Below are positions 1 through 64,000 of a DNA stretch of 64,000 nucleotides, piece by piece. Position numbers and translations under genes: made by a program. Position 1 is the stretch's first letter; the number at the start of each line of letters is the position of its first letter. The DNA is from Companilactobacillus heilongjiangensis (lineage in GTDB: Bacteria; Bacillota; Bacilli; Lactobacillales; Lactobacillaceae), in assembly GCF_000831645.3 (NCBI RefSeq), contig NZ_CP012559.1, positions 744,001-808,000 on the forward strand. The letters run 5' to 3'. The notes beneath the pieces are model-generated. The model saw only the letters and a program-made list of their open reading frames with translations. It searched no databases and was not told where the DNA came from.

Positions 1-47
1 GCTTCTAACATTGGACAGAGATGTTCAGTTTAGGAGCGGCTTTTTTT
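1..47 (+). terminator. 3' part of an intrinsic terminator ahead of metQ (left side cut by window)
   Basis: The bases gcttct at 1-6 can pair with aggagc at 32-37, with an inner aacat/atgtt pair at 7-11 and 21-25, and a run of seven T follows at 41-47. The stem probably continues to the left of the window, because ggc at 38-40 has no visible partner. A terminator just before a methionine importer would fit the end of a riboswitch or T-box leader (S-box or Met T-box), but the sensing part is not in view, so it may simply end the upstream gene. Confidence 0.55.
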
Positions 48-101
48 GTTTCTATAGATATTTTTTAGTCGATTAAGTATTAGTTAAGGTGGGAGAAAGA
101 T

Positions 102-926
102 ATGAGTAAATTTAAGAAATTTGGCAAGGTTATTTTATTAGCCTTCACAGCATTATTTATTTTTGTACTAGCTGGTTGTGGAAATCAAAGCAAAACACAA
201 ACAGTTAAAGTTGGGATTAACCCTTCAGATGCACCGATTTGGAAAGTTGTTCAAAAGAATGTTAAGAGTGAAGGAATCGATTTGAAGATTGTTCAATTCA
301 ACGATTACAACCAACCAAATACAGCCTTGGTTCAAGGAGAAGTTGATATCAACGCTTATCAACATACAGATTTCTTGAACGCTTGGAACAAAGCACACAA
401 GTCAGACTTAGTTTCAATTGGTAAGACAGTTATCCAACCAATGGCTCTTTATTCACACAAGATCACTAAACTTAGCGACCTAAAGAATGGTGCTAAGATT
501 GCCATTCCTAACGATGCTTCAAATGAAGCCCGTGCATTACAATTACTTGAATACAATGGTTTACTAAAGCTTGATGACAGCAAGACATTACCTTCAACAA
601 AGGATATCAAGGAAAACAAACTAAACTTGAAGTTCACAACACTTGATGCCGCACAAACAGCCCGTTCACTAGATGACGTTGATGCCGCGGTTGTTAATGG
701 TAACGTTGCTAACGATGCTAAATTGAACCCTAAGAAAGCTGTTGTAACAGAAAAGATCAACAAGAACTCAATTCCTTGGATCAACATTATCGTTGCTCAA
801 AAGAAGAACAAGGATAACAAGACATACAAGAAAGTTGTTAAAGCTTTCCAAACAAAAGATGTTGAAAAAGAAATCAAGAAAGTTTACGGCGGAAACGAAA
901 TTCCAGCATGGAACGCAAAACTTTAG
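102..926 (+). CDS. metQ: Methionine ABC transporter substrate-binding lipoprotein MetQ
   Basis: This is the extracellular lipid-anchored receptor that delivers methionine to the MetNP importer. The 274-residue product has a basic N-terminus, a hydrophobic stretch and the lipobox LAGC near residue 26, so it should be processed by signal peptidase II. The rest is an NlpA/MetQ fold, with family stretches such as VGINPSDAPIW, the NALV/DINAYQH region and KIAIPNDASNEARALQLLE. The length is normal for the family. It precedes metN and metP on the same strand after a 142-bp gap. A second MetQ paralogue lies at 2975-3796 behind the permease. Identification is firm at family level; the exact ligand (L- or D-methionine or a dipeptide) is inferred from context. 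Confidence 0.93.
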   Translation: MSKFKKFGKVILLAFTALFIFVLAGCGNQSKTQTVKVGINPSDAPIWKVVQKNVKSEGIDLKIVQFNDYNQPNTALVQGEVDINAYQHTDFLNAWNKAHKSDLVSIGKTVIQPMALYSHKITKLSDLKNGAKIAIPNDASNEARALQLLEYNGLLKLDDSKTLPSTKDIKENKLNLKFTTLDAAQTARSLDDVDAAVVNGNVANDAKLNPKKAVVTEKINKNSIPWINIIVAQKKNKDNKTYKKVVKAFQTKDVEKEIKKVYGGNEIPAWNAKL

Positions 927-1068
927 TATTAATATAGGAAATAAAGTTTACTTTTTGCTCTAAATTGATATCTTGCGGAATGCTTTTTAGATATAGTTTA
1001 TAGAGGATATTAATCAGTTTCGGAGTGCCAGCAATTCGAAGATTTTAAGTTAAGGGAGTAATTATTAA

Positions 1069-2127
1069 ATGGCAGAACAAAATGGGATAATTCAGCTTAA
1101 GAATATTGACGTTACCTTTCAAAATGAAGGTAAGACGATTGAAGCCGTTAAAGATGTTTCAATTGATGTTAAGAAAGGCGATGTTTTCGGGGTAATTGGT
1201 TACTCTGGTGCTGGTAAAAGTACGTTGGTTCGTGTAATTAACTTGTTACAACAACCAACTGCGGGATCAGTTATTGTTAATAATCAAAATATGCTCGAAT
1301 TAAGTCAAAAAGATTTACGTAAAGCTCGTCGTAATATTGGGATGATTTTCCAGCATTTTAATTTAATGAATTCCTTGACCGTCTACGGAAACGTTGATTT
1401 TCCACTACGAGATTCTGGATTGAGCAAGGCAGAACGCAAGCAGAAAATCGACCGTTTGTTGGATATTGTTGGCCTATCTGATCGTGCTAACAACTATCCT
1501 TCACAACTATCTGGTGGGCAAAAACAACGTGTTGCGATTGCTCGTGCGCTTGCCAATGACCCTGAAATTCTAATTTCCGACGAAGCTACCAGTGCTTTGG
1601 ATCCAAAGACTACCACAGAAATTTTGGATCTACTTGGTCGCTTGAATAAAGAACTTGGAATTACAATTGTTATTATTACCCATGAAATGGACGCTATTAA
1701 GCAAATTTGTAATCGTGTTTCAGTCATGGAAAATGGTCGTTTGATTGAAGAGGGCGATTTGTTGTCAATCTTCGGTCAACCTAAAGAGCAATTGACCAAG
1801 GACTTTGTTAATACTTCAACTCATATCGGTTCAGTATTGGACGAGATCCGTGATAGTGGGATTGTTGATAAACTTTCGGGACGTTTGATCGAACTTAACT
1901 ACATCGGTGATTCTACCAATGAACCAATCGTCGTTGGGTTGTACAAACGTTTCGAAGTTGAAGCTAATATTCTCTTCAGTAATATCGAAAGATTGCAAGG
2001 TACAACCGTTGGTATCATGCTTTTCGCTTTAACAGGCGATGATGACAAGGTTGAACAAGCAATTCAATATCTAAATGGTTTAAACGTTAATGTTAAAGAA
2101 ATTGATTTAAAGAAAGAAGGCAAATAA
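1069..2127 (+). CDS. metN: Methionine ABC transporter ATP-binding protein MetN
   Basis: This is the cytoplasmic ATPase that powers methionine import through MetP. Walker [10 protein letters not shown] is at residues 44-52, the Q-loop FQH near 94, the signature LSGGQ at 147-151, Walker B ILISDE at 167-172 and the H-loop THEMD near 204. After about residue 260 comes a C-terminal domain of the NIL/ACT type, which in characterised MetN binds methionine and inhibits transport (family knowledge). 352 residues is the usual length with this domain. The AAGGGAG site lies just upstream of the ATG. The stop is 3 bp before metP, so the two are co-translated. Confidence 0.95.
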
Positions 2128-2130
2128 CTC

Positions 2131-2820
2131 ATGGCAGGATTAATAAATAAGTTTTTACCTAATGTTGTCGCCAACTGGGAAGGCGATAATGGATTCGTTA
2201 CCGCAATTTGGCAAACACTTTATATGACTTTTGTCAGTGCATTATTTGCTGGTATTATCGGTATTATCTTAGGAATTCTCTTGGTCGTCACAGCAAAAGA
2301 CGGTATCACGCCACATAAGAATTTCTACTATTGGCTAGATAAATTAGTCAACCTATTCAGATCAATTCCGTTCATCATTTTACTAGCGGTTATCGGACCG
2401 TTCACTAAATTGATTGTCGGCCAAACTATCGGACCTACTGGTGCCTTGGTGCCATTGGTTATCGGTACTGCACCATTCTTCGCTAGACAAGTTCAATTGG
2501 CATTAGTTGAAGTTGACCCTGGTGTCATTGAAGCTGCTGAAGCTATTGGATTATCACCAATGAAGATTATCTTTAGAGTTTATCTTCGTGAAGGATTGCC
2601 AGAATTGATCCGTTCCGGAACTTTGACAATTATCAGTTTGATTGGTTTAACAGCCATGGCCGGTGCTGTCGGTGGTGGTGGACTTGGTAACATGGCCATT
2701 TCCGTTGGATACCAACGATTTGAAAATGACGTTACCATCGTTTCCATGTTATTCATTTTAGTATTAGTTTTCATTATTCAGGGACTGGGAGATTTAGCAG
2801 TTCGTAAGTTAGAACATTAA
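2131..2820 (+). CDS. metP: Methionine ABC transporter permease MetP (MetI family)
   Basis: This is the membrane channel of the methionine importer. The 229-residue product has about five hydrophobic segments and the permease EAA loop EAAEAIGLSPMKIIFRVYLRE, which docks on MetN. The glycine-rich stretch GAVGGGGLGNMA near residues 176-187 is typical of the MetI family. It begins 3 bp after metN and needs no separate promoter. Downstream, a hairpin at 2909-2955 separates it from the second metQ. Confidence 0.94.
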   Translation: MAGLINKFLPNVVANWEGDNGFVTAIWQTLYMTFVSALFAGIIGIILGILLVVTAKDGITPHKNFYYWLDKLVNLFRSIPFIILLAVIGPFTKLIVGQTIGPTGALVPLVIGTAPFFARQVQLALVEVDPGVIEAAEAIGLSPMKIIFRVYLREGLPELIRSGTLTIISLIGLTAMAGAVGGGGLGNMAISVGYQRFENDVTIVSMLFILVLVFIIQGLGDLAVRKLEH

Positions 2821-2908
2821 TTTAATTACGACTACCACAATAGTAATTAAGTTAATAGGTATTTTGAAAAGTAGATATGAAAAAGTTTGCTTATAAATAC
2901 CGCGTCAA

Positions 2909-2955
2909 AAAAGGCGCTTCTATTTGGCAAACATTTCCCGATAGAAGCGCCTTTT
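2909..2955 (+). terminator. Perfect 15-bp intercistronic hairpin between metP and the second metQ
   Basis: The arms at 2909-2923 and 2941-2955 are perfect complements (aaaaggcgcttctat and its reverse complement) around a 17-nt loop. The 3' arm ends in only four T and is followed 8 nt later by the AGGAGG site of the next gene. It could act as a bidirectional terminator or attenuator, or as a stabilising or translation-affecting hairpin inside a longer met transcript. Confidence 0.7.
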
Positions 2956-2974
2956 CAAATTGAGGAGGAAAATC

Positions 2975-3796
2975 ATGAAAAGTCGAATTAAGGGAATATT
3001 TCTAATATTCATTACCACACTTAGTTTATTTATTTTAGCCGGTTGCGGAAAGAGTGCATCTGGTAAGACAGTGAAAATTGGTATTACTGGTGCCAATGAT
3101 CCTGAGCTTGAGAAAGTCGCCCAGATTGTTAAAAAGGATGGAATTAACATCAAGATTGTCGAGTTTTCCGATTATAGTCAGCCCAATACCGCATTAGCTA
3201 ACGGGGAAATCGATATGAACGATTTTCAAACATTTACATTCCAAAGCGATTGGAATAAGAAGCACAAGACGAATATCGTTACCATGGGAACTACCGTAAT
3301 TGCACCAATGTCACTATTTTCTAAGAAAATTAAGAATATTAATCAATTGAAAAAAGGCGATAAGGTTGCAATTCCCAACGATGTTACAAACGAAGGTCGA
3401 GCATTACAACTATTAGAGAGTGCTGGTTTGATCAAACTAAATAATGCCAAGATTCCAAGTTTGCGTGATATTACCGAGAACAAAGTTGGTATCAAACTTT
3501 CGTCACTTGATGCCGGACAAACTGCCAAATCACTTGATGATGTGACTGCCGCATGTGTTAATAGTGGAGTTGCCAGTGATGCTAAATTGAACCCTCAAAA
3601 TGCTGTCTATCGTGAAAAGATTACTGCCAAATCTAAGCCTTACGTCAATATTATGTCAGCAAACGCCAAGGACAAAAATAACCCAACATTTAAGAAAATT
3701 GTCAAAGCCTACCACACACCAGAAGTCGCTGATGTTGTTAAGAAAGAATTCCACGGTTATGAAAAAGCTGCTTGGACATATAAAGTTTTACAGTAA
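2975..3796 (+). CDS. Second MetQ-family substrate-binding lipoprotein
   Basis: A paralogue of the MetQ at 102-926 with the same architecture: signal sequence, lipobox LAGC near residue 25, then the NlpA fold (VKIGITGANDPELE, DYSQPNTALANGEIDMN, VAIPNDVTNEGRALQLLE). I place the start at the ATG at 2975 because AGGAGG at 2963-2968 sits six bases upstream; an in-frame TTG at 2960 lies before that site. This gives 273 residues. Having two receptors for one MetNP pair suggests different ligand preference or expression; the hairpin just before it would let it be expressed separately. No own promoter is obvious. Confidence 0.9.
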   Translation: MKSRIKGIFLIFITTLSLFILAGCGKSASGKTVKIGITGANDPELEKVAQIVKKDGINIKIVEFSDYSQPNTALANGEIDMNDFQTFTFQSDWNKKHKTNIVTMGTTVIAPMSLFSKKIKNINQLKKGDKVAIPNDVTNEGRALQLLESAGLIKLNNAKIPSLRDITENKVGIKLSSLDAGQTAKSLDDVTAACVNSGVASDAKLNPQNAVYREKITAKSKPYVNIMSANAKDKNNPTFKKIVKAYHTPEVADVVKKEFHGYEKAAWTYKVLQ

Positions 3797-3945
3797 AAAA
3801 AACAAAGTTTTTTACATATGAACGGAAAAATTCCATAAAGTTACGTAATTTTATGTATGAGCGGATATTGAAGTGTCATTTGATTTTTAGAAAAAATTTG
3901 ACGTTTTAATAACGTGATTAATAAATAATTGGAAGGTAATATATT

Positions 3946-4245
3946 ATGGAAGGCAAGTATAAGTATCAGGAATTAAAAGATTTTATTAGAGACAATAAGA
4001 AGAGTATCAAGGCTTTATCAAAAGAAGGTGGAAAATTACCACTTGATTATTTAATACTTGATTCTGATGTTGAAGAATTGGCGCTATTCATAGAAAAAGA
4101 ATTGGAACAAAAAACAGTAGGATTTGAATACGCAAAAAAACTAATTACAATATATGAATATATGAATTCGCAGGTTGATAACGAGGGTAACAGTATGTTC
4201 TATGATTGGAGCAATGGAAAAGAATTTCGGAAAGATTTTCACTGA
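3946..4245 (+). CDS. Small hypothetical protein (99 aa)
   Basis: I do not recognise this protein. It is 99 residues, highly charged, predicted mostly helical (lysine- and glutamate-rich, with IEKELEQ), without signal peptide or membrane segment. A ribosome site GGAAGG lies 8-10 bases before the ATG, and it is followed after 37 bp by another small gene with its own good ribosome site, so the two probably form a unit. A possible promoter TTGACG at 3898-3903 with an AT-rich -10 near 3920 lies just upstream. Confidence 0.6.
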   Translation: MEGKYKYQELKDFIRDNKKSIKALSKEGGKLPLDYLILDSDVEELALFIEKELEQKTVGFEYAKKLITIYEYMNSQVDNEGNSMFYDWSNGKEFRKDFH

Positions 4246-4282
4246 AGGAATAATTAATTCAAAAAGTTTGAGGAGTAAATCC

Positions 4283-4570
4283 ATGCAGACGTTAGAATAC
4301 AATTTTCCCAAGGGAACATATACCTTCACAACAATGAGTAGATCAATTTACCGAATCACGATTTCCGATTCAAAAGTCGTCCTAAATAGAACGCGTGATA
4401 ATTTAAGGGGACGAGAGTTACGAAAGGATTCGGAAGATATCGAAGTTTTAAATGATTTTAAGATTGAAGTTGGAAAACCGGCCATTTTAACATTACAACC
4501 TCTAAATCCAGCTGCAACATTTACGACACGAATAACAACTCCAGTAGTAAAAATTTCACAGGAACTTTAA
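4283..4570 (+). CDS. Small hypothetical protein (95 aa), beta-rich
   Basis: Unrecognised. I choose the ATG at 4283 because GAGGAG lies about 7 bases before it; the same frame is open further left but that part overlaps the previous gene. The product is rich in threonine and alternating hydrophobic residues (YTFTTMSRSIYRITIS, TFTTRITTPVVKIS), suggesting a beta-sheet protein, with no signal sequence. It is second in a two-gene unit with 3946-4245 and is followed by an intrinsic terminator. Confidence 0.55.
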   Translation: MQTLEYNFPKGTYTFTTMSRSIYRITISDSKVVLNRTRDNLRGRELRKDSEDIEVLNDFKIEVGKPAILTLQPLNPAATFTTRITTPVVKISQEL

Positions 4571-4580
4571 CTTATATAGA

Positions 4581-4610
4581 GGGCAATCCAATTGGGATTG
4601 TCTTTTTTTT
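4581..4610 (+). terminator. Intrinsic terminator after the two small unknown genes
   Basis: The stem ggcaatcc/ggattgtc has a short aatt loop (about 4582-4601) and is followed by eight T (4603-4610). Confidence 0.85.
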
Positions 4611-4720
4611 ATGGAATTAATTTATTGTAGATATTTGTATAGATTGTATTTCGGTATATAAAATGAGCTGATCATAAAAATAATTGCATACTGTGACGTT
4701 CAATTAAAACCGATTAACTC

Positions 4721-4912
4721 AGTCGGAAGAGCTGGGAAATATTTGTGTGCCGTGGTAGTGGTATAAGTACGGGAGCTCCTCCCGTACTTATACCACCGGG
4801 CGTGTTTGGAGACTTGACGAATTGTGTCAAGGCTTCAAACCGAGGTTCGAGACCGTATTTTGTCTCGGACCGGTCCGCACAGCTTGAGAATATTTCCCAG
4901 CTCTGGAGACGG
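4721..4912 (+). repeat. Cloverleaf repeat R1 (full length)
   Basis: A dispersed structured repeat. The outer stem 4728-4743 pairs perfectly (16 bp, agagctgggaaatatt) with 4889-4904. Inside are three hairpins: arm A (tggtataagtacggga with its perfect complement, about 4756-4793), arm B (gtttggagacttgac with gtcaaggcttcaaac, about 4804-4840) and arm C (ggttcgagac with gtctcggacc, about 4844-4872). The ends are AGTCGGAAGAG and CTCTGGAGACGG. It lies alone between the terminator at 4610 and the XRE regulator, in sense with the downstream gene. The rest of the 4611-5047 gap shows only AT-rich sequence. Confidence 0.93.
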
Positions 4913-5047
4913 AATATTTAACAAACACTGCATTCTAAATTATTAAGTTTATAAATAAATATGAAAACAATTCCTTTTCTATGCATTTATTTTATTTTTA
5001 CTTTAGAATTGAAGTAGGTTATTAAATAGAGAAGTCAGGGATTGCAT

Positions 5048-5866
5048 ATGAAAAACTTAGGGGCTGTCTTAAAAGAATTACGTAAAGAAAAAGGTTTAAC
5101 ACAAAAAGAATTGGCTGAAGGTGTCTGTGCTCAGTCAATGTTGTCAGCGATTGAGAATGATGTTTATATTCCCAACGCTAATCTGTTAGTGAATCTGGCA
5201 AAAAAATTAGAGGTTGATCTAAACGAGATTAGTTTGGCAGCTAATTATAAAATTAGTGTTCACAGTGATTTCAACGAAACAGTGGATAAGCTGTGCAATA
5301 GTCACCAATATCAAAAGTTATTGGAATTTTTGGAACAAGATGCTGTGACAGATTCTTTGGAAACTTCACAACAAATGCAGGCTTACTATTACTATCTTGG
5401 GGTTGCTCAATTACAAACTGGTTCGTTAGATGCTGGTTTAAGTTCATTCAGACTATCCTTAGCAGAAGTAAATCATTTACACTTGAATACCATTTCTAGA
5501 TTAGCTTATTTGGCAATGGGCGTAATTGACGTTTTGCAGAATAATAAAACGGGAGCGGTCGACAATATTGATCTCGCATTTCGTAATTGGAATGAATTTG
5601 CTTATGATGAAAATCAAAATATCATTTATTATTTAGCCGCCTTAATTTATTTCAAATTGAACGATTATCAGAATTCAACGGCTTATTTGGTTGATGGCAT
5701 TGCTTTTATTGCTAAGCATGATTCACATTATATGTTGGCAAATTGTTATTTTCTAATGGCTCGTTTAGCACAAGAGGCCCACAACGATGATGAACGTTTG
5801 GAAGCGAATCAACGGAAAGATTTATTCTCAGAATTATATGGAGAACAAATTTTCAAAGATTTCTAA
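5048..5866 (+). CDS. XRE-type regulator with TPR-like C-terminal domain (Rgg/PlcR-like architecture)
   Basis: A probable cytoplasmic transcription regulator of 272 residues. Residues 1-65 form a Cro/C1-type helix-turn-helix (LKELRKEKGLTQKELAEG...SMLSAIENDVYIPNANLL). The remainder is helical with tetratricopeptide-like spacing (YYYLGVAQLQTGSLDAGLSSF, IYYLAALIYFKLNDYQNSTA, YMLANCYFLMARLAQEA), as in the Rgg and PlcR families, whose C-terminal domains bind short peptides. No small peptide gene could be supported next to it, so a peptide ligand is only a possibility. The ATG at 5048 is preferred to the TTG at 5042 because of the AGGGA site upstream. Confidence 0.8.
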   Translation: MKNLGAVLKELRKEKGLTQKELAEGVCAQSMLSAIENDVYIPNANLLVNLAKKLEVDLNEISLAANYKISVHSDFNETVDKLCNSHQYQKLLEFLEQDAVTDSLETSQQMQAYYYYLGVAQLQTGSLDAGLSSFRLSLAEVNHLHLNTISRLAYLAMGVIDVLQNNKTGAVDNIDLAFRNWNEFAYDENQNIIYYLAALIYFKLNDYQNSTAYLVDGIAFIAKHDSHYMLANCYFLMARLAQEAHNDDERLEANQRKDLFSELYGEQIFKDF

Positions 5867-5941
5867 AATATCAGAATACTGATTTTTAAATGAGCCCGTT
5901 TTTTCATATGATTGCCTTATCAAATTAGGGGAGAAACAATC

Positions 5942-6364
5942 ATGAAAAAATTATTTGAAAATGAAATACTGATTAAGGCTGATAAAAATACTGTTAAAAA
6001 GTTTTTATTGGAAGTACCTAATTTATTGAAATGGAATTGGGCGATTGGGAATATTAAAGAAATCAGTGACCGTACTTATGCGATTCATCGGGATGTTAAT
6101 GCTTTGAATAAAGATGAAATTGTTGAAATTAAACAAAATAATAGTGATGAAATTATTTTTCAAAGCACTACTGGAACACTGGAGTATCAACTGGTTTTCC
6201 AATTAAATGAGGAATCTGGTTTTACTAGGATTACGGAACAGCTTTATCCAACTAACGATTTGAAATTACCATTAGCTTTGTTCGCACCAATTGTTAAAAA
6301 TGCTTTTAACCAAAATCTACATGCTTTAAAAAATCTGTTAGAGCTTCAAGTGACAAAAATGTAA
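5942..6364 (+). CDS. SRPBCC-family (START/polyketide cyclase-like) protein
   Basis: A 140-residue soluble protein whose pattern (NEILIKADKNTVKKFLLEVPNLLKW at the start, alternating beta strands, then a long C-terminal helix FAPIVKNAFNQNLHALKNLLE) fits the SRPBCC helix-grip fold, a lipophilic-ligand binding fold. The ligand cannot be told from sequence. I start at the ATG at 5942 because AGGGGAGA lies just upstream; the open frame extends 30 bases further left without a ribosome site. It follows the XRE regulator by 75 bp. Confidence 0.65.
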   Translation: MKKLFENEILIKADKNTVKKFLLEVPNLLKWNWAIGNIKEISDRTYAIHRDVNALNKDEIVEIKQNNSDEIIFQSTTGTLEYQLVFQLNEESGFTRITEQLYPTNDLKLPLALFAPIVKNAFNQNLHALKNLLELQVTKM

Positions 6365-6444
6365 GTTTGTTGTAAGCGAATTCTATGTACTATTTGTACG
6401 GAATAACTTATTATGTAAATGAAGATAAAGAGGAGGAGTAGCTT

Positions 6445-6630
6445 ATGCATATTTCAATTAGACGTTCGAGAAGTAATTATGTTTTTGCTGGTGTGATTGG
6501 TGGATTGGCAGAACATTTTCAATGGAATCCAACTATCGCCAGAGTTTTGTGGGTAGTACTATGTTTGACACCATTTCCGGGTATCATAGGCTACTTGGTA
6601 CTCTGGATGTTAATGGAAAATCCTGATTAA
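6445..6630 (+). CDS. PspC-domain mini-protein (61 aa), copy 1
   Basis: A one-domain PspC protein. RSRSNYVFAGVIGGLAEHFQWNPTIARVLWVVL matches the PspC pattern (conserved GGLAE/CxxGLA, then W-N-P-x-x-x-R) followed by a hydrophobic membrane segment TPFPGIIGYLVLWML. In Firmicutes such proteins are linked to envelope-stress responses; that role is inferred. GAGGAGG precedes the ATG. It is followed 17 bp later by a second copy of the same type. Confidence 0.85.
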   Translation: MHISIRRSRSNYVFAGVIGGLAEHFQWNPTIARVLWVVLCLTPFPGIIGYLVLWMLMENPD

Positions 6631-6647
6631 TAATAGAGGTTAAGACA

Positions 6648-6842
6648 ATGCATATTCCAATAAAGAGATCGAAGAACAATCAAATTTTAGGTGGAGTTAT
6701 TGCCGGTTTATGTGAACAATATGATTGGAATCCAGCGATTGGCCGAGTACTTTACGTGGTACTCAGTTTGACACCAATGTTTCCCGGAATTATCGTTTAC
6801 TTGATTCTGTTGTTATTGATGGAAAAGCCAGACGAAGCTTAA
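6648..6842 (+). CDS. PspC-domain mini-protein (64 aa), copy 2
   Basis: A tandem paralogue of 6445-6630 (shared pattern MHI-I-RS--N----GVI-GL-E---WNP-I-RVL-VVL-LTP--PGI--YL-L-LME-PD), so a local duplication. The predicted topology is the same, with one membrane segment. The two genes end at a strong bidirectional terminator at 6868-6903. Two nearly equal single-domain PspC genes may form heteromers, but nothing in the sequence proves it. Confidence 0.85.
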   Translation: MHIPIKRSKNNQILGGVIAGLCEQYDWNPAIGRVLYVVLSLTPMFPGIIVYLILLLLMEKPDEA

Positions 6843-6867
6843 TTAAAATAAATTGTTAAATAATAAA

Positions 6868-6903
6868 AGCCATAATAATCTGTATTTTCAGATTACTATG
6901 GCT
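6868..6903. terminator. Bidirectional terminator between pspC pair and HAD gene
   Basis: A 15-bp stem (6868-6882 with 6889-6903; agccataataatctg) with one mismatch and a short loop. A-rich sequence on the left and T-rich on the right allow termination of both converging genes. Confidence 0.85.
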
Positions 6904-6910
6904 ATTTATT

Positions 6911-7702
6911 TTATAGTTGGAAAAATTCACCGATGGTATTTAAAACTCCATCGTGATCGTTGTCATCTTTAGTAATGTGGTCAGCTGCCTTGAGGACTGA
7001 TGGTTTGGCATTTTTCATGGCGTAGCTAATACCAGATTCTTCAAGCATTTCCAAATCATTGGTATTGTCACCAAATGACATGACATTTTCTAGAGATAGA
7101 TTTAATCCTTCGGAAAGATGTTGTAATCCTAGGCTCTTATTGACGTTATTGCTCATGATGTCGATACTGCCGAAACCACTAACAGCTGCATAAATTTTGT
7201 TGCCGTATTTTTGGTTTAACAATTGGATAGCTGCATCTAGATCATCGTGTTGCAATTGAATGTTAAATTTGAATATTTCATCGTCAACTTTTGTAAGGTC
7301 GGGGACAACTTTAAGATTATTAATGTGGTAGAGTGGCTGATTTTCCTTAGATTCTGAGTAACTTGCTTTTTTACCAGAAAGTGAAATTGCTTTGAGGTCT
7401 AATTCATTTGTTAAAGTGGTAATCATATCGTGCACTAATTCTTTTGGAACTAGTTTTTCATACAAAGTTTTTTGATGTGAAATGATTTGTGAACCATTTT
7501 CGGCAATAAAGGCATCAATATCGGGACTCTCTTTAAAAATTCTTTCTAAGTGGTCGTAATTGTTACCACTGGCAATGGCAAATTTAATATTCTTTTGATG
7601 CAATAAATTTAAATAATTATTCAAACGTTTTACATCATAATTGTGTTCAGTGTCAAAAAGCGTACCGTCAATGTCGGTCGCAATCAATTTAATATCGCTC
7701 AA
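6911..7702 (-). CDS. Cof-type HAD-superfamily hydrolase
   Basis: A cytoplasmic sugar-phosphate or nucleotide phosphatase of the Cof/YidA type, 263 residues. The nucleophile motif DIDGTLF is at residues 10-16, the Lys/Thr region is in the middle (ASGNN near 43), and the fourth motif GDNTNDLEML lies near residue 215. The long insert between is the C2 cap domain. The substrate is not deducible. A second Cof-type gene is at 32738-33514. The ribosome site AGGAGGATT reads correctly on the minus strand. Confidence 0.85.
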   Translation of the reverse strand: MSDIKLIATDIDGTLFDTEHNYDVKRLNNYLNLLHQKNIKFAIASGNNYDHLERIFKESPDIDAFIAENGSQIISHQKTLYEKLVPKELVHDMITTLTNELDLKAISLSGKKASYSESKENQPLYHINNLKVVPDLTKVDDEIFKFNIQLQHDDLDAAIQLLNQKYGNKIYAAVSGFGSIDIMSNNVNKSLGLQHLSEGLNLSLENVMSFGDNTNDLEMLEESGISYAMKNAKPSVLKAADHITKDDNDHDGVLNTIGEFFQL

Positions 7703-7741
7703 AGAAAATCCTCCTGAATAATTAATAATAGAGATTTTAAT

Positions 7742-7762
7742 AACGTAACTTAACCTTACGTT
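7742..7762. promoter_or_regulatory. Perfect 7-7-7 inverted repeat upstream of the LysR gene
   Basis: aacgtaa (7742-7748) and ttacgtt (7756-7762) are perfect complements with a 7-base gap, lying between the divergent HAD and LysR genes. It could be a regulator operator (LysR proteins use interrupted dyads with a T-N11-A core). Which regulator binds is unknown. Confidence 0.45.
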
Positions 7763-7848
7763 TATAAAGCGGATATTTCAACAGAATGTTTAGAGATTCA
7801 TGCTACAATTAATTTCTGTAAGTTTAGTTTCAAGAAAGGAAGATCACT

Positions 7849-8763
7849 GTGGATTTAAATAAGTTTAAGGTTTTTGTCGATTTATCAAAAACACTCAATT
7901 ATACTGAAACAGCTGAGAATCTTTTCACGACTCAGGGAAATATATCCAAACAAATATTAGCTCTTGAAAAGGGCTTAAATGTTTCCTTATTTAAACGAGC
8001 GCATCGAAAGATTGAACTGACTGAACAGGGGAAATTAATTCTTCCATACGCGCAAAATATTTTACGTGATTATGAACAATTAACTGTTAAATTGGATGAT
8101 TATCAAGCTGCTCAAAATATGACGATTGAGATGCATACGATTCCGACGATGCCTAGTTATCAAAGCTTTGGCTTAATTAGTCAATTTTTACGTGACTATC
8201 CAGATGTCCAAATGCAGCTTAAAGAGGAAGAAAGTTACAATTTAATAACTTCTTTGAAAGCTGGTAAATGTGAAGTGATTTTTGCACGGACTTTTAAGTT
8301 TGTTGATCCAAAATTGGAACGGATTGTCATGGAAGATGATAAATTCGTGGCTGTTTTACCACAGGGACATGTTTTAGCCACCCAAGATAAATTAGATTTA
8401 GCTGATTTAAAGACTGAAAAATTTTTAATTTTAGGTAATTCGACTAATCTCTATTTGCCAGTTTTAGAGCTTTGTCAGCAGGCTGGATTCAAAGCTAACG
8501 TTGTTTATGAGGGCACACGTGTGGACTTGATCATGCAAATGGTTCAAAATAATATGGGTGTATCGGTGATGACAGCTAAGACTGCCAAGCAATTTGCGAA
8601 TAAAGCAGTTGCCATTGTGCCTTTAACGGCTAATATTACCAATAAATTGTGTTTTATCAGAGTTAAAGGACAACATTCGAAAGCAAATAATCTCTTTTGG
8701 AATTATATTCAAAAGCAGGTTGGAAATGATGGGGGACGAGACGATTCAAGAATTATCAACTAA
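7849..8763 (+). CDS. LysR-family transcriptional regulator
   Basis: A 304-residue regulator. The N-terminal winged helix-turn-helix is recognisable (LNYTETAENLFTTQGNISKQILALEKGLNVSLFKRAHRKIELTEQG, residues 15-60), followed by the periplasmic-binding-like effector domain. The start is GTG, with GAAAGGAAG about 8 bases upstream. The last 38 bases overlap the start of the helicase gene, so the two are translationally coupled. No decisive target gene is adjacent on the other strand (a HAD phosphatase), so the regulon is unknown. Confidence 0.88.
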   Translation: MDLNKFKVFVDLSKTLNYTETAENLFTTQGNISKQILALEKGLNVSLFKRAHRKIELTEQGKLILPYAQNILRDYEQLTVKLDDYQAAQNMTIEMHTIPTMPSYQSFGLISQFLRDYPDVQMQLKEEESYNLITSLKAGKCEVIFARTFKFVDPKLERIVMEDDKFVAVLPQGHVLATQDKLDLADLKTEKFLILGNSTNLYLPVLELCQQAGFKANVVYEGTRVDLIMQMVQNNMGVSVMTAKTAKQFANKAVAIVPLTANITNKLCFIRVKGQHSKANNLFWNYIQKQVGNDGGRDDSRIIN

Positions 8764-11050
8764 AGAAATAATTGATCTGATGGAGTCAGGTCTAAATATG
8801 AAGTTCTCCGCTGAACAAATAAAAATTTTAAATAATGATTTCATGAGACCGTTATTAGTTAATGCATGTGCTGGTTCAGGTAAGACGACCATTTTTATTT
8901 TGATGGCTCTGATTGCCGTAGCTAAGGGTAACGCCGCTCCAGACGAAATATTAGGAATAACTTTTTCTCACAAATCTCGAGTAGATATGGGTGAGCGTTT
9001 TGATAAATTTGTCAAAGAATTGTCTGATACTGGGTTAGAGTTTCCTATTGGACGCCCCAATTTCACAACTTTTCATGCATTATTCTACCAATTATTAAGA
9101 CAAAATCCTGAGTATCAACGGTCTCAAGTTTTGACTAGTTATCGCTTATTTATGCGTGATTTATCTGATCAAATTAAGCATCCTAGTAACGTTATAACGA
9201 AGGCTGAAATGTTGGGAGAGATGTTTGACCTCAATGATTATATGATTAATCAGGGATTGACAACCAATGGCGTTTTGCCGACTGTAACGGAAGATAAGCC
9301 TTTGCGTGAATCGATTAAAGTTATGTCAGAGTATTCACGTCAGAATCACGATGATGATTTTTATGCTGACTATTTGGATGTCATTAATAAGTATCAAGAA
9401 CTCAAGCGTCGCAATGGTTACATTGATTTTAATGATATGAAATTATTGTTATTGGAAAGCATGAATGATCCGCAGTATTTGCAGTATTATCAACGTATTA
9501 TGGCTCGGTATAAGATTGCCGTAATTGATGAGTTTCAGGATATTGATAACTTGCAGTGGGAGATTATTTCTAAGTTATTAAGTCCCGAAACGATGCAACA
9601 TCTAATTGTCATTGGTGACGATGACCAGAGTATTTACTCATTTAGAGGTAGTAATCCACAGTATATCTTGAATTATAAACAGCTGTTGCCAGATGCTCAG
9701 AAGCTGAATTTGTCGACTAATTATCGTACGGGGGAGAAAATTCTGAAACGAGTTATTCCTTTGATTAAACAGAATCATGTTCGTTTGGATAAAGAGTTGC
9801 TGTCAGGCCGTCCTGATGTTGGTAAATTTGTACTTTATAGTAGTAAGAAATCTGGTTTCAGTGGTGGTTCAAAAATGTTGAAACGCCTTGTAAAACAAGT
9901 TAATGATCCAGAAATCAACAATAATGATATTGCCATTTTAGTACGTTATAACTCGTCAAGAATGCTTTTAGCAGACTGGTTAGCTAACCAAAAAATTTAC
10001 GCTAATATCAATAATTCAGGTGCTATTCTCCAAAATAATTTGATTTATCGAATTATAACTGAATTGATGAAAGCACTATGGCAAGATAAATATAAGTATT
10101 TTAGTAGTCAGGCCAATCGAATCGGATTTCGAGCTTACAAGGATCATACGACTAAGGTTGAAAAACGAGCTGATGATGAATTCAATAAATTAAGTAAATA
10201 TTTGTTAGCAGCTGAAGCGTATAACGCCGAAACAAATACTCCGTATAAGCGGACCGATGAGCGGGTTCAAGTGTATTTCAACAGTATTAAACGTTTTAAG
10301 ACTCGTATGGATGAAGCTGATAATGATGAAACTCGACAGAAGCTATCCAAAAGTCTGATTAAAGATTTGTACACTGCGGCAACAAAATTGACTGATAGAT
10401 ATTTTGATTTTATGGAAGAAAAGAACTTTATGTCGAAGGTTGAAGTGAATGATATTAAAAAGTATTTGGAAGATGAATTAGACGAATACAAAAATATTGA
10501 TGATTTCTTCTTTGATGAAGAGCATAAGAAGGATATTCTTTCGAATCGGATGGAGCAGGATAAGCAACAACATCGAATTCAATTTTTGTCACTGCATCAA
10601 GCTAAGGGCTTGGAGTTCAAGTATGTTTATCTATATGGCTTGACTGATAAGGAAGTCGAACGTGCCGGGGTGGTCTTGAATAATTGGTTCCCACCGGAAA
10701 TGACAATTGAGCAATTTGTTAAACAGTGGAAATATATTTATAATCGCAGTTTTGAATTTCTGGAACGAGCACTGCAATCGGCACATATCGACAACTATAA
10801 AGAAATTACGAATAACAATGCTTTTAATCCCATTAATATGGATAAAACTTTGGAAAAGTCCAAAGAATACGCTATGTTTCATACTTTCTATAAAGAAGTT
10901 GAAAATTACTCAGCTTTTATCGAAGAGGAACGTCGTTTGTTATACGTTGGTGTAACACGAGCACAACAGGAATTGTCATTACGGATTGCTCCAGATTCCA
11001 ATCCATTATTATTTGAATTAAAGTTGCCAAAGAAGAAGCCTAAGAAATAA
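8726..11050 (+). CDS. UvrD/Rep-type superfamily 1 DNA helicase
   Basis: An ATP-dependent 3'-5' DNA helicase-like protein of about 774 residues. Motifs in order: I AGSGKTT (about 47-53), Ia GITFSHKSRVDMGERF, Ic TFHALFYQLL, II IAVIDEFQDID, III LIVIGDDDQSIYSFRG, IV LSTNYRTGEKIL, V LSLHQAKGLEFKYVYLYG, VI EERRLLYVGVTRAQ. Domain 2B looks shortened and diverged from PcrA. The start is uncertain: ATG at 8726 or 8729, both inside the LysR gene; a TTG at 8720 is also in frame. It is not the housekeeping pcrA, which normally sits with ligA. Function in repair or in limiting recombination is inferred from family only. Confidence 0.88.
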   Translation: MMGDETIQELSTKEIIDLMESGLNMKFSAEQIKILNNDFMRPLLVNACAGSGKTTIFILMALIAVAKGNAAPDEILGITFSHKSRVDMGERFDKFVKELSDTGLEFPIGRPNFTTFHALFYQLLRQNPEYQRSQVLTSYRLFMRDLSDQIKHPSNVITKAEMLGEMFDLNDYMINQGLTTNGVLPTVTEDKPLRESIKVMSEYSRQNHDDDFYADYLDVINKYQELKRRNGYIDFNDMKLLLLESMNDPQYLQYYQRIMARYKIAVIDEFQDIDNLQWEIISKLLSPETMQHLIVIGDDDQSIYSFRGSNPQYILNYKQLLPDAQKLNLSTNYRTGEKILKRVIPLIKQNHVRLDKELLSGRPDVGKFVLYSSKKSGFSGGSKMLKRLVKQVNDPEINNNDIAILVRYNSSRMLLADWLANQKIYANINNSGAILQNNLIYRIITELMKALWQDKYKYFSSQANRIGFRAYKDHTTKVEKRADDEFNKLSKYLLAAEAYNAETNTPYKRTDERVQVYFNSIKRFKTRMDEADNDETRQKLSKSLIKDLYTAATKLTDRYFDFMEEKNFMSKVEVNDIKKYLEDELDEYKNIDDFFFDEEHKKDILSNRMEQDKQQHRIQFLSLHQAKGLEFKYVYLYGLTDKEVERAGVVLNNWFPPEMTIEQFVKQWKYIYNRSFEFLERALQSAHIDNYKEITNNNAFNPINMDKTLEKSKEYAMFHTFYKEVENYSAFIEEERRLLYVGVTRAQQELSLRIAPDSNPLLFELKLPKKKPKK

Positions 11051-11097
11051 TTTTTAGAGTATGATAGTTGTATATACCAAATATGCTAATTAAGTAT

Positions 11098-11277
11098 GCC
11101 GTCTCCGGATCTGATAGTATTCCCCTGCTGTGCGGAACGGTCCGAGCCAAAGATCGGTCTCGAACCTCGGTTTGAAGCCTTGCATAAATCGCAAGTCTCC
11201 AAACTCGTCCGGTGGTGTAATGGCTAAAGCCATAACGCCACTTCCACTGCGAGTAAATACTATCAGATCCTCCGACT
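11098..11277 (-). repeat. Cloverleaf repeat R2 (left partner of the R2/R3 pair)
   Basis: Read on the minus strand. The outer stem 11107-11121 pairs perfectly with 11256-11270 (15 bp, ggatctgatagtatt), a sequence unlike R1 although the ends (CCGTCTCC / CCGACT on this strand) and the three arms are conserved. Arm A is the TGGCGTTATGGC/GCCATTACACCA type, arm B ends in gcaag/cttgc, and arm C is ggttcgag/ctcggacc. It lies just after the helicase gene in antisense direction. Its 5' end faces that of R3, 147 bp away. Confidence 0.92.
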
Positions 11278-11424
11278 GGGTTCTTAAAAATAAATTGAGT
11301 GTTTTATCATAGGTATTTAAGAATCATTGAAATATGTACGGTGCTAGTTGATGACCTAATATGAATATTTCATGTTTTTAAAAATTGTTTGAATACTTTT
11401 ACATTCAACTAATAACGATTGATT

Positions 11425-11528
11425 AGTCGGAAGAACTGGGAAATATTTGTGTGCCGAGGTTCGAGACCGTACCTTGGCTCGAGCCGTTCCGCACATCTTG
11501 AGAATATTTCCCAGCTCTGGAGACGGCA
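11425..11528 (+). repeat. Cloverleaf repeat R3 (internal deletion form)
   Basis: The shortest copy. The outer stem 11432-11447 pairs with 11503-11518 (16 bp, one A-C mismatch), but arms A and B are missing and only arm C (ggttcgag/ctcgagcc) remains. The junction is at a gccg repeat present on both sides of the missing part in full-length copies, so a precise deletion is likely. About 90 bp upstream are homologous to flanks of R8 and R10. The outer flank taattagcat mirrors the flank of R2, making the R2/R3 pair one large inverted unit (about 11083-11542). Confidence 0.9.
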
Positions 11529-11593
11529 TATTTAATTAGCATCACACCTATTTAAAGTAAGTTATTAACAGGAACTAAAGATGGGGGAAAGTA

Positions 11594-11869
11594 ATGAAAA
11601 TTCGTCGTATTATTGAAATAATTCCAACTGTTATTTTGATAGCAATTTATTTATACAGTTTGTCATTGCACATGAGCGGTGGGGCTTGGGGTACGCCGTT
11701 TGTTATCAGTGTTACTGGCTTGAGTTTCTACATTCCGGTAATATCATTTATAGAAGCAATGATAAGTTCAACACGGAATCCTAAATATAAAAAACAAAAT
11801 AAAATATTTTATGGTTATATGATTGCGGTTTGGGTTATCTCATTGGTTGCCGCTATGTTTTCTATGTAA
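11594..11869 (+). CDS. Small membrane protein (91 aa)
   Basis: Not recognised. It is 91 residues with three likely membrane segments (IIPTVILIAIYLYSLSLHM; FVISVTGLSFYIPVISFIEAMI; FYGYMIAVWVISLVAAMF) and a basic loop RNPKYKKQNK between the second and third. The ribosome site GATGGGGGAAAG precedes the ATG. It stands alone between repeat R3 and an intrinsic terminator. Confidence 0.65.
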   Translation: MKIRRIIEIIPTVILIAIYLYSLSLHMSGGAWGTPFVISVTGLSFYIPVISFIEAMISSTRNPKYKKQNKIFYGYMIAVWVISLVAAMFSM

Positions 11870-11885
11870 GCAGGAATATAAAAAG

Positions 11886-11914
11886 AAAAAGCATTCCATT
11901 TTGGAATGCTTTTT
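11886..11914 (+). terminator. Intrinsic terminator after the small membrane protein gene
   Basis: A perfect stem aaaaagcattcca/tggaatgcttttt (11886-11898 with 11902-11914) with a 3-nt loop, ending in T. Confidence 0.88.
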
Positions 11915-11986
11915 GCTTTATCTTGAATTGTTCTGAAGTATAGTCAGTCCTTATAATTGACCTTGTTAAGAAAGCGAGGCAATTGT

Positions 11987-13459
11987 ATGTCAGAACAACT
12001 ATATGATTTACGAAAAGTTATCGATGAACTGAGAAATAAACCAGATCAATACCACGAGACTAATGTTGAGGTTGACCCTAACGCTGAATTATCTGGAGTT
12101 TATCGTTATATCGGTGCTGGTGGTACGGTTCAACGGCCAACTTCGGTTGGTCCATCAATGATGTTTAATAATATTAAAGGTTTTCCAGGTAGTCGGATTT
12201 ATATTGGTTCGATGGCTAGTCGTCAACGTGTTGGTATGATTTTACACCATGATTACAAAACTTTGGGGCGCTTTTTGAAGGATTCAGTTGAGAATCCAGT
12301 CGCTCCAATTGTAGTAGATTCTGACCAAGCACCTGTTCAAGAAATTGTGCATAAAGCTACTGATAAAGATTTTGATATTAGAAAAATTTTGCCAGCGGCT
12401 ACAAATACTGAATATGATGCTGGTCCATACATTACCGTTGGCTTGGTGCTCGGTTCTAATCCTGATAAAACGATGAGTGATGTTACGATTCACCGGATGG
12501 TTTTGGAAGATAAGGATACTTTAGGGATGTACATTATGCCCGGTGGTCGTCACATTGGTAATTTCCAAAAGCAATTCGAAAAGCTCAATAAACCGATGCC
12601 TATTACGATTAATATCGGCTTGGATCCTGCAATTACCATTGGAGCAACTTTCGAGCCACCTACAACGCCACTTGGTTACGATGAATTGAATGTTGCCGGA
12701 GCTTTGCGTCAACAAGCAGTTCAATTAGTCGCTGCCAAAACGGTTGATGAAAAGTCGATTGCTCGTGCTGAATATGTAATTGAGGCTGAAATTATGCCTA
12801 ATCAAACTATGCAAGAGGATATCAATACTAACACTGGTAAAGCTATGCCCGAATTTCCTGGCTATGATGGTGACGCCAATCCAGCTGTGAATGTTGTCAA
12901 AGTTAAGGCAATTACTCACCGTAAAGATCCAATTTTCCAAACGATGATTGGACCTAGTGAGGAGCATGTTTCAATGGCTGGAATTCCAACTGAAGCCTCG
13001 ATTCTGGAACTAGTCGACAAGGCAATTCCGGGAAAAGTAAAGAATGTTTATAATCCTCCTGCTGGTGGCGGTAAATTGATGACTATCATGCAAATCCATA
13101 AAGATGATGAAGCAGATGAAGGTTTACAAAGACAGGCAGCCATCTTGGCATTGTCAGCTTTTAAGGAGTTAAAGACAGTCATTTTAGTTGATGATGATGT
13201 GGATATTTTCGACATGAATGATGTGATGTGGACGTTGAATACACGTTTCCAAGGCGACAAAGATATTATGGTGCTGCCGGGAATGCGTAATCATCCGCTT
13301 GATCCGTCAGAACGTCCTGAATATGACCCTAAGTCGATTCGAGTTCGTGGAATGAGTTCCAAGACAATTCTAGATGGTACGGTTCCATTTGATATGAAAG
13401 ATCAATTTGAACGAGCTAAATTTAAAGAAGTAAAAGATTGGCAAAAATATTTAGAGTAA
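11987..13459 (+). CDS. lpdC: UbiD-family phenolic acid (gallate/protocatechuate) decarboxylase, LpdC-like
   Basis: Predicted catalytic subunit of a prenylated-FMN dependent, non-oxidative aromatic acid decarboxylase. The 490-residue product is full length for UbiD/BsdC/LpdC proteins. N-terminal residues LYDLRKVIDELRN and the blocks GMYIMPGGRHIGNFQKQ, GLDPAITIGATFEPP and the conserved EAEIMPNQ stretch support the family. I use the ATG at 11987 because AAGCGAGG sits before it; the frame is open 30 bases further left. The next two genes encode the matching UbiX-like and small subunits, which separates this from ubiquinone UbiD. Substrate assignment to gallate or protocatechuate is by analogy with Lactiplantibacillus plantarum. 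Confidence 0.88.
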   Translation: MSEQLYDLRKVIDELRNKPDQYHETNVEVDPNAELSGVYRYIGAGGTVQRPTSVGPSMMFNNIKGFPGSRIYIGSMASRQRVGMILHHDYKTLGRFLKDSVENPVAPIVVDSDQAPVQEIVHKATDKDFDIRKILPAATNTEYDAGPYITVGLVLGSNPDKTMSDVTIHRMVLEDKDTLGMYIMPGGRHIGNFQKQFEKLNKPMPITINIGLDPAITIGATFEPPTTPLGYDELNVAGALRQQAVQLVAAKTVDEKSIARAEYVIEAEIMPNQTMQEDINTNTGKAMPEFPGYDGDANPAVNVVKVKAITHRKDPIFQTMIGPSEEHVSMAGIPTEASILELVDKAIPGKVKNVYNPPAGGGKLMTIMQIHKDDEADEGLQRQAAILALSAFKELKTVILVDDDVDIFDMNDVMWTLNTRFQGDKDIMVLPGMRNHPLDPSERPEYDPKSIRVRGMSSKTILDGTVPFDMKDQFERAKFKEVKDWQKYLE

Positions 13460-13471
13460 GGAAGTATTGAT

Positions 13472-14044
13472 ATGTCACGAATGAGAAAGATTGTTATCGG
13501 TGTCACTGGCGCTTCGGGTACGATTTATGCACTTGATTTGATGAAAAAATTGCAATCAATGAAAAATGTGGAAACGCATGTCGTTTTCAGTGCTTGGGCT
13601 AAGAAAAATTTACAGCTGGAAACGGATATGTCACTAGCTGAAGTTAAAAGTTTGGCTGATTATTTTTATAGTGATAGCGATTTAGGCGCAACAATTGCCA
13701 GTGGTTCATTTTTGACCGATGGGATGATTATTGTACCAGCCAGTATGAAAACAGTTGCCAGTGTTGCCATTGGTATCGGTGATAATTTAATTTCTCGTGC
13801 CGCTGATGTAACTCTAAAGGAACAACGAAAGCTAATTATTGTACCCCGAGAAACACCACTGAATACGATTCATTTGGAAAATATGACTAAGCTATCGAAG
13901 ATGGGTGTCCAAATGATTCCGCCGATTCCAGCGTTTTACAATCAACCACAGACGATTCAAGATTTGGTGGACCATCAAACGATGAAAGAATTGGATGCAC
14001 TAGGCATTGAAAATGAAATTAGTGGTCGTTGGGAGGGAATTTAA
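13472..14044 (+). CDS. lpdB: UbiX-like flavin prenyltransferase, LpdB-like
   Basis: This enzyme makes the prenylated FMN cofactor needed by the UbiD-type decarboxylase encoded just upstream. The 190-residue product has the N-terminal flavin-binding motif IGVTGASGTIYALDLM (residues 9-24), the ASGSF loop, PASMKTVASVAIGIGDNLISRAADVTLKE and the RETPLNTIHLENM signature, all typical of UbiX/Pad1. It starts 12 bp after lpdC with a GGAAG site, and its stop overlaps the start of lpdD (TAATG). Confidence 0.92.
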   Translation: MSRMRKIVIGVTGASGTIYALDLMKKLQSMKNVETHVVFSAWAKKNLQLETDMSLAEVKSLADYFYSDSDLGATIASGSFLTDGMIIVPASMKTVASVAIGIGDNLISRAADVTLKEQRKLIIVPRETPLNTIHLENMTKLSKMGVQMIPPIPAFYNQPQTIQDLVDHQTMKELDALGIENEISGRWEGI

Positions 14045-14451
14045 TGAAATTCTCAATTACGCAAGAAAATTATACGATGGTAGCTGATGTAGAAGTTATC
14101 GGTAAGGATTTATTGATAAAAATTATCGGTGGCGATACACCACACATTGGAACTGTGACGACGTTAACTAGGACAACTGATTTGGAAACTGTCCGGTATC
14201 CTAGTCATGACGGTCGGCTGCACAAAGATGATGTTTTAGCAATTCGCATCGGTAAAATTATTCAGTCTGATTTGCCCGGTAGTTGCACGATAACTGCCGG
14301 AGTTCACGTTAATCATATTTCTAAGAAACAAATTATGGTTTCGGCGATGATGTCAAAGAATTTAGGTGAGCAAATTAAGAATTGGCTAGAAAAAACTGAA
14401 TTCAATATTCTTGAGCCAGTTTATTATAGTGATAAAGAAAATCCGCAATAG
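14044..14451 (+). CDS. lpdD: Small subunit of the phenolic acid decarboxylase system, LpdD/BsdD-like
   Basis: The third gene of the decarboxylase set, 135 residues. It starts at an ATG overlapping the lpdB stop (TAATG), with GGGAGGG upstream. The protein resembles the small VdcD/BsdD/LpdD-type family that accompanies UbiD/UbiX aromatic decarboxylases; its biochemical role is poorly defined. Seen in the sequence: a compact protein with GGDTPHIGTVTTLT, a PSHDGRLHKDD segment and PGSCTITAGVHVNHISKKQI. Terminator follows at 14453-14486. All three genes are contiguous here, whereas in L. plantarum lpdC is known to lie apart from lpdB and lpdD. Confidence 0.82.
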   Translation: MKFSITQENYTMVADVEVIGKDLLIKIIGGDTPHIGTVTTLTRTTDLETVRYPSHDGRLHKDDVLAIRIGKIIQSDLPGSCTITAGVHVNHISKKQIMVSAMMSKNLGEQIKNWLEKTEFNILEPVYYSDKENPQ

Positions 14452-14452
14452 A

Positions 14453-14486
14453 AAAAAGACATTCCAATTTTAAGGAATGTCTTTTT
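14453..14486. terminator. Bidirectional terminator between lpdD and coaBC
   Basis: aaaaagacattcc (14453-14465) pairs with ggaatgtcttttt (14474-14486), serving the two converging genes. Confidence 0.88.
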
Positions 14487-14489
14487 GAG

Positions 14490-15680
14490 TTATCTGTTCA
14501 AATAAAAGTCCCAGAACTTTTTAGCAACGTCGATTTTAGACATCAGTGGCCAAGATTCAGGTTGTTTATTCTTTCGTAGAAGTGTCATGCGATTAGTATC
14601 AACGCCAAATCCAGCGCCACTCTGGGCAACATTATTGGCAAGAATTACATCAGCATTTTTACTTGCCAGTTTCTTCTCGGCGTTCTCTAAAAGATGTTGC
14701 GTTTCGGCCGCAAATCCAACAACGAATTGGTTAGTTTTAGTTGCCGCAACAGTTTTAAGAATATCCGGATTCTTAGTTAATTTGATGGTGAAAATATCTT
14801 CATCGTCATTCTTCTTAATTTTTTGCTCAGCAACATTGATTGGTTTGAAGTCTGCCACAGCGGCGGCCATCACGAGAACATCACTTTCAGGGAAAACACT
14901 CTGAATTTGAGTCATCAGTTCAGCAGCGGTTTGAACTTTGATTAAATTTATTCCGCCTAGAGTAGTGTCAACAGTTGTAATTAATGTAACATCAGCTCCT
15001 AAGTCTCGAGCAACTTTCGCCATGGCCAGTCCCATTTTTCCAGATGAACGATTACCAATGTAACGAACGGGATCAATGGCTTCTTTAGTACCACCAGCTG
15101 TAACGATAACCTTTTTGCCAACCAATGGACGAGGTTGAAAGTTCTTTTCGATAGCTTCCATAATTGTTGGAAGTTCAGGGAGACGACCTTTACCAGTCAT
15201 TCCTTCAGCTAAAAATCCAGTTGCTGGTTCAATAATTTGTACGCCCATTTGTTTCAAATTTTCCAAATTATTTTGAACGGCTGGATTGTTATACATGTCA
15301 GTATTCATGGCAGGGAAGACTAATTTCGGAGCAACAGTTGCCAACAAACTAGTTGAGACAATATCGTCAGATAAACCGTTAGCCATTTTTCCAATAATGT
15401 TAGCAGTGGCTGGAACGACAACAGCCAAGTCAGTCCAAAGCGCTAATTGAATATGGGGAATAAAATCATCTGGGCTAGTTTGTGGTGTAAAATTATCAGT
15501 AATCACAGGTCGTTGACTGAGTGTGGCAAAAGTTAGTGGAGTAACGAATTTTTGAGCAGCATCCGTCATGATAACTTGCACCTGAGCTTCTTCTTTGATC
15601 AAGCTACGTACAATATTTAAAGTTTTATAGGCAGCAATTCCACCGGTAACGTATATGGCAATGTGTTTATCTTTAAGCAT
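14490..15680 (-). CDS. coaBC: Bifunctional phosphopantothenoylcysteine decarboxylase / phosphopantothenate-cysteine ligase CoaBC
   Basis: This enzyme carries out two steps of coenzyme A synthesis: joining 4'-phosphopantothenate with cysteine and decarboxylating the product. The 396-residue protein has the N-terminal flavoprotein CoaC domain (ITGGIAAYK-type start VTGGIAAYKTLNIVRSL, later PAMNTDMYNNPAVQ), and the C-terminal CoaB domain begins about residue 185 (KKVIVTAGGTKEAIDPVRYIGNRSSGKMG), with AAVADF and KLTKNPDIL. Full length. The ribosome site AGGTGAAG precedes the ATG on the minus strand. It is alone, with its terminator shared with lpdD. Confidence 0.95.
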   Translation of the reverse strand: MLKDKHIAIYVTGGIAAYKTLNIVRSLIKEEAQVQVIMTDAAQKFVTPLTFATLSQRPVITDNFTPQTSPDDFIPHIQLALWTDLAVVVPATANIIGKMANGLSDDIVSTSLLATVAPKLVFPAMNTDMYNNPAVQNNLENLKQMGVQIIEPATGFLAEGMTGKGRLPELPTIMEAIEKNFQPRPLVGKKVIVTAGGTKEAIDPVRYIGNRSSGKMGLAMAKVARDLGADVTLITTVDTTLGGINLIKVQTAAELMTQIQSVFPESDVLVMAAAVADFKPINVAEQKIKKNDDEDIFTIKLTKNPDILKTVAATKTNQFVVGFAAETQHLLENAEKKLASKNADVILANNVAQSGAGFGVDTNRMTLLRKNKQPESWPLMSKIDVAKKFWDFYLNR

Positions 15681-15874
15681 TTCTTCACCTCAAAAGTTTT
15701 AGTTATATATATTTCATTGTTAATATTATTTGAATCTGATTTCAGAATAATTGCATTATAAAAGTAATTTTAGCTTCCAGATTTCAGAATTGCAGAGGCG
15801 CATTGCTGAAAACAGGAGGCGGTAAATCTATAATTATATGATACTATTCATTTATCGGTATTAGGAGGAAATCC

Positions 15875-16066
15875 ATGAATATTTATACAGCAGATATAAT
15901 TCTCTACTTATTATTAATTTCCATATTTAATAATCCTATTCTGAATACTTTTCAAGCATTAGGATTGAATTTTATAGTTAGTGAAATAATTATTGGAATA
16001 ATATTGTTGATTATTTTATTTATAATCCATAAATTTGTTTTACGAAAATATATTTATAAAAAATAA
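15875..16066 (+). CDS. Small membrane protein (63 aa)
   Basis: Unrecognised 63-residue protein with two hydrophobic segments (about residues 7-25 and 33-52) and a basic tail FVLRKYIYKK. The ribosome site TTAGGAGGAAAT is strong and correctly spaced, and a terminator begins right at its stop codon, so it is likely expressed as a single-gene unit. No family can be assigned. Confidence 0.6.
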   Translation: MNIYTADIILYLLLISIFNNPILNTFQALGLNFIVSEIIIGIILLIILFIIHKFVLRKYIYKK

Positions 16067-16107
16067 GTGATTGTGCAAAAACTATAACCGTGCAATCACT
16101 TTTTTTA
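16066..16107 (+). terminator. Intrinsic terminator after the 63-aa protein gene
   Basis: agtgattg (16066-16073) pairs with caatcact (16093-16100), followed by seven T. Confidence 0.8.
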
Positions 16108-16160
16108 TGCTCAAAAGTGTAAAATTAAGGTAATTACATTTCCACCAAAGGAGAGATTAG

Positions 16161-18791
16161 ATGGAAAGCGATATTTCGCAACGTGAATTTGAAAATCAAG
16201 AATTAGCTAAAACGGCTGCTGAAGAAGCTATCGTTTTGCTTCAAAATAAGAATAAAACATTACCTTTGAGGAATAAGACGGTTGCACTGTACGGCCATGG
16301 GGCTTTTGCTACAGTCAAGGGTGGCACTGGTTCTGGTGATGTCAACCAACGCAGCGTTATCAACATCATGCAAGGCTTGGAAGATAATGGCTTTACCATT
16401 GTTTCAAAGTCATGGTTGGTTCGTTTGCAACGGTATTATCAAAAAGAACAGAGTATTTATGAAGATAAGTTAAAAGACGATCCGATGTCATTATTGGCAC
16501 CAGCATTTAATTTCAAAGATCCAGAAATCGCTGAATTTGATGATGCAACGACAGGTATTTACGTAATTTCTCGTAGTTCGGGTGAAAATTATGACCGTCG
16601 CAATCATAAAGGCGACTTCCGTTTAACTGATAATGAACTGGCTAATATCAAGGCAATGAGTGCATATTACAATCACAGTATTGTCTTGTTGAATGTTGGC
16701 GGGGTAATTGATACGAGTTTTATTGATGAATGTCCAACGCTCGACAGCGTCGTTTTAGTTTCCCAATTGGGGATGATGAGTGGAAAAGCTGTAGCTGATA
16801 TTTTAGATGGTACGAAGAGTCCCTCTGGTAAATTGACCGATACATGGGCTTATTCTTATCATGACTATCCAACTTCTGAAAACTTTGGGATGGCAAATCC
16901 TGAGTATAATGAAGGTATTTTTGTCGGCTATCGTTATTTTGACAGCTTTGGAATTAAACCACGCTTTGAGTTTGGTTATGGTCAAAGTTACGCTGACTTT
17001 TTCATTAAGACACAAAAAGTTAATGTCAATGAAAAACGGATTCGTTTACAGGTAAATGTGGAGAATACGACTGAGAGTTTTTCTGGTCAAGAAACAGTTC
17101 AAGTGTACGTTTCTAAGCCACAGACGGAGATTCCAGTGCCATATCAAGATTTAGTTGAATATAGTAAGACGACCAATTTACGGCCACATGCTCAACAAAC
17201 ATTGGAGTTTGAAGTCCCAATCAATGATTTGAGCGTTTTCGACACTGAGTTAGGTGCTTATGTTTTGGTACCCGGAACTTATCTCGTTCGTGTCGGTAGC
17301 AGTTCTAGACAAACGGATGTCGTTGCCAGTTTCAAATTAGACGAAAAGGTTGTTTTGAAGAAAGTCGAAAACGTCCTCAAACCAAGAATCGATCCAACTA
17401 CTTTATTGAAAGCTAACGTAGCTTTGAAACAAGTAAGCGGCGTACCGTTCTTCATTTTAAAAGCTGCCAATTTCAATGAACCAGAATTTGTCCAATATCA
17501 AGAGAGCTCTGATGTGACAACTTTTGTGGCTGAACGTGAAGATTTGCCCGGAAAAGGATTGGATCAAGTCATTGAACATGTCCGCAACGCTGAAGGAAAG
17601 ACTTTAAAAGATGTTGCTGATGGGGATGTTGAGTTGGCTGAATTTATTGCTAGTTTGTCAGAGCAGGATTTGGTTAATTTAGTTGAAGGCCAGATGTCGA
17701 GCGTCAAAAACAATATGGTCGGTATTTCATCTGATATCGTACCTGGTGCTGCTGGACAAACTGGAGCCGATATGGGTAAAAGAATTCCGTCAGTCGTTAT
17801 GGCTGATGGTCCCGCTGGAATTCGTGTCGATCCCGTATTTGAGAGAAATCAACAGACAATTACTCACTATGCGACAGCTTGGCCAATTGGAACGGCGCTC
17901 GCACAGACTTGGAATAAGGATTTGTTGGAAAAAGTTGGCTTTGCGGTCGGAACTGAAATGAAAGAATTTGGTGTCGATCTCTGGTTAGCTCCAGGGATGA
18001 ATATTCATCGTGATCCACTCGGTGGTCGTAATTTCGAATACTTCGCTGAAGATCCATATTTATCAGGAACGATGGCAGCTTTTGAAACTAAGGGTGTTCA
18101 AGCACATGACAAACTTGGTGTGACACTCAAACATTTCTTAGGCAATAATCAAGAAAGTTTCCGTAATTTTGGTAACAGTATTATTGGTGAACAAGCTTTA
18201 CGTGAAATTTATTTGCGTAATTTTGAGATTGCTGTTAAATTGGGTCATCCCATGGCAATTATGTCATCATATAATCGTGTTAATGGGATATTCTCAGCCG
18301 CCAATTTTGAGTTGCTAACGAACGTTTTACGTGATGAATGGCATTTCCAAGGAACAGTCATGACCGATTGGTTCAGTGCTGCCGATCCAAAGCAGAGCAT
18401 GCATTCTGGAAATGATTTGATCATGCCCGGAAACTCGAAGTCAGAGTTGATGAGTGCGGTTAGTGACTTTGGACCAGAATTTGATGAACAAGGCAAAATC
18501 AAAGTTAAAACAGATTATGATTTACTGAAGAAGAAATTCGTCGAAACTGAAATGTGGAATGACTTTATCGTTGATTCAGACGGTGAGGTAATTGTTAAAG
18601 TCAGAGTTGATAGTGATTCCAGATTGAGAGATCGTATCAAAGATTGGGTTTACAATGGTGAAGCTCAGATTGTTGATGATAACCATATATTGTTGACTGG
18701 TAAGTGGGAAGATAATAATGATATGTATCTTGGAGACTTACAGAAGTCGGCGATTAATGTTTTGAAGATGGTATTGAAATTGAAGTACTAG
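16161..18791 (+). CDS. GH3 beta-glucosidase with permuted domain order
   Basis: A cytoplasmic glycoside hydrolase family 3 enzyme of 876 residues without signal peptide. The usual order is reversed: the alpha/beta sandwich domain comes first (EEAIVLLQNKNKTLPL near residue 20, then KLTDTWAYSYHDYPTSENFG), then a fibronectin-like part (about 290-400), and the (beta/alpha)8 catalytic domain is C-terminal (MADGPAGIRVDP, WLAPGMNIHRDPLGGRNFEYFAEDPYLSG, KHFLGNNQE). The nucleophile is predicted as Asp736 in VMTDWFSAAD. Such permuted GH3 enzymes are known from rumen bacteria. Specificity (beta-glucoside, or another beta-linked sugar) cannot be read off. GGAGAG precedes the ATG; the terminator is at 18821-18877. 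Confidence 0.9.
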   Translation: MESDISQREFENQELAKTAAEEAIVLLQNKNKTLPLRNKTVALYGHGAFATVKGGTGSGDVNQRSVINIMQGLEDNGFTIVSKSWLVRLQRYYQKEQSIYEDKLKDDPMSLLAPAFNFKDPEIAEFDDATTGIYVISRSSGENYDRRNHKGDFRLTDNELANIKAMSAYYNHSIVLLNVGGVIDTSFIDECPTLDSVVLVSQLGMMSGKAVADILDGTKSPSGKLTDTWAYSYHDYPTSENFGMANPEYNEGIFVGYRYFDSFGIKPRFEFGYGQSYADFFIKTQKVNVNEKRIRLQVNVENTTESFSGQETVQVYVSKPQTEIPVPYQDLVEYSKTTNLRPHAQQTLEFEVPINDLSVFDTELGAYVLVPGTYLVRVGSSSRQTDVVASFKLDEKVVLKKVENVLKPRIDPTTLLKANVALKQVSGVPFFILKAANFNEPEFVQYQESSDVTTFVAEREDLPGKGLDQVIEHVRNAEGKTLKDVADGDVELAEFIASLSEQDLVNLVEGQMSSVKNNMVGISSDIVPGAAGQTGADMGKRIPSVVMADGPAGIRVDPVFERNQQTITHYATAWPIGTALAQTWNKDLLEKVGFAVGTEMKEFGVDLWLAPGMNIHRDPLGGRNFEYFAEDPYLSGTMAAFETKGVQAHDKLGVTLKHFLGNNQESFRNFGNSIIGEQALREIYLRNFEIAVKLGHPMAIMSSYNRVNGIFSAANFELLTNVLRDEWHFQGTVMTDWFSAADPKQSMHSGNDLIMPGNSKSELMSAVSDFGPEFDEQGKIKVKTDYDLLKKKFVETEMWNDFIVDSDGEVIVKVRVDSDSRLRDRIKDWVYNGEAQIVDDNHILLTGKWEDNNDMYLGDLQKSAINVLKMVLKLKY

Positions 18792-18820
18792 TTTGATTCC
18801 ATTTTTAATACTATAGAAGA

Positions 18821-18877
18821 AAAAAATCCAGATAATCAAAAGGGACACTAAAGTTCCCAAGATTATCTGGATTTTTT
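18821..18877. terminator. Bidirectional terminator between GH3 gene and FMN reductase gene
   Basis: A 17-bp perfect stem aaaaaatccagataatc (18821-18837) with its complement at 18861-18877; the loop itself holds a smaller gggac/gttcc hairpin. It serves both converging genes. Confidence 0.9.
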
Positions 18878-18893
18878 GTTTTATATTTAGTTT

Positions 18894-19442
18894 TTAATAT
18901 CTATTTAGCAAATCAACATAAGCATCAACGATACTTTGTAGGAAGCCAACTGTTCCTTCAGCAACGTTTCCGTTGTCATCAAGAATTTTTGTAACATTAC
19001 CAATATATGCTTCTGGTTGTTGCAATGTAGGCATATCCAAGAATACTAATGATTGACGTAGGACGTGGTTAGCACCAAATCCACTGATTGCACCGGGTGA
19101 GACGCTGACTACTGCAGCAGGTTTCTTTTCCCAGGCATTTGCACCATAAGGACGTGAACCAACATCAATAGCGTTCTTCAAGCCACCAGGGATTGAACGG
19201 TTATATTCAGGTGTTACGAATAGCACACCAGCAGCATCCTTGATCTTATTTCTGAATTCTGTATATTCTGCAGGGACATTTTCAGGTGTATCAATATCCT
19301 CGTTATATAGTGGCAAGTTTCCGAATTCTACGAACTCTGGTTCATAGTCACTAGGGAACAATTTCATCATGTTCTTAGCAATTTGTTTTGAGAATGAACC
19401 CTCACGCAAACTACCTACAATTACAGCAATTTTCTTTGACAT
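18894..19442 (-). CDS. NADPH-dependent FMN reductase / azoreductase-type flavoprotein
   Basis: A flavodoxin-like oxidoreductase of 182 residues. Recognisable blocks: IAVIVGSLREGSFSKQIAKNM at the N-terminus (FMN phosphate loop GSLREGS), FGNLPLYNEDID, FVTPEYNRSIPGGLKNAIDVGSRP and KPAAVVSVSPGAISGFGANHVLRQ. The start is placed at the ATG at 19442, where TGGAGG lies about 9 bases upstream; the frame is open for 28 more codons without such a site. The physiological substrate (quinone, azo compound or free flavin) is unknown. Confidence 0.88.
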   Translation of the reverse strand: MSKKIAVIVGSLREGSFSKQIAKNMMKLFPSDYEPEFVEFGNLPLYNEDIDTPENVPAEYTEFRNKIKDAAGVLFVTPEYNRSIPGGLKNAIDVGSRPYGANAWEKKPAAVVSVSPGAISGFGANHVLRQSLVFLDMPTLQQPEAYIGNVTKILDDNGNVAEGTVGFLQSIVDAYVDLLNRY

Positions 19443-19689
19443 ATAAAATACCTCCATTACTTTCGATATTTCTAAATTAGCACAAAAAAATTTATTCAAC
19501 AAATATTTGTTCTCGCAAACAAACATTTTTTTATTTTTACGATAACGGTTACAAAAATATTGATAAAAGTATCACAATATGTTAAAATATCTCGCTTTGA
19601 TTAATTATTGATAATATATTTAGAACTTTTTGATGCTTATTACGAAAGTGTTACAGAAACTTCATTCAAATGAATTTTCTTATTGTTCC

Positions 19690-19706
19690 TGTAATCTGTT
19701 TGTTAT
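19690..19706 (+). promoter_or_regulatory. WalR-type box upstream of the 3D-domain protein gene
   Basis: tgtaat-ctgtt-tgttat matches the WalR/YycF consensus TGTWAH-N5-TGTWAH exactly. It lies 52 bp upstream of the TTG start of a predicted cell-wall protein with a 3D domain; the B. subtilis 3D-domain gene yocH is a known WalR target. The rest of 19443-19757 is AT-rich with no other gene I can support. Confidence 0.5.
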
Positions 19707-19757
19707 ATTTGTCTTGTATAGTTTCATCTGGTAAACATACAACCGGGGAGAGATTAG

Positions 19758-20432
19758 TTGCTAAAGCAAATTAAATTAGATGCACTACTTATTATTAGTT
19801 TGATCATCACAGGGGGAATGGGATATACAGTTGCCTACGCCTCAGATTCATCATCAAGCCAAGTAAGTAATACAACAGATTTTCAAAAAACATTAACTAA
19901 CTTGGAGACAAAGCAAGCAGTTAATGATGATGCTAATACACTAAACAAAAAAGTATCATTATCAGACAATAAGGAATTTATGCCTGGTATTAGACATAGT
20001 GAAAAGGATCCAAATATGGGGGACGTCACAGCAGAGTCAAATGATGACCAAGTTGTTGACCATGCGCCAGTCCAAACTTCACAACCAGAACAAATCGAAG
20101 AATCACAACAAGCTATCACACAAGCGGCTGCAGAGCCACCAGTAGAAATGCAATCAACATGTAGGAATGTTGGTACATTTAAAATTAGTTTTTATGATCC
20201 AGCTGTTTTAGGGTCAGATATGGGTTATTCAGGAGTTGCTACAAACTTGAGCGTTATCCCACGTTGGTCACGCTTGAAGATTACTACAGCTCAAGGGGAT
20301 GTTTATTACCGTACTGTTAACGATACTGGTACATTTGCTTATGACAATCCATACCAAATTGATATGGCTATGCCAAACAGCATGATTCCTTCTTATGGAA
20401 TTACTAGTGCTACTGTCGAAATTATCGGCTAA
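19758..20432 (+). CDS. Secreted 3D-domain cell-wall protein
   Basis: A predicted exported protein of 224 residues. The N-terminus (IKLDALLIISLIITGGMGYTVAYAS) is a signal peptide; residues 30-135 are a low-complexity linker rich in Ser, Asn, Gln and Glu; residues 140-224 form a 3D (three-aspartate, MltA-related double-psi barrel) domain, with YSGVATNLSVIPRWSRLKI, YYRTVNDTGTF and YQIDMAMPNS. In related proteins this domain acts on or binds peptidoglycan. The start is TTG with GGGGAGAG 8 bases upstream. A WalR-like box precedes it, which fits a wall-remodelling role. Confidence 0.85.
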   Translation: MLKQIKLDALLIISLIITGGMGYTVAYASDSSSSQVSNTTDFQKTLTNLETKQAVNDDANTLNKKVSLSDNKEFMPGIRHSEKDPNMGDVTAESNDDQVVDHAPVQTSQPEQIEESQQAITQAAAEPPVEMQSTCRNVGTFKISFYDPAVLGSDMGYSGVATNLSVIPRWSRLKITTAQGDVYYRTVNDTGTFAYDNPYQIDMAMPNSMIPSYGITSATVEIIG

Positions 20433-20559
20433 AAGTATTTAAATATAACACCTGCAGGTTTGAATCACCTTTTTAAACTTGGTAGATAATATTAATCGTT
20501 ACTTAATTTCTCGGTATTACTGAGTGAATGAGGTGACGATTTTTTGTTTGGACAAAATT

Positions 20560-20592
20560 AAAGAGACTTCCAAATTGTTGGAGGTCTCTTTT
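20560..20592. terminator. Bidirectional terminator between the 3D gene and the GH1 gene
   Basis: aaagagacttcca pairs with tggaggtctcttt (one wobble) around aattgt, followed by T on the plus strand and preceded by A-rich sequence. Confidence 0.82.
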
Positions 20593-20595
20593 AAT

Positions 20596-22068
<1,473 letters not shown>

Positions 22069-22234
22069 TTACTCCTTTAAAGATTCAATTATATTTTGAA
22101 AGCTCTATTTATTAAGTGATTTAATAACAAGTTAATATTAAATCTAATTGAGTAAGTAAATATAGTGGATAAAAATTTTATCGAAACTTTTTTTATTGTA
22201 AGATGGAACTAACGTGGAAAAGAAGGTCAGATAA

Positions 22235-23230
22235 ATGAAAGCATTTGGTGTAACTGATAGTAAAATAGATAGTTTTGTAGAATTTGATAAAGTTAAAGAA
22301 ACACCTACTGGACGTGACTTATTGGTCAAAATTGAAGCCATTTCGATTAATCCAGTCGATATCGCTACGAGAAAGAATGTCACTGGTGAATTGGATAGTC
22401 CTAAGATTTTAGGCTATGACGGTTATGGAATTGTGGACGCTGTAGGTTCCGACGTTGAGAATTTCAAAGTAGGAGAGAAAGTCTTCTTCGCCGGCGATTA
22501 TACGCGGGATGGCTCAAATCAAGAGTATGAAATAATCGATGAGCGTATCGTTGCCCATGCACCTAAGGATATTTCAGTTGAAAAGAGTGTCGCTATGCCA
22601 TTGGTAACTTTGACAGCTAGTGAGCTACTTTTCGAAAAATTACAGATTAATCCAGCTGCTGATAATCGTGATAAAACTATTTTGATTATCAATGGTGCAG
22701 GTGGTGTTGGTTCAATTGCCACTCAGTTGGCTTATTTAGCCGGTCTAAAGGTGATTGCTACAGCATCAACACCAGAGAAAGTCCAATGGGTCAAAGACCT
22801 TGGAGCAGACTTAGTGGTTAACCATCATCAAGATTTAATCAAACAAGTGCGTGATTTGGGTGTTGAAAACGTCGATTACATTATCGGTCTGAGCGATAAT
22901 GATCCACATTGGAATGAAATCGTTGAATTGATCAAACCTTTTGGAACTTTTGCAACAATTACTAATTTGCGTGAATCACAGATTGGCGATTTGAAGTCGA
23001 AGTCAGTCAATTTTGCTTGGGAATGGATGTTTACTAAGGCCAAGTTCAAGTTGGATTCCATGTCTGATCAAGGAGCCTATTTGGAAAAATTAGCTGCTGG
23101 CTTGGATAGTGGGATGATTAAATCCACTGTTACAAAGGTTTTCCATGGTTTTAATTTGGAAAATATCAAGACAGCTACCAAATTGGTTGAAGCCGGTCAT
23201 ATGATGGGTAAGGTTGTTATTAAAGCATAA
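22235..23230 (+). CDS. Zinc-type alcohol dehydrogenase-like / quinone oxidoreductase family protein (MDR superfamily)
   Basis: An NADPH-dependent medium-chain reductase of 331 residues. The N-terminal GroES-like domain (ISINPVDIATRKNVTGELDSPKILGYDGYGIV) is followed by a Rossmann domain with ILIINGAGGVGSIATQLAYLAG (nucleotide loop GAGGVGS) and a HGFNLENIKTATKLVEAGHMMGKVVI tail. It lacks the structural zinc cysteine cluster, as in the zinc-dependent alcohol dehydrogenase-like subfamily of lactobacilli. The substrate is unknown. It diverges from the GH1 gene and ends at the hairpin at 23245-23281. Confidence 0.87.
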   Translation: MKAFGVTDSKIDSFVEFDKVKETPTGRDLLVKIEAISINPVDIATRKNVTGELDSPKILGYDGYGIVDAVGSDVENFKVGEKVFFAGDYTRDGSNQEYEIIDERIVAHAPKDISVEKSVAMPLVTLTASELLFEKLQINPAADNRDKTILIINGAGGVGSIATQLAYLAGLKVIATASTPEKVQWVKDLGADLVVNHHQDLIKQVRDLGVENVDYIIGLSDNDPHWNEIVELIKPFGTFATITNLRESQIGDLKSKSVNFAWEWMFTKAKFKLDSMSDQGAYLEKLAAGLDSGMIKSTVTKVFHGFNLENIKTATKLVEAGHMMGKVVIKA

Positions 23231-23244
23231 TGGTTTGTACTAAT

Positions 23245-23288
23245 AATCTACACGATAAGGAAATTGCTTATTGTGTAGATTATTTTTT
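23245..23288 (+). terminator. Intrinsic terminator after the MDR oxidoreductase gene
   Basis: aatctacacgataag (23245-23259) pairs with cttattgtgtagatt (23267-23281), one mismatch-wobble, then a T run. Confidence 0.87.
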
Positions 23289-23370
23289 TGGTTCTTTTGC
23301 AGATTTTGTCACTTATAAACACGCTAAAAGCGGTATTTCATGATAATTTATGAATAAATATGAAAAAGAA

Positions 23371-23413
23371 TGACAAAAGATGCAAAACTTGTGCTATACT
23401 AAAAGCGCTTACA
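23371..23413 (+). promoter_or_regulatory. Promoter with overlapping cre-like operator for the first PTS cluster
   Basis: A -35 like TGACAA (23371-23376) and a -10 TATACT (23395-23400) are separated by 18 bp. The 14-mer taaaagcgcttaca (23400-23413) matches the cre consensus except for one base and covers the transcription start and the ribosome site AGGAGG. CcpA or the local LacI protein (27122-28123) could bind it. Confidence 0.7.
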
Positions 23414-23426
23414 GGAGGTATGAGAA

Positions 23427-24353
23427 ATGAAATTAGCAACAAGAATTAATTCGTTTTTACCAGTTAATGAAAATAATATGGATAAGGTATTTGGACAATT
23501 TCAAAAATTAGGCTTGGGATATGTTGATTTAAATTACCCTGAACATACAAATGGATTTGAACCAGAAGAAATGAAAACTCTTTTAGATAAACACGATTTG
23601 AAACTTAATGGTGTAGCACTACGTTTTAAGGATGATTACATCAATGGCGATTTGGGAAATAGTGATGAGAAGGTTGCCAAACAGGCACTTGATTTATGTA
23701 AATCAGCTGCTGATTATTGCAAAGCTGTTGGTGGACATGTCGTTACTATTTGGATGGCACATGATGGATTTGATTATAATTTCCAAATTAATTATTTAAA
23801 GGTTTGGAATCAATTAAAGAATGCTTTCCAAGAAATTGCTGATTATGCTCCAGATTTGAAGATCAGCATTGAATATAAACCATTCCAACCACGTGCTTAT
23901 GCTTTTGTAGATTCAATGGGTGTTACTGGAATGATGTTAAGTGAAATAGATCGTAAGAATATTGGCGTTACTTTAGATTATTGCCACATGTTAATGAAAC
24001 ACGAAAATCCTGCTTTTGCAGCTGATATTTTTGGATCACGTAAGAAGTTATTTGGTATTCATATCAATGATGGTTATGGGATGAATGACGATGGATTGAT
24101 GATTGGTACTGCCAGTCCATTCAAGACATTAGAATTCTTATATTATGTTAAGAAACATAACTATGACGGAATGTTTTATTTTGACACATTCCCAGTAATT
24201 GAAAATGCTACTGATGAATGCAAAGCAAATATTGACATGATTACTAAATTAGATTCATTAATTGATTCAGTTGGAATGGATAAAATTGGTGAGGTAATCG
24301 ATAAAAATGATGCAATTGCCGCTCACAAATTGGTGATTGGTTTCTTTAAATAA
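23427..24353 (+). CDS. Sugar phosphate isomerase/epimerase family protein (xylose isomerase-like TIM barrel)
   Basis: A 308-residue AP-endonuclease-2/xylose-isomerase-like TIM-barrel enzyme that probably isomerises or epimerises a sugar. Metal-ligand type stretches are visible: ISIEYKP (Glu, about residue 152), VTLDYCHMLM (Asp/His about 189-192), FGIHINDGYG (His/Asp near 217-220) and FYFDTFP. This fits the tagatose 3-epimerase/rhamnose isomerase-like group. It is the first gene of an operon with a PTS EIIBC, a DeoR regulator and an EIIA, 35 bp before the EIIBC gene. The exact sugar cannot be told. Confidence 0.8.
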   Translation: MKLATRINSFLPVNENNMDKVFGQFQKLGLGYVDLNYPEHTNGFEPEEMKTLLDKHDLKLNGVALRFKDDYINGDLGNSDEKVAKQALDLCKSAADYCKAVGGHVVTIWMAHDGFDYNFQINYLKVWNQLKNAFQEIADYAPDLKISIEYKPFQPRAYAFVDSMGVTGMMLSEIDRKNIGVTLDYCHMLMKHENPAFAADIFGSRKKLFGIHINDGYGMNDDGLMIGTASPFKTLEFLYYVKKHNYDGMFYFDTFPVIENATDECKANIDMITKLDSLIDSVGMDKIGEVIDKNDAIAAHKLVIGFFK

Positions 24354-24389
24354 AACTATGAGCGATGGAACTCTGGGGGAATCGTAATT

Positions 24390-25760
24390 ATGAATTATAA
24401 AAAAACAGCAACTGAGATTTTACAAGCTGTCGGAGGCAAAGAAAATATTGCCAATATGACACATTGTGCTACAAGATTACGTTTGAATTTAAAAGACGAA
24501 TCTAATGTTGATGATGAAAAAGTTAAGCAGATTGATGGAGTAATAAATGTTGCTCGTGCTGCTGGTCAATATCAAGTCTTGATTGGTCTTGAAGTACCAA
24601 AGGTTTATGCGGAATTTGAAAAAGCTGCTGGAGGAGAAGAAGCGGTTGAAGATAACGCCGATTCTGAAAAGTCCGGTAGTGTTATCAGTAATATTTTCTC
24701 AGCTATTTCTAGTATTTTTGCACCACTACTACCAGCCTTAGCAGGTTCTGGTATTTTACGTGGTATATTAATCCTTTGTGTTCAATTAGGACTGATCAGT
24801 GAAAAGAGTGGTACATATACCATCTTCTATGCTGCATCAATGAGTGTATTTTACTTCTTGCCAGTATTATTGGCTTTTACATCTGCCAAGAGATTTGGTG
24901 CTAGTCCATATTTATCAGCTATCATTGGTAGTGCCCTGTTATATCCAGATTTCATTAAATTAATGGGTACACATGGTAACGGTGCGATGACTACATTTAT
25001 GAAGATCCCAGTTGTTTTGATGAATTATAATTCAACCGTTGTTCCAATTATTCTATCGATTTGGGTATTTTCATATTTATACAAATGGTTAGATAAACAC
25101 GTAACTGAGAATTTACAACTTGTTATTGTTCCATTGGTTTCATTAGCAGTTATGATTCCATTGACAGTTATTGTAATTGGTCCACTTGGTGTTTATGGTG
25201 GTGAAATGATTGCTCAAGTAGTTAACTGGGCTATTACACATAGTCGTATTTTAGCCGGAGTTCTAGTAGGTGGCGGCTGGAGTATTTTGGTCAGCTTTGG
25301 TATCCACTGGGCAATTAATCCAATTATGATCAATAATATTGCTACTGTCGGTTTTGATTATATTTGTCCATTAACTTTTGCCTGCAACTTTGCAGTTATC
25401 GGTGTAACACTTGGCGTATGGCTAAAAGCACGTGATTTACAATTACGTAGTTTTTCATTGACTGGTTTAGTAACTATTGTCTTGTCAGCTATTATCGAAC
25501 CAACTTTATTTGGATTATTAGTTAAAAATAGAAAAATTTGGTTAGCTCAAATTATTGGTGGTGCTGTAGGTGGTGCATATTTAGCTGTAATGCATGTTGC
25601 AACTAATGCGTTTGTCTTTGGTAGTGTTACTACTTTCCCAGCATTTATTATGAAGAATTCAAATAATTTTATTCAAGCAATGATTGGACTCACAATCTCA
25701 CTTGTCGTAGGTGCTGTACTTGCTTACTTCTTTACAAGTAGAGATGAAAAATTGGCTTAG
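24390..25760 (+). CDS. PTS transporter EIIBC, glucose/glucoside superfamily
   Basis: A membrane permease that imports and phosphorylates a sugar. The N-terminal EIIB domain carries the phospho-cysteine Cys26 in MTHCATRLRL; the EIIC domain (about residue 95 onwards) has around ten membrane segments, with FAPLLPALAGSGILRG, GSALLYPDF and SAIIEPTLFGLLVKNRK. At 456 residues it lacks the fused EIIA domain; a separate EIIA is encoded at 26615-27079 in the same operon. The sugar is unknown (glucoside-, trehalose- or allose-type are all possible within the superfamily). Confidence 0.9.
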   Translation: MNYKKTATEILQAVGGKENIANMTHCATRLRLNLKDESNVDDEKVKQIDGVINVARAAGQYQVLIGLEVPKVYAEFEKAAGGEEAVEDNADSEKSGSVISNIFSAISSIFAPLLPALAGSGILRGILILCVQLGLISEKSGTYTIFYAASMSVFYFLPVLLAFTSAKRFGASPYLSAIIGSALLYPDFIKLMGTHGNGAMTTFMKIPVVLMNYNSTVVPIILSIWVFSYLYKWLDKHVTENLQLVIVPLVSLAVMIPLTVIVIGPLGVYGGEMIAQVVNWAITHSRILAGVLVGGGWSILVSFGIHWAINPIMINNIATVGFDYICPLTFACNFAVIGVTLGVWLKARDLQLRSFSLTGLVTIVLSAIIEPTLFGLLVKNRKIWLAQIIGGAVGGAYLAVMHVATNAFVFGSVTTFPAFIMKNSNNFIQAMIGLTISLVVGAVLAYFFTSRDEKLA

Positions 25761-25854
25761 TAATTAACAGATGATAATTGTATGGAATAAATGTCTATCA
25801 TGATTTGATATAATTACATTGGTTAGTAAACGACAGTGTAAAGGAATGACAAAA

Positions 25855-26601
25855 ATGATTCCATACGAAAGACAAGAAAAATTATTAAGGATATTAAAAG
25901 AAAAAAGGTTAATCAAGATTGAGGACATCAGCAAAGAGTTTCCTCAAGTGTCGGATTCAACCATTAGACGAGATATTAAAGAGTTAGAAAAGCTTGGCAA
26001 AGTTGAGTCCATGTATGGTGGTGCCGTAAAGTATTTGTCCAATACCGATGAATTACCAATTTCAAAAAAATCTTTGATCAATCAAAAAGAAAAAAATGAG
26101 ATTGCTGATTTGGCAAATGACGTAGTTTGTGATGGAGATAACGTTTATGTTGATTCTGGATCAAACGGATCAATTTTATTGAATCGGCTAATTCATAAGA
26201 AGATAACAATATATACGACTAACACTGATATTTTTCGACAATCAATGGAAAATCTTAATGCAGAAATAATTGTTATTGGTGGATCATATAATCCAGTGAC
26301 GTCATCGTTAAGTGGATCATTCACCGAAGAGGGATTGAAGAACATTTTCTTTAATAAATCATTTCTCGGTGCAAATGGCATTGACATAACTAATGGTGTA
26401 ACAACTCCTAATATTTCTGAAGCATTGAAAAAAAGAATTGTTAAAGGACACTCCCAGAAGACTTACATTATGTGCGATAGTAGTAAATTCAATTTAACTG
26501 CCAATGTAAAAGCATTCGATATTTCTGGTGTAACAATTATTTCCAATGAATCTGATGCTGAGCTTGCTGAATATACTGAATTCTTGACACCTAAAAGTTG
26601 A
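25855..26601 (+). CDS. DeoR-family sugar operon regulator
   Basis: A 248-residue regulator. The N-terminal DeoR helix-turn-helix (IPYERQEKLLRILKEKRLIKIEDISKE, VSDSTIRRDIKELEKLGKV) is followed by the sugar-phosphate sensing domain with VYVDSGSNGSILLNRL, TTNTDIF, VIGGSYNP and GANGIDITNGVTTPN. The ATG at 25855 is chosen since AAAGGA lies 8-12 bases before it; the ATG at 25846 sits directly against that site. Placed between EIIBC and EIIA, it most likely controls this operon in response to a phosphorylated sugar. Confidence 0.87.
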   Translation: MIPYERQEKLLRILKEKRLIKIEDISKEFPQVSDSTIRRDIKELEKLGKVESMYGGAVKYLSNTDELPISKKSLINQKEKNEIADLANDVVCDGDNVYVDSGSNGSILLNRLIHKKITIYTTNTDIFRQSMENLNAEIIVIGGSYNPVTSSLSGSFTEEGLKNIFFNKSFLGANGIDITNGVTTPNISEALKKRIVKGHSQKTYIMCDSSKFNLTANVKAFDISGVTIISNESDAELAEYTEFLTPKS

Positions 26602-26614
26602 GGGTGAATTTTAG

Positions 26615-27079
26615 ATGGGGTTATTTTCAAAAAAAGTAGAACTATTTGCGCCAGTTGATGGCGATTTGAAACCTATTTCTGAAGCAGGTGATGAGTTATT
26701 TGCTTCAAAAGCAATGGGTGATGGTTTTGTTGTAATACCAACTTCAAATAGTATTTATAGTCCAGTTAAGGGCAAGATTGTTTCGGTATTTCCGACAAAA
26801 CATGCTCTAACTATAAAGAATGGTAAATTTGAATATTTATTACATTTAGGAATCGATACCGTAGAACTGAATGGAAAAGGATTTGATATTAAGGTTTCTG
26901 AAGGTGATTCCGTAGACGAGAATACTTTATTAGGTACTGTTGATTTTGATTTTGTTAAAAAGAGCGATAAGAAGGCTGATGTTATGCTCATTTGTACGAA
27001 CTTGAAAGATTCCCAAAAGGTCAGTTTGGATGGTTTAGATCAAGTTGGGCATTCAAATAAAATAGGTGTTATCAATTAA
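26615..27079 (+). CDS. PTS EIIA component, glucose family (Crr-like)
   Basis: A soluble phosphocarrier of 154 residues. The active-site histidine is His77 in YLLHLGIDTVELNG, with the supporting His63 in KHALTI; the GDGFVVIP and SPVKGKIVSVFPT blocks complete the EIIA-Glc fold. It should pass phosphate from HPr to the EIIBC encoded two genes upstream, which lacks its own EIIA domain. It starts 13 bp after the DeoR gene and ends at a strong terminator. Confidence 0.92.
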   Translation: MGLFSKKVELFAPVDGDLKPISEAGDELFASKAMGDGFVVIPTSNSIYSPVKGKIVSVFPTKHALTIKNGKFEYLLHLGIDTVELNGKGFDIKVSEGDSVDENTLLGTVDFDFVKKSDKKADVMLICTNLKDSQKVSLDGLDQVGHSNKIGVIN

Positions 27080-27120
27080 AAAAGACTTTCATAGATTTTA
27101 GTCTGTGAAAGTCTTTTTTT
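27078..27120. terminator. Bidirectional terminator between EIIA gene and LacI gene
   Basis: aaaaaagactttca pairs with tgaaagtctttttt, loop around 27092-27105, with T on the right; the LacI stop codon follows directly. Confidence 0.9.
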
Positions 27121-27121
27121 G

Positions 27122-28123
27122 CTATTTGCTTGATTCTCTCTGAATTAATGAAACTGGTATAGTAATGGATTCTCCGGTAATACCTGTATGATTAATCAAG
27201 TTGATTAAATTATCAACTGTGACTTGAGCTATTTTATCGGTGTCTTGCTTAATAGAAGATAATGTTGGATATGAGTGAATATCTTGAGGATCATTATCAA
27301 AACCAATGATCTTAATATCCTTTGGAACTGATTTTCCTATTTTAAGAAGTGCAGATAGTACATTGATTGCAATTGAATCATTTATTGCAAATATGCCATC
27401 AATTTGAGGTTCTAGCTCTAAGAATTGGTTTAACTTTTTGGTGATATTATCTGAATCCAAAACAATATGGTTTTTTGATTTATTATAAGTAATATTATTT
27501 TTTGCCAATGCGTCTTTAAACCCTCGAAGCCTATAGCTTGATGATGATGATGTACGACTGTGGGATGCAATAATGGGAAACTTACATCCAGCTTCAAATA
27601 AGGAATTTGTGGCCTCAACGGCTCCTTGATAATGGTCTGATGATATAAAGACTGTATTTTGTTTATCTTTAGGTTCTCGATCGATACAAACGAATGGGAT
27701 TTTTTGAGGTGTTTTTAATTTGCTGATATCAAAGGCTTTGGCCCCTGAAATAACAATTAGTCCATCAATACCTTTGCTTTCCAGCATTTTTAAATATGCC
27801 AATTCTTTTTTCTCATCGCGTGCAGTGTTACATATGATTGTAGAGTAACCTTGCTTGAAAAGAATTTTTTCGATTTTCTGAACAACGTTAGCGAAGAAGT
27901 AATTACTAATATCAGGGACCAGTATTCCAACTGAAAATGATTTATTCATGCGCAGATTTTTGGCACTAAAGTTAGTATGGTAATCAGTATCTCTTATTAC
28001 TTTTTGAACTTTCTTTCTAGTCTCTTCTGAGAAACGACCATTGTCATTTATAACTCTAGAAACAGTGGCCACAGATACACCGCTTAATTTAGCGATATCT
28101 TTAATTGAGTATTTTTTATTCAT
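27122..28123 (-). CDS. LacI-family transcriptional regulator
   Basis: A 333-residue repressor. The headpiece YSIKDIAKLSGVSVATVSRVINDNGRFSEETR (residues 4-35) with hinge helix NFSAKNLRMNK is followed by the periplasmic-binding-like core (VGILVPDISNYFFANVVQKIEKIL, GLIVISGAKAFD, FDNDPQDIHSYPTLSSIKQD). It is divergent from the rpe-rpiB-PTS genes and converges on the EIIA gene, so it may control either or both PTS clusters. Operator-like 14-mers lie at 23400-23413, 28205-28218 and 28252-28265. Confidence 0.92.
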   Translation of the reverse strand: MNKKYSIKDIAKLSGVSVATVSRVINDNGRFSEETRKKVQKVIRDTDYHTNFSAKNLRMNKSFSVGILVPDISNYFFANVVQKIEKILFKQGYSTIICNTARDEKKELAYLKMLESKGIDGLIVISGAKAFDISKLKTPQKIPFVCIDREPKDKQNTVFISSDHYQGAVEATNSLFEAGCKFPIIASHSRTSSSSSYRLRGFKDALAKNNITYNKSKNHIVLDSDNITKKLNQFLELEPQIDGIFAINDSIAINVLSALLKIGKSVPKDIKIIGFDNDPQDIHSYPTLSSIKQDTDKIAQVTVDNLINLINHTGITGESITIPVSLIQRESSK

Positions 28124-28204
28124 GATGACATTGTAACTCCTATTTGCTTACTAAAAGTAAGTTTTACATAATTTATTTTTTTGTCAAATATGTTTTTTCA
28201 TTTT

Positions 28205-28265
28205 AGAAAGCGTTGACATTTTTGAAATGCGATGATACACTTTTGTTGTTGAGAAAACGATTACC
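28205..28265 (+). promoter_or_regulatory. Promoter with two cre/LacI-operator-like boxes for the second PTS cluster
   Basis: TTGACA (28213-28218) and TACACT (28236-28241) are 17 bp apart, a near-ideal sigma-A promoter. The box agaaagcgttgaca (28205-28218) overlaps the -35 with one mismatch to cre; a second box agaaaacgattacc (28252-28265) lies just after the start site. Two boxes around a promoter fit repression by CcpA or the adjacent LacI protein. From here to 28551 (about 300 bp) there is an untranslated stretch in which I see no gene and no clear hairpin. Confidence 0.75.
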
Positions 28266-28551
28266 CAATGGAAATGATAACACGAAAGCGGGAATAGGAT
28301 GGTTCTTTAAAAAGAATATTACAAAATAGTATATCGATGACTTTAGAAATGTTAATTATAGGTATTTTTTAAAGGGATTTATTGGTATTAATCTTAACGA
28401 AATTATTTGCAGTGAGATTTTAAAATATGGAAGTCTGTTAGTTAAACTTTAAATAGAAGCTTTTCTCGGAATTTTAATAAGTCTTTAAATAAAATAGAGA
28501 AGGTTTGTTTTAATCATTGAGTAATCGATTTCCCAAAAGGATGTAGCTATT

Positions 28552-29202
28552 ATGAAAAAATTGATTTGCCCATCACTAATGTGTGCGGATTTTACAAATA
28601 TAAAAAGAGAAGTAACAGAATTGGATAAAGCCGGAATAGATATTTTCCATATGGACGTTATGGATGGAGCATTTGTTCCTAATATGGCACTTGGTGTAGA
28701 AGATTATAAATCTGTTAGAAGTCTTACAAATACATCTATGGATGTTCATTTAATGGTTAACAATCCGCAAAACTTTGTTCCGATTTTCGCAAATTTAGGA
28801 GCAAATATTATCTATATTCATCCGGAAGCGGATCCCATGCCAACTAGAACTCTAGATGAAATTAAAAAGGATGATATTCATCCTGGAATTGCTATTAATC
28901 CAGGTACTTCGATTGCAACAATTAAAGAGCTGTTACCTTTAGTAGATTACATTTTAGTTATGACTGTTAATCCTGGCTTTGCAGGACAATCGTATTTAGA
29001 TTATGTAAACGATAAAATTAAAGATTTAGCTGGTTTAAAAGAAAAGTATCAATTTAATTTGATGGTTGATGGTGCTATCTCACCAGAGAAAATTAAATTA
29101 TTATCAGGTTTTGGTGTGGATGGTTTTATTGTTGGAACGTCTTCATTATTTGGTAAAGACAAGAGTTATAGGGAAATCGTTAAGGAATTAAAGGAGCTTT
29201 AA
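28552..29202 (+). CDS. Ribulose-phosphate 3-epimerase family protein (AlsE/Rpe-like)
   Basis: A TIM-barrel 3-epimerase of 216 residues. The motifs CPSLMCADF, FHMDVMDGAFVPN, DVHLMVNNPQNF, MTVNPGFAGQSYL and DGFIVGTSSLF belong to the Rpe family. The PSLMC and VMTVxPGFAGQ forms are closer to E. coli AlsE (allulose-6-phosphate 3-epimerase) than to standard Rpe, in my memory of those sequences. Being next to an RpiB-like isomerase and a PTS, it probably converts a ketohexose 6-phosphate to fructose 6-phosphate rather than serving the pentose pathway. AAAGGATG precedes the ATG. Confidence 0.83.
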   Translation: MKKLICPSLMCADFTNIKREVTELDKAGIDIFHMDVMDGAFVPNMALGVEDYKSVRSLTNTSMDVHLMVNNPQNFVPIFANLGANIIYIHPEADPMPTRTLDEIKKDDIHPGIAINPGTSIATIKELLPLVDYILVMTVNPGFAGQSYLDYVNDKIKDLAGLKEKYQFNLMVDGAISPEKIKLLSGFGVDGFIVGTSSLFGKDKSYREIVKELKEL

Positions 29203-29203
29203 T

Positions 29204-29707
29204 ATGAAAAAAATTGCTATTGGATCAGATCATGTTGGTTATGAGTTAAAACCCACAATTATTGATTATTTAAAAGAATTAGGCTATGAAGTTAAAGATT
29301 TTGGTACTTATTCAACTGAAAGAACTGATTATCCAATTTATGGAAAAAAGGTTGGAGAAGTGGTTGCGAGTGGAGAATATGATTTAGGAATCGTAATTTG
29401 TGGTACTGGAGTTGGTATTTCCTTGGCTGCCAATAAGGTTCCAGGCATTAGAGCAGTTGTATGTAGCGAACCATATTCTGCACAATTGTCAAAAATGCAT
29501 AACAATACAAACATTTTGGCATTTGGGTCTAGAGTAGTTGGGCCTGAATTAGCTAAGATGATTGTAAAAACTTGGTTGGATGCCACCTTTGTTGGCGGTA
29601 GGCATGCTCGTCGAGTTGATGAACTGGGAGCCATTGAAGACCGTGATAATAAGGAATTTGAAAATATTGAATATTCACAAAGTGATAAGTATATAGATAA
29701 GAACTAA
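29204..29707 (+). CDS. RpiB/LacAB-family sugar-phosphate isomerase
   Basis: An aldose-ketose phosphate isomerase of 167 residues. IAIGSDHVGYELKPTIIDYL at the N-terminus, the active-site cysteine region IVICGTGVGISLAANKVPGIRAVVCSEPYSA and HNNTNILAFGSRVVGPELA are diagnostic. Family members act on ribose 5-phosphate, allose 6-phosphate or galactose 6-phosphate. Context with an AlsE-like epimerase points to allose 6-phosphate to allulose 6-phosphate; this is inference. It starts 1 bp after the epimerase gene, so tightly coupled. Confidence 0.88.
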   Translation: MKKIAIGSDHVGYELKPTIIDYLKELGYEVKDFGTYSTERTDYPIYGKKVGEVVASGEYDLGIVICGTGVGISLAANKVPGIRAVVCSEPYSAQLSKMHNNTNILAFGSRVVGPELAKMIVKTWLDATFVGGRHARRVDELGAIEDRDNKEFENIEYSQSDKYIDKN

Positions 29708-29732
29708 TAAAAGACGATACGGGGTGAAAGTT

Positions 29733-31595
29733 ATGTCAAACGATAGGTCTCTGGGAAAAAAGATTCTTGACTTAGTCGGTGGTGAGAAAAACATTTCCGG
29801 TATTACTCATTGTGCTACCCGGCTGAGAATGCTCTTACGGGATGATAGTGTAGCAAATAATAATCGCGATAAAATTAAGAATTTAGATGGAGTAATAGAT
29901 GTTGCAGAAACAGGTGGTCAATATCAAGTTATTATTGGGCCGGCCGTTGCTAATGTATATGATGATTTGGTTGATGGAACCAATCTTAATAGTGACAATT
30001 CTGATGTAGATGATGGTCCAAAAAGTGGCAATATTCTTTCAAGATTGTTAGATGTTGTGGCTGGTATTTTTACACCTTTATTGCCATTGCTAGCTGGATC
30101 TGGTGTACTTCGTGGTGTTGTTTTGCTATTAGTACAGTTAAAGTGGTTAAGTAATACCTCGGGTACGTATCATATTTTGACAGCTGCTTCAACAGCGGTA
30201 TTTTATTTCTTGCCTATTTTATTAGCAATTACATCTGCTGAAAAGTTTAAAGTTAATAAGTATGTTTCGGCAGCAATTATGGGTTCCTTAATTATGCCTG
30301 AAATTACTAATATTATGGGTTCCCATGGTAATGGTGTTGTTACTCATTTCTTTGGAATTCCAATTGTTTTGATGACATATACATCAACCGTTATTCCCGC
30401 AATTTTAGCAATTTGGTGTTTGTCATATTTGGAACGTTGGCTTAAGAGAGTAATTCCTGAAAGTCTACAATTATTATTTGTCCCACTAATTTCATTATTC
30501 ATAATGGTTCCATTAACAGCAGGATTGTTTGGACCGTTCGGTGTTTATGTAGGTGAGGGCATTTCTAATGCTATTAACTTCTTAATGAACTACAATGGTT
30601 GGATTGCTGGTGCACTTGTTGGTGGTGCTTGGAATGTGTTTGTTATTTTTGGCTTACAGTGGGCTGTAAATCCAGTTATGATTCAAAATATTAGTAGACT
30701 GGGCTTTGATCAGATTGTTCCTTTGACTGCCGCTGCTAATTTTGGTATGGCCGGTGCCACACTAGGTACATTCTTTAGAACACATGATAAAAAGATGAAA
30801 GCTTATTCAATGTCAGCTTTGCTTTCAATCTTTTTTGCAGGTATCACAGAACCATCTATTTACGGTGTTGGTGTTAGATACAAGAAGCCATTAATTGCCG
30901 CGGTTGCTGGTGGTGCAGTTGGTGGTGCATTTATCGGTGGTATGCATGTTAAGGCTTTTGCTTTTGTATTTGGTGGTCTAACAACATTGCCTGCCTTTGT
31001 TGGTTCAACATTCGTTTCATATGTTATTGGTTTAGCAATTTGTTTTGCCGTTGCTTTAGCTATTACACTAGTTATTGGTATTAATGAAGAGGCAGATATT
31101 AAAACTAAAACAGATGCAGTTGGTAATACTAAGGCGGTATCTGATGAATTAATTCAACAACCATTAAGTGGAGTTGTTTCTGATTTAGCCACAGCTAATG
31201 ATCCTGCCTTTGCTTCAGGAGCAATGGGTCAAGGAATGGTTATTAATCCGGATGATGATACAGTTTATGCTCCCTTTGATGGAACTGTAACAATGTTATT
31301 TAACACCCATCATGCTATTGGTATAACTTCCAGTAAGGGTGCTGAAGTTATGATTCATATTGGTATTGATACTGTTAAATTGAACGGAAAGTATTTCAAT
31401 GCACTTGTAAAGCAAGGAGACATCGTAAAAAGTGGAGAAGCCTTGATTAAATTTGATAAAGATAAAATTAAAGGCGCAGGTTATGATCTTTCAACATTTG
31501 TCATTGTAACGAATACTAATGCTTACAAAGAAGTTCGCTTGGTTGCAGCTGATAGTGGCAATCATGGCAGAAATACTTTACAGGTAACATTATAA
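29733..31595 (+). CDS. PTS transporter EIIBCA, glucose/glucoside superfamily
   Basis: A complete fused PTS permease of 620 residues. EIIB has the phospho-cysteine Cys27 in ITHCATRLRM; EIIC follows (FTPLLPLLAGSGVLRG, FFAGITEPSIYGVGVRYKKPLI); the C-terminal EIIA domain begins about residue 475 (GAMGQGMVINPDDDTVYAPFDG, HHAIGITS, VMIHIGIDTVKLNG with the phospho-histidine). I prefer the ATG at 29733, which has GGGGTG upstream, to the GTG at 29724. It shares clear homology with the EIIBC at 24390, so the two clusters arose by duplication or carry related sugars. Confidence 0.92.
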   Translation: MSNDRSLGKKILDLVGGEKNISGITHCATRLRMLLRDDSVANNNRDKIKNLDGVIDVAETGGQYQVIIGPAVANVYDDLVDGTNLNSDNSDVDDGPKSGNILSRLLDVVAGIFTPLLPLLAGSGVLRGVVLLLVQLKWLSNTSGTYHILTAASTAVFYFLPILLAITSAEKFKVNKYVSAAIMGSLIMPEITNIMGSHGNGVVTHFFGIPIVLMTYTSTVIPAILAIWCLSYLERWLKRVIPESLQLLFVPLISLFIMVPLTAGLFGPFGVYVGEGISNAINFLMNYNGWIAGALVGGAWNVFVIFGLQWAVNPVMIQNISRLGFDQIVPLTAAANFGMAGATLGTFFRTHDKKMKAYSMSALLSIFFAGITEPSIYGVGVRYKKPLIAAVAGGAVGGAFIGGMHVKAFAFVFGGLTTLPAFVGSTFVSYVIGLAICFAVALAITLVIGINEEADIKTKTDAVGNTKAVSDELIQQPLSGVVSDLATANDPAFASGAMGQGMVINPDDDTVYAPFDGTVTMLFNTHHAIGITSSKGAEVMIHIGIDTVKLNGKYFNALVKQGDIVKSGEALIKFDKDKIKGAGYDLSTFVIVTNTNAYKEVRLVAADSGNHGRNTLQVTL

Positions 31596-31598
31596 ATA

Positions 31599-31643
31599 AA
31601 ATGAGTTTTCAATTTTTAATGGAGATTGAAAACTCATTTTTTT
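31599..31643 (+). terminator. Intrinsic terminator after the EIIBCA gene
   Basis: aaatgagttttcaat (31599-31613) pairs perfectly with attgaaaactcattt (31625-31639), then T. Confidence 0.9.
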
Positions 31644-31729
31644 GTACATAAGTGTGAATCCCATAACGTGACAACGAATAAATAACTAGCTACAATTAAT
31701 AAGTTGAACGAATAAGGGAGAAAAAACTA

Positions 31730-32689
31730 ATGGCAAATGTTCTCATTACAGCAGCGATTCCACAAGCCGCTTTAGAAATCTTGCAAAAAGCAGGACTAAA
31801 TGTGGAAAGTTATACTGGCGATGCTTTGATAACTAAAGATGAATTGATGAAGCGGATTGTCGGTAAGGATTACTTGATTACACCTCTATCAACTCAAGTG
31901 GATCAAGATGTAATTGATGCCGATCCACAGCTAAAATTGATTGCTAATTTTGGTGCTGGTTTCAATAATATCGATGTTAAATATGCTCGTCAGAAAAATA
32001 TCCCAGTTACGAATACGCCCAAGGTTTCCACAACTTCGACGGCAGAAGTAACAACTGCCTTAATTATTTCTTTGGCCCATCGAGTGGTTGAAGGGGACAA
32101 ATTAATGCTAACGAAAGGCTTTGCTGGTTGGGCTCCATTGTTCTTCTTGGGACATGAATTAGCTGGTAAAACACTGGGAATCTTTGGTATGGGACAAATT
32201 GGTCAAGCGGTTGCGAAGAGAATGGCTGCCTTTGATATGAAAGTTATCTATACTCAACGCCATCAATTAGCACCTGAAATTGAGCAAAAGTTAAATGCTA
32301 AATTTGTCTCGCTGGATGAGTTGATTTCCAATAGTGATGTCTTAACATTGCATGCGCCATTAACACCACAAACCAAGCATATTTTGGCAGCTGAACAATT
32401 TAAACAGATGAAAAATTCAGCATACTTGATCAATGCTTCTCGTGGGCCAGTGATTGATGAGGCGGCATTGTTAACTGCTTTGCAAAATCATGAATTGGCT
32501 GGAGCTGCCCTAGATGTTTATGAAAATGAACCGCAAGTCGCTGACGGATTCAAGAAATTAAACAATGCTATTTTGACACCACATATCGGAAACGCCACGG
32601 TTGAAGCTCGTGATGCGATGGCCGATATTGTTGCCAATAATGTTGTTTTAGCAAATGAAAATAAAGAACCACTATATGTAATCAATTAA
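31730..32689 (+). CDS. D-isomer specific 2-hydroxyacid dehydrogenase family protein
   Basis: An NAD(P)-dependent oxidoreductase of 319 residues that reduces a 2-oxoacid (glyoxylate, hydroxypyruvate or similar). The Rossmann motif is GKTLGIFGMGQIGQAVAKRM (about 146-165); catalytic Arg in INASRGPVIDE, Glu in LDVYENEP and His in LTPHIGNAT are present. It resembles the glyoxylate/hydroxypyruvate-reductase branch more than D-lactate dehydrogenase. It stands alone with its own terminator. Confidence 0.88.
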   Translation: MANVLITAAIPQAALEILQKAGLNVESYTGDALITKDELMKRIVGKDYLITPLSTQVDQDVIDADPQLKLIANFGAGFNNIDVKYARQKNIPVTNTPKVSTTSTAEVTTALIISLAHRVVEGDKLMLTKGFAGWAPLFFLGHELAGKTLGIFGMGQIGQAVAKRMAAFDMKVIYTQRHQLAPEIEQKLNAKFVSLDELISNSDVLTLHAPLTPQTKHILAAEQFKQMKNSAYLINASRGPVIDEAALLTALQNHELAGAALDVYENEPQVADGFKKLNNAILTPHIGNATVEARDAMADIVANNVVLANENKEPLYVIN

Positions 32690-32734
32690 AAAAACGTAAT
32701 CTGAAGTCATTATTGACTAAAGATTACGTTTTTT
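32689..32734. terminator. Bidirectional terminator between the dehydrogenase and HAD genes
   Basis: aaaaaacgtaatct (32689-32702) pairs with agattacgtttttt (32721-32734). Confidence 0.9.
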
Positions 32735-32737
32735 GAG

Positions 32738-33514
32738 CTAAATTAAATTGAAGTGTTTTAGACCGTTAACAATACCACCGTTAACGTTTTCAGTGGTAAC
32801 ATAAGTTGCGGCCTCTTTGACTGCATCTATACCATTACCCATGGCAACACTGTAGTCGGCAAATTCAATCATTGGTAAATCGTTAGTACCATCGCCGAAA
32901 GCATAAACGGGTTTATCGGTTAAATCCAAGGCTTTGAGCAACTCTTTAATACCGCTCATCTTGGATACGCCTTTGGCAACAGTATCGATTGAGAAATAGC
33001 CGGTATTGTAAAATTGCAATTCAGGGTACTTCTTTTGATAACTTGTACCATCGTTAGCTGTTAAGATGACAAACATTTGAATGGCATCTTTCTTATAAAA
33101 ATCAGCATCGATTTTTGGTACATCTAGTCGTAATTTATGGAAGAATTCTTTGATATATGGTGTTTCACCACTCAAAAAAGTCTTATCAGGCGTGTGCATA
33201 TATACGGTGTCACCAGTTTTGTGAGCCGTATCGATTACATCTTTAATTAGTTCTGGTTTAATATCATTGTGATAAATAATTTTATCCTGTGATTGGACAA
33301 ATGCACCATTTAAAGTAACATAGGTATCAATACCGGTCGCACTTGTAGCTGCATCAATTTCGATTGGTGAGCGACCAGTGCAGATAACTGGTAGATAGTT
33401 GTTCTTTTCAACTTGGCGGACAGCATTAGCTACTGAATCGTCAACTTGAGATTGGGCATTCAAAAGGGTTCCGTCAAGATCAAAAAAGACGGTTCCACGA
33501 TAATTTTTTTGCAA
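32738..33514 (-). CDS. Cof-type HAD-superfamily hydrolase
   Basis: A 258-residue cytoplasmic phosphatase. The nucleophile motif FFDLDGTLLNAQ is at residues 10-21, TGRS near 42, and the Mg site GDGTNDLPMIEFADYSVAMGNG near 208-229. The middle C2 cap is present. It belongs to the same broad family as 6911-7702 but they are not close copies. The substrate is unknown. The gene diverges from the two-component system. Confidence 0.86.
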   Translation of the reverse strand: MQKNYRGTVFFDLDGTLLNAQSQVDDSVANAVRQVEKNNYLPVICTGRSPIEIDAATSATGIDTYVTLNGAFVQSQDKIIYHNDIKPELIKDVIDTAHKTGDTVYMHTPDKTFLSGETPYIKEFFHKLRLDVPKIDADFYKKDAIQMFVILTANDGTSYQKKYPELQFYNTGYFSIDTVAKGVSKMSGIKELLKALDLTDKPVYAFGDGTNDLPMIEFADYSVAMGNGIDAVKEAATYVTTENVNGGIVNGLKHFNLI

Positions 33515-33612
33515 AAGATCACCAACTTAAATTTATTTTGTATACTAGCAATATGGTAACAATTTTTCCTGTAATGAGATAGTCTAATTTTGAAAAATAC
33601 GGAGTGATTTTT

Positions 33613-34362
33613 ATGAAAATTTTAATGATTGAGGATAACAAATCTGTCTCTGAAATGATGGGGATGTTTTTCCAAAAAGAGAAATGGGAAGCAAGTTTTG
33701 CTTATGACGGCAACGAAGCGGTCGACATGTTCAATGAGGACCCCGATAAATGGGATATGATCACGCTAGACCTTAATCTTCCCGGTAAAGATGGGATGGA
33801 AGTTGCCAAAGAAATTCGTAAAGTTTCTAAAACTGTTCCTATTATTATGTTAACAGCTCGTGATACTGAGAGTGATCAAGTGTTGGGACTAGAATTCGGT
33901 GCTGACGATTACGTTACTAAGCCATTCAGTCCAATTACTTTGATTGCCAGAATGAAAGCCATTCACAGACGTGATGAAAACTTGGCTGAAAAACTAGCTG
34001 AAAGCACACCAGTTAACGCTGAAGTTGAGGAAGCTGATGATGGTTTCGATATCAATACTGGTTTCTTCAAGTTGAATTCCAATACTCGTGAAGCTTACTT
34101 AGATGACAAAGAAATTCCTGATTTAACACCTAAAGAATTCGATTTATTGAAAACTTTAGCAAGTAAGCCTAAGCAAGTCTTTTCCCGTGAACAATTGCTT
34201 GAACAAGTTTGGGACTATGACTACTTTGGTGAAGAAAGAACTGTCGATGCCCACATTAAGAAATTACGTCAAAAGATTGAAAAAGTTGGCCCACAAGTTA
34301 TTGAAACTGTTTGGGGCGTCGGCTATAAATTTGATGATTCAGGAGCAAAGACTAAAGCATAA
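33613..34362 (+). CDS. OmpR-family two-component response regulator
   Basis: A 249-residue regulator. The receiver domain (residues 1-120) has the phospho-acceptor Asp53 in MITLDLNLPGKDGM, the switch Thr in IIMLTARD and Lys in VTKPFSP. The C-terminal winged helix (about 155-245) has LTPKEFDLLKTLASKPKQVFSREQLLEQVWDYDYFGEERTVDAHIKKLRQKI. A longer charged linker separates the two. I use the ATG at 33613 (ACGGAG upstream) rather than the GTG at 33604. It overlaps the kinase gene by one base (TAATG). Confidence 0.93.
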   Translation: MKILMIEDNKSVSEMMGMFFQKEKWEASFAYDGNEAVDMFNEDPDKWDMITLDLNLPGKDGMEVAKEIRKVSKTVPIIMLTARDTESDQVLGLEFGADDYVTKPFSPITLIARMKAIHRRDENLAEKLAESTPVNAEVEEADDGFDINTGFFKLNSNTREAYLDDKEIPDLTPKEFDLLKTLASKPKQVFSREQLLEQVWDYDYFGEERTVDAHIKKLRQKIEKVGPQVIETVWGVGYKFDDSGAKTKA

Positions 34363-35852
34363 TGAAATTAATTTATCAAAACATGCTGAGTTTTCTGTTT
34401 GTTATTTTAACGACTCTCGGGATTATTTTGTATTCCGTAACCAGCGCTTCAACTAGTTGGGAGTACAACCGGACGTACAAAAGTTTGGAAAGTTATGCTG
34501 GTAATCTGGAGAAGATTGCATTAAAAACCGATCCCAAAACTGGGCAAATTCATAATATTACGGGCGACAACATTCGAACAGTTGAGCAAGTTCTTTCCGA
34601 AAGAAATGTTCAATTTGCAATTTTTGATTATAACAATAGTCAAGTTTATCCAACGCCACCAACTAATGTTAAATTGCATTTGAAGCAATCTTACTGGAAG
34701 AAATTGAAACAAGGCAAGACGATTCGAAACATTCAAAAGCCGCAGAATACCGAGGGTAATCCACGACTGCGAAAGGACGATAATCGAAGTTACGTCTATG
34801 TTCTGACGCCGTGGTTCCAAAATGGTAAGTTGATTGCGGCCGTTTGGGCTGGTTCTGATGTTTCTGAATTGCAGACAAATATCGGTGAAATTAATCGCAG
34901 GTTGTATTTTGCCTTGCTGATTTCTTTATTAGCAGCGATTATTTTGAGTTTCTTGCTTTCAAGGTATCAAGTCAACCGAATTAATCGTTTACGTGGAGCT
35001 ACTAAGAGAGTTGCCAACAATGACTTCTCTGTTCAAATTGAAAGTAAAGGTCGAGATGAGTTAGATGACCTAGCTGATGACTTTAACCAAATGGTTAAGT
35101 CGCTGGAGGCTTCAGATACTGAAATTAAGCGTCAGGAGCAACGTCGTAAGGAATTTATGGCCGATGCATCTCACGAAATGAGAACGCCTTTGACGACTAT
35201 TAACGGACTCTTGGAAGGACTGGCTTATGATGCTATTCCTGAAGAGTCTAAAGGTCAAAGTATTCAATTGATGCGTAATGAGACGAAGCGTTTGATTCGT
35301 TTGGTTAATGAAAACTTGGATTACGAAAAAATTCGAACTAACCAAATTACGATGGCTAAACGTATTTTTGATGCTAATAAGCCATTGCAGGATATCACTT
35401 CACAGTTGGAGAAAAAAGCGGAAACTTCTGGTGATGAGTTGATTCTCAAACCATATGACGGAGCGTTGCAGACATACGCTGACTATGACCGTTTTGTGCA
35501 AGTTATTTTTAACGTTATGCAGAACGCTATTCAGTTTACTAATGATGGCAAGATATTTATCAGTGGTATTCGTAATGAAGAACGTCACGCTTCAGTCTTT
35601 ACCGTGTCAGATACTGGTATCGGGATGTCAGAAGACCAAGTTAAAAATATTTGGGACCGCTATTACAAAGCTGATCCATCACGTAAGAATCGTAAGTATG
35701 GTGAGTCTGGTTTAGGACTGTCAATCGTTCACCAGTTGGTCGAAAATCATGGTGGTGAAATTGAAGTTAAGAGTAAATTGAATGAAGGTACAACATTCAT
35801 AATAACTTTGTTCGATGAAGGATATGAACACAAGCCAAACGAAGAAAAATGA
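34362..35852 (+). CDS. Two-component sensor histidine kinase
   Basis: A membrane sensor of 496 residues. The first membrane segment is at about 9-28, an extracellular part follows (about 30-175), the second segment is at about 181-200, HAMP at about 200-255, then the dimerisation domain with phospho-acceptor His271 in DASHEMRTPLTTI and the ATPase domain with N-box NVMQNAIQF, G1 DTGIGMS and G2 GESGLGLSIV. It is translationally coupled to the response regulator. The signal cannot be deduced; nearby envelope genes suggest surface stress, as inference only. Confidence 0.93.
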   Translation: MKLIYQNMLSFLFVILTTLGIILYSVTSASTSWEYNRTYKSLESYAGNLEKIALKTDPKTGQIHNITGDNIRTVEQVLSERNVQFAIFDYNNSQVYPTPPTNVKLHLKQSYWKKLKQGKTIRNIQKPQNTEGNPRLRKDDNRSYVYVLTPWFQNGKLIAAVWAGSDVSELQTNIGEINRRLYFALLISLLAAIILSFLLSRYQVNRINRLRGATKRVANNDFSVQIESKGRDELDDLADDFNQMVKSLEASDTEIKRQEQRRKEFMADASHEMRTPLTTINGLLEGLAYDAIPEESKGQSIQLMRNETKRLIRLVNENLDYEKIRTNQITMAKRIFDANKPLQDITSQLEKKAETSGDELILKPYDGALQTYADYDRFVQVIFNVMQNAIQFTNDGKIFISGIRNEERHASVFTVSDTGIGMSEDQVKNIWDRYYKADPSRKNRKYGESGLGLSIVHQLVENHGGEIEVKSKLNEGTTFIITLFDEGYEHKPNEEK

Positions 35853-35940
35853 GTTAGAATGTAGCTGTAAAGGCTTACATGAAACTCAGACTAAACTAAA
35901 TTTAAATCGTGCTAGGCAAATTAGTTTGTCTTCAATCTGA

Positions 35941-35967
35941 GAGTCTTTATTTTAAAGGCTCTTTTTT
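35941..35967 (+). terminator. Intrinsic terminator after the sensor kinase gene
   Basis: gagtctt pairs with aaggctc (one G-T) around a 7-nt loop, followed by seven T. Confidence 0.75.
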
Positions 35968-36010
35968 TGTTTTTCAGATTCTCATGTTCAAAAATCAGGA
36001 GGAATGGATT

Positions 36011-38005
36011 ATGAAATTGAAGTTGGATAAAGTAACTATGTCGTGTGTTGCAGTTTTAAGTAGTGCAATTTTATTTGGAATTAATAGTAATGTGGTTAAG
36101 GCTGATAGTGGTGGTAATCAGAGTGCAGTTAGTGCTGTGGAACCTAATGATGATGAAATTTTAGTGGACAGTGGTCCTGCATCTGATGATGATTGGGACA
36201 ATCCAAATCCAATTAAAATTTCGTGGGCCGTATATTCGATAAATGGTGATATCAATAATTTGCAATTAGTGTTGGGAAATAAAAACACTACAGAAGTTGC
36301 TGCAAGTTCTGGTGGTCCCAGTGCATTAGGTTGGAGCGATTACCTAAATAAAATATCTTCCGTAAAAATAAATGGAAACATTAAGACTGCCCTAAGACAA
36401 GAATATCTTTTTGCATCTATGCCTAAATTACAAACAATTTCTGGCTTTGATTTGATAGATAGCTCTACAACAACTGATTTTGCGTATATGTTTAGTGGAG
36501 ATAGTAGTCTTGAATCTATTGATTTATCAGGACTTAATACTTCGAAAGTAACTTCTTTTAATAGTATGTTTGATGGTGATACCAGTTTAGGTTCAATTGA
36601 TTTATCAAAAATTGATATGTCTTCAGCTACTAATACGTCAAATATGCTTCAAAATACAAATTTATCATCGATAACTCTTGGTACTAATTCAGTTATTACT
36701 AATGCTTTGTCGCCTAATGAGTCATTTACCTATAGTATTGGTGATACTTACTATACTGCCAGTAAATGGAATTACCCTAGTAGTGATGATGGTCCTCTGT
36801 CGACAGAAGATTTAACTAAAAAGTATGTTGCCGGAGGTACTGATAGGATTCAGGCAACTTGGGTTCCCAGCAATCCGACAGAAAACACAAATTTCAAAAT
36901 CCAATATATTGATAATGATTCTGGAAAAGTGTTGTTTACGTATGATGAAGTTCAACATGGTTTAAAGGATCAAAATATTGATTTAACAGATTATACATTG
37001 GCTCAAATTAATAAATTACAGCCAGGATATGCAGGAAGAGCAATTGTAAATTCAAAGACTGGTCAAATTGAGGATGATGGCAATGGTGGCTATATTGTTA
37101 AAGCAAATGTTAAAAAATTACCACCAGCTCAGATTAAGGTTACCCAAACAGTTGGGACTGATAAACCAATAGACGCATCATTTGATATTCAGAAAAATGA
37201 TACCGGATATAAATATAACGATATTTCAGACCCAACAAATGGTGTGCTTGATTTGGATAAATCAACAATTCAAGTTGGCAATGATGAGACTAAATCATTC
37301 AATGATTATGTAGCATCATTTGAAGATCAGAAACCATCAGTTATTAACCCTAATCCTATTGAGCCACCAGAAAAGAATTTAAATTCAATTTTATCAACTG
37401 CAATTAATACTCAACTTAGACTTGATCAGAACAAAGTTTTTGGTGATAATTCCTCAGAAAATCCAATAACAGTGGATGCCGTATACACCAAGACAAGTTC
37501 TGGTGGCGATAATGGCAATAATGGCGGAAGCGGCAACGGTAATCACCACAATAACAACAACAATAATAACAACGAGAACAACAATGAAAATAATCAAAGT
37601 AGTTCTAGCAAAGAAGTAAAACAAACTGTTTCCACATCTACAAAAATGGTCAACATATATGATGAGAAAGGTAAGCAAATCACCAATAGAGTTTTGGACA
37701 GGGATTCTGCTTGGTTTAACGATCAAGAATATACCCTAGATGGAACACAATATTATCGTGTTTCGACAGGAGAATATGTCAAAGCTAGTGACGTTTACAT
37801 TTATACTGCTCAAGACAATGTTGTCCATGTTCAACCAAATTCAATCGTCTACTTAGTTGATTCTCAAGGAAAGAAAATCACTGACCGGGCTTTAGGTCCT
37901 TCGAGCGATTGGTTCACGGATAGATACACAATGATTAACGGTCAGAAATATTATCGTGTTGCTACAAATGAGTTTGTAAACGCATCTAAAATTTCATTAG
38001 TATAA
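36011..38005 (+). CDS. Secreted surface protein: DUF285 (BspA-like) repeats, Asn-rich linker and two SLAP domains
   Basis: An exported 664-residue protein. The start is the ATG at 36011 with AGGAGGAATGG just upstream. Residues 1-35 are a signal peptide ending near VKADS. About 150-250 carry DUF285/BspA-type leucine-rich repeats (FAYMFSGDSSLESIDLSGLN, FNSMFDGDTSLGSIDLS). A MucBP-like middle region follows (IQYIDNDSGKVLF). Then an Asn-rich low-complexity linker (about 500-535), and two C-terminal SLAP repeats (VNIYDEKGKQITNRVL...YYRVSTGEYVKASDV; VYLVDSQGKKITDRAL...YYRVATNEFVNAS), which bind the cell wall non-covalently in related proteins. No LPXTG anchor. A role in adhesion is inferred. Confidence 0.88.
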   Translation: MKLKLDKVTMSCVAVLSSAILFGINSNVVKADSGGNQSAVSAVEPNDDEILVDSGPASDDDWDNPNPIKISWAVYSINGDINNLQLVLGNKNTTEVAASSGGPSALGWSDYLNKISSVKINGNIKTALRQEYLFASMPKLQTISGFDLIDSSTTTDFAYMFSGDSSLESIDLSGLNTSKVTSFNSMFDGDTSLGSIDLSKIDMSSATNTSNMLQNTNLSSITLGTNSVITNALSPNESFTYSIGDTYYTASKWNYPSSDDGPLSTEDLTKKYVAGGTDRIQATWVPSNPTENTNFKIQYIDNDSGKVLFTYDEVQHGLKDQNIDLTDYTLAQINKLQPGYAGRAIVNSKTGQIEDDGNGGYIVKANVKKLPPAQIKVTQTVGTDKPIDASFDIQKNDTGYKYNDISDPTNGVLDLDKSTIQVGNDETKSFNDYVASFEDQKPSVINPNPIEPPEKNLNSILSTAINTQLRLDQNKVFGDNSSENPITVDAVYTKTSSGGDNGNNGGSGNGNHHNNNNNNNNENNNENNQSSSSKEVKQTVSTSTKMVNIYDEKGKQITNRVLDRDSAWFNDQEYTLDGTQYYRVSTGEYVKASDVYIYTAQDNVVHVQPNSIVYLVDSQGKKITDRALGPSSDWFTDRYTMINGQKYYRVATNEFVNASKISLV

Positions 38006-38012
38006 TTAATTA

Positions 38013-38047
38013 ACCTAGTAGTCATCGTTGATTACTGGGTTTCTTTT
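38013..38047 (+). terminator. Intrinsic terminator after the surface protein gene
   Basis: acctagtagt pairs with attactgggt (38013-38022 with 38031-38040, two wobbles), followed by ttcttttt. Confidence 0.75.
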
Positions 38048-38089
38048 TGATTTAATGAGTTTAAATAGCAATTTAGTGAGGATGAGATC

Positions 38090-38713
38090 ATGAAATACGA
38101 GTGGCGTAAACAGGAAAAAGATTTGTATTCAACGAAGAAACAACCAGTAACTTTGACAGTTCCTAAGCAAAAATTTATTTCATTACATGGAATTGGAAAT
38201 CCTAATGGGGCTGAGTTTGCTCAAAAAATTCAAACACTTTATCCAGCCGCTTATGGAATCAAAGGTGCCTATAAAAAGCTTTGTGTTGATAAGGATGTTG
38301 AGTACGGAGATTATGTAGTTTTTCCATTGGAGGGTGTTTGGTCACTGACTAAAAAGGGTCAAAAGATGGATCATTTAGACAAAGATGAATTCAGCTATGA
38401 CATCATGATTCGAATTCCTGAATTTGTGCCAGATGAATTGATTCAACCAACTTTGGAAGACGTTAAGAAAAAGAAGAATTTACCTGAGATTTCAGACATT
38501 GAAATAAAAGAATACCTTACTAAAGAAGTTGCTCAAGTTTTGCATGTTGGAAAATATGATGATGAGCCCGCCAGTTTTAAAAAGATTGACGAATTGGTGG
38601 CGGAAAATCAGAAGCAACGTGCTACAAAGATTCACCGTGAAATTTATTTATCAGACGCCAGACGTGTTGCTCCGGAAAAGCTAAAAACGATTTTAAGATA
38701 TGAAATTAAATAG
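38090..38713 (+). CDS. GyrI-like small-molecule-binding domain protein
   Basis: A 207-residue cytoplasmic protein that fits the stand-alone GyrI-like family. The N-terminus MKYEWRKQEKDLYSTKKQPVTLTVPKQKFISLHGIGNPN, then FAQKIQTLYPAAYGIK and YDIMIRIPEFV are typical. Related domains bind hydrophobic drugs or act as effector domains of MerR or AraC regulators, but here no DNA-binding part is present. Ribosome site GTGAGGATGAGATC. Its real function is unknown. Confidence 0.75.
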   Translation: MKYEWRKQEKDLYSTKKQPVTLTVPKQKFISLHGIGNPNGAEFAQKIQTLYPAAYGIKGAYKKLCVDKDVEYGDYVVFPLEGVWSLTKKGQKMDHLDKDEFSYDIMIRIPEFVPDELIQPTLEDVKKKKNLPEISDIEIKEYLTKEVAQVLHVGKYDDEPASFKKIDELVAENQKQRATKIHREIYLSDARRVAPEKLKTILRYEIK

Positions 38714-38800
38714 CATCAAAAGGGGTCGTGATATAACTAATTTTGTCTTAAACATGGCAGCGTAAACGTGCAACAAAACATAACTTTTTCCGCTTAAAAC

Positions 38801-38842
38801 AAAAAATCCTAGCAATCCAAAATCGGATTACTAGGATTTTTT
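38801..38842. terminator. Bidirectional terminator between GyrI-like gene and ltaS homologue
   Basis: aaaaaatcctagcaatcc pairs with ggattactaggatttttt (one mismatch), loop aaaatc. Converging genes share it. Confidence 0.88.
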
Positions 38843-38885
38843 GCCTTGATGATTGAAAGTTGACCATGTTTTGTCACACTCTTTG

Positions 38886-41027
38886 TTATTTCTTATTCAA
38901 ATATGACCAACTATCAATTGGTGTTCGATCATCTTGCAATTGAACCGCATCAGTATTGTAGAGGTCAGTCGTGGATTTATTGCCATTCTTAGAATAAAGG
39001 CTAGTTGATTTGTCGCCTAAATCATTTCGAATTTTTTCCATTTGTTGAACTTGATTTTGATATGAATAATTAGCTGGATTGACAGGATTAAATCCGGTTG
39101 GTGTATAGAATCTCAACAAGTTTTTATTATTGATATTATCGGAAGTCTTGAGTTGCAAGTCGACTTCATATTCCCATCGATCAACTTTGGTCAAAAGTTC
39201 TGGATTATTGCGCATATCAATTTTTTCACCGGTAGCGTTGGAATAAACCTGCGTGCTTGCACCACCATTGCGATAGACGGTGTATTGTGGCGTAATGAAA
39301 TCTTTATTTCTAAAAGCAACAATCTGACTATGCTTTTTGGAAAGTAAGTCAGTTCCGAGTTGAACGTACTGTTTCGTATTGACCCCAGCCAAATGCAAGA
39401 TAGTAGGTAAGATGTCAATTTCACCACCGTAAGTGTGTTTAATCCCACCTTTTAAACCATCCATGTGAATCATAAATGGAACTCGCTGCATTTGCGTATC
39501 ATTGAATTTAGTCCAAGTATCAGGGGTTTTACCAACCATGGTTGAAAGAGATTTGTGTTGCGTATCATTCAAGCCATAGTGGTCACCATATAAGACAACC
39601 ATGGTGTTTTTATCTAAGCCAGATGCCTTGAGATAATTGAAAAACTCTTCAACTGACTTGTCCAAGTAATGAGCTGTTTTGAAATAGCTGTTGACGGTTG
39701 GATTAGGATTGTCAGCAGTTTGGAAATCGGCGTTGTCCTCATCTGAAAATTGATAGCCGACATGATTAGTAATAGTTAAAAATTTCGTGTAGAAGGGCTG
39801 TTGCATCTGTTCCAGATACTTAGCACCCTCCGCAAACAAAAGCTTATCTTTGACACCATAGCCGTTCAACGACAAGGTGTCAGGATCTTTGGTATCGTAA
39901 TAAGTTTCATCAAAGAAATAGTTATAACCCATATTCTTATAGGTTACATTTCGTCCCCAGAAACTACCGATATTACCGTGGAAAACGGCACTCGTGTAGT
40001 TTTTTTGTTGCTGAAGAATTGCAGGAGCTGATTGGAAAGTATTGTCGCCACCGAGCTTCTGGAAGAATGATCCTTCAGGCAATCCGAAGAGGTCAGACTC
40101 AAGCATTGTTTCGGCGTCACTAGTCCGGCCACCACCAACTTGATTGAAGAAATTATCATAGGAAAGAGTGTTTTGGTCGTTGTAGAGACTGTTCAGAAAT
40201 GGTGTAACTTCCTGACCGTTAATCTTCATGCCAATTAAGAATTGTTCAAAACTTTCCAAGTGAATAACAATGATATTTTTACCATTGGCTTTGCCAAAAT
40301 ACTGAGCGTTAGGTGCGGCGTAATGTTCTTTGGTATAGTCGAGCGCTGTATCAACTTCAGTCTCGGTAGCACTAGAACGAACTTGATCATTTTGAATTGA
40401 ACGAACTGAATCATAGGCTAGAAAACTGTTAATACCCAAATATTTGACGATATAAGAGTGATCAAAGGTTTTTCCAAGTAATTGGGGACGATTGGCTTCA
40501 GAACCTGCCAAATCGGCTGAGAATAATGCTAGTCCTAAACAAGTGGTTGCTAGGGCAGTGACTTTTCGAAAAGGTCGCTTGTCGATTTTTATAAAGTGAG
40601 TAGCGAACAAAATAATTATTATTATGAAGTCAATAAAGTAGAATATATCGCTCAATTGCATGGCACTAGCGGTACTTTTTCCAAGACCTTTGGCGACTTT
40701 AGAAACACCTGTAATAGTGCTGACAGATAGAAAGTCGCCGTTTTCACGATAATAAAGGATATTTGCATAAATAAAGATGGTATCCACAATATGAATAATG
40801 CCCATAACGATGTAGGAAAGTTTCGGCTTATTGAGATAAAGTGCCAAACTCAACAAAAGAACAGTTGTTGCGAAGGGATTCACGATGATAAAGAAGTATT
40901 GCCAGAGATTATTAATGGCCAGTGAAAACCCCATGAAGTATGCCAGAACTGATTTGAACCATAAACAGAGAGCTAATAAGGTTAGAAAACCTAGTCTCGT
41001 GTTTAAAATGGATTGAATTTTTTTCAT
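38886..41027 (-). CDS. LTA synthase family sulfatase (LtaS paralogue 1)
   Basis: A membrane enzyme that polymerises or primes glycerol-phosphate chains of lipoteichoic acid, using phosphatidylglycerol. 713 residues: five membrane segments in the first 220, then an extracellular sulfatase-like domain with the metal Glu in VIHLESFEQFL, the nucleophile Thr in GGGRTSDAETMLES (about residue 300), and GDHYG near 470-480. I start at the ATG at 41027 (ACGAGGAAAAAC upstream). The frame is open 120 bases further, but that part is repeat R4, not protein. A tandem paralogue lies upstream at 41615-43765. Confidence 0.92.
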   Translation of the reverse strand: MKKIQSILNTRLGFLTLLALCLWFKSVLAYFMGFSLAINNLWQYFFIIVNPFATTVLLLSLALYLNKPKLSYIVMGIIHIVDTIFIYANILYYRENGDFLSVSTITGVSKVAKGLGKSTASAMQLSDIFYFIDFIIIIILFATHFIKIDKRPFRKVTALATTCLGLALFSADLAGSEANRPQLLGKTFDHSYIVKYLGINSFLAYDSVRSIQNDQVRSSATETEVDTALDYTKEHYAAPNAQYFGKANGKNIIVIHLESFEQFLIGMKINGQEVTPFLNSLYNDQNTLSYDNFFNQVGGGRTSDAETMLESDLFGLPEGSFFQKLGGDNTFQSAPAILQQQKNYTSAVFHGNIGSFWGRNVTYKNMGYNYFFDETYYDTKDPDTLSLNGYGVKDKLLFAEGAKYLEQMQQPFYTKFLTITNHVGYQFSDEDNADFQTADNPNPTVNSYFKTAHYLDKSVEEFFNYLKASGLDKNTMVVLYGDHYGLNDTQHKSLSTMVGKTPDTWTKFNDTQMQRVPFMIHMDGLKGGIKHTYGGEIDILPTILHLAGVNTKQYVQLGTDLLSKKHSQIVAFRNKDFITPQYTVYRNGGASTQVYSNATGEKIDMRNNPELLTKVDRWEYEVDLQLKTSDNINNKNLLRFYTPTGFNPVNPANYSYQNQVQQMEKIRNDLGDKSTSLYSKNGNKSTTDLYNTDAVQLQDDRTPIDSWSYLNKK

Positions 41028-41050
41028 GTTTTTCCTCGTAACTAAGAAAT

Positions 41051-41230
41051 GCCGTCTCTGGGTGTGAGGGATGTGCTCTGCTGTGGGACCGGCTCGAGCC
41101 ATAGAGCGGTCTCGACCCTCGCTTTTGAGCCGAAGTTCGCGTCTCAAAAGACGTCCTGTGGTGTAAGAACGGGAAGGTCCCCCGTCCTAACACCACTATC
41201 ACTGCGGATCACATCCCACACACCCAGAGA
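41051..41230 (-). repeat. Cloverleaf repeat R4, directly upstream of LtaS paralogue 1
   Basis: Read on the minus strand. The outer stem 41055-41075 pairs with 41210-41230 (21 bp, one mismatch; tctctgggtgtgagggatgtg), a sequence shared with no other copy here. Arm A is a gacggg-type hairpin ending in ttacacca, arm B is cttttgag/ctcaaaag, arm C ggGtcgag/ctcgagcc. It ends only 23 bp before the ltaS start codon, in sense, so it must be in the 5' leader unless the promoter lies inside it. Its 5' end faces R5 across 138 bp. Confidence 0.9.
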
Positions 41231-41368
41231 CTAATGTATTGGTTATTTGTTTTGTTGTTGGTATTTATTACGTATATTAATTGATAATTTAATATTTTTT
41301 GTTTTTGTAATGGAAATGACAAAAATAATAATTCCATTGATGTAAGAATAAATATCATAAAAAATAAA

Positions 41369-41545
41369 TTAGCCAAAGGCGGACATCAAGGTAGTCTGCT
41401 GTGGAGGTGGCGTTATGGCTTTAGCCATTACACCACGGGGCGAATTTGGATACTTGCGGTCTGTGCAAGGATTCAAATCGAGGTCCGAGACCTTGGTTTG
41501 GACCGGTCCCCATAGCGACTGCCTTGATGTCCACCTTCGGCGGCA
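41369..41545 (+). repeat. Cloverleaf repeat R5
   Basis: The longest outer stem: 41372-41396 pairs with 41517-41541 (25 bp, two A-C mismatches and one wobble; core ggacatcaaggtagtc). Arm A is the TGGCGTTATGGC type, arm B is atttggatacttgc/gcaaggattcaaat, arm C is ggtccgag/tttggacc. The ends are TTAGCC and GGCGGCA. It is antisense to and downstream of LtaS paralogue 2, and head-to-head with R4. Confidence 0.9.
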
Positions 41546-41591
41546 GACCACCAAAAGACCCACCGGTTAATAATACGTTATTTCTGGCAAT

Positions 41592-41615
41592 AAAAAAAGC
41601 CAGCGTTTGCTGACT
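41592..41615 (-). terminator. Intrinsic terminator of LtaS paralogue 2
   Basis: On the minus strand agtcagc-aaac-gctggct (one wobble; 41615-41598) is followed by seven T-equivalents at 41598-41592. It begins at the ltaS stop codon. Confidence 0.82.
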
Positions 41616-43765
41616 TAATTTGATGTATCGCTATTGCCCTTGAGAATACTGGACCAACTGTCAATTACTGTTCGGTCGCCATTTAGTTCTGGAGCGTCAG
41701 TATTGTACAGATTAGTGGTTGTTTTATTGCCATTCTTGGAATAAACACTGGTTGATTTCAAACCAAGATCATCACGTGTTTTGACTAATCTTTGGATTTC
41801 ATTTTGGTAACTGTAATCTTTGGAATCAATTGGTGTAAATCCGGTTGGTGTATAGAAACGTAATAGATTTTTATTGTTAATGGTATCTGATAATTTCAAT
41901 TTAGTATTAACTGCTTCTTGCCACTTAGCAACTTTTCGCTTCAAAACTGGATCTTGATCAAGGTCGACTTGTTCGCCAGTACTGTTCTTGAATACTTGTG
42001 GATTGCCATCGCTATCTTTCAAGACGGTGTAATTTGGCGTGATAAAGTTCTTATTTCGGAAAGCTACGATTTGACTGTGATTTTTCGACAACAGGTCGGT
42101 TCCTAATTGCACGTATTGTTTAGTGTTGATGCCTGCCATGTGGAGAATAGTTGGTAAGACGTCGATTTCACCACCATATGTGTGATTGATGCCACCTTTG
42201 AGGCCTTTCATGTGAATCATAAATGGAACTTTTTGCATTTGCGAATCATTGAATTCAGTCCAGTCGCTGCTGTCGACTCCCACTAATGGCGCTAGGGCAG
42301 TGTTTTGACTGTTTGAAAGTCCATAGTGATCGCCGTAAAGAACAATCATTGAATTGTCGTAAATCCCACTTGATTTCAGATAATCGAAGAATTCTTTCAA
42401 AGCGTTATCTAAATAATGGGCAGTGACAAAGTAGTTGTTAACGGCACTGTTATCAGTATTTGGAGCTTGGAAGCCGTCATTATCTTCAGCTGGTAAATCA
42501 AATGGATAGTGGTTGGTAACGGTAATAAATTTAGTGTAGAACGGTTGTTGCAACTGTTCGAGATATTTGACACTTTCTGAAAGCATTAATTTATCTTTCA
42601 TACCATATTGCAAACTTGAATCGTCAGTTTTATTGTAATAACTGGAATCAAAGAAGTAGTCGTACCCCATGTTTTTATAAACATTGTCACGGTTCCAGAA
42701 ACTACCGACATTACCGTGGAAAACAGCGCTAGTATAGCCATCTTTTTGTCCTAAAATAGCAGGTGCAGCTTGGAAGGTATTGTCGCTGCCAAGTTTTGAG
42801 AAAAGCGATCCTTCAGGTAATCCGAAGAGGCCAGTTTCAAGCATGTTTTCGGCATCACTAGTTTTACCTTGTCCAACTTGATGATAGAAATTATCGAATG
42901 ACATCGTATTTTTATCGTTATAGAGGCTGTTTAAAAATGGTGTAACTTCTTGGTCGTTGACTTTATCGTTGATCAAAAATTGTTGAAAACTTTCCAAATG
43001 AATAACGATAATATTCTTTCCTTTAGCTTCGCCAAAATATTTGGGATTTGGTTTGGCATAATTCTGTTTGGTATAGGAAAGGACATCATCCATATCCGTC
43101 CCGACCGCTTCCGAACGGACTTGGTTATTTTGAACTGTCTTGATTGAGTCATAAGCTAGAAAAGTGTTGAGCCCCAAGTACTTGACGATATAAGCTCGAT
43201 CAAAGGTTCGACCGAGTAATTGCGGACGGTTACTTTCGGCAATAGTTAAATTGAGTGAGAAGAAAAAGATTCCCAAAAAAGTTGTCGCAATTGCTGTCAA
43301 TTTTCTCATTGGTCTGGCATCAATTTTGATATAATGGGTAAGTAACAATATAGCGATAATAATGAAATCTAAACCATAAATAAAATCATGTGGTTGCATC
43401 ATATTGGCAGCACTGCCACCGAGTCCCTTGGAAACCTTAGAAACTCCGGCAATCGTGTTGAATGATAGAAAATCGCTGAACTCACGATAGTAAAGAATAT
43501 TCCCGTAAAGCAGGGCTGATTCTAAGAAGTATATAACGCCCATAACGATGTAAGATGCTTTGGAACGGGTTATGTATAACGCTATACTGAGTAAGATAAC
43601 GGCTGTTGCAATCGGATTGATGATCAGAATCAAATGTTGTAACGGGTCCGAAACGCCTAACGAAAAGTCGGCGTAATAAGCAATGACCGTTTTAAACCAG
43701 AGGAAAAAGATTAGGAGTCCCATGAAACCTAGTCTTTTATTGAGGATATTTTTTAATTTATTCAT
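41615..43765 (-). CDS. LTA synthase family sulfatase (LtaS paralogue 2)
   Basis: A 716-residue paralogue of 38886-41027 with the same plan: five N-terminal membrane segments, then the extracellular sulfatase-type domain with HLESFQQFL, the nucleophile Thr in GQGKTSDAENMLETG, GDHYG and the metal region near HMKGLKGGINHTYGGEIDVLP. Large blocks are identical to paralogue 1 (for example the NKNLLRFYTPTGF tail), so this is a tandem duplication. In other Firmicutes, paralogues divide into primase and polymerase roles; which is which here is not readable. It has its own terminator, and repeats R4 and R5 fill the gap between the two genes. Confidence 0.92.
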   Translation of the reverse strand: MNKLKNILNKRLGFMGLLIFFLWFKTVIAYYADFSLGVSDPLQHLILIINPIATAVILLSIALYITRSKASYIVMGVIYFLESALLYGNILYYREFSDFLSFNTIAGVSKVSKGLGGSAANMMQPHDFIYGLDFIIIAILLLTHYIKIDARPMRKLTAIATTFLGIFFFSLNLTIAESNRPQLLGRTFDRAYIVKYLGLNTFLAYDSIKTVQNNQVRSEAVGTDMDDVLSYTKQNYAKPNPKYFGEAKGKNIIVIHLESFQQFLINDKVNDQEVTPFLNSLYNDKNTMSFDNFYHQVGQGKTSDAENMLETGLFGLPEGSLFSKLGSDNTFQAAPAILGQKDGYTSAVFHGNVGSFWNRDNVYKNMGYDYFFDSSYYNKTDDSSLQYGMKDKLMLSESVKYLEQLQQPFYTKFITVTNHYPFDLPAEDNDGFQAPNTDNSAVNNYFVTAHYLDNALKEFFDYLKSSGIYDNSMIVLYGDHYGLSNSQNTALAPLVGVDSSDWTEFNDSQMQKVPFMIHMKGLKGGINHTYGGEIDVLPTILHMAGINTKQYVQLGTDLLSKNHSQIVAFRNKNFITPNYTVLKDSDGNPQVFKNSTGEQVDLDQDPVLKRKVAKWQEAVNTKLKLSDTINNKNLLRFYTPTGFTPIDSKDYSYQNEIQRLVKTRDDLGLKSTSVYSKNGNKTTTNLYNTDAPELNGDRTVIDSWSSILKGNSDTSN

Positions 43766-43868
43766 TAATAATTCCTTGTTTGTAAAATTTCTTTAATAAA
43801 TCTATTTAAAGCCTAAATAAAATGCTTAATTGTTAGTATAATACGATATAGGTAAAAAGTGGGAAAGA

Positions 43869-44498
43869 ATGAGTAAAATGATATTTTTAGGACCGTTGTA
43901 TGATTACATATACAAGCTATATGCAATGAAAATCAATCATTTTCCATTGATTAGGCTTTCCTTTTACGCTGTTGATAAAGCAATATTGTATACCTTATTT
44001 TTTATTGTCTTGAGGTTTCTGTGGATAAAAATTAAGAACAAAAAGACGAACTTTGGCCGGGAACTCGGGTTGGCCGTTTTTGCGTTTTATGTTTTCCTAC
44101 TTTTTGCTTTAACAGTTTTTCGGGATAGCTATTTCTTATGGCAATTCAAATTTTATTTCCATCGACCATTATCCCAAATAAATATTATTCCGCTCGTAGA
44201 AACATTTAAATTATCAAAAGGTCAATCGTTAGTTGACTTTTTTTATAATTTATATGGTAACATTGTGTGGTTCGTACCAATGGGAGTATTTATCCCAGCA
44301 TTGACCAAAAAGCACCTTGGATTCTTCCAGGTTGTCCTGATTGGTGCCTTGATTTCAACTTCAATTGAGACTTTACAGTTCATTTTGAACACCGGAGTCA
44401 CTGACATTGATGATGTGATCTTCAATACTCTTGGAGCCGCGGTCGGATATTTATTATATTTTGTTGGAAAATGGATAAAAAAGTTAATAAAAATTTGA
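43869..44498 (+). CDS. VanZ-like family membrane protein
   Basis: A 209-residue membrane protein with about five hydrophobic segments. The VanZ pattern is visible: an FALTVFRDSYF segment, INIIPLVETFKL, NLYGNIVWFVPMGVFIPAL, SIETLQFILNTGVTDIDDVIFNTLGAAVGYLLY. In enterococci VanZ affects teicoplanin sensitivity; in other bacteria its role is undefined. It diverges from the ltaS homologue and precedes pgi by 55 bp. Confidence 0.87.
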   Translation: MSKMIFLGPLYDYIYKLYAMKINHFPLIRLSFYAVDKAILYTLFFIVLRFLWIKIKNKKTNFGRELGLAVFAFYVFLLFALTVFRDSYFLWQFKFYFHRPLSQINIIPLVETFKLSKGQSLVDFFYNLYGNIVWFVPMGVFIPALTKKHLGFFQVVLIGALISTSIETLQFILNTGVTDIDDVIFNTLGAAVGYLLYFVGKWIKKLIKI

Positions 44499-44553
44499 AA
44501 TTTTCTGCGAAAATGATTAATCTAGTTTTGACGATATATATGGAGGAGAGAAA

Positions 44554-45894
44554 ATGTCACAAATTAAATTTGATGATTCAAAATTAAGCAAGTTTATTCA
44601 AGATAATGAACTTGGCGAAATGCAAGCACTTGTTAGTGCTGCTGACGATGAATTACGTAAGGGTACCGGTGCTGGTGCTGACTTCCGTGGTTTCATCGAC
44701 TTGCCTGTTGATTATGACAAGGATGAATTCGCTCGCATTAAGAAAGCTGCTAAAAAGATCCAATCTGATTCAGAAGTATTTATCGGAATTGGTATTGGTG
44801 GTTCATACTTAGGTGCCCGTGCTGCAATCGACTTCCTAAGCTCATCATTCTATAACGTTAAGAATGAAAAAGATGTCCCAGAAGTTTACTTCTGTGGTAA
44901 CTCAATTTCTCCAAACTACATTGCTGATTTACTAGAAGTTATCGGTGACCGTGACTTCAGTATCAACGTTATTTCAAAATCTGGTACAACTACAGAACCT
45001 TCAATCGCTTTCCGTATTTTGAAGGCTAAATTGATTGAAAAATATGGTGTTGATGGTGCCAAGGGCCGTATCTATGCTACAACAGACCGTGCTAAGGGTG
45101 CTTTGAAGACTGAATCAGATGCTGAAGGCTACGAAGAATTCGTTGTTCCTGATGATATCGGTGGTCGTTTCTCAGTTCTTACAGCCGTTGGTTTATTGCC
45201 AATTGCCGTTGCTGGTATCGACATCGACAAGTTGATGGAAGGTGCTGCACAATCACGTGAAGACTACTCATCAGCTGATCTTACAAAGAACGATGCTTAC
45301 AAGTATGCTGCTTTGAGAAATATCTTATACCGTAAAGGTTACACAACAGAATTGCTAGAAAACTACGAACCAAACGTTCAATACTTTGGCGAATGGTGGA
45401 AGCAATTGATGGGTGAATCTGAAGGTAAAGATCAAAAGGGTATCTACCCATCATCAGCTAACTTCTCAACTGACTTGCACTCATTAGGTCAATATATCCA
45501 AGAAGGTCGTCGTAACCTTATGGAAACTGTTGTTCTAATCGACACACCAAGACATGATGTTACAATCCCTGCCGAAAAAGATAATCTTGACGGCTTGAAG
45601 TACTTGGAAAACAAGTCAATGGACTTTGTTAACAAGAAGGCTTACGAAGGTGTTGTTCTTGCACATACTGACGGTGGCGTTCCTGTTATGTCAGTTCACA
45701 TTGAAAAACAAGATGCCTTTAACTTAGGCTACTTGATGTACTTCTTCGAAATTGCTGTTGGTATTTCTGGTTACTTGAACGGTATTAACCCATTCAACCA
45801 ACCAGGTGTTGAAGCATACAAGAGAAATATGTTTGGTCTTCTAGGTCGTCCTGGCTATGAAGAACTAGGTAAAGAATTAAACAAGCGTCTATAA
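44554..45894 (+). CDS. pgi: Glucose-6-phosphate isomerase
   Basis: The glycolytic isomerase converting glucose 6-phosphate and fructose 6-phosphate, 446 residues, normal for the Bacillota form. Visible: [40 protein letters not shown] (SIS phosphate-binding loop), [19 protein letters not shown], the catalytic Glu in [19 protein letters not shown], and [16 protein letters not shown] at the C-terminus. The codon choice is more biased than in neighbours, as expected for a highly expressed gene. GGAGGAGAG precedes the ATG; the terminator is at 45912-45943. It also feeds sugar released by the mannosidase locus into glycolysis. Confidence 0.97.
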
Positions 45895-45911
45895 TTTATA
45901 ATAATTAATTT

Positions 45912-45943
45912 GGTAGTAGTCTATTAGGCTGCTGCCTTTTTTT
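45912..45943 (+). terminator. Intrinsic terminator after pgi
   Basis: ggtagtag pairs with ctgctgcc (two wobbles) around tctattagg, followed by seven T. Confidence 0.82.
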
Positions 45944-45958
45944 ATTGTATTGAAAGAC

Positions 45959-46144
45959 TGCCGCCTACGGGTTCCAGTGATTCCGACGCTATGGACCGGT
46001 GCGAGCCAAAGTACGGTCTCGCGCCTCGATTTTGAGCTTCGCATGGTGCGCGAATCTCAAAATACGTCAGTGGTGTAAGAGCAGAAAATCGCTGCTCTAA
46101 CGCCACTCTCATAGCTGTCTCCATCACTGGAACCCGTAGGCTAA
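45959..46144 (-). repeat. Cloverleaf repeat R6
   Basis: Read on the minus strand. The outer stem 45963-45980 pairs perfectly with 46124-46141 (18 bp, gcctacgggttccagtga). Arm A is a tagagcag/ctgctctta hairpin, arm B attttgagattcgc/gcgaagctcaaaat, arm C ggcgcgag/ctcgcacc. Ends TTAGCC and GGCGGCA as in R5. It follows the pgi terminator directly and is head-to-head with R7, 146 bp away. Confidence 0.9.
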
Positions 46145-46290
46145 TGTGTTTGATAAGGTCTGTTGTCTTGAATCGGATACTTCTGATTGCTTGATAATTG
46201 CTTTGGATTAATAAATTAATCAGAAATTAAAAATAAATAGCTATGATAGATTGGATTTAAACTTAGATATGAGTCAAGTATGTATAAATG

Positions 46291-46482
46291 AGTCGGAGGA
46301 GATGGGAGAGAGGATTCACCCGCTGTGGGTGTGGCGTTACGGCTTTAGCCGTTACACCACCGGGCGTGTTTGGAGACTTACCGGTCTTTGGTAAGGCTTC
46401 AAACCGAGGTTCGAGACCGCACTGTGGCTCGGACAGGTCCGCATAGCAGGTGAAATCCTCTCTTCCAGCTCCGGAGACGGCA
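46291..46482 (+). repeat. Cloverleaf repeat R7
   Basis: The outer stem 46298-46320 pairs with 46449-46472 (about 22 bp with one mismatch, a wobble and a bulged base). It continues into gctgtgg/ccgcatagc. Arm A is TGGCGTTACGGC/GCCGTTACACCA, arm B gagacttacc/ggtaaggctt, arm C ggttcgag/ctcggaca. Compared with R9 the stem differs at several paired positions that change together. It lies upstream and in sense of the L,D-transpeptidase gene. Confidence 0.92.
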
Positions 46483-46556
46483 GAAATCCTAACATTAGTG
46501 AAAAATCCATTGTGCGATATTAATACCTGTATTATTATTAGAACACGGGGGATTTT

Positions 46557-47177
46557 ATGCTTAAAAATAAAAAGATTATAACGGCAGTCATTGCCATTGT
46601 TGGAGTATTAGCGATTGCTCTTGTTGCTTTTGCCATAAATGCTAATGATACACACTCAGTTGAGGCTGAACCTAAGACAACTAAAGTTTCTAAGAAGGCT
46701 AAAGCTAAAGCCGCCAAAAAAGCTGCAGCTAAAAAGAAAGATTTGGATGAATGGAAGCATCCCTCTGAATCGAAAGCCTATCCAGATCTGAATAAATATA
46801 AGGATGCTTATATCGAAGTATCAATTGCCAAACAAAGAGTTTATATTAAAAATGATAATGATGTTCTTTACACTATGAAAGCCGCTACTGGTAGTAAGGA
46901 TTCACCAACTCCAAAGGGGAATTTCCAAATTCAAAATCGTGGCGATCACTTCTACAATGCTGAATCTAAGGAAGGCGCCAACTATTGGACTTCTTTCAAG
47001 GATTGGGGCGTTTATTTGTTCCATTCTGTACCAACTGATGAAAAGGGAAAGTACGTTGAAAGTGAAGCTCACAAATTGGGGAAACCTTCAAGTCATGGCT
47101 GTGTCAGATTAACGATTCCTGATGCTAAGTGGATCAATTCGACTGTTCCTGACGGGATGAAAGTCATTGTTAAATAA
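46557..47177 (+). CDS. L,D-transpeptidase (YkuD domain) with signal anchor
   Basis: A membrane-anchored or secreted wall enzyme of 206 residues that links peptidoglycan peptides through L,D bonds or hydrolyses them. Residues 7-28 are one hydrophobic segment, 40-65 a Lys/Ala-rich linker, and 83-206 the YkuD domain with ATGSKDSPTPKGNF and the catalytic SSHGCVRL (His180, Cys182). GGGGGATTTT precedes the ATG. It is alone with its own terminator, with repeat R7 upstream. Confidence 0.92.
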   Translation: MLKNKKIITAVIAIVGVLAIALVAFAINANDTHSVEAEPKTTKVSKKAKAKAAKKAAAKKKDLDEWKHPSESKAYPDLNKYKDAYIEVSIAKQRVYIKNDNDVLYTMKAATGSKDSPTPKGNFQIQNRGDHFYNAESKEGANYWTSFKDWGVYLFHSVPTDEKGKYVESEAHKLGKPSSHGCVRLTIPDAKWINSTVPDGMKVIVK

Positions 47178-47195
47178 ATTAATTGAAAACATGCA

Positions 47196-47240
47196 AAAAG
47201 CTCTCAGTAAATCTAAGTTGATTTACCGAGGGCTTTTTTT
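47196..47240. terminator. Bidirectional terminator between L,D-transpeptidase and GH92 genes
   Basis: aaaaagctctcagtaaatc pairs with gatttaccgagggcttttt (small mismatches). It serves both converging genes; the GH92 stop overlaps its right edge. Confidence 0.87.
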
Positions 47241-49395
47241 AGTTGTTGCTTAATGAGAATGGTAACTCTTCGTTATTAGCATCTGCGGGTAATAAACATA
47301 AGTTTGAAACGAGTTCACCGCCTGATGTCAGTTGGTCTTGCTTGATAAAACGTTGCGATAATTTTTTGCCATTCAAAAGACGTGATTCAACGAATTGATT
47401 TTGAGGATAGTTACGTTTTGATCTGATAGTGAATTTCTTGTTGTCTTGAAGATTTAGGACGATTTTATCGAATTGCGAAATACCAAAAACGTATTCGTCT
47501 GTTCCTGGACAAACAGGGTAGAAGCCGAGGCATGCGAAGACATACCAAGCTGACATTGAGCCGTTATCTTCGTCTCCAGGGTAGCCGTCGATTGAATCGT
47601 TGAATTGGTTTGATAACTGTTTGACTAATAATTGCGTGTATTCAGGGTGGTCAGTGTAGGCGAATAGATAGGGCAGGTGGAAACTTGGCTGGTTGGAAAT
47701 GGCGATTTGACCAAAGTCGATTGCTGACATTTCAGTCATTTCGTGAATTTGAAACCCATAGCCACCAACATTGAAACTTGGTTTTTGGTTAGCTAATTTA
47801 ATTAACGTCTGCTCAAAAGTTAAATCTTCACTGTAAAGCTCCTTGAGGCCATTAACATCGTGATAGACGGCAAAACTGTTTTGCCATGAGCTGCCTTCAG
47901 TGTAGTCATCGCCCCAACTGATAGAATCGAAATCAGGTTTAAATTCACCTTCTGAATCCTTAGGACGCATCAAGCCGGTTTCAGGGTCAAAAATATTTTG
48001 ATAGTTTAAAGCGGACTTTTCATATTTGGCCGCCAGTTCATCATTGCCAACTAGTTTGGCTACTTGTGAAATACAAAAATCACTGAAAGTATAATCGAGC
48101 GTTTGATTAACTGATTCCTTGTATTTATCAAATGGGAGGTAACCGTAGGAATTGAAGTCGCCCATACCGACTCGACCTAAGCGTTCATCAGAGCTTTCAA
48201 CATTGGCACCTTTGAGCATGGCGTCTAAGAACTGTTGCATTTCGTCCGGTGTCAAAATTCCTTTAACGGAAGCATCAGCGATAACGGCATCAATCAAGGT
48301 ACCAGGCATCATTCCACGTTCCTCGGGAGCAAGCCACTTTGGCAGATAACCGCTCTCTAAGAAGCTGTTGTAGAATCCTAGAAGCATTTGATGGTACTCA
48401 TCCTTAGCCAGTAATGAGAATAGTGGGTAAACACTCTTACTTGTGTCCCAGAAACCATTATTCATGTATAAATAGCCTGGTTTTACTTGATTATTGTATA
48501 GATCATAGTGGATCGGATCGTTATTTTCGTCAATCTCATAACATTTTTGTGGAAAGAGGAAAACACGGTATAAACAATGATAGAAAGTCGACACTTTAGT
48601 ACGATTTCTGTCAGTCACGTCAACCAAGTCTAAGTAGTGTTGCCAGCCATCTTGAGCAAGCTGTTTAACATTTTCAAAAGTGGAATTATTTAAACGAGTT
48701 AGAGCAACATCAGCTTGTTCAAAACTGATAAATGAAGTTGCCAAACGGACATTGATTTCATCAGTATCCTCAAAAGAAAGAATCATCCAATCGTAATCGG
48801 GGTTCGTCTGATGCAACGTGACAGTTGATTGAATCTTTTTATCAAATTTCAATTTAGCATAAAATTTAAAATCATCGTTAAAGTGAGCGTCAAAGTTTTG
48901 CACAAGTAAATCTAATTCATCTTGATTGGCGTTTAATTTGAATTGACCTTTTTTAGGAATATGAACGATAACCTTAGGTTCACTGCGGTCAAAGCTGTAC
49001 TTGAAAATAGCTCCATATTCAGTGGGGGCAACTTGTGTACGGACTTCGTATCTCTGATCATAGATGGAAATCTGGTGAGGATTAAAAATTGCCTCGTCAG
49101 GTCGATAGGAACCCACTTGATCAAAAGATTTACTACTAATATCAATTCTTCCAGTAGCGCCAGTCAATGTGAAGGCAGAAAAATCGCCAATCCATGGACT
49201 GGGTTGGTGGGTGATTTTAATACCGGCAAATTGATGGGAAGTCGGCGAGAAGTACCAAGATGTATCTTCAAAAGTAGTTTGTGGAACAAAATAATTCATT
49301 CCGAAAGGAACACCAGTGTATGGCAGAGTATTCCCATGTGAAAAATCAGCAGTGTTGTTAGTACCTTGTCGAGTGTCGATTTGTGAAACTTGCAT
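47239..49395 (-). CDS. GH92 alpha-mannosidase
   Basis: A calcium-dependent exo-alpha-mannosidase (family 92, mostly alpha-1,2-linkages), 718 residues without signal peptide, so cytoplasmic. Support: the N-terminal beta-sandwich (DTRQGTNNTADFSHGNTLPYTGVPFGMNYFVPQT, HQPSPWIGDF), the (alpha/alpha)6 part with FWDTSKSVYPLFSLL, GMMPGTLIDAVIADASVKG, and the hallmark GYPGDEDNGSMSAWYVFACLGFYPVCPG. It is translated 2 bp after the GntR-type regulator, whose end holds its ribosome site (CTAGGAGACTAATA). It likely trims imported high-mannose glycans together with GH38 and GH125. Confidence 0.93.
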   Translation of the reverse strand: MQVSQIDTRQGTNNTADFSHGNTLPYTGVPFGMNYFVPQTTFEDTSWYFSPTSHQFAGIKITHQPSPWIGDFSAFTLTGATGRIDISSKSFDQVGSYRPDEAIFNPHQISIYDQRYEVRTQVAPTEYGAIFKYSFDRSEPKVIVHIPKKGQFKLNANQDELDLLVQNFDAHFNDDFKFYAKLKFDKKIQSTVTLHQTNPDYDWMILSFEDTDEINVRLATSFISFEQADVALTRLNNSTFENVKQLAQDGWQHYLDLVDVTDRNRTKVSTFYHCLYRVFLFPQKCYEIDENNDPIHYDLYNNQVKPGYLYMNNGFWDTSKSVYPLFSLLAKDEYHQMLLGFYNSFLESGYLPKWLAPEERGMMPGTLIDAVIADASVKGILTPDEMQQFLDAMLKGANVESSDERLGRVGMGDFNSYGYLPFDKYKESVNQTLDYTFSDFCISQVAKLVGNDELAAKYEKSALNYQNIFDPETGLMRPKDSEGEFKPDFDSISWGDDYTEGSSWQNSFAVYHDVNGLKELYSEDLTFEQTLIKLANQKPSFNVGGYGFQIHEMTEMSAIDFGQIAISNQPSFHLPYLFAYTDHPEYTQLLVKQLSNQFNDSIDGYPGDEDNGSMSAWYVFACLGFYPVCPGTDEYVFGISQFDKIVLNLQDNKKFTIRSKRNYPQNQFVESRLLNGKKLSQRFIKQDQLTSGGELVSNLCLLPADANNEELPFSLSNN

Positions 49396-49397
49396 TA

Positions 49398-50441
49398 TTA
49401 GTCTCCTAGCTTTTGAATTGATTGACGTTTGATTAAAGTGACGGGGATAACTGTTCGTTCTGGAGCAATGTAGGCGGGGTCGTTGATGATTTTTAGTAAA
49501 ATCTTAGCCGAATGTTGACCTAACGAAACGAAGTTTTGGTCAATTGTGGTTAGCGCAGGATAGCTCAGTTTTGATGCTTGAATATTATCGAAACCAACTA
49601 TGGAAAGGTCTTGCGGTATTTTAATATCGAAATCACGTAATTCGTTCATGATTTTAATAGCCACAACGTCATTTTCGATGACTAATGCAGTGATATTGTT
49701 GGTTTTAATCTGCTGGACCAAGTCGGTTAAGTCGTCATCCTGTTCAAGATTAATTTTCAAAACTGAAGGAACAGTCTGTTTTTCGTTTAATGCTGAAAGG
49801 TAGCCGAAGAAACGTGACCTGACAGATGCCTCGCTCAACTTGGGCGTGACCATTAGGTATGAAATGTTTCGATGTTTATTTTTCAACAATTCTTTAGTGG
49901 CCAAGAAGCCACCATTAAAGTTATCCGAAGTTACGGCGGGAATGGGTAGGTCTTCGAAGAACTTATCCAAAATGACAATTGGCACGTTGTGGAGATATAA
50001 ATTGGTGATAGTTTCAATCTCTTTATCGAGTGTTTCGATGTAATAAATGACCCCTTCGGCAGATTTTACCCGATCCATCGGTAATTTTCGAAAGACTTCA
50101 TTTGTGATAGTAGTTAATTGATATTTATCACCTAGGACTTGCAACAAGCCATTGGTATAATCACCAAATTCATTATTGTTAGCAAAAGGGATTACGAAAA
50201 TAATCTCTTTTTTTTGTATTGTTTCTAATGCGTCTTTTTGAACAATTGTCCCAACTCCGGCTTGGCGTGTGACCAAACCATCGTTTTCCAATTCGGTTAA
50301 AGCACGCTTAGATGTGATTCGACTAACTTTATAGTCAGCAGCTAGTTGAATTTCACTTGGGAGTTTATCTCCAATTGAATATTTTTTATTAATTATGTCG
50401 TCTTTTAAACTTTGATATATCAGCTTATATTTCGGTTCCAT
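49398..50441 (-). CDS. GntR-type regulator with LacI-like sugar-binding domain (AraR-like)
   Basis: A 347-residue repressor. The N-terminal winged helix of the GntR family (YKLIYQSLKDDIINKKYSIGDKLPSEIQLAADYKVSRITSKRALTELENDGLVTRQAGVGTIV, residues 5-67) is joined to a periplasmic-binding/LacI-type effector domain (about 75-347; SAEGVIYYIETLDKEIE, PAVTSDNFNGGFLATKELL, SIVGFDNIQASKLSYPALTTIDQN). It is cotranscribed with GH92 and divergent from the GH125-GH38 operon, so it probably controls both in response to a mannose-containing sugar. Confidence 0.9.
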   Translation of the reverse strand: MEPKYKLIYQSLKDDIINKKYSIGDKLPSEIQLAADYKVSRITSKRALTELENDGLVTRQAGVGTIVQKDALETIQKKEIIFVIPFANNNEFGDYTNGLLQVLGDKYQLTTITNEVFRKLPMDRVKSAEGVIYYIETLDKEIETITNLYLHNVPIVILDKFFEDLPIPAVTSDNFNGGFLATKELLKNKHRNISYLMVTPKLSEASVRSRFFGYLSALNEKQTVPSVLKINLEQDDDLTDLVQQIKTNNITALVIENDVVAIKIMNELRDFDIKIPQDLSIVGFDNIQASKLSYPALTTIDQNFVSLGQHSAKILLKIINDPAYIAPERTVIPVTLIKRQSIQKLGD

Positions 50442-50504
50442 ATGTCCAAATCCTTTCTATTGCTTATAATATAGCACATAATTTTGGAAAAAGAACTAGT
50501 TTTT

Positions 50505-50525
50505 TGTAAACGCATGCATTATACT
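50505..50525 (+). promoter_or_regulatory. Cre-like box and -10 element of the GH125-GH38 operon
   Basis: tgtaaacgcatgca (50505-50518) fits the cre consensus at 12 of 14 positions and directly precedes a -10 TATACT (50520-50525). The box lies within the promoter spacer, so binding would block transcription. The -35 is weak. The 50442-50562 gap is the shared divergent control region with the GntR-type gene. Confidence 0.6.
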
Positions 50526-50562
50526 AATTGGGCAAATGATATATCAATTGGAGGATTTGAAA

Positions 50563-51855
50563 TTGACAAAACAAATAATTTCACCAGATATTAAACAATT
50601 CATGTCACAAGTCACTGAAAAGGCCGGTGCAGAGCATGCTGACTGGGCCAAGGTCTTCAATGTTACCTATGCCAATACACTTGAAACAACGGTTAAAAAG
50701 ATTGCGGATGATGATAAATTCATTTTGACAGGCGATATTCCAGCAATGTGGCAACGCGATTCGACTTGCCAAGTTCGACCATATTTAGTAATGGCGCAAC
50801 AAATTCCGGAAGTATCTGATTTTATTCGTGGCGTCGTTAAACGTCAATTCTTCAATATGAATCATGATCCGTATGCTAATGCATTCAACAGTGAACCCAA
50901 CAATGCTGGTCACCAAAAGGATCACACTGAGATGACACCTTGGATTTGGGAACGTAAATTTGAAATTGATTCACTCTGTTTTCCAGTTCAATTGGCATAT
51001 TTATTATTCAAAAATACTGGTCGAATCGATCATTTCGACGCTGATTTTGTCAGTGGTATCAAAAAAATGCTAAACGTCTTTGAAATTGAACAGCATCATA
51101 TGACTAAGTCAGAGTACCGCTTTGAAAGAGATGATGACCGTCCCGAAGATACGCTGACTCACAATGGTTTAGGTTCACCAGTTAAGGAAACAGGGATGAT
51201 TTGGTCAGCCTTTCGTCCGAGCGATGATGCTTGTGTTTACGGATATTTAGTTCCAGCCAATATGTTTGCCGTTTTGGTTTTGGACTATGTGCAAGAAATT
51301 TTCAGCAGTGTGTTGGATGATGCCAAAATTGTCGACCGCGCTAAAAAACTACAGTCAGAAATTCGTTCAGGAATTGAAGAATACGGTACGACTACTAATG
51401 CGGCGGGCGAAAGAATTTATGCCTATGAAACAGATGGCTTAGGAAACTTTTTAATTATGGATGATGGAAATGTCCCTAATCTATTGAGTGCTCCATATTT
51501 ACATTATGTAGACTTGGACGATTCCACTTATGTAAATACCAGAAAAACTATTTTAAGTCCAGAAAATCCTTATTATTATGCTGGAAAATATGGCAAAGGG
51601 TTGGGCAGTCCGCACACACCTAAGAATTATATTTGGCATATTGCTTTAGCAATTCAAGGTTTAACATCCAATGACCAAGCAGAAAAAGCTCGTTTGTTGG
51701 AAAATATGGTTCAAACAACTGCTGGAACCAACATGATGCACGAAGGATTCAACGTTGATAATCCAAAAGAATATACGCGTGAATGGTTCTCTTGGGCCAA
51801 TATGATGTATTGCGAACTATTCTTAAACTATTTCGACTACAAAATTAAGGAATAA
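50563..51855 (+). CDS. GH125 exo-alpha-1,6-mannosidase
   Basis: A cytoplasmic mannosidase of about 430 residues. Support: LTGDIPAMWQRDSTCQVRPYL, the ANAFNSEPNNAGHQKD loop, PWIWERKFEIDSLCFPVQLAYLLF, IWSAFRPSDDACVYGYLVPANMFA and GLGSPHTPKNYIWHIALAIQGLTS, all typical of family 125. I place the start at the TTG at 50563, because GGAGG at 50550-50554 is correctly spaced and the -10 at 50520 leaves the ATG at 50536 with almost no leader or ribosome site. It lies 13 bp before the GH38 gene. Family 125 acts on alpha-1,6 (and similar) mannose links of N-glycan cores. Confidence 0.92.
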   Translation: MTKQIISPDIKQFMSQVTEKAGAEHADWAKVFNVTYANTLETTVKKIADDDKFILTGDIPAMWQRDSTCQVRPYLVMAQQIPEVSDFIRGVVKRQFFNMNHDPYANAFNSEPNNAGHQKDHTEMTPWIWERKFEIDSLCFPVQLAYLLFKNTGRIDHFDADFVSGIKKMLNVFEIEQHHMTKSEYRFERDDDRPEDTLTHNGLGSPVKETGMIWSAFRPSDDACVYGYLVPANMFAVLVLDYVQEIFSSVLDDAKIVDRAKKLQSEIRSGIEEYGTTTNAAGERIYAYETDGLGNFLIMDDGNVPNLLSAPYLHYVDLDDSTYVNTRKTILSPENPYYYAGKYGKGLGSPHTPKNYIWHIALAIQGLTSNDQAEKARLLENMVQTTAGTNMMHEGFNVDNPKEYTREWFSWANMMYCELFLNYFDYKIKE

Positions 51856-51868
51856 AGGTAGAAAAAAC

Positions 51869-54559
51869 ATGAAAAAGAAAGTATTCGTTATTTCACACAG
51901 TCACTGGGATCGTGAATGGTATATGGGATATGAACATCATCATATGCGTCTAGTTCAATTGATGGACGATTTGTTGGATTTATTTAAAAGAGACCCTGAA
52001 TTCAACAGTTTCCACTTAGATGGACAAACAATTATTTTGGATGATTATTTACAAGTTCGACCAGAAAGAGAAGCTGAAGTTAGAGCTTTGGTTGAGCAGG
52101 GTAAGTTACGTGTCGGACCATTTTATATCTTGCAAGATGACTTTCTGATCAGTGGTGAAGCCAATGCACGCGATATGTTGATTGGTAATCAAGATTCTAA
52201 GAAGTGGGGCAAACCAGTCGATTTGGGCTACTTCCCAGATACTTTTGGAAATATGGGCCAAACTGCTCAGATGTTGAAGTTGGCCGACTTGAAGTACGCT
52301 GCTTTTGGGCGTGGAGTTAAACCAACTGGCTTGAATAACCAAGTCTTTGATAATGAAAAATATACTTCTCAATACTCAGAAATGTGGTGGAAGGGTCCGG
52401 ATGATTCAAAAGTCTTGAGTATTCTCTTTGCTAATTGGTATAGCAACGGTAACGAGATTCCGGTGGATAAAGATGCTGCTAAAAAATATTGGGCTGAAAA
52501 ATTGGCAGATGCTGAAAAATATGCTTCAACTGACAATCTTTTAATGATGAATGGTGTTGACCACGAGCCAGTCCAACAAGATGTTATTGAAGCACTAAAA
52601 GTTGCTCAAGAATTGTATCCTGATTATGAATTTATTCACTCTAATTTCGACGATTACTTAGCTGCTGTGGCTGAAAGTATTCCTGAAGACCTTGGCTCCG
52701 TTGATGGTGAATTGACAAGTCAAGAAACTGACGGTTGGTATACATTGGCAAACACAGCTTCTTCACGAGTTTATTTGAAACAAGCCAATACGAAAGTTGA
52801 ACGTCAATTGGAAAATATTGCGGAACCGTTGGCAACCATGGCTTATGATCAAGAAAAAGCTGATTATCCACATGACCAATTACGTTACGCTTGGAAAACT
52901 TTATTACAAAACAACCCTCACGATAGTATTTGTGGCTGTTCAGTTGATGAAGTTCACCGTGAAATGATGACAAGATTTGAAAAGTCACAAGAAGTTGGTC
53001 AGTTTGTTGCCAAGGAAGCATTGGATACAATTTCTTCCCAAATTGATACAACTATTTTTCCAGACGACAGCAAGCCATTTGTTTTAATCAATACGAATGG
53101 TTATAAAAAGTCCGAATTGAAGACAGTTGAAATTGAATGGGACCGAGCATTATTTGCAGACGGTCGCCCTGATGCTCAATTTGAAAAAATGAAGGCAGTA
53201 GAACAGGCTTTACCAGCCCTAGAAGTCGTCAATTCTAAAGGTGAACGTGTTCCATTTAATTTGATTGGAACTGAAGTTAGATTTGGTTATGATTTACCAA
53301 AGACAAAATTCAGAATTCCTTACATGGCACTCTATGTGACTGTGCAAGTCAATATGACGATGCCAGCGTTTGCATGGGAAACATTGGCTTTGATCAAGGC
53401 TGATTCAGAACAATTGCCAAGTGAAGAACCAACTATATTTGACGAAACAAATAATGTTTTGGAAAACGATTATCTTAAAGTAACAGTTAAGCATGACGGC
53501 AGTTTGGATATTCTAGACAAGAAAACTAATCATGAATACAATGATCAATTGATTCTTGAAGATACTGGTGATATTGGTAACGAGTATATTTATCGTCAAT
53601 CAGCTGACCAGAAGACTATTCTTTCATCAGATAGCCCAGCAGTTGTCAAAGTCATCAGCAATGATACCTTGGGTGCTGAAATTGCATTGATTCAGACAAT
53701 GGATTTACCAGTTTCAGCCGACGAACGACTAGCTTATGAGCAACAAGCAGTGATTGATATAACCAATCGCGTTGCTAACCGTTCTGAGAAAACCGTGCCA
53801 GTTACCTTTACAACGACAATTACAATGTCAAAAGATTCTGACCAATTAAACTTTGAAACATCATTCAATAATAAAGTAAAAGACCACCGTGTGCGTGTTT
53901 TATTTAAGACAGATTTGAAAGCGGACAAGCACACAGCAGAGTCAATTTATGAAGTAGTTGAACGTTCAAACAAAGTTAATGAAACATGGCAAAATCCAAC
54001 CAACCCACAACATGAACAGGCATTTGTTAATATCCATGATGACAAAAATGGAGTAACAGTCGGAAACTTTGGTTTGAATGAATACGAAATTCTCCCCGAA
54101 GACAATACGATTGCAATCACACTTTTACGTTGTACCGGAGAAATGGGCGATTGGGGTTACTTTGAAACACCAGAAGCACAGTGCTTAGGTGAATATTCAG
54201 GTAAATATAGCCTTTCATTCCACGATGGATCAGATGAAAGCCGCATTGATTCATATCAAAAGGCGAGAAGTAACCAAGTCGAGATTCAAGCAGTTCAAAC
54301 AGGAGTTCATTCAGGAAAAAGAAAACCAGTCGATGCATTTATTACTTTGAAGGCAGATAACCTTGCTGTGACAAGTTTGAAACAAGCAGAAGACGGCCAA
54401 AAGAATGTGCTACGGGGCTACAATTTGACTAATAAGGAAGCTACTGTTGAATCAAATATTTTGACAAAAGCAGAAACAGTAAACTTCTTAGAAGAAGAAA
54501 TTGCTGATAGGGATGTGAAAGTTTTGCGTCCAGCAGAAATCAGAAGTTATAGATTTTAG
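51869..54559 (+). CDS. GH38 alpha-mannosidase
   Basis: A zinc-dependent retaining alpha-mannosidase of 896 residues, cytoplasmic. HSHWDREW (10-17) holds zinc ligands His10 and Asp12-type residues (H-x-H-x-D pattern starts here); the nucleophile is predicted at Asp124 in YFPDTFGNMGQ; NPHDSICGCSVDEVHREM holds the remaining zinc ligand region. The C-terminal half is the all-beta sandwich ending in RPAEIRSYRF. Bacterial relatives remove alpha-1,3/1,6-mannose from N-glycans or act on mannosylglycerate; context favours glycans. Second gene of the GH125 operon; repeat R8 starts 22 bp after its stop and no ordinary terminator is seen. Confidence 0.93.
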   Translation: MKKKVFVISHSHWDREWYMGYEHHHMRLVQLMDDLLDLFKRDPEFNSFHLDGQTIILDDYLQVRPEREAEVRALVEQGKLRVGPFYILQDDFLISGEANARDMLIGNQDSKKWGKPVDLGYFPDTFGNMGQTAQMLKLADLKYAAFGRGVKPTGLNNQVFDNEKYTSQYSEMWWKGPDDSKVLSILFANWYSNGNEIPVDKDAAKKYWAEKLADAEKYASTDNLLMMNGVDHEPVQQDVIEALKVAQELYPDYEFIHSNFDDYLAAVAESIPEDLGSVDGELTSQETDGWYTLANTASSRVYLKQANTKVERQLENIAEPLATMAYDQEKADYPHDQLRYAWKTLLQNNPHDSICGCSVDEVHREMMTRFEKSQEVGQFVAKEALDTISSQIDTTIFPDDSKPFVLINTNGYKKSELKTVEIEWDRALFADGRPDAQFEKMKAVEQALPALEVVNSKGERVPFNLIGTEVRFGYDLPKTKFRIPYMALYVTVQVNMTMPAFAWETLALIKADSEQLPSEEPTIFDETNNVLENDYLKVTVKHDGSLDILDKKTNHEYNDQLILEDTGDIGNEYIYRQSADQKTILSSDSPAVVKVISNDTLGAEIALIQTMDLPVSADERLAYEQQAVIDITNRVANRSEKTVPVTFTTTITMSKDSDQLNFETSFNNKVKDHRVRVLFKTDLKADKHTAESIYEVVERSNKVNETWQNPTNPQHEQAFVNIHDDKNGVTVGNFGLNEYEILPEDNTIAITLLRCTGEMGDWGYFETPEAQCLGEYSGKYSLSFHDGSDESRIDSYQKARSNQVEIQAVQTGVHSGKRKPVDAFITLKADNLAVTSLKQAEDGQKNVLRGYNLTNKEATVESNILTKAETVNFLEEEIADRDVKVLRPAEIRSYRF

Positions 54560-54580
54560 GTTTCGGCTGCCAGTTAAATA

Positions 54581-54775
54581 TGCCGTCTCCAGAGCTGGGA
54601 AATATTCTCAAGCTGTGCGGAACGGCCCGAGCCAAAGGGCGGTCTCGAACCTCGGTTTGAAGCCTTGACACAGTTCGTCAAGTCTCCAAACACGTCCGGT
54701 GGTATAAATACGGGAGAAATCTCCCGTACTTATACCACTACCACGGCACACAAATATTTCCCAGTTCTTCCGACT
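54581..54775 (-). repeat. Cloverleaf repeat R8
   Basis: Read on the minus strand. The outer stem 54591-54606 pairs with 54753-54768 (16 bp, one wobble). Arm A is an 18-bp type hairpin around cgggagaaatctcccg, arm B gacttgac/gtcaagg, arm C ggttcgag/ctcgggcc. It belongs with R1, R3 and R10 by stem sequence. About 100 bp of its 5' flank (54776-54878) are homologous to the flank of R3. It starts 22 bp after the GH38 stop, so it may also serve as the 3' end of that transcript. Confidence 0.92.
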
Positions 54776-54980
54776 AATTAATCGTTATTTGTTGAATGTA
54801 AAATATTTGAATGTATTTATATTCAAACAATTTTAGGCCGTGAAATATTAAAAGTAGGTTATCAACTAGCACCATGCATAAATATAATTAATTGAAGTAG
54901 ACTATAAAAAATGCCGCGATGGTATGGCTTATAGTCTATTTTTAAATTTGTAGAAGATGATCGGAGTGAATAGTTAAATT

Positions 54981-55172
54981 AGTCGGAGGAGCAGAGAGGT
55001 AGGATTCACCCGCTGTGGGTGTGGCGTTACGGCTTTAGCCGTTACACCACCGGGCGAGTTTGGAGACTTACCGGTCTTTGGTAAGACTTCAAACCGAGGT
55101 TCGAGACCGCACTTTGGCTCGGACCGGTCCGCATAGCAGGCGAAATCCTACCTCCCTGCTCCGGAGACGGCA
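54981..55172 (+). repeat. Cloverleaf repeat R9
   Basis: The outer stem 54988-55010 pairs with 55139-55162 (about 22 bp, one bulge, one mismatch). Arm A is TGGCGTTACGGC/GCCGTTACACCA as in R7, arm B gagacttacc/ggtaagactt, arm C ggttcgag/ctcggacc. It is head-to-head with R8 at 205 bp, and in sense upstream of the ABC ATPase gene. The spacer 54776-54980 shows no gene. Confidence 0.92.
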
Positions 55173-55228
55173 CTTTTAGCAATAGTGTACAAAAATACCA
55201 AAAGATTTTAGTTGTTTTGTATTTTTAA

Positions 55229-55242
55229 TGTAAGCGTTTTTC
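55229..55242 (+). promoter_or_regulatory. Cre-like box upstream of msmK
   Basis: tgtaagcgtttttc fits the cre consensus at 12 of 14 positions and lies 67 bp before the ATP-binding protein gene, after repeat R9. It matches the tgtaagcg cores before the PucR gene and the ABC permease genes. Confidence 0.5.
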
Positions 55243-55309
55243 AAATAAAATGGGTATATCAATTAAAGACAGACATAATATAAATAAATAATCGTGAGAG
55301 GTTCTAATT

Positions 55310-56419
55310 ATGGTAGAAATTGATTTAAATCACATTTATAAGAAATACGCTAACTCTGAAGAAGATGCTTATGCTGTTTCAGATTTCGATTTACATATCA
55401 AAGACAAGGAATTCATCGTCTTCGTTGGGCCATCAGGTTGTGGTAAGTCAACAACTCTTCGTATGATTGCCGGTTTGGAAGATATTTCTAAAGGTGAATT
55501 GATCATCGATGGTAAGTATGAAAATGATACAGCTCCTAAAGACCGTGATATTGCCATGGTTTTCCAAAATTATGCTTTGTATCCACATATGACTGTATTT
55601 AACAACATGGCTTTTGGTTTGAAGTTGCGTAAATACGAAAAAGAAAAGATTGAAGAAAAAGTTAAATACGCCGCTGAAGTATTGGGATTGGAAGAGTATC
55701 TTGATAGAAAACCTGCTGCTTTATCTGGTGGTCAAAGACAACGTGTTGCTTTAGGTAGAGCAATCGTTCGTGATGCACCAATTTTCCTAATGGATGAACC
55801 ATTATCTAACTTGGATGCCAAATTACGTGTTAACATGCGTGCTGAAATTGCTCGACTACACCAAAGACTCAACACAACTACAATTTACGTTACCCACGAT
55901 CAAACCGAAGCTATGACCATGGCCGACAGAATCGTTGTTATGTCAATGGGTGAGGTTCAACAGATCGGAACACCACATGAAGTTTATGCAACACCTAAGA
56001 ACAAATTTGTTGCCGGATTTATTGGATCACCAGCAATGAATTTCTTCGAAGTTGAATATAAAGATGGCATCATTAAAGATGGACAAGGATTATCATTGAA
56101 GGTTCCTGAAGGACGTGCCAAAGTTCTTAATGAAAAAGGCTACAATGGCAAACGCGTTACTTTAGGCCTTCGTCCAGAAGATATTCACGCTGAAGGTGCT
56201 TTTGAAGAGACATGGCCTGAATCATCTGTTAAATGTGAAGTCGTCGTATCTGAATTATTGGGTGCAACTTCAATGCTTTACTCAAAGATTGACGGTACAG
56301 AATTCGTTGCAATCGTTGATGCACGTGATTATCACAAACCAGGCGATACAGTAGACTTAACTTTTGATTTGAATAAAGCACATTTCTTTGATGATAAGAC
56401 AGAAGAAGCCATTAGATAA
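55310..56419 (+). CDS. msmK: Carbohydrate ABC transporter ATP-binding protein (MsmK/UgpC type)
   Basis: The cytoplasmic ATPase of carbohydrate importers, 369 residues. Walker A GPSGCGKST is at about 41-49, Q-loop FQNYALYPHM, signature LSGGQRQR, Walker B IFLMDEPLSNLDAKL, H-loop THDQTEA, then the C-terminal regulatory OB-fold domain (about 240-369) with LGLRPEDIHAEG. MsmK-type proteins are often shared by several sugar importers, and the ABC permease operon at 61221 shows no ATPase within the window, so this is the likely partner. It is a monocistronic unit between repeats R9 and R10. Confidence 0.93.
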   Translation: MVEIDLNHIYKKYANSEEDAYAVSDFDLHIKDKEFIVFVGPSGCGKSTTLRMIAGLEDISKGELIIDGKYENDTAPKDRDIAMVFQNYALYPHMTVFNNMAFGLKLRKYEKEKIEEKVKYAAEVLGLEEYLDRKPAALSGGQRQRVALGRAIVRDAPIFLMDEPLSNLDAKLRVNMRAEIARLHQRLNTTTIYVTHDQTEAMTMADRIVVMSMGEVQQIGTPHEVYATPKNKFVAGFIGSPAMNFFEVEYKDGIIKDGQGLSLKVPEGRAKVLNEKGYNGKRVTLGLRPEDIHAEGAFEETWPESSVKCEVVVSELLGATSMLYSKIDGTEFVAIVDARDYHKPGDTVDLTFDLNKAHFFDDKTEEAIR

Positions 56420-56521
56420 TAGTTTAATATCAATATTTCATAGTTTAAAATTCGCCGTTTAAAAATTTCTTGAATATAAATATATTTGAATAATTTTATA
56501 TTCAATTATTACTGATCAACT

Positions 56522-56716
56522 AGTCGGAAGAGCTGGGAAATATTTGTGTGCCGTGGTAGTGATATAAGCACGGGAGAAATCTCCCGTACCTATATCACCG
56601 GGCGAGTTTGGAGACTTACCGGTCTGTGGTAAGTCTCCAAACCGAGGCCCGAGACCGTACTTTGGCTCGGGCCGTTCCGCACAGCTTGAGAATATTTCCC
56701 AGCTCTGGAGACGGCA
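56522..56716 (+). repeat. Cloverleaf repeat R10
   Basis: The outer stem 56529-56544 pairs perfectly with 56691-56706 (16 bp, same as R1). Arm A is tgatata..cgggag/ctcccg..tatatca, with the G-C pair of R1 replaced by A-T on both sides; arm B gtttggagacttacc pairs perfectly with ggtaagtctccaaac; arm C ggcccgag pairs perfectly with ctcgggcc. The 5' flank (56433-56521) resembles those of R3 and R8. It lies between msmK and the PucR-type gene, in sense with both. Confidence 0.93.
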
Positions 56717-56789
56717 TAATTAAAAAAAGCACCAACCAGATAATTTGATTGGTGTTTTTGAAGTACAATCTCGAATTTAGACAATAAAA

Positions 56790-56833
56790 CTAGAATTTGT
56801 TACTTAATTTGTCATTTATGTAAGCGTTACAAT
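56790..56833 (+). promoter_or_regulatory. Regulatory region of the PucR-type gene, similar to that of the ABC permease operon
   Basis: The stretch tagaatttgttacttaattt...atgtaagcgttacaat is clearly related to 61133-61179. It ends in the dyad tgtaa-gcg-ttaca (56819-56831), a cre-like or private operator. The two control regions were probably duplicated. Confidence 0.55.
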
Positions 56834-56903
56834 TATATCCGTTAAGAAAATATTATTACGATAGTTTTTCAAAATATATAGAACGTGAATGGTGGCAAAT
56901 ATT

Positions 56904-57761
56904 ATGGTGGGAAGTGTAGCAAGATTTTTAAAACTTTATCCAAGTGCAAAGTTGACGACTGAGCCAGTTTCGAATGCAACTAGTTTTAATTGTCTGATTG
57001 CCGGTCAATGGATCAACGTTGATAAGCGTAATCTAACCGAACCAGAAAAGTTTTTGTTGTCGCTGATGAGCCAAGAGGATTCCTCCAAAGCTGTTCAGAA
57101 TAATTGGTGGCATTTTTTGACAGGTAAAGCTGACGACATTCCCACAATAAATAAAAATGTTAGAATCATTCAATTTGAAATCCAAAAGAATGAAACTAAG
57201 CAAAATGCCATTGAATGGTTGAGAGTATTCAAAGATACCTTTGATGATGTGGTCGATTGCTTTTTAATCAGTAATAATTCAGGAGTATTAATTGAAACAG
57301 AAACGACTAGTTGCATGGATAAAGAGAGCATCCAACAGATGGTTCAATTACTCGATTCAGATTTTTATACCAAGAGTAACCTTTACATTGGGCAGTTTTG
57401 GCCAGTCGATGAGAAGCTACCTAACATTTTTGAGAGCGAAAGACGCTTGTTTAAAAAATCAATAGAAATGAGAGACCGAGTTAATAATCTTTCGACCGTA
57501 ATCTTAGATTTTCTAGTTGAGCAAAATTTGAAGAATACCGATTTGTTTAAGAGTTTACGCGATAAGATTGAAATTGATCATAAAACAACCCAAATGATCG
57601 ATGCGTTATATCGCTGCGACTCTAATCTAGCAAAGACATCAAAAATGTTGTTCTTACACAGAAATACATTGCTATATCGAATTGAAAAATTTTATGAACA
57701 AACAGGATTTGATTTAAAAGACCGAGACGATTTGATTCTATGTTTCTTGCTATTGAAGTAA
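56904..57761 (+). CDS. PucR C-terminal helix-turn-helix (CdaR-like) regulator
   Basis: A 285-residue putative transcription activator. The C-terminal 55 residues fit the PucR/CdaR helix-turn-helix (IDALYRCDSNLAKTSKMLFLHRNTLLYRIEKFYEQTGFDLKDRDDLILCFLLLK). The N-terminal part is unrecognised and may sense a ligand. I use the ATG at 56904 because GGTGG lies 8 bases before it; the ATG at 56889 has no good site. It lies between the ATPase and the endoglycosidase gene, suggesting control of the glycan genes (inference). Confidence 0.83.
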   Translation: MVGSVARFLKLYPSAKLTTEPVSNATSFNCLIAGQWINVDKRNLTEPEKFLLSLMSQEDSSKAVQNNWWHFLTGKADDIPTINKNVRIIQFEIQKNETKQNAIEWLRVFKDTFDDVVDCFLISNNSGVLIETETTSCMDKESIQQMVQLLDSDFYTKSNLYIGQFWPVDEKLPNIFESERRLFKKSIEMRDRVNNLSTVILDFLVEQNLKNTDLFKSLRDKIEIDHKTTQMIDALYRCDSNLAKTSKMLFLHRNTLLYRIEKFYEQTGFDLKDRDDLILCFLLLK

Positions 57762-57795
57762 TTGAATCTTGTATATTGAATCCCATATAAAGAAG

Positions 57796-57827
57796 ACTGC
57801 AACGAAATAAGGTTGCGGTTTTTTTAG
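57796..57827 (+). terminator. Intrinsic terminator after the PucR-type gene
   Basis: actgcaac (57796-57803) pairs with gttgcggt (57812-57819, one wobble), followed by T. Confidence 0.8.
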
Positions 57828-57846
57828 TCCAATTATAAAAGAAAAG

Positions 57847-58027
57847 AGTCGGAAGAGCTGAGAGTATTCACCAGCTGTGGGTGTGGCGTTATGGCTTTAG
57901 CCATTACACCACCGGGCGTGTTTGGAGACTTGACGAATTGTGTCAAGGCTTCAAACCGAGGCTCGAGACCGCACTGTGGCTCGTGCCGGTCCGCATAGCA
58001 GGTGAATACTCTCAGCTCTGGAGATGG
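57847..58027 (+). repeat. Cloverleaf repeat R11
   Basis: The outer stem 57854-57872 pairs perfectly with 58001-58019 (19 bp, agagctgagagtattcacc), a third stem type that shares agagct with R1 but differs beyond. Arm A TGGCGTTATGGC/GCCATTACACCA, arm B gacttgac/gtcaaggc, arm C ggctcgag/ctcgtgcc. It lies 20 bp after the terminator and in sense upstream of the GH85 gene. Confidence 0.93.
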
Positions 58028-58130
58028 ACCCTTTAATTTATCCTTAAGCTAGTAAATCTAGTTTAAAGTGTCCAAATATTTCAGTTAGAAAATAGAGGAA
58101 TTTCTAAAAATAACTTGCTAAGCTTTCTCT

Positions 58131-58144
58131 TGAAAACACTTACA
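58131..58144 (+). promoter_or_regulatory. Cre-like box upstream of the GH85 gene
   Basis: tgaaaacacttaca matches the cre consensus except for one central base and lies 24 bp before the start codon, where bound CcpA would block transcription. Confidence 0.6.
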
Positions 58145-58168
58145 TAAAAACGTAGAGGGGTCTGGTTT

Positions 58169-60922
58169 ATGTCTAAAAAGGGATTTATATTAGCTGCTGC
58201 AGTTGGTATGGCGTCAGTGACATTGCTTTGTTCGAGTCACTTGGATTACCAAGTTGCACAAGCTGCTATAGGAACTGAAACAGCTTTTAAGTCACAAGGT
58301 ATTAATGATTTAGGTACTAACGATTTTGAAAAGAATCCGGAAGCCACAGCTTTATTTCCTGAGGGATTATTGAAATGGAGTCCGCAAACGGATCCGGATG
58401 CAAGTTATAATGTTTCCAATGTGAAATTGGCTAAACGTGCACAAGGTCAAAAAGTTAATGATTACCAAAATCCAGATGCAAAAGTTTTGTCAATTGCAAT
58501 CACTAACCGTCATACTGCTGGAACGCCATCGCAAGGTGACAGTAACAAGGCGGTTTATAACTTCACTAACTGGCAATACGTGGATACTTTGGTTGCTTGG
58601 GCAGGTTCGTCCGGTGAGGGGATTATCGTACCGCCAAGTGGTGATTTAACCGATGCCGCGCACAGAAATGGTGTACCAGTGGTCGGGACGGTCTTTTTCC
58701 CACCTTCTGTTTATGGCGGTAAGACCGAATGGGTTAAGCAATTTGTTCAAAAAGATAAAAATGGAAAATTCATTGTCGCTGATAAATTGCTTGAAATGGC
58801 TGATTACTATGGCTTTGACGGCTGGTTTATCAATGAAGAAACTGATGTCGATGAACAAACAGCCCATGATTTACGTGATATGATGGTTTATCTAAATGAA
58901 CATAAGAAATCTAGTCAGCAAATTATTTGGTATGATGCAATGTTGCCTTCTGGGGATGTGACATGGCAGGGTGCGTTGAATGATGAAAATAGTTCATTCT
59001 TCCAACAAGGTGATAAAAGTATCGCTGATAAAATGTTTATTGATTTCCGTTGGACTAAAGACAAATTGAGTTCATCTAATAAAGAAGCTTTTAAATTAGG
59101 TCGAAATCCATACGATCTTTTTGCCGGTATTGACCTGCAAGCGAACGGAATCAATAGTTCTCGCAATCCTGAAATGTTACTGGATGAAAGTGGTAAATTA
59201 AAGACTTCGATTGGTTTATATTGTCCTGATTGGACTTTGCGCGATGGTGCTAATTACGACGTCGACAAGTATTGGGAAAATGAGCAAAAGATGTGGACTA
59301 ATGCCAATAACGATCCGAGAAAAGTGGATACATCGCAAAATTGGCAAGGTATTTCTAAATATGTAGTTGAGAAAACACCTGTAACCCAATTCCCATTTGT
59401 CACGAATTTCAACGTTGGTAATGGTGATAACTATTACAAGAATGGTCAGTTAATGACTTCTGGAGCGTATAACAACCGGAGTATTCAAGATATTTTACCG
59501 ACATATCGTTGGATTCTTGATAATGCTAAAGGTAATAAGCTTTCCGCAAAATTCAGTTATAAGAATGTTTTCAATGGCGGATCATCTGTTGAATTATCTG
59601 GCGATATGAAGAACAATGCGGCCAGTTATATCAAACTTTACGCGTCTGATGTAAAGGCAACTGGTAGTGAATCAGCCAAGATTGTTGTTAAAGGCGAAAA
59701 GAATCTGGAATTAGTTTTGACCGATGAAAATGATAAAAAGGTCACGTTGGATGCTAATAAATACGATAATATCAATGGTTGGCACGAATACGGATTTAGT
59801 TTGTCCAAATTGGCCGGCAAAACAATTAAGTCGATTGGTTTAAATGTTTATGGATCAACTGGTGAAAACCAAATCAATATCGGTTCAATGACATTTAGCA
59901 ATGGTCAGTTCCAAAGAATAAATAATGTAACCGGTTTGAAAGTTCAAGGTAAGACAGTTACAGACGATATGACAGAAAACGTTCGTTTGCAGTGGGATAA
60001 AGCCAATGATGACACTGCCGGTTACAATATTTATCAACGAAAATCTAATGGTCACACCACATTAGCCGGAACGACCTCAAATAATGCTTTCACAATCACG
60101 AATGAAAAACGTTCAGAAGGCGTCATTGAATATATCGTTACACCAAAAGATATATTCAATAATGAATATTCTCATAAATCAGCCACAACAAGCTATACAT
60201 TTAACGTCCTAGAAAAACCCGAGGCAATATTTAGTTCCACTTCAACCTTTGTGAAAGCAGGTGAAGAAGTCACTTTGGCAGCCAAAGTATCACCATCAAC
60301 GCAAAGTGTCGAATGGGAAATACCAGGTGCTGAAGTGGTTTCTCAAACTGAAAAAGGCATTACCGTTAAGTTTGCTAAAGCTGGTCAATATTCAGTCAAT
60401 TGTAAAGTAACGAATGCGGCTGGAACAACGGAAGTCAGAAAAGCTGATTACATCACAGTGTATGACGAATCAGCAGGATATAGTGTTCAAGATTTGACGA
60501 AATTGGATGGTGTCAGTGCAACTGAAGGTTCAGGGTTCACCAATGAGAATGAAGATTTTTCACACGCAATAGATGGTGATTTAACAACTAAGTGGTGTGA
60601 TAATTCGCATGAAAATCCGTTCATGATAGTAGATCTAGGCAATACAAAGACGATTACAGGTTTCGAACTTTACAATGCAGCAACAGGTGGCGAAGATAGT
60701 GCTTGGAATACGAAAGATTACGATATTTTGGTAAGTAATGACAAGCAAAATTGGACGACTGTTGTTGAACACAGGAATAATACTTTAGATATTAGTAAAG
60801 ATGCTATTTCAAAAACAGAAGCTCGTTATGTGAAACTGTTTATTCATAAAGCAGAGCAATCAGGCAATACAGCCAGAATTTATGGATTCAAAATTATGGG
60901 TGTTGATCAAACCGGAGTTTAG
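58169..60922 (+). CDS. Secreted GH85 endo-beta-N-acetylglucosaminidase (EndoD-like)
   Basis: An extracellular enzyme that cuts the chitobiose core of N-glycans, releasing the oligosaccharide from protein. 917 residues. Signal peptide 1-33; GH85 catalytic domain about 60-450, with VPVVGTVFFPPSVYGGK and the catalytic pair Asn222/Glu224 in FDGWFINEET; a beta-sandwich (about 450-590); FnIII-like (about 595-680); PKD/Ig-like (about 690-770); and a C-terminal F5/8-type (CBM32-like) domain (about 780-917) with DLGNTKTITGFELYNA. No LPXTG, so probably released or held by sugar binding. AGAGGGGTC precedes the ATG. It is shorter than pneumococcal EndoD. Confidence 0.93.
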   Translation: MSKKGFILAAAVGMASVTLLCSSHLDYQVAQAAIGTETAFKSQGINDLGTNDFEKNPEATALFPEGLLKWSPQTDPDASYNVSNVKLAKRAQGQKVNDYQNPDAKVLSIAITNRHTAGTPSQGDSNKAVYNFTNWQYVDTLVAWAGSSGEGIIVPPSGDLTDAAHRNGVPVVGTVFFPPSVYGGKTEWVKQFVQKDKNGKFIVADKLLEMADYYGFDGWFINEETDVDEQTAHDLRDMMVYLNEHKKSSQQIIWYDAMLPSGDVTWQGALNDENSSFFQQGDKSIADKMFIDFRWTKDKLSSSNKEAFKLGRNPYDLFAGIDLQANGINSSRNPEMLLDESGKLKTSIGLYCPDWTLRDGANYDVDKYWENEQKMWTNANNDPRKVDTSQNWQGISKYVVEKTPVTQFPFVTNFNVGNGDNYYKNGQLMTSGAYNNRSIQDILPTYRWILDNAKGNKLSAKFSYKNVFNGGSSVELSGDMKNNAASYIKLYASDVKATGSESAKIVVKGEKNLELVLTDENDKKVTLDANKYDNINGWHEYGFSLSKLAGKTIKSIGLNVYGSTGENQINIGSMTFSNGQFQRINNVTGLKVQGKTVTDDMTENVRLQWDKANDDTAGYNIYQRKSNGHTTLAGTTSNNAFTITNEKRSEGVIEYIVTPKDIFNNEYSHKSATTSYTFNVLEKPEAIFSSTSTFVKAGEEVTLAAKVSPSTQSVEWEIPGAEVVSQTEKGITVKFAKAGQYSVNCKVTNAAGTTEVRKADYITVYDESAGYSVQDLTKLDGVSATEGSGFTNENEDFSHAIDGDLTTKWCDNSHENPFMIVDLGNTKTITGFELYNAATGGEDSAWNTKDYDILVSNDKQNWTTVVEHRNNTLDISKDAISKTEARYVKLFIHKAEQSGNTARIYGFKIMGVDQTGV

Positions 60923-60965
60923 GATTTCTAGTTCCATTTAATTTTTAATATATTTTATTCAAAAG

Positions 60966-61016
60966 AAACGTCCAAACCTACATTTTTACGATGTGTAGGT
61001 CTGGGCGTTTTTGGTG
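60966..61016 (+). terminator. Intrinsic terminator after the GH85 gene
   Basis: aaacgtccaaacctac pairs with gtaggtctgggcgttt (two wobbles), loop attttt-acgatgt, then T. Confidence 0.82.
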
Positions 61017-61132
61017 TTCAAAATTATTGGTAATAATCCTCTAGCAAATTAAAAAGTACAAGAGCCGGAGGCGGAAAAATTGATATATCATTTCAAAAGT
61101 CTTTTTATACTTTTCCTAGAATTTGTATAACA

Positions 61133-61179
61133 AATATAGAATTTGTAACTTATTTTGACCATTATGTAAGCGCTATAAT
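61133..61179 (+). promoter_or_regulatory. Regulatory region with cre-like box for the ABC permease operon
   Basis: tagaatttgtaacttatttt...attatgtaagcgctataatt matches the region before the PucR-type gene (56790-56833). The core tgtaagcgctataa (61165-61178) is cre-like and overlaps a TATAAT-like -10. Confidence 0.6.
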
Positions 61180-61220
61180 TCTGCTTGTAAGTTAATTAAG
61201 AGGGGAGGAGGAAAAAGAGA

Positions 61221-62195
61221 ATGGAGAATGACGTAAATCCAGAAGGACCAAAACCAACTGCACCAGCTAAACGCAAGAAGGAAGGTTTCTTCTACAATGT
61301 ATTCCATAATGGACCATTTCTACTGTTTGCTTTACCGGGTGCCATTTGGATGATCTTCTTCTTTTATATTCCTGTTTTTGCTAACGTAGTAGCATTCAAG
61401 GAGTTCCATTTTTCACCAGATGGATTTTTAGCCAGTTTAATGCAGAGTAAGTGGGTGGGCTTTGAAAACTTCAAATTCCTATTTACTTCAGATGCTGCCT
61501 GGTTGATCACTAAGAATACGATTTTGTATAACTTAGGATTTATTTCCTTAAACTTGGTTATCTCAGTATTCTTCGCCATCGTTATGAGTGAATTAAGACA
61601 TAAGAGATTGGTTAAAGTTTACCAAACATCAATGCTTTTGCCTTACTTCTTATCATGGGTTATCATCGGATACTTTGTAATGGCATTCTTAAACCCAGAT
61701 AAAGGTTTGCTAAACATGATGATGCACACCGACATTAACTGGTATGCGGAACCTAAGTATTGGCCATTTATCTTGCTATTCATTGGGACGTGGAAAGGTA
61801 TCGGGTATAACAGTATTTTGTACTTTGCGACTGTTATGGGTATCGATCCAACATACTATGAAGCCGCTACCGTTGATGGTGCAAGCAAGTGGCAACAAAT
61901 TAAGAACATTACGATTCCACAACTAGTTCCATTGATGACCTTGATGACAATCTTGGCTGTTGGTAATATCTTCCGTGCCGACTTCGGTTTGTTCTATCAA
62001 GTCCCACAGAACTCAGGAGCTCTATATAACGTAACCTCAGTTCTTGATACATATATCTTTAACGGATTAACATCTACCGGTGACATTGGTATGTCCAGTG
62101 CAGCCAGTCTTTATCAGTCAGTTGTTGGATGTGTCCTCTTAGTTTCAACCAACGCACTTGTTAGAAAACTTGATGGCGATTCAGCACTATTCTAG
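61221..62195 (+). CDS. Carbohydrate ABC transporter permease 1 (LplB/NgtP1-like)
   Basis: A MalF-type inner permease of 324 residues with six membrane segments. Support: LLFALPGAIWMIFFFYIPVFANVVAFKEF, WLITKNTILYNLGFI, and the EAA loop EAATVDGASKWQQIKNITIPQL (about 213-234). The LplB group carries oligosaccharides such as N-glycans in pneumococcus (NgtP1). GGGGAGGAGG lies before the ATG. First gene of an operon with a second permease and a binding protein; just downstream of the secreted GH85, so it probably takes up the released glycan. Confidence 0.92.
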   Translation: MENDVNPEGPKPTAPAKRKKEGFFYNVFHNGPFLLFALPGAIWMIFFFYIPVFANVVAFKEFHFSPDGFLASLMQSKWVGFENFKFLFTSDAAWLITKNTILYNLGFISLNLVISVFFAIVMSELRHKRLVKVYQTSMLLPYFLSWVIIGYFVMAFLNPDKGLLNMMMHTDINWYAEPKYWPFILLFIGTWKGIGYNSILYFATVMGIDPTYYEAATVDGASKWQQIKNITIPQLVPLMTLMTILAVGNIFRADFGLFYQVPQNSGALYNVTSVLDTYIFNGLTSTGDIGMSSAASLYQSVVGCVLLVSTNALVRKLDGDSALF

Positions 62196-62210
62196 GAAGG
62201 AGAATTGAAA

Positions 62211-63137
62211 TTGATTAATAAGAAGAAAAAGAAAATTGATAGCGTTTCAGTTCACTCCTTTAGTAAAGGTGCTGATTTATTCTTCAATATAATTGTTGCG
62301 ATATTCGCTATCTCATGTTTGATTCCATTGTTCTTCGTTGTGGTAATTTCATTGACAGACGAAAATGCTTTGGCAACATATGGTTACAGACTCTGGCCGA
62401 AAGTTTGGAGTTTTGCAGGTTACAGATATCTTGCAACTATGGGTGTAGAGTTACTTAGATCACTCTGGGTATCCATCTTAGTTACAGTTGTTGGTACATT
62501 GATCAACTCAACATTCACATCAACTTATGCCTATGCAATTTCAAGAAACACTTTTAAATATCGTCGTTTCTTCACGGTTTTCTGTTTGATCACGATGTTG
62601 TTCTCACCTGGTATGGTTGCTAACTATATCGTTGTAACTAACTTCTTGCACTTGAAAGATACACTTTGGGCTTTGATATTGCCAATGGCCGTCAGTCCAT
62701 TCAATATCATAGTTATGCGGACATTCTTTAAACGACAAGTTTCTGAATCAATTATCGAATCAGCCCGTATCGATGGTGCGAGTGAATTAAGAATCTTTAC
62801 GCAAATCGTTATTCCACTAGCAGTACCTGGTATCGCAACAATCAGTTTGTTCGCTGCCTTAGGATACTGGAATGATTGGTTCAACGCCTTGCTATATATC
62901 CAAAGCGACAACTTGATTCCATTGCAATACTTATTGATGAAGATTCAAGCAAATATCGAAATGCTTTCGGCAAGTTCTGGTATGGGTTCACAATTTGGTG
63001 GCAGTTTACTAGCAATTCCGAAGGAAGCAACAAGAATGGCCATGGTTGTTATTGCCACATTACCAATCGCAGTCAGCTATCCATTCTTCCAGAAATACTT
63101 TGTCCGTGGTCTAACCATCGGTGGTGTTAAGGAATAA
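62211..63137 (+). CDS. Carbohydrate ABC transporter permease 2 (YtcP/NgtP2-like)
   Basis: A MalG-type permease of 308 residues with six membrane segments and the EAA loop ESARIDGASELRIFTQIVIPLAVPG. LIPLQYLLMKIQANIEML and the C-terminal FPFFQKYFVRG-like SYPFFQKYFVRGLTIGGVKE are typical of the YtcP group. I choose the TTG at 62211 because AAGGAG at 62197-62202 is 8 bases before it; the TTG at 62205 is too near. Forms the channel with permease 1. Confidence 0.92.
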   Translation: MINKKKKKIDSVSVHSFSKGADLFFNIIVAIFAISCLIPLFFVVVISLTDENALATYGYRLWPKVWSFAGYRYLATMGVELLRSLWVSILVTVVGTLINSTFTSTYAYAISRNTFKYRRFFTVFCLITMLFSPGMVANYIVVTNFLHLKDTLWALILPMAVSPFNIIVMRTFFKRQVSESIIESARIDGASELRIFTQIVIPLAVPGIATISLFAALGYWNDWFNALLYIQSDNLIPLQYLLMKIQANIEMLSASSGMGSQFGGSLLAIPKEATRMAMVVIATLPIAVSYPFFQKYFVRGLTIGGVKE

Positions 63138-63170
63138 CTTTTATAAAAATTCAGTATCGGGGGATACAAA

Positions 63171-64000
63171 ATGAAAAAATGGGTTAAACGTGTCGTAGGA
63201 TTGTCACTTTTAGCTGTCACAGCTGTAGGATTAACAGCTTGTGGATCAAAGAAATCAGCCAGTGACAATGGCACACCAACATTGTTAATGTATCAAATTG
63301 GTGATAAACCAAAGAATTACGATAAGTTGATTGCCAACACGAATAAGGTTCTTGAGAAAAAGGCCGGAGCTAAGTTGAAGATTCAATATATCGGCTGGGG
63401 TGATTACAAGCAAAAGATGTCAGTTATCGTTTCATCTGGTGAAAAGTATGATATTGCCAAAGCTGATAACTATGCGGTTAATGCTCAAAAAGGTGCATAT
63501 ACTGATTTAACATCAATGCTACCTAAGTACGCTAAATCAGCTTATGAAGGCTTAGATCCAGCTTATATCAAAGGTAACAAGATTGACGGTAAGCTTTATG
63601 CAATGCCAATCAACTCCAATGTTTATTCAACACAAGTTATCTCATTTAATAAAAAATACTTAGACAAGTACAACATTAATGTTGATAACATCAAGTCATA
63701 CGATGATTTGGAAGATGCATTTAATCAATTCCATTCTCAAAACAAGAAAGTTTTAACATTCTCAACTGGTCCTAATTTACGTATCGGTTCTAACCTTGAT
63801 TTTGCAATCGACCAAAACTATCCATTTGCAGTTAATGCGGTTGATAACGGTAAGAAGATCATTAACCCCTATGATGACCCAGCTTATGTAGCAACATTGA
63901 AGAAGTTCCACGAATACTACAAGAAGGGCTACATTGCTAAAGATGCAGCGACTGACAACACAGACCGCCCATTGAGTGGTGACACATGGTTCGCTAGACA
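63171..64000 (+). CDS. Carbohydrate ABC transporter substrate-binding lipoprotein, 3' end beyond window
   Basis: Partial gene: 276 codons are visible and the frame is still open at the right edge. The N-terminus is a lipoprotein signal (basic start, hydrophobic stretch, lipobox LTAC near residue 24). The following sequence (LLMYQIGDKPKNYDKLIANTNKVLEKKAGAKLKIQYIGWGDYKQKM, YDIAKADNYAVNAQKGAYTDLTSMLPKYA) fits the LipO/YtcQ-type family that accompanies LplB/YtcP permeases, as NgtS does in pneumococcus. GGGGGATAC precedes the ATG at 63171, 33 bp after permease 2. Confidence 0.9.
   Translation, partial: MKKWVKRVVGLSLLAVTAVGLTACGSKKSASDNGTPTLLMYQIGDKPKNYDKLIANTNKVLEKKAGAKLKIQYIGWGDYKQKMSVIVSSGEKYDIAKADNYAVNAQKGAYTDLTSMLPKYAKSAYEGLDPAYIKGNKIDGKLYAMPINSNVYSTQVISFNKKYLDKYNINVDNIKSYDDLEDAFNQFHSQNKKVLTFSTGPNLRIGSNLDFAIDQNYPFAVNAVDNGKKIINPYDDPAYVATLKKFHEYYKKGYIAKDAATDNTDRPLSGDTWFAR

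Follow-up and report, generated by a model that had tools for sequence, protein, structure and literature searches.

Folded cloverleaf repeats of Companilactobacillus heilongjiangensis occur in divergent pairs and may be modules of non-autonomous transposable elements

Repeat copies in the window and on the chromosome

The DNA examined here (the window; 64,000 nucleotides, positions 744,001 to 808,000 of the single 2.79-Mb Companilactobacillus heilongjiangensis chromosome, NZ_CP012559.1) raises the question of what the large, foldable repeats in its intergenic gaps are. The first-pass annotation had listed 11 copies, and every one was found again at the same start and on the same strand (Table 1). 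The outer stem, the three arms and the islands CGAGACCG and TGGCTCG were also as it had described, while the full cloverleaf ascribed to the copies held for ten of the 11, R3 having only arm C besides the outer stem. The ten full copies measured approximately 177-198 nt, and the repeat is generally 180-200 bases long and non-coding. A short form of the R3 type is also present on a Limosilactobacillus reuteri plasmid.

Table 1. Repeat copies and associated element ends, in window coordinates.
Feature	Position	Strand	Description
R1	4721..4913	+	Full cloverleaf, class I stem GCTGGGAAATATT; partner absent nearby
R2	11098..11277	-	Full copy; left-hand partner of R3 in a divergent pair
R3	11425..11529	+	Short form lacking arms A and B; right member of divergent pair R2/R3
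TIR1-like left end acggtgctagttgat of R3-carrying MITE	11338..11352	+	By-eye comparison with MITE copies
TIR1-like right end ttaattagcatcacac of R3-carrying MITE	11532..11547	+	Sequence comparison
R4	41049..41235	-	Left member of pair R4/R5
R5	41369..41545	+	Right member of pair R4/R5
R6	45959..46144	-	Left member of pair R6/R7; just past terminator-like T run
R7	46289..46482	+	Right member of pair R6/R7
R8	54580..54777	-	Left-hand copy of pair R8/R9; class I, carried by a TIR1 MITE
Inner TIR1 end ggttatcaactagcaccatgcataaa of R8-carrying MITE	54857..54882	-	Alignment, by eye
R9	54978..55172	+	Right member of pair R8/R9
R10	56520..56717	+	Class I, single
R11	57847..58027	+	Full copy, single
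Terminal inverted repeats of carrier/dyad elements			TIR1 ACGCGTGGTGCTAGTT, TIR2 ACTRAAGGTTGAAAG, TIR3 CTAGAACTGTTATGTTGC

The 15-base core motif CGAGACCGNNNNNTGGCTCG had 470 matches in the genome with at most two mismatches, compared with 0 and 1 when the pattern was reversed, an excess that excludes chance. A profile search of 864 kb of sampled sequence gave 254 hits. Seven of these were dropped before pair counting, six because they shadowed a better hit on the opposite strand and one because it overlapped another on the same strand; the remaining 247 copies represent 5.1% of the sample, and extrapolation gives an estimated 680-800 copies genome-wide. The first-pass observation is thus confirmed, although it was too modest, having overlooked both this scale and the divergent pairing described below. 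Its statement that copies fill nearly all gaps longer than 400 bp was roughly true (125 of 166 gaps in the 864 kb, with crude gene calls). By the same crude calls, the 3' ends of copies lay a median of 64 bp from gene borders in all four gap types, and copy orientation in the 864 kb was independent of gene direction. The sampled pieces had no strand bias.

Covariation and strand asymmetry of the fold

Pairing was compared with shuffled controls in 60 diverse copies, where 97.0% of cells paired (80.9% shuffled), 39 of 55 pairs had changes on both sides (26.8 shuffled), and the covariation score was 0.472 (0.168 shuffled); none of 500 shuffles reached any of the three observed values. The lack of base-pair covariation, named beforehand as grounds for abandoning the cloverleaf, was thereby rejected, and compensatory covariation of the kind expected of a structured RNA gene was found. 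Between recent copies, 23 compensations were observed compared with 1.9 simulated, and 29 broken pairs compared with 86 simulated. The cloverleaf fold is genuine, and its pairing is maintained between recently separated, dispersed copies.

One strand of the repeat folds best. The sense strand gave the better fold in 165 of 219 RNA folds and 195 of 219 DNA folds (symmetric control), and GT cells outnumbered AC cells 136 to 19 in the 60 copies. The corresponding ratio in the 219-copy alignment, 318:103, fell to 93:87 without the six richest pairs, the excess being concentrated in some columns; distant copies are aligned only approximately by MAFFT.

Divergent pairing

More than half of the time, the repeat is found as a back-to-back pair of copies. 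Among neighbours no more than 400 bp apart, 71 of 74 were in (-)(+) order with the 3' ends outward (shuffle mean 18.5, maximum 31 in 2000), whatever the direction of the genes. Divergent pairing as a rule is a new observation of this analysis. Pairs in C. heilongjiangensis had a median size of 545 bp from outer end to outer end, and their members are not local duplicates of one another, with an identity of 66% compared with 68% for random pairs.

The divergent order also dominated in other species and genera, for which 80 named loci, some possibly overlapping, gave (-)(+) order in 27 of 35 cases in C. huachuanensis, 4 of 5 in C. nantensis, 3 of 3 in Levilactobacillus tujiorum, and 1 of 1 each in L. 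hammesii and Secundilactobacillus odoratitofui; (+)(-) order was absent from these cases. In G158, which belongs to another genus, 37 of the 72 listed matches spanned the whole pair and its spacer (manual count), and 20 of 20 fetched loci each held one (-) and one (+) copy. Because the query that retrieved the G158 loci itself contained a dyad, pairing there is partly a product of selection, and the shared spacer and ends form the independent part of the evidence. Similarity between these dyads extends through the spacer (best match 80-91%), and inverted ends were present in 13 of 21 sequences, as matched with 5 of 18 mismatches allowed and no chance estimate, ten such units measuring 491-503 bp. 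The whole pair with its spacer is, in G158, a dispersed unit of approximately 500 bp with inverted ends.

Insertion polymorphism and carrier elements

Comparison of empty and filled sites, suggested in the first-pass annotation, identified empty sites in relatives for both R2/R3 and R4/R5. In G265 and G075 the orthologous gap lacks R2, and in G273 it holds a single (-) copy; the R4-R5 unit is wholly missing at the site in G265 and G261. The R8/R9 gap is occupied in G257 by a pair of other subfamilies. Within Companilactobacillus, two other MITE families with inverted repeats also carry copies of the cloverleaf. Empty and filled copies of MITE1 coexist within one genome (for flank probes totalling 259 bases, only element-free copies were followed), and one MITE1 copy has an 8-bp target duplication, AAGTAATT; a MITE2 passenger case was found in G257. 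In the window, the outer flank of R2 holds an inverted counterpart of the right TIR1-like end of the R3 MITE (11-nt inverted match), and this MITE seems to have been appended beside R2, not co-inserted with it.

No excess of target duplications was detected around 71 pairs and 94 singles of C. heilongjiangensis, nor of terminal repeats around the 71 pairs. Recent dispersed copies are sharply bounded, by (A)YTAG.. on one side and ..GRCGGC(A) on the other. In recent duplicates (92-96%) the similarity extends over the cloverleaf and mostly stops short of the flanks, implying that the cloverleaf alone can move or be converted. The earlier proposal of a non-autonomous mobile element is supported by the empty sites, the sharp-ended recent copies, the MITE passengers and the G158 unit. 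Its suggestion that a transposase acts on a folded single strand fits the strand-asymmetric pairing, but no such enzyme was found.

IS200-type Y1 transposase genes were absent from the copy-rich genomes G273, G265 and G193, which led to rejection of IS200/RAYT mobilisation. An autonomous parent between divergent copies was rejected for the checked intervals: of the 16 (-)...(+) intervals spanning 400-4000 bp, eight supplied ten proteins, which proved to be products of ordinary genes and of one IS30-like gene. Next to a TIR1-like site, a 527-aa ORF considered as a transposase turned out to encode a Na/H exchanger. Phage records queried with R8 gave no match. One copy lies at the edge of a chromosome segment that also occurs on a streptogramin-resistance plasmid. 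Three group II introns occupy one site within copies, making the repeat a landing site for such introns.

Comparison with known repeat families

Covariance models detected relatives order-wide in Lactobacillales, reaching Streptococcus-like genomes. Copy number was patchy between close species, with 2-9 model matches in G261, G075, G213 and G267 and at least 150 in G257, G273 and G265. No literature on these repeats in lactobacilli was found among top-ranked search results.

BOX of Streptococcus pneumoniae and S. suis is described as a modular, foldable intergenic repeat with 125 copies in one genome (PMC3049150). Both repeats are modular, intergenic and foldable, but seven folded BOX loci differed in sequence and arm plan; identity with BOX was rejected, since the R2 model matched none of 12 BOX loci at E values up to 1 and the copies lack the boxA-boxB-boxC organisation. 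REP/REPIN sequences associated with RAYT are also high-copy intergenic repeats in inverted pairs, although the cloverleaf units are several times larger and have no association with a Y1 transposase. Of the two hallmarks of IS200/IS605-type elements, the folding of one strand was supported, and a matching Y1 transposase was not associated in G273, G265 and G193. Integron attC sites vary in sequence while keeping a one-strand fold, and they serve as targets for some group II introns; the cloverleaf repeat has these properties in common with attC but differs in ends and size. In form the repeat resembles MITEs: it is short, non-coding, intergenic, high-copy and foldable, with empty sites, and inverted ends occur on the G158 dyads and both carrier MITEs. 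The cloverleaf elements differ in having a pair of large subterminal cloverleaves that covary and whose outward polarity is fixed, and in that neither terminal repeats nor target duplications are in excess around C. heilongjiangensis copies.

Origin and possible mechanism

We consider the chances about even that the cloverleaves serve as subterminal structural modules in non-autonomous transposable dyads, which would form a Lactobacillales superfamily; in each dyad the fold would occur on whichever strand has its 3' end outward. A complete unit of approximately 500 bp would have an AT-rich spacer at its centre, flanked by a (-) cloverleaf on the left and a (+) cloverleaf on the right, their 3' ends pointing outward, and a terminal inverted repeat at either extremity; lone copies would be one-sided or decayed units. 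DDE-type transposases transfer the strand whose 3' end points outward, and this strand would also be the best-folding one at each end of the dyad. The cloverleaf may form once the transferred strand is single-stranded, to be read by a putative transposase or co-factor. Such reading on the transferred strand would explain why pairing is kept on one strand, why pairs are divergent and why gene direction is irrelevant. Several observations weigh against the dyad as the mobile unit: C. heilongjiangensis pairs have no excess of target duplications or terminal repeats, recent duplicates mostly differ in their flanks, the R3 MITE seems to have joined R2 separately, and the search for a transposase found none.

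It is rather unlikely that the lone cloverleaf is the mobile unit, mobilised in folded single-stranded form by an enzyme of the HUH or another type and inserting beside a fixed 5' motif without target duplication, with dyads arising from insertion of a further copy alongside an existing one. The sharp ends and mostly unshared flanks of recent duplicates, the lack of excess target duplications and the one-strand folding are as it predicts; however, Y1 genes are absent from copy-rich G273, G265 and G193, G158 dyads have spacers in common, and gene conversion between copies would also give sharp ends.

Strong covariation and tolerance of G-U on one strand are likewise what a structured RNA (a small RNA or cis element) would display if spread by MITEs and kept by selection, but this explanation appears improbable. 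No Rfam family matched the window at its gathering cut-off, and 3.5 kb searched gave chance-level hits only. A match to a known family, the other refuting result named beforehand, was limited to a distant one: RF02616 (SSRC8_2) was matched below cut-off by 14 of 14 loci from the Streptococcus-like genus and by one of six other loci (best E 2e-13), the best score of these Streptococcus-like relatives, 56.9 bits, falling short of the 72 bits for membership, and the C. heilongjiangensis copies searched had no match. This distant match counts in favour of the RNA explanation, the founder SSRC8 having given a Northern signal in S. pyogenes; unlike the high-copy C. heilongjiangensis repeat, SSRC8 was described as a single transcript (PMC3675131). 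Copies are indifferent to gene direction, and an approximate sigma-A-like matrix gave scores of at least 9 in 3 of 203 5' flanks compared with 18 of 203 3' flanks read outward. By this approximate matrix, promoter signal into copies was not found, which weakens the RNA proposal of the first-pass annotation and led us to reject copies as 5' leaders.

A host-beneficial DNA site at gene borders, such as an insulator, supercoil sink or chromosome-organising site, would accord with the position of the 3' ends and with the pairing kept by dispersed copies, but the patchy copy number, the sites empty in relatives and the lack of strand bias make this broad reading more doubtful still; for the chromosome-organising site proposed earlier no support was found. 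Maintenance of pairing by mutation, with template switching in quasi-palindromes copying one arm onto the other, is highly improbable: double changes are in excess between recent copies, but the process should be strand-symmetric, unlike the observed surplus of GT over AC and the better fold of the sense strand; this argument is softened by the column-wise weakness of the GT excess in the 219-copy alignment.

Approximately 5% of the sampled chromosome of a lactic acid bacterium is one covarying folded repeat, whose strict pair geometry recurs across genera. Returning to the transposable dyad, we propose only tentatively that these elements represent a large Lactobacillales transposon superfamily with a covarying cloverleaf of approximately 180 nt just inside each end, folding on the transferred strand to give a structured single-strand intermediate read by shape and not sequence. 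If so, stem sequences would be free to drift under compensation, unlike those of known terminal-repeat transposons. A cloverleaf acting as a shape signal on the transferred strand would be a new way of transposase end recognition, with hundreds of natural stem variants.

Copy number and paired arrangement

The home genome is a single contig of 2,790,548 bp, with the window at 744001-808000, and the core motif CGAGACCGNNNNNTGGCTCG matched it 470 times at up to two mismatches (246 forward, 224 reverse), compared with 0 and 1 matches for a reversed-pattern control. A profile search of an 864-kb sample (two 400-kb pieces and the window) yielded 254 matches, or 247 copies once overlaps and shadows were dropped, and the repeat made up 5.1% of this DNA (computed on 253 matches). 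Since the core motif alone recovered 171 in the same sample, the genome total is estimated at about 680 copies from the motif ratio and about 800 from density. The positions of the eleven window copies (R1-R11) in the first-pass annotation were confirmed; R3, counted there among the giant cloverleaves, is a copy of a short form with the outer stem and arm C only. No description of this repeat family in lactobacilli was found among the top-ranked results of a literature search.

Neighbours less than 400 bp apart (n=74) were ordered (-)(+) in 71 cases, so that the 5' ends lie on the inside of the pair and the 3' ends on the outside, and (+)(-), (+)(+) and (-)(-) in one case each; shuffled arrangements gave a mean of 18.5 and a maximum of 31 (-)(+) pairs. 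These divergent pairs account for 142 of the 247 copies, and their members were no more alike than random copies. The (-)(+) order also predominated across 80 named loci of other species, which may overlap (C. huachuanensis, 27 of 35; C. nantensis, 4 of 5; Levilactobacillus tujiorum, 3 of 3; L. hammesii and Secundilactobacillus odoratitofui, 1 of 1 each), with no (+)(-) order in the counts of these five species.

Genome G158 belongs to another genus of Lactobacillaceae. A DNA query containing a pair gave at least 72 matches there, with 40 of 192 candidates scored, and 37 of the 72 listed spanned the whole pair and spacer. Each of 20 dyads sampled from these 37 comprised one (-) and one (+) copy (40 matches), a result favoured by the choice of query, and the dyads were alike across the spacer too (best match per locus 80-91%, n=20). 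Inverted ends, CTAGAACTGTTATGTTGC...GCAACATAACAGTTCTAG, were present in 13 of 21 sequences (the 20 dyads and locus L273) with 5 of 18 mismatches allowed, and the unit measured 491-503 bp in ten of the 13; the median outer length of home-genome pairs was 545 bp. Pairs were likewise recurrent at several places in the genus of another genome, G082.

Insertion sites and carriers

Comparison of empty and filled sites, proposed in the first-pass annotation, showed the R2/R3 and R4/R5 sites to be empty in relatives. The R2/R3 gap was empty in C. nantensis and G075 and held a single (-) copy in G273, and the whole R4/R5 pair was missing from C. nantensis and G261. The R8/R9 gap of C. huachuanensis also held a divergent pair, of other subfamilies, and therefore points to re-insertion or gene conversion. 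The genes flanking R4/R5 (see table) look like paralogues, their cross-matches between species showing about 67% DNA similarity.

A young class comprised 24 of 227 near-full copies, including R1, R8 and R10. Many of its members lie inside a MITE with terminal inverted repeat ACGCRTGGTGCTAGTT, of which the same genome also has an empty copy; one copy was bordered at each end by the 8-bp sequence AAGTAATT, and a second MITE (terminal inverted repeat ACTRAAGGTTGAAAG) carries copies in C. huachuanensis. Against a simple MITE reading, target duplications were not in excess at 71 pairs and 94 singles of the home genome, nor were terminal repeats at the 71 pairs, and recent duplicates had the cloverleaf in common and mostly not the flanks. 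That a lone cloverleaf is itself the mobile element is a rival reading considered unlikely. Some divergent copies with 3' ends outward enclose genes or operons of 1-3 kb, and one (-)...(+) interval contains an IS30-like transposase gene (HTH_38 and a sub-cut-off rve match).

Fold, strand preference and proposed mechanism

Base-pair covariation, called for by the first-pass annotation, was supported in an alignment (A2) of 60 copies, each less than about 86% alike, drawn from 213 candidates. Paired cells made up 97.0% of 3275, compared with 80.9% after shuffling and 35-39% in slid controls, two-sided change occurred at 39 of 55 base pairs, and the covariation score was 0.472 (0.168 shuffled). 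The outer stem was the most variable part, one of its pairs occurring as CG, GC, AU, GU and UA.

The two strands differ. G-T cells outnumbered A-C cells in A2 by 136 to 19, single G-T changes in close pairs, with both strands folded, numbered 46 sense and 23 antisense (p 0.008), and the sense strand had the lower minimum energy in 165 (RNA) and 195 (DNA) of 219 copies. Against a strand bias, removal of the six richest pairs from the 219-copy alignment abolished the G-T excess (93 to 87). At each end of the outward-3' unit, the better-folding strand is the one with its 3' end at the terminus, and in DDE transposition the strand ending 3' at the terminus is the transferred one; the cloverleaf is therefore proposed as a shape signal on that strand. 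It would form on the transferred strand and, once folded, would serve as the signal for a putative transposase. The data establish the geometry, the strand preference and the upkeep of the fold; the enzyme and the single-strand step we infer. A structured RNA is considered improbable.

By crude gene calls, gene direction was irrelevant to placement: the 3' end faced the start of a gene in 117 cases and the end of one in 124, and each of the four gap types contained divergent pairs. Among 96 copies with no other copy in their gap, 75 had the 3' end nearer a gene. With an approximate matrix, promoter-like sites (score >=9) read outward in 18 of 203 3' flanks and inward in 4, and 5' flanks had 3 and 3 of 203 in either direction; the shuffle, a mean of five, gave a zero that is not comparable with these counts. 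Terminators were recognised by eye at a few sites, and copies probably lie with one gene's terminator on one side and the neighbouring gene's promoter on the other. A role as a host site is considered very doubtful.

Among 28 independent close pairs of copies (mean identity 93%), double compensations numbered 23 against 1.9 simulated and broken base pairs 29 against 86. Constraint is therefore not confined to a few source copies and acts on dispersed copies too. Of the rival readings, pairing as a mutational artefact is considered highly improbable.

Relatives in other taxa

Of 251 Lactobacillaceae genomes, 40 contained the core motif at one mismatch, many of these with one or two matches that are possibly chance; in Companilactobacillus it occurred in 12 of 36 genomes. 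Two covariance models, named R1 and R2 independently of the copies, were short-calibrated and their E-values are rough. Model R1, built from A2, matched all 15 genomes picked for testing, with up to 150 candidates per genome scored, and, at 1e-6, at least 12 of 295 Lactobacillales genomes. The broader model R2, trained on R1 matches including three loci of a genus of another family, matched at least 48 of 295 with 8 candidates per genome scored, 32 of the 48 being that genus. In a scan of 299 genomes from across the phylum, R2 matched only the home genome and one genome of this other-family genus.

This genus is very probably Streptococcus, because its loci match SSRC8_2 (Rfam RF02616, Streptococcus sRNA 8) and two of its genomes carry boxA (13 matches to what we take to be the motif). 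SSRC8_2 was matched by 14 of 14 of its loci below cut-off (best E 2e-13) and by 15 of the 20 loci submitted to Rfam overall. Membership of the repeat in SSRC8_2 is ruled out by that family's own cut-off, the link being a distant one through the Streptococcus-like relatives; identity with BOX is also ruled out. The three R1-model loci of this genus lie between genes resembling infB and rbfA. Copies recur at the same places in several Streptococcus-like species (L266, L267, L268; L298, L302, L305, L315), in the infB-/rbfA-like gap and upstream of a purE-like gene, all products being judged by eye.

Group II introns and plasmids

Group II introns (GTGCGCC...CTACTCGAT) interrupt three copies in the 864-kb sample at one identical site, CCGC[AG]^YAGC, with a 467-residue open frame in two of the three, and the repeat is thus a dispersed landing site for such introns. 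A further intron-like match is tabulated.

Coordinates of introns, shared DNA and neighbouring genes
Feature	Location	Detail
Intron-split copy	L059, from 8982	model position ~154
Intron-split copy	L074, before 8148	model position ~154
Intron-split copy	L084, from 1201	model position ~154
Intron-like match	segment B, 41977-42668	
Shared stretch, home chromosome	G000:178071-180055	segment A
Shared stretch, plasmid	L043:5001-6985	pLME300
R4/R5-flanking gene	window 38886-41147	(-)
R4/R5-flanking gene	window 41615-43765	(-)
Enclosed gene/operon (example)	L057:4355-6837	
IS30-like transposase gene	L064:14243-15271	

Fifteen plasmid records matched the repeat. In three of four plasmids inspected (sequence-checked in two), a truncated intron ORF is followed by the 3' part of a copy, and the fourth, a Limosilactobacillus reuteri plasmid, has an intact short-form copy. 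Plasmid pLME300 shares 1985 bp with the home chromosome at 97.4% identity, starting inside a copy into which, on the plasmid, a group II intron has inserted, and covering the part annotated vat(E) (streptogramin acetyltransferase). Judging from this match, the source of the plasmid vat(E) may be a Companilactobacillus chromosome.
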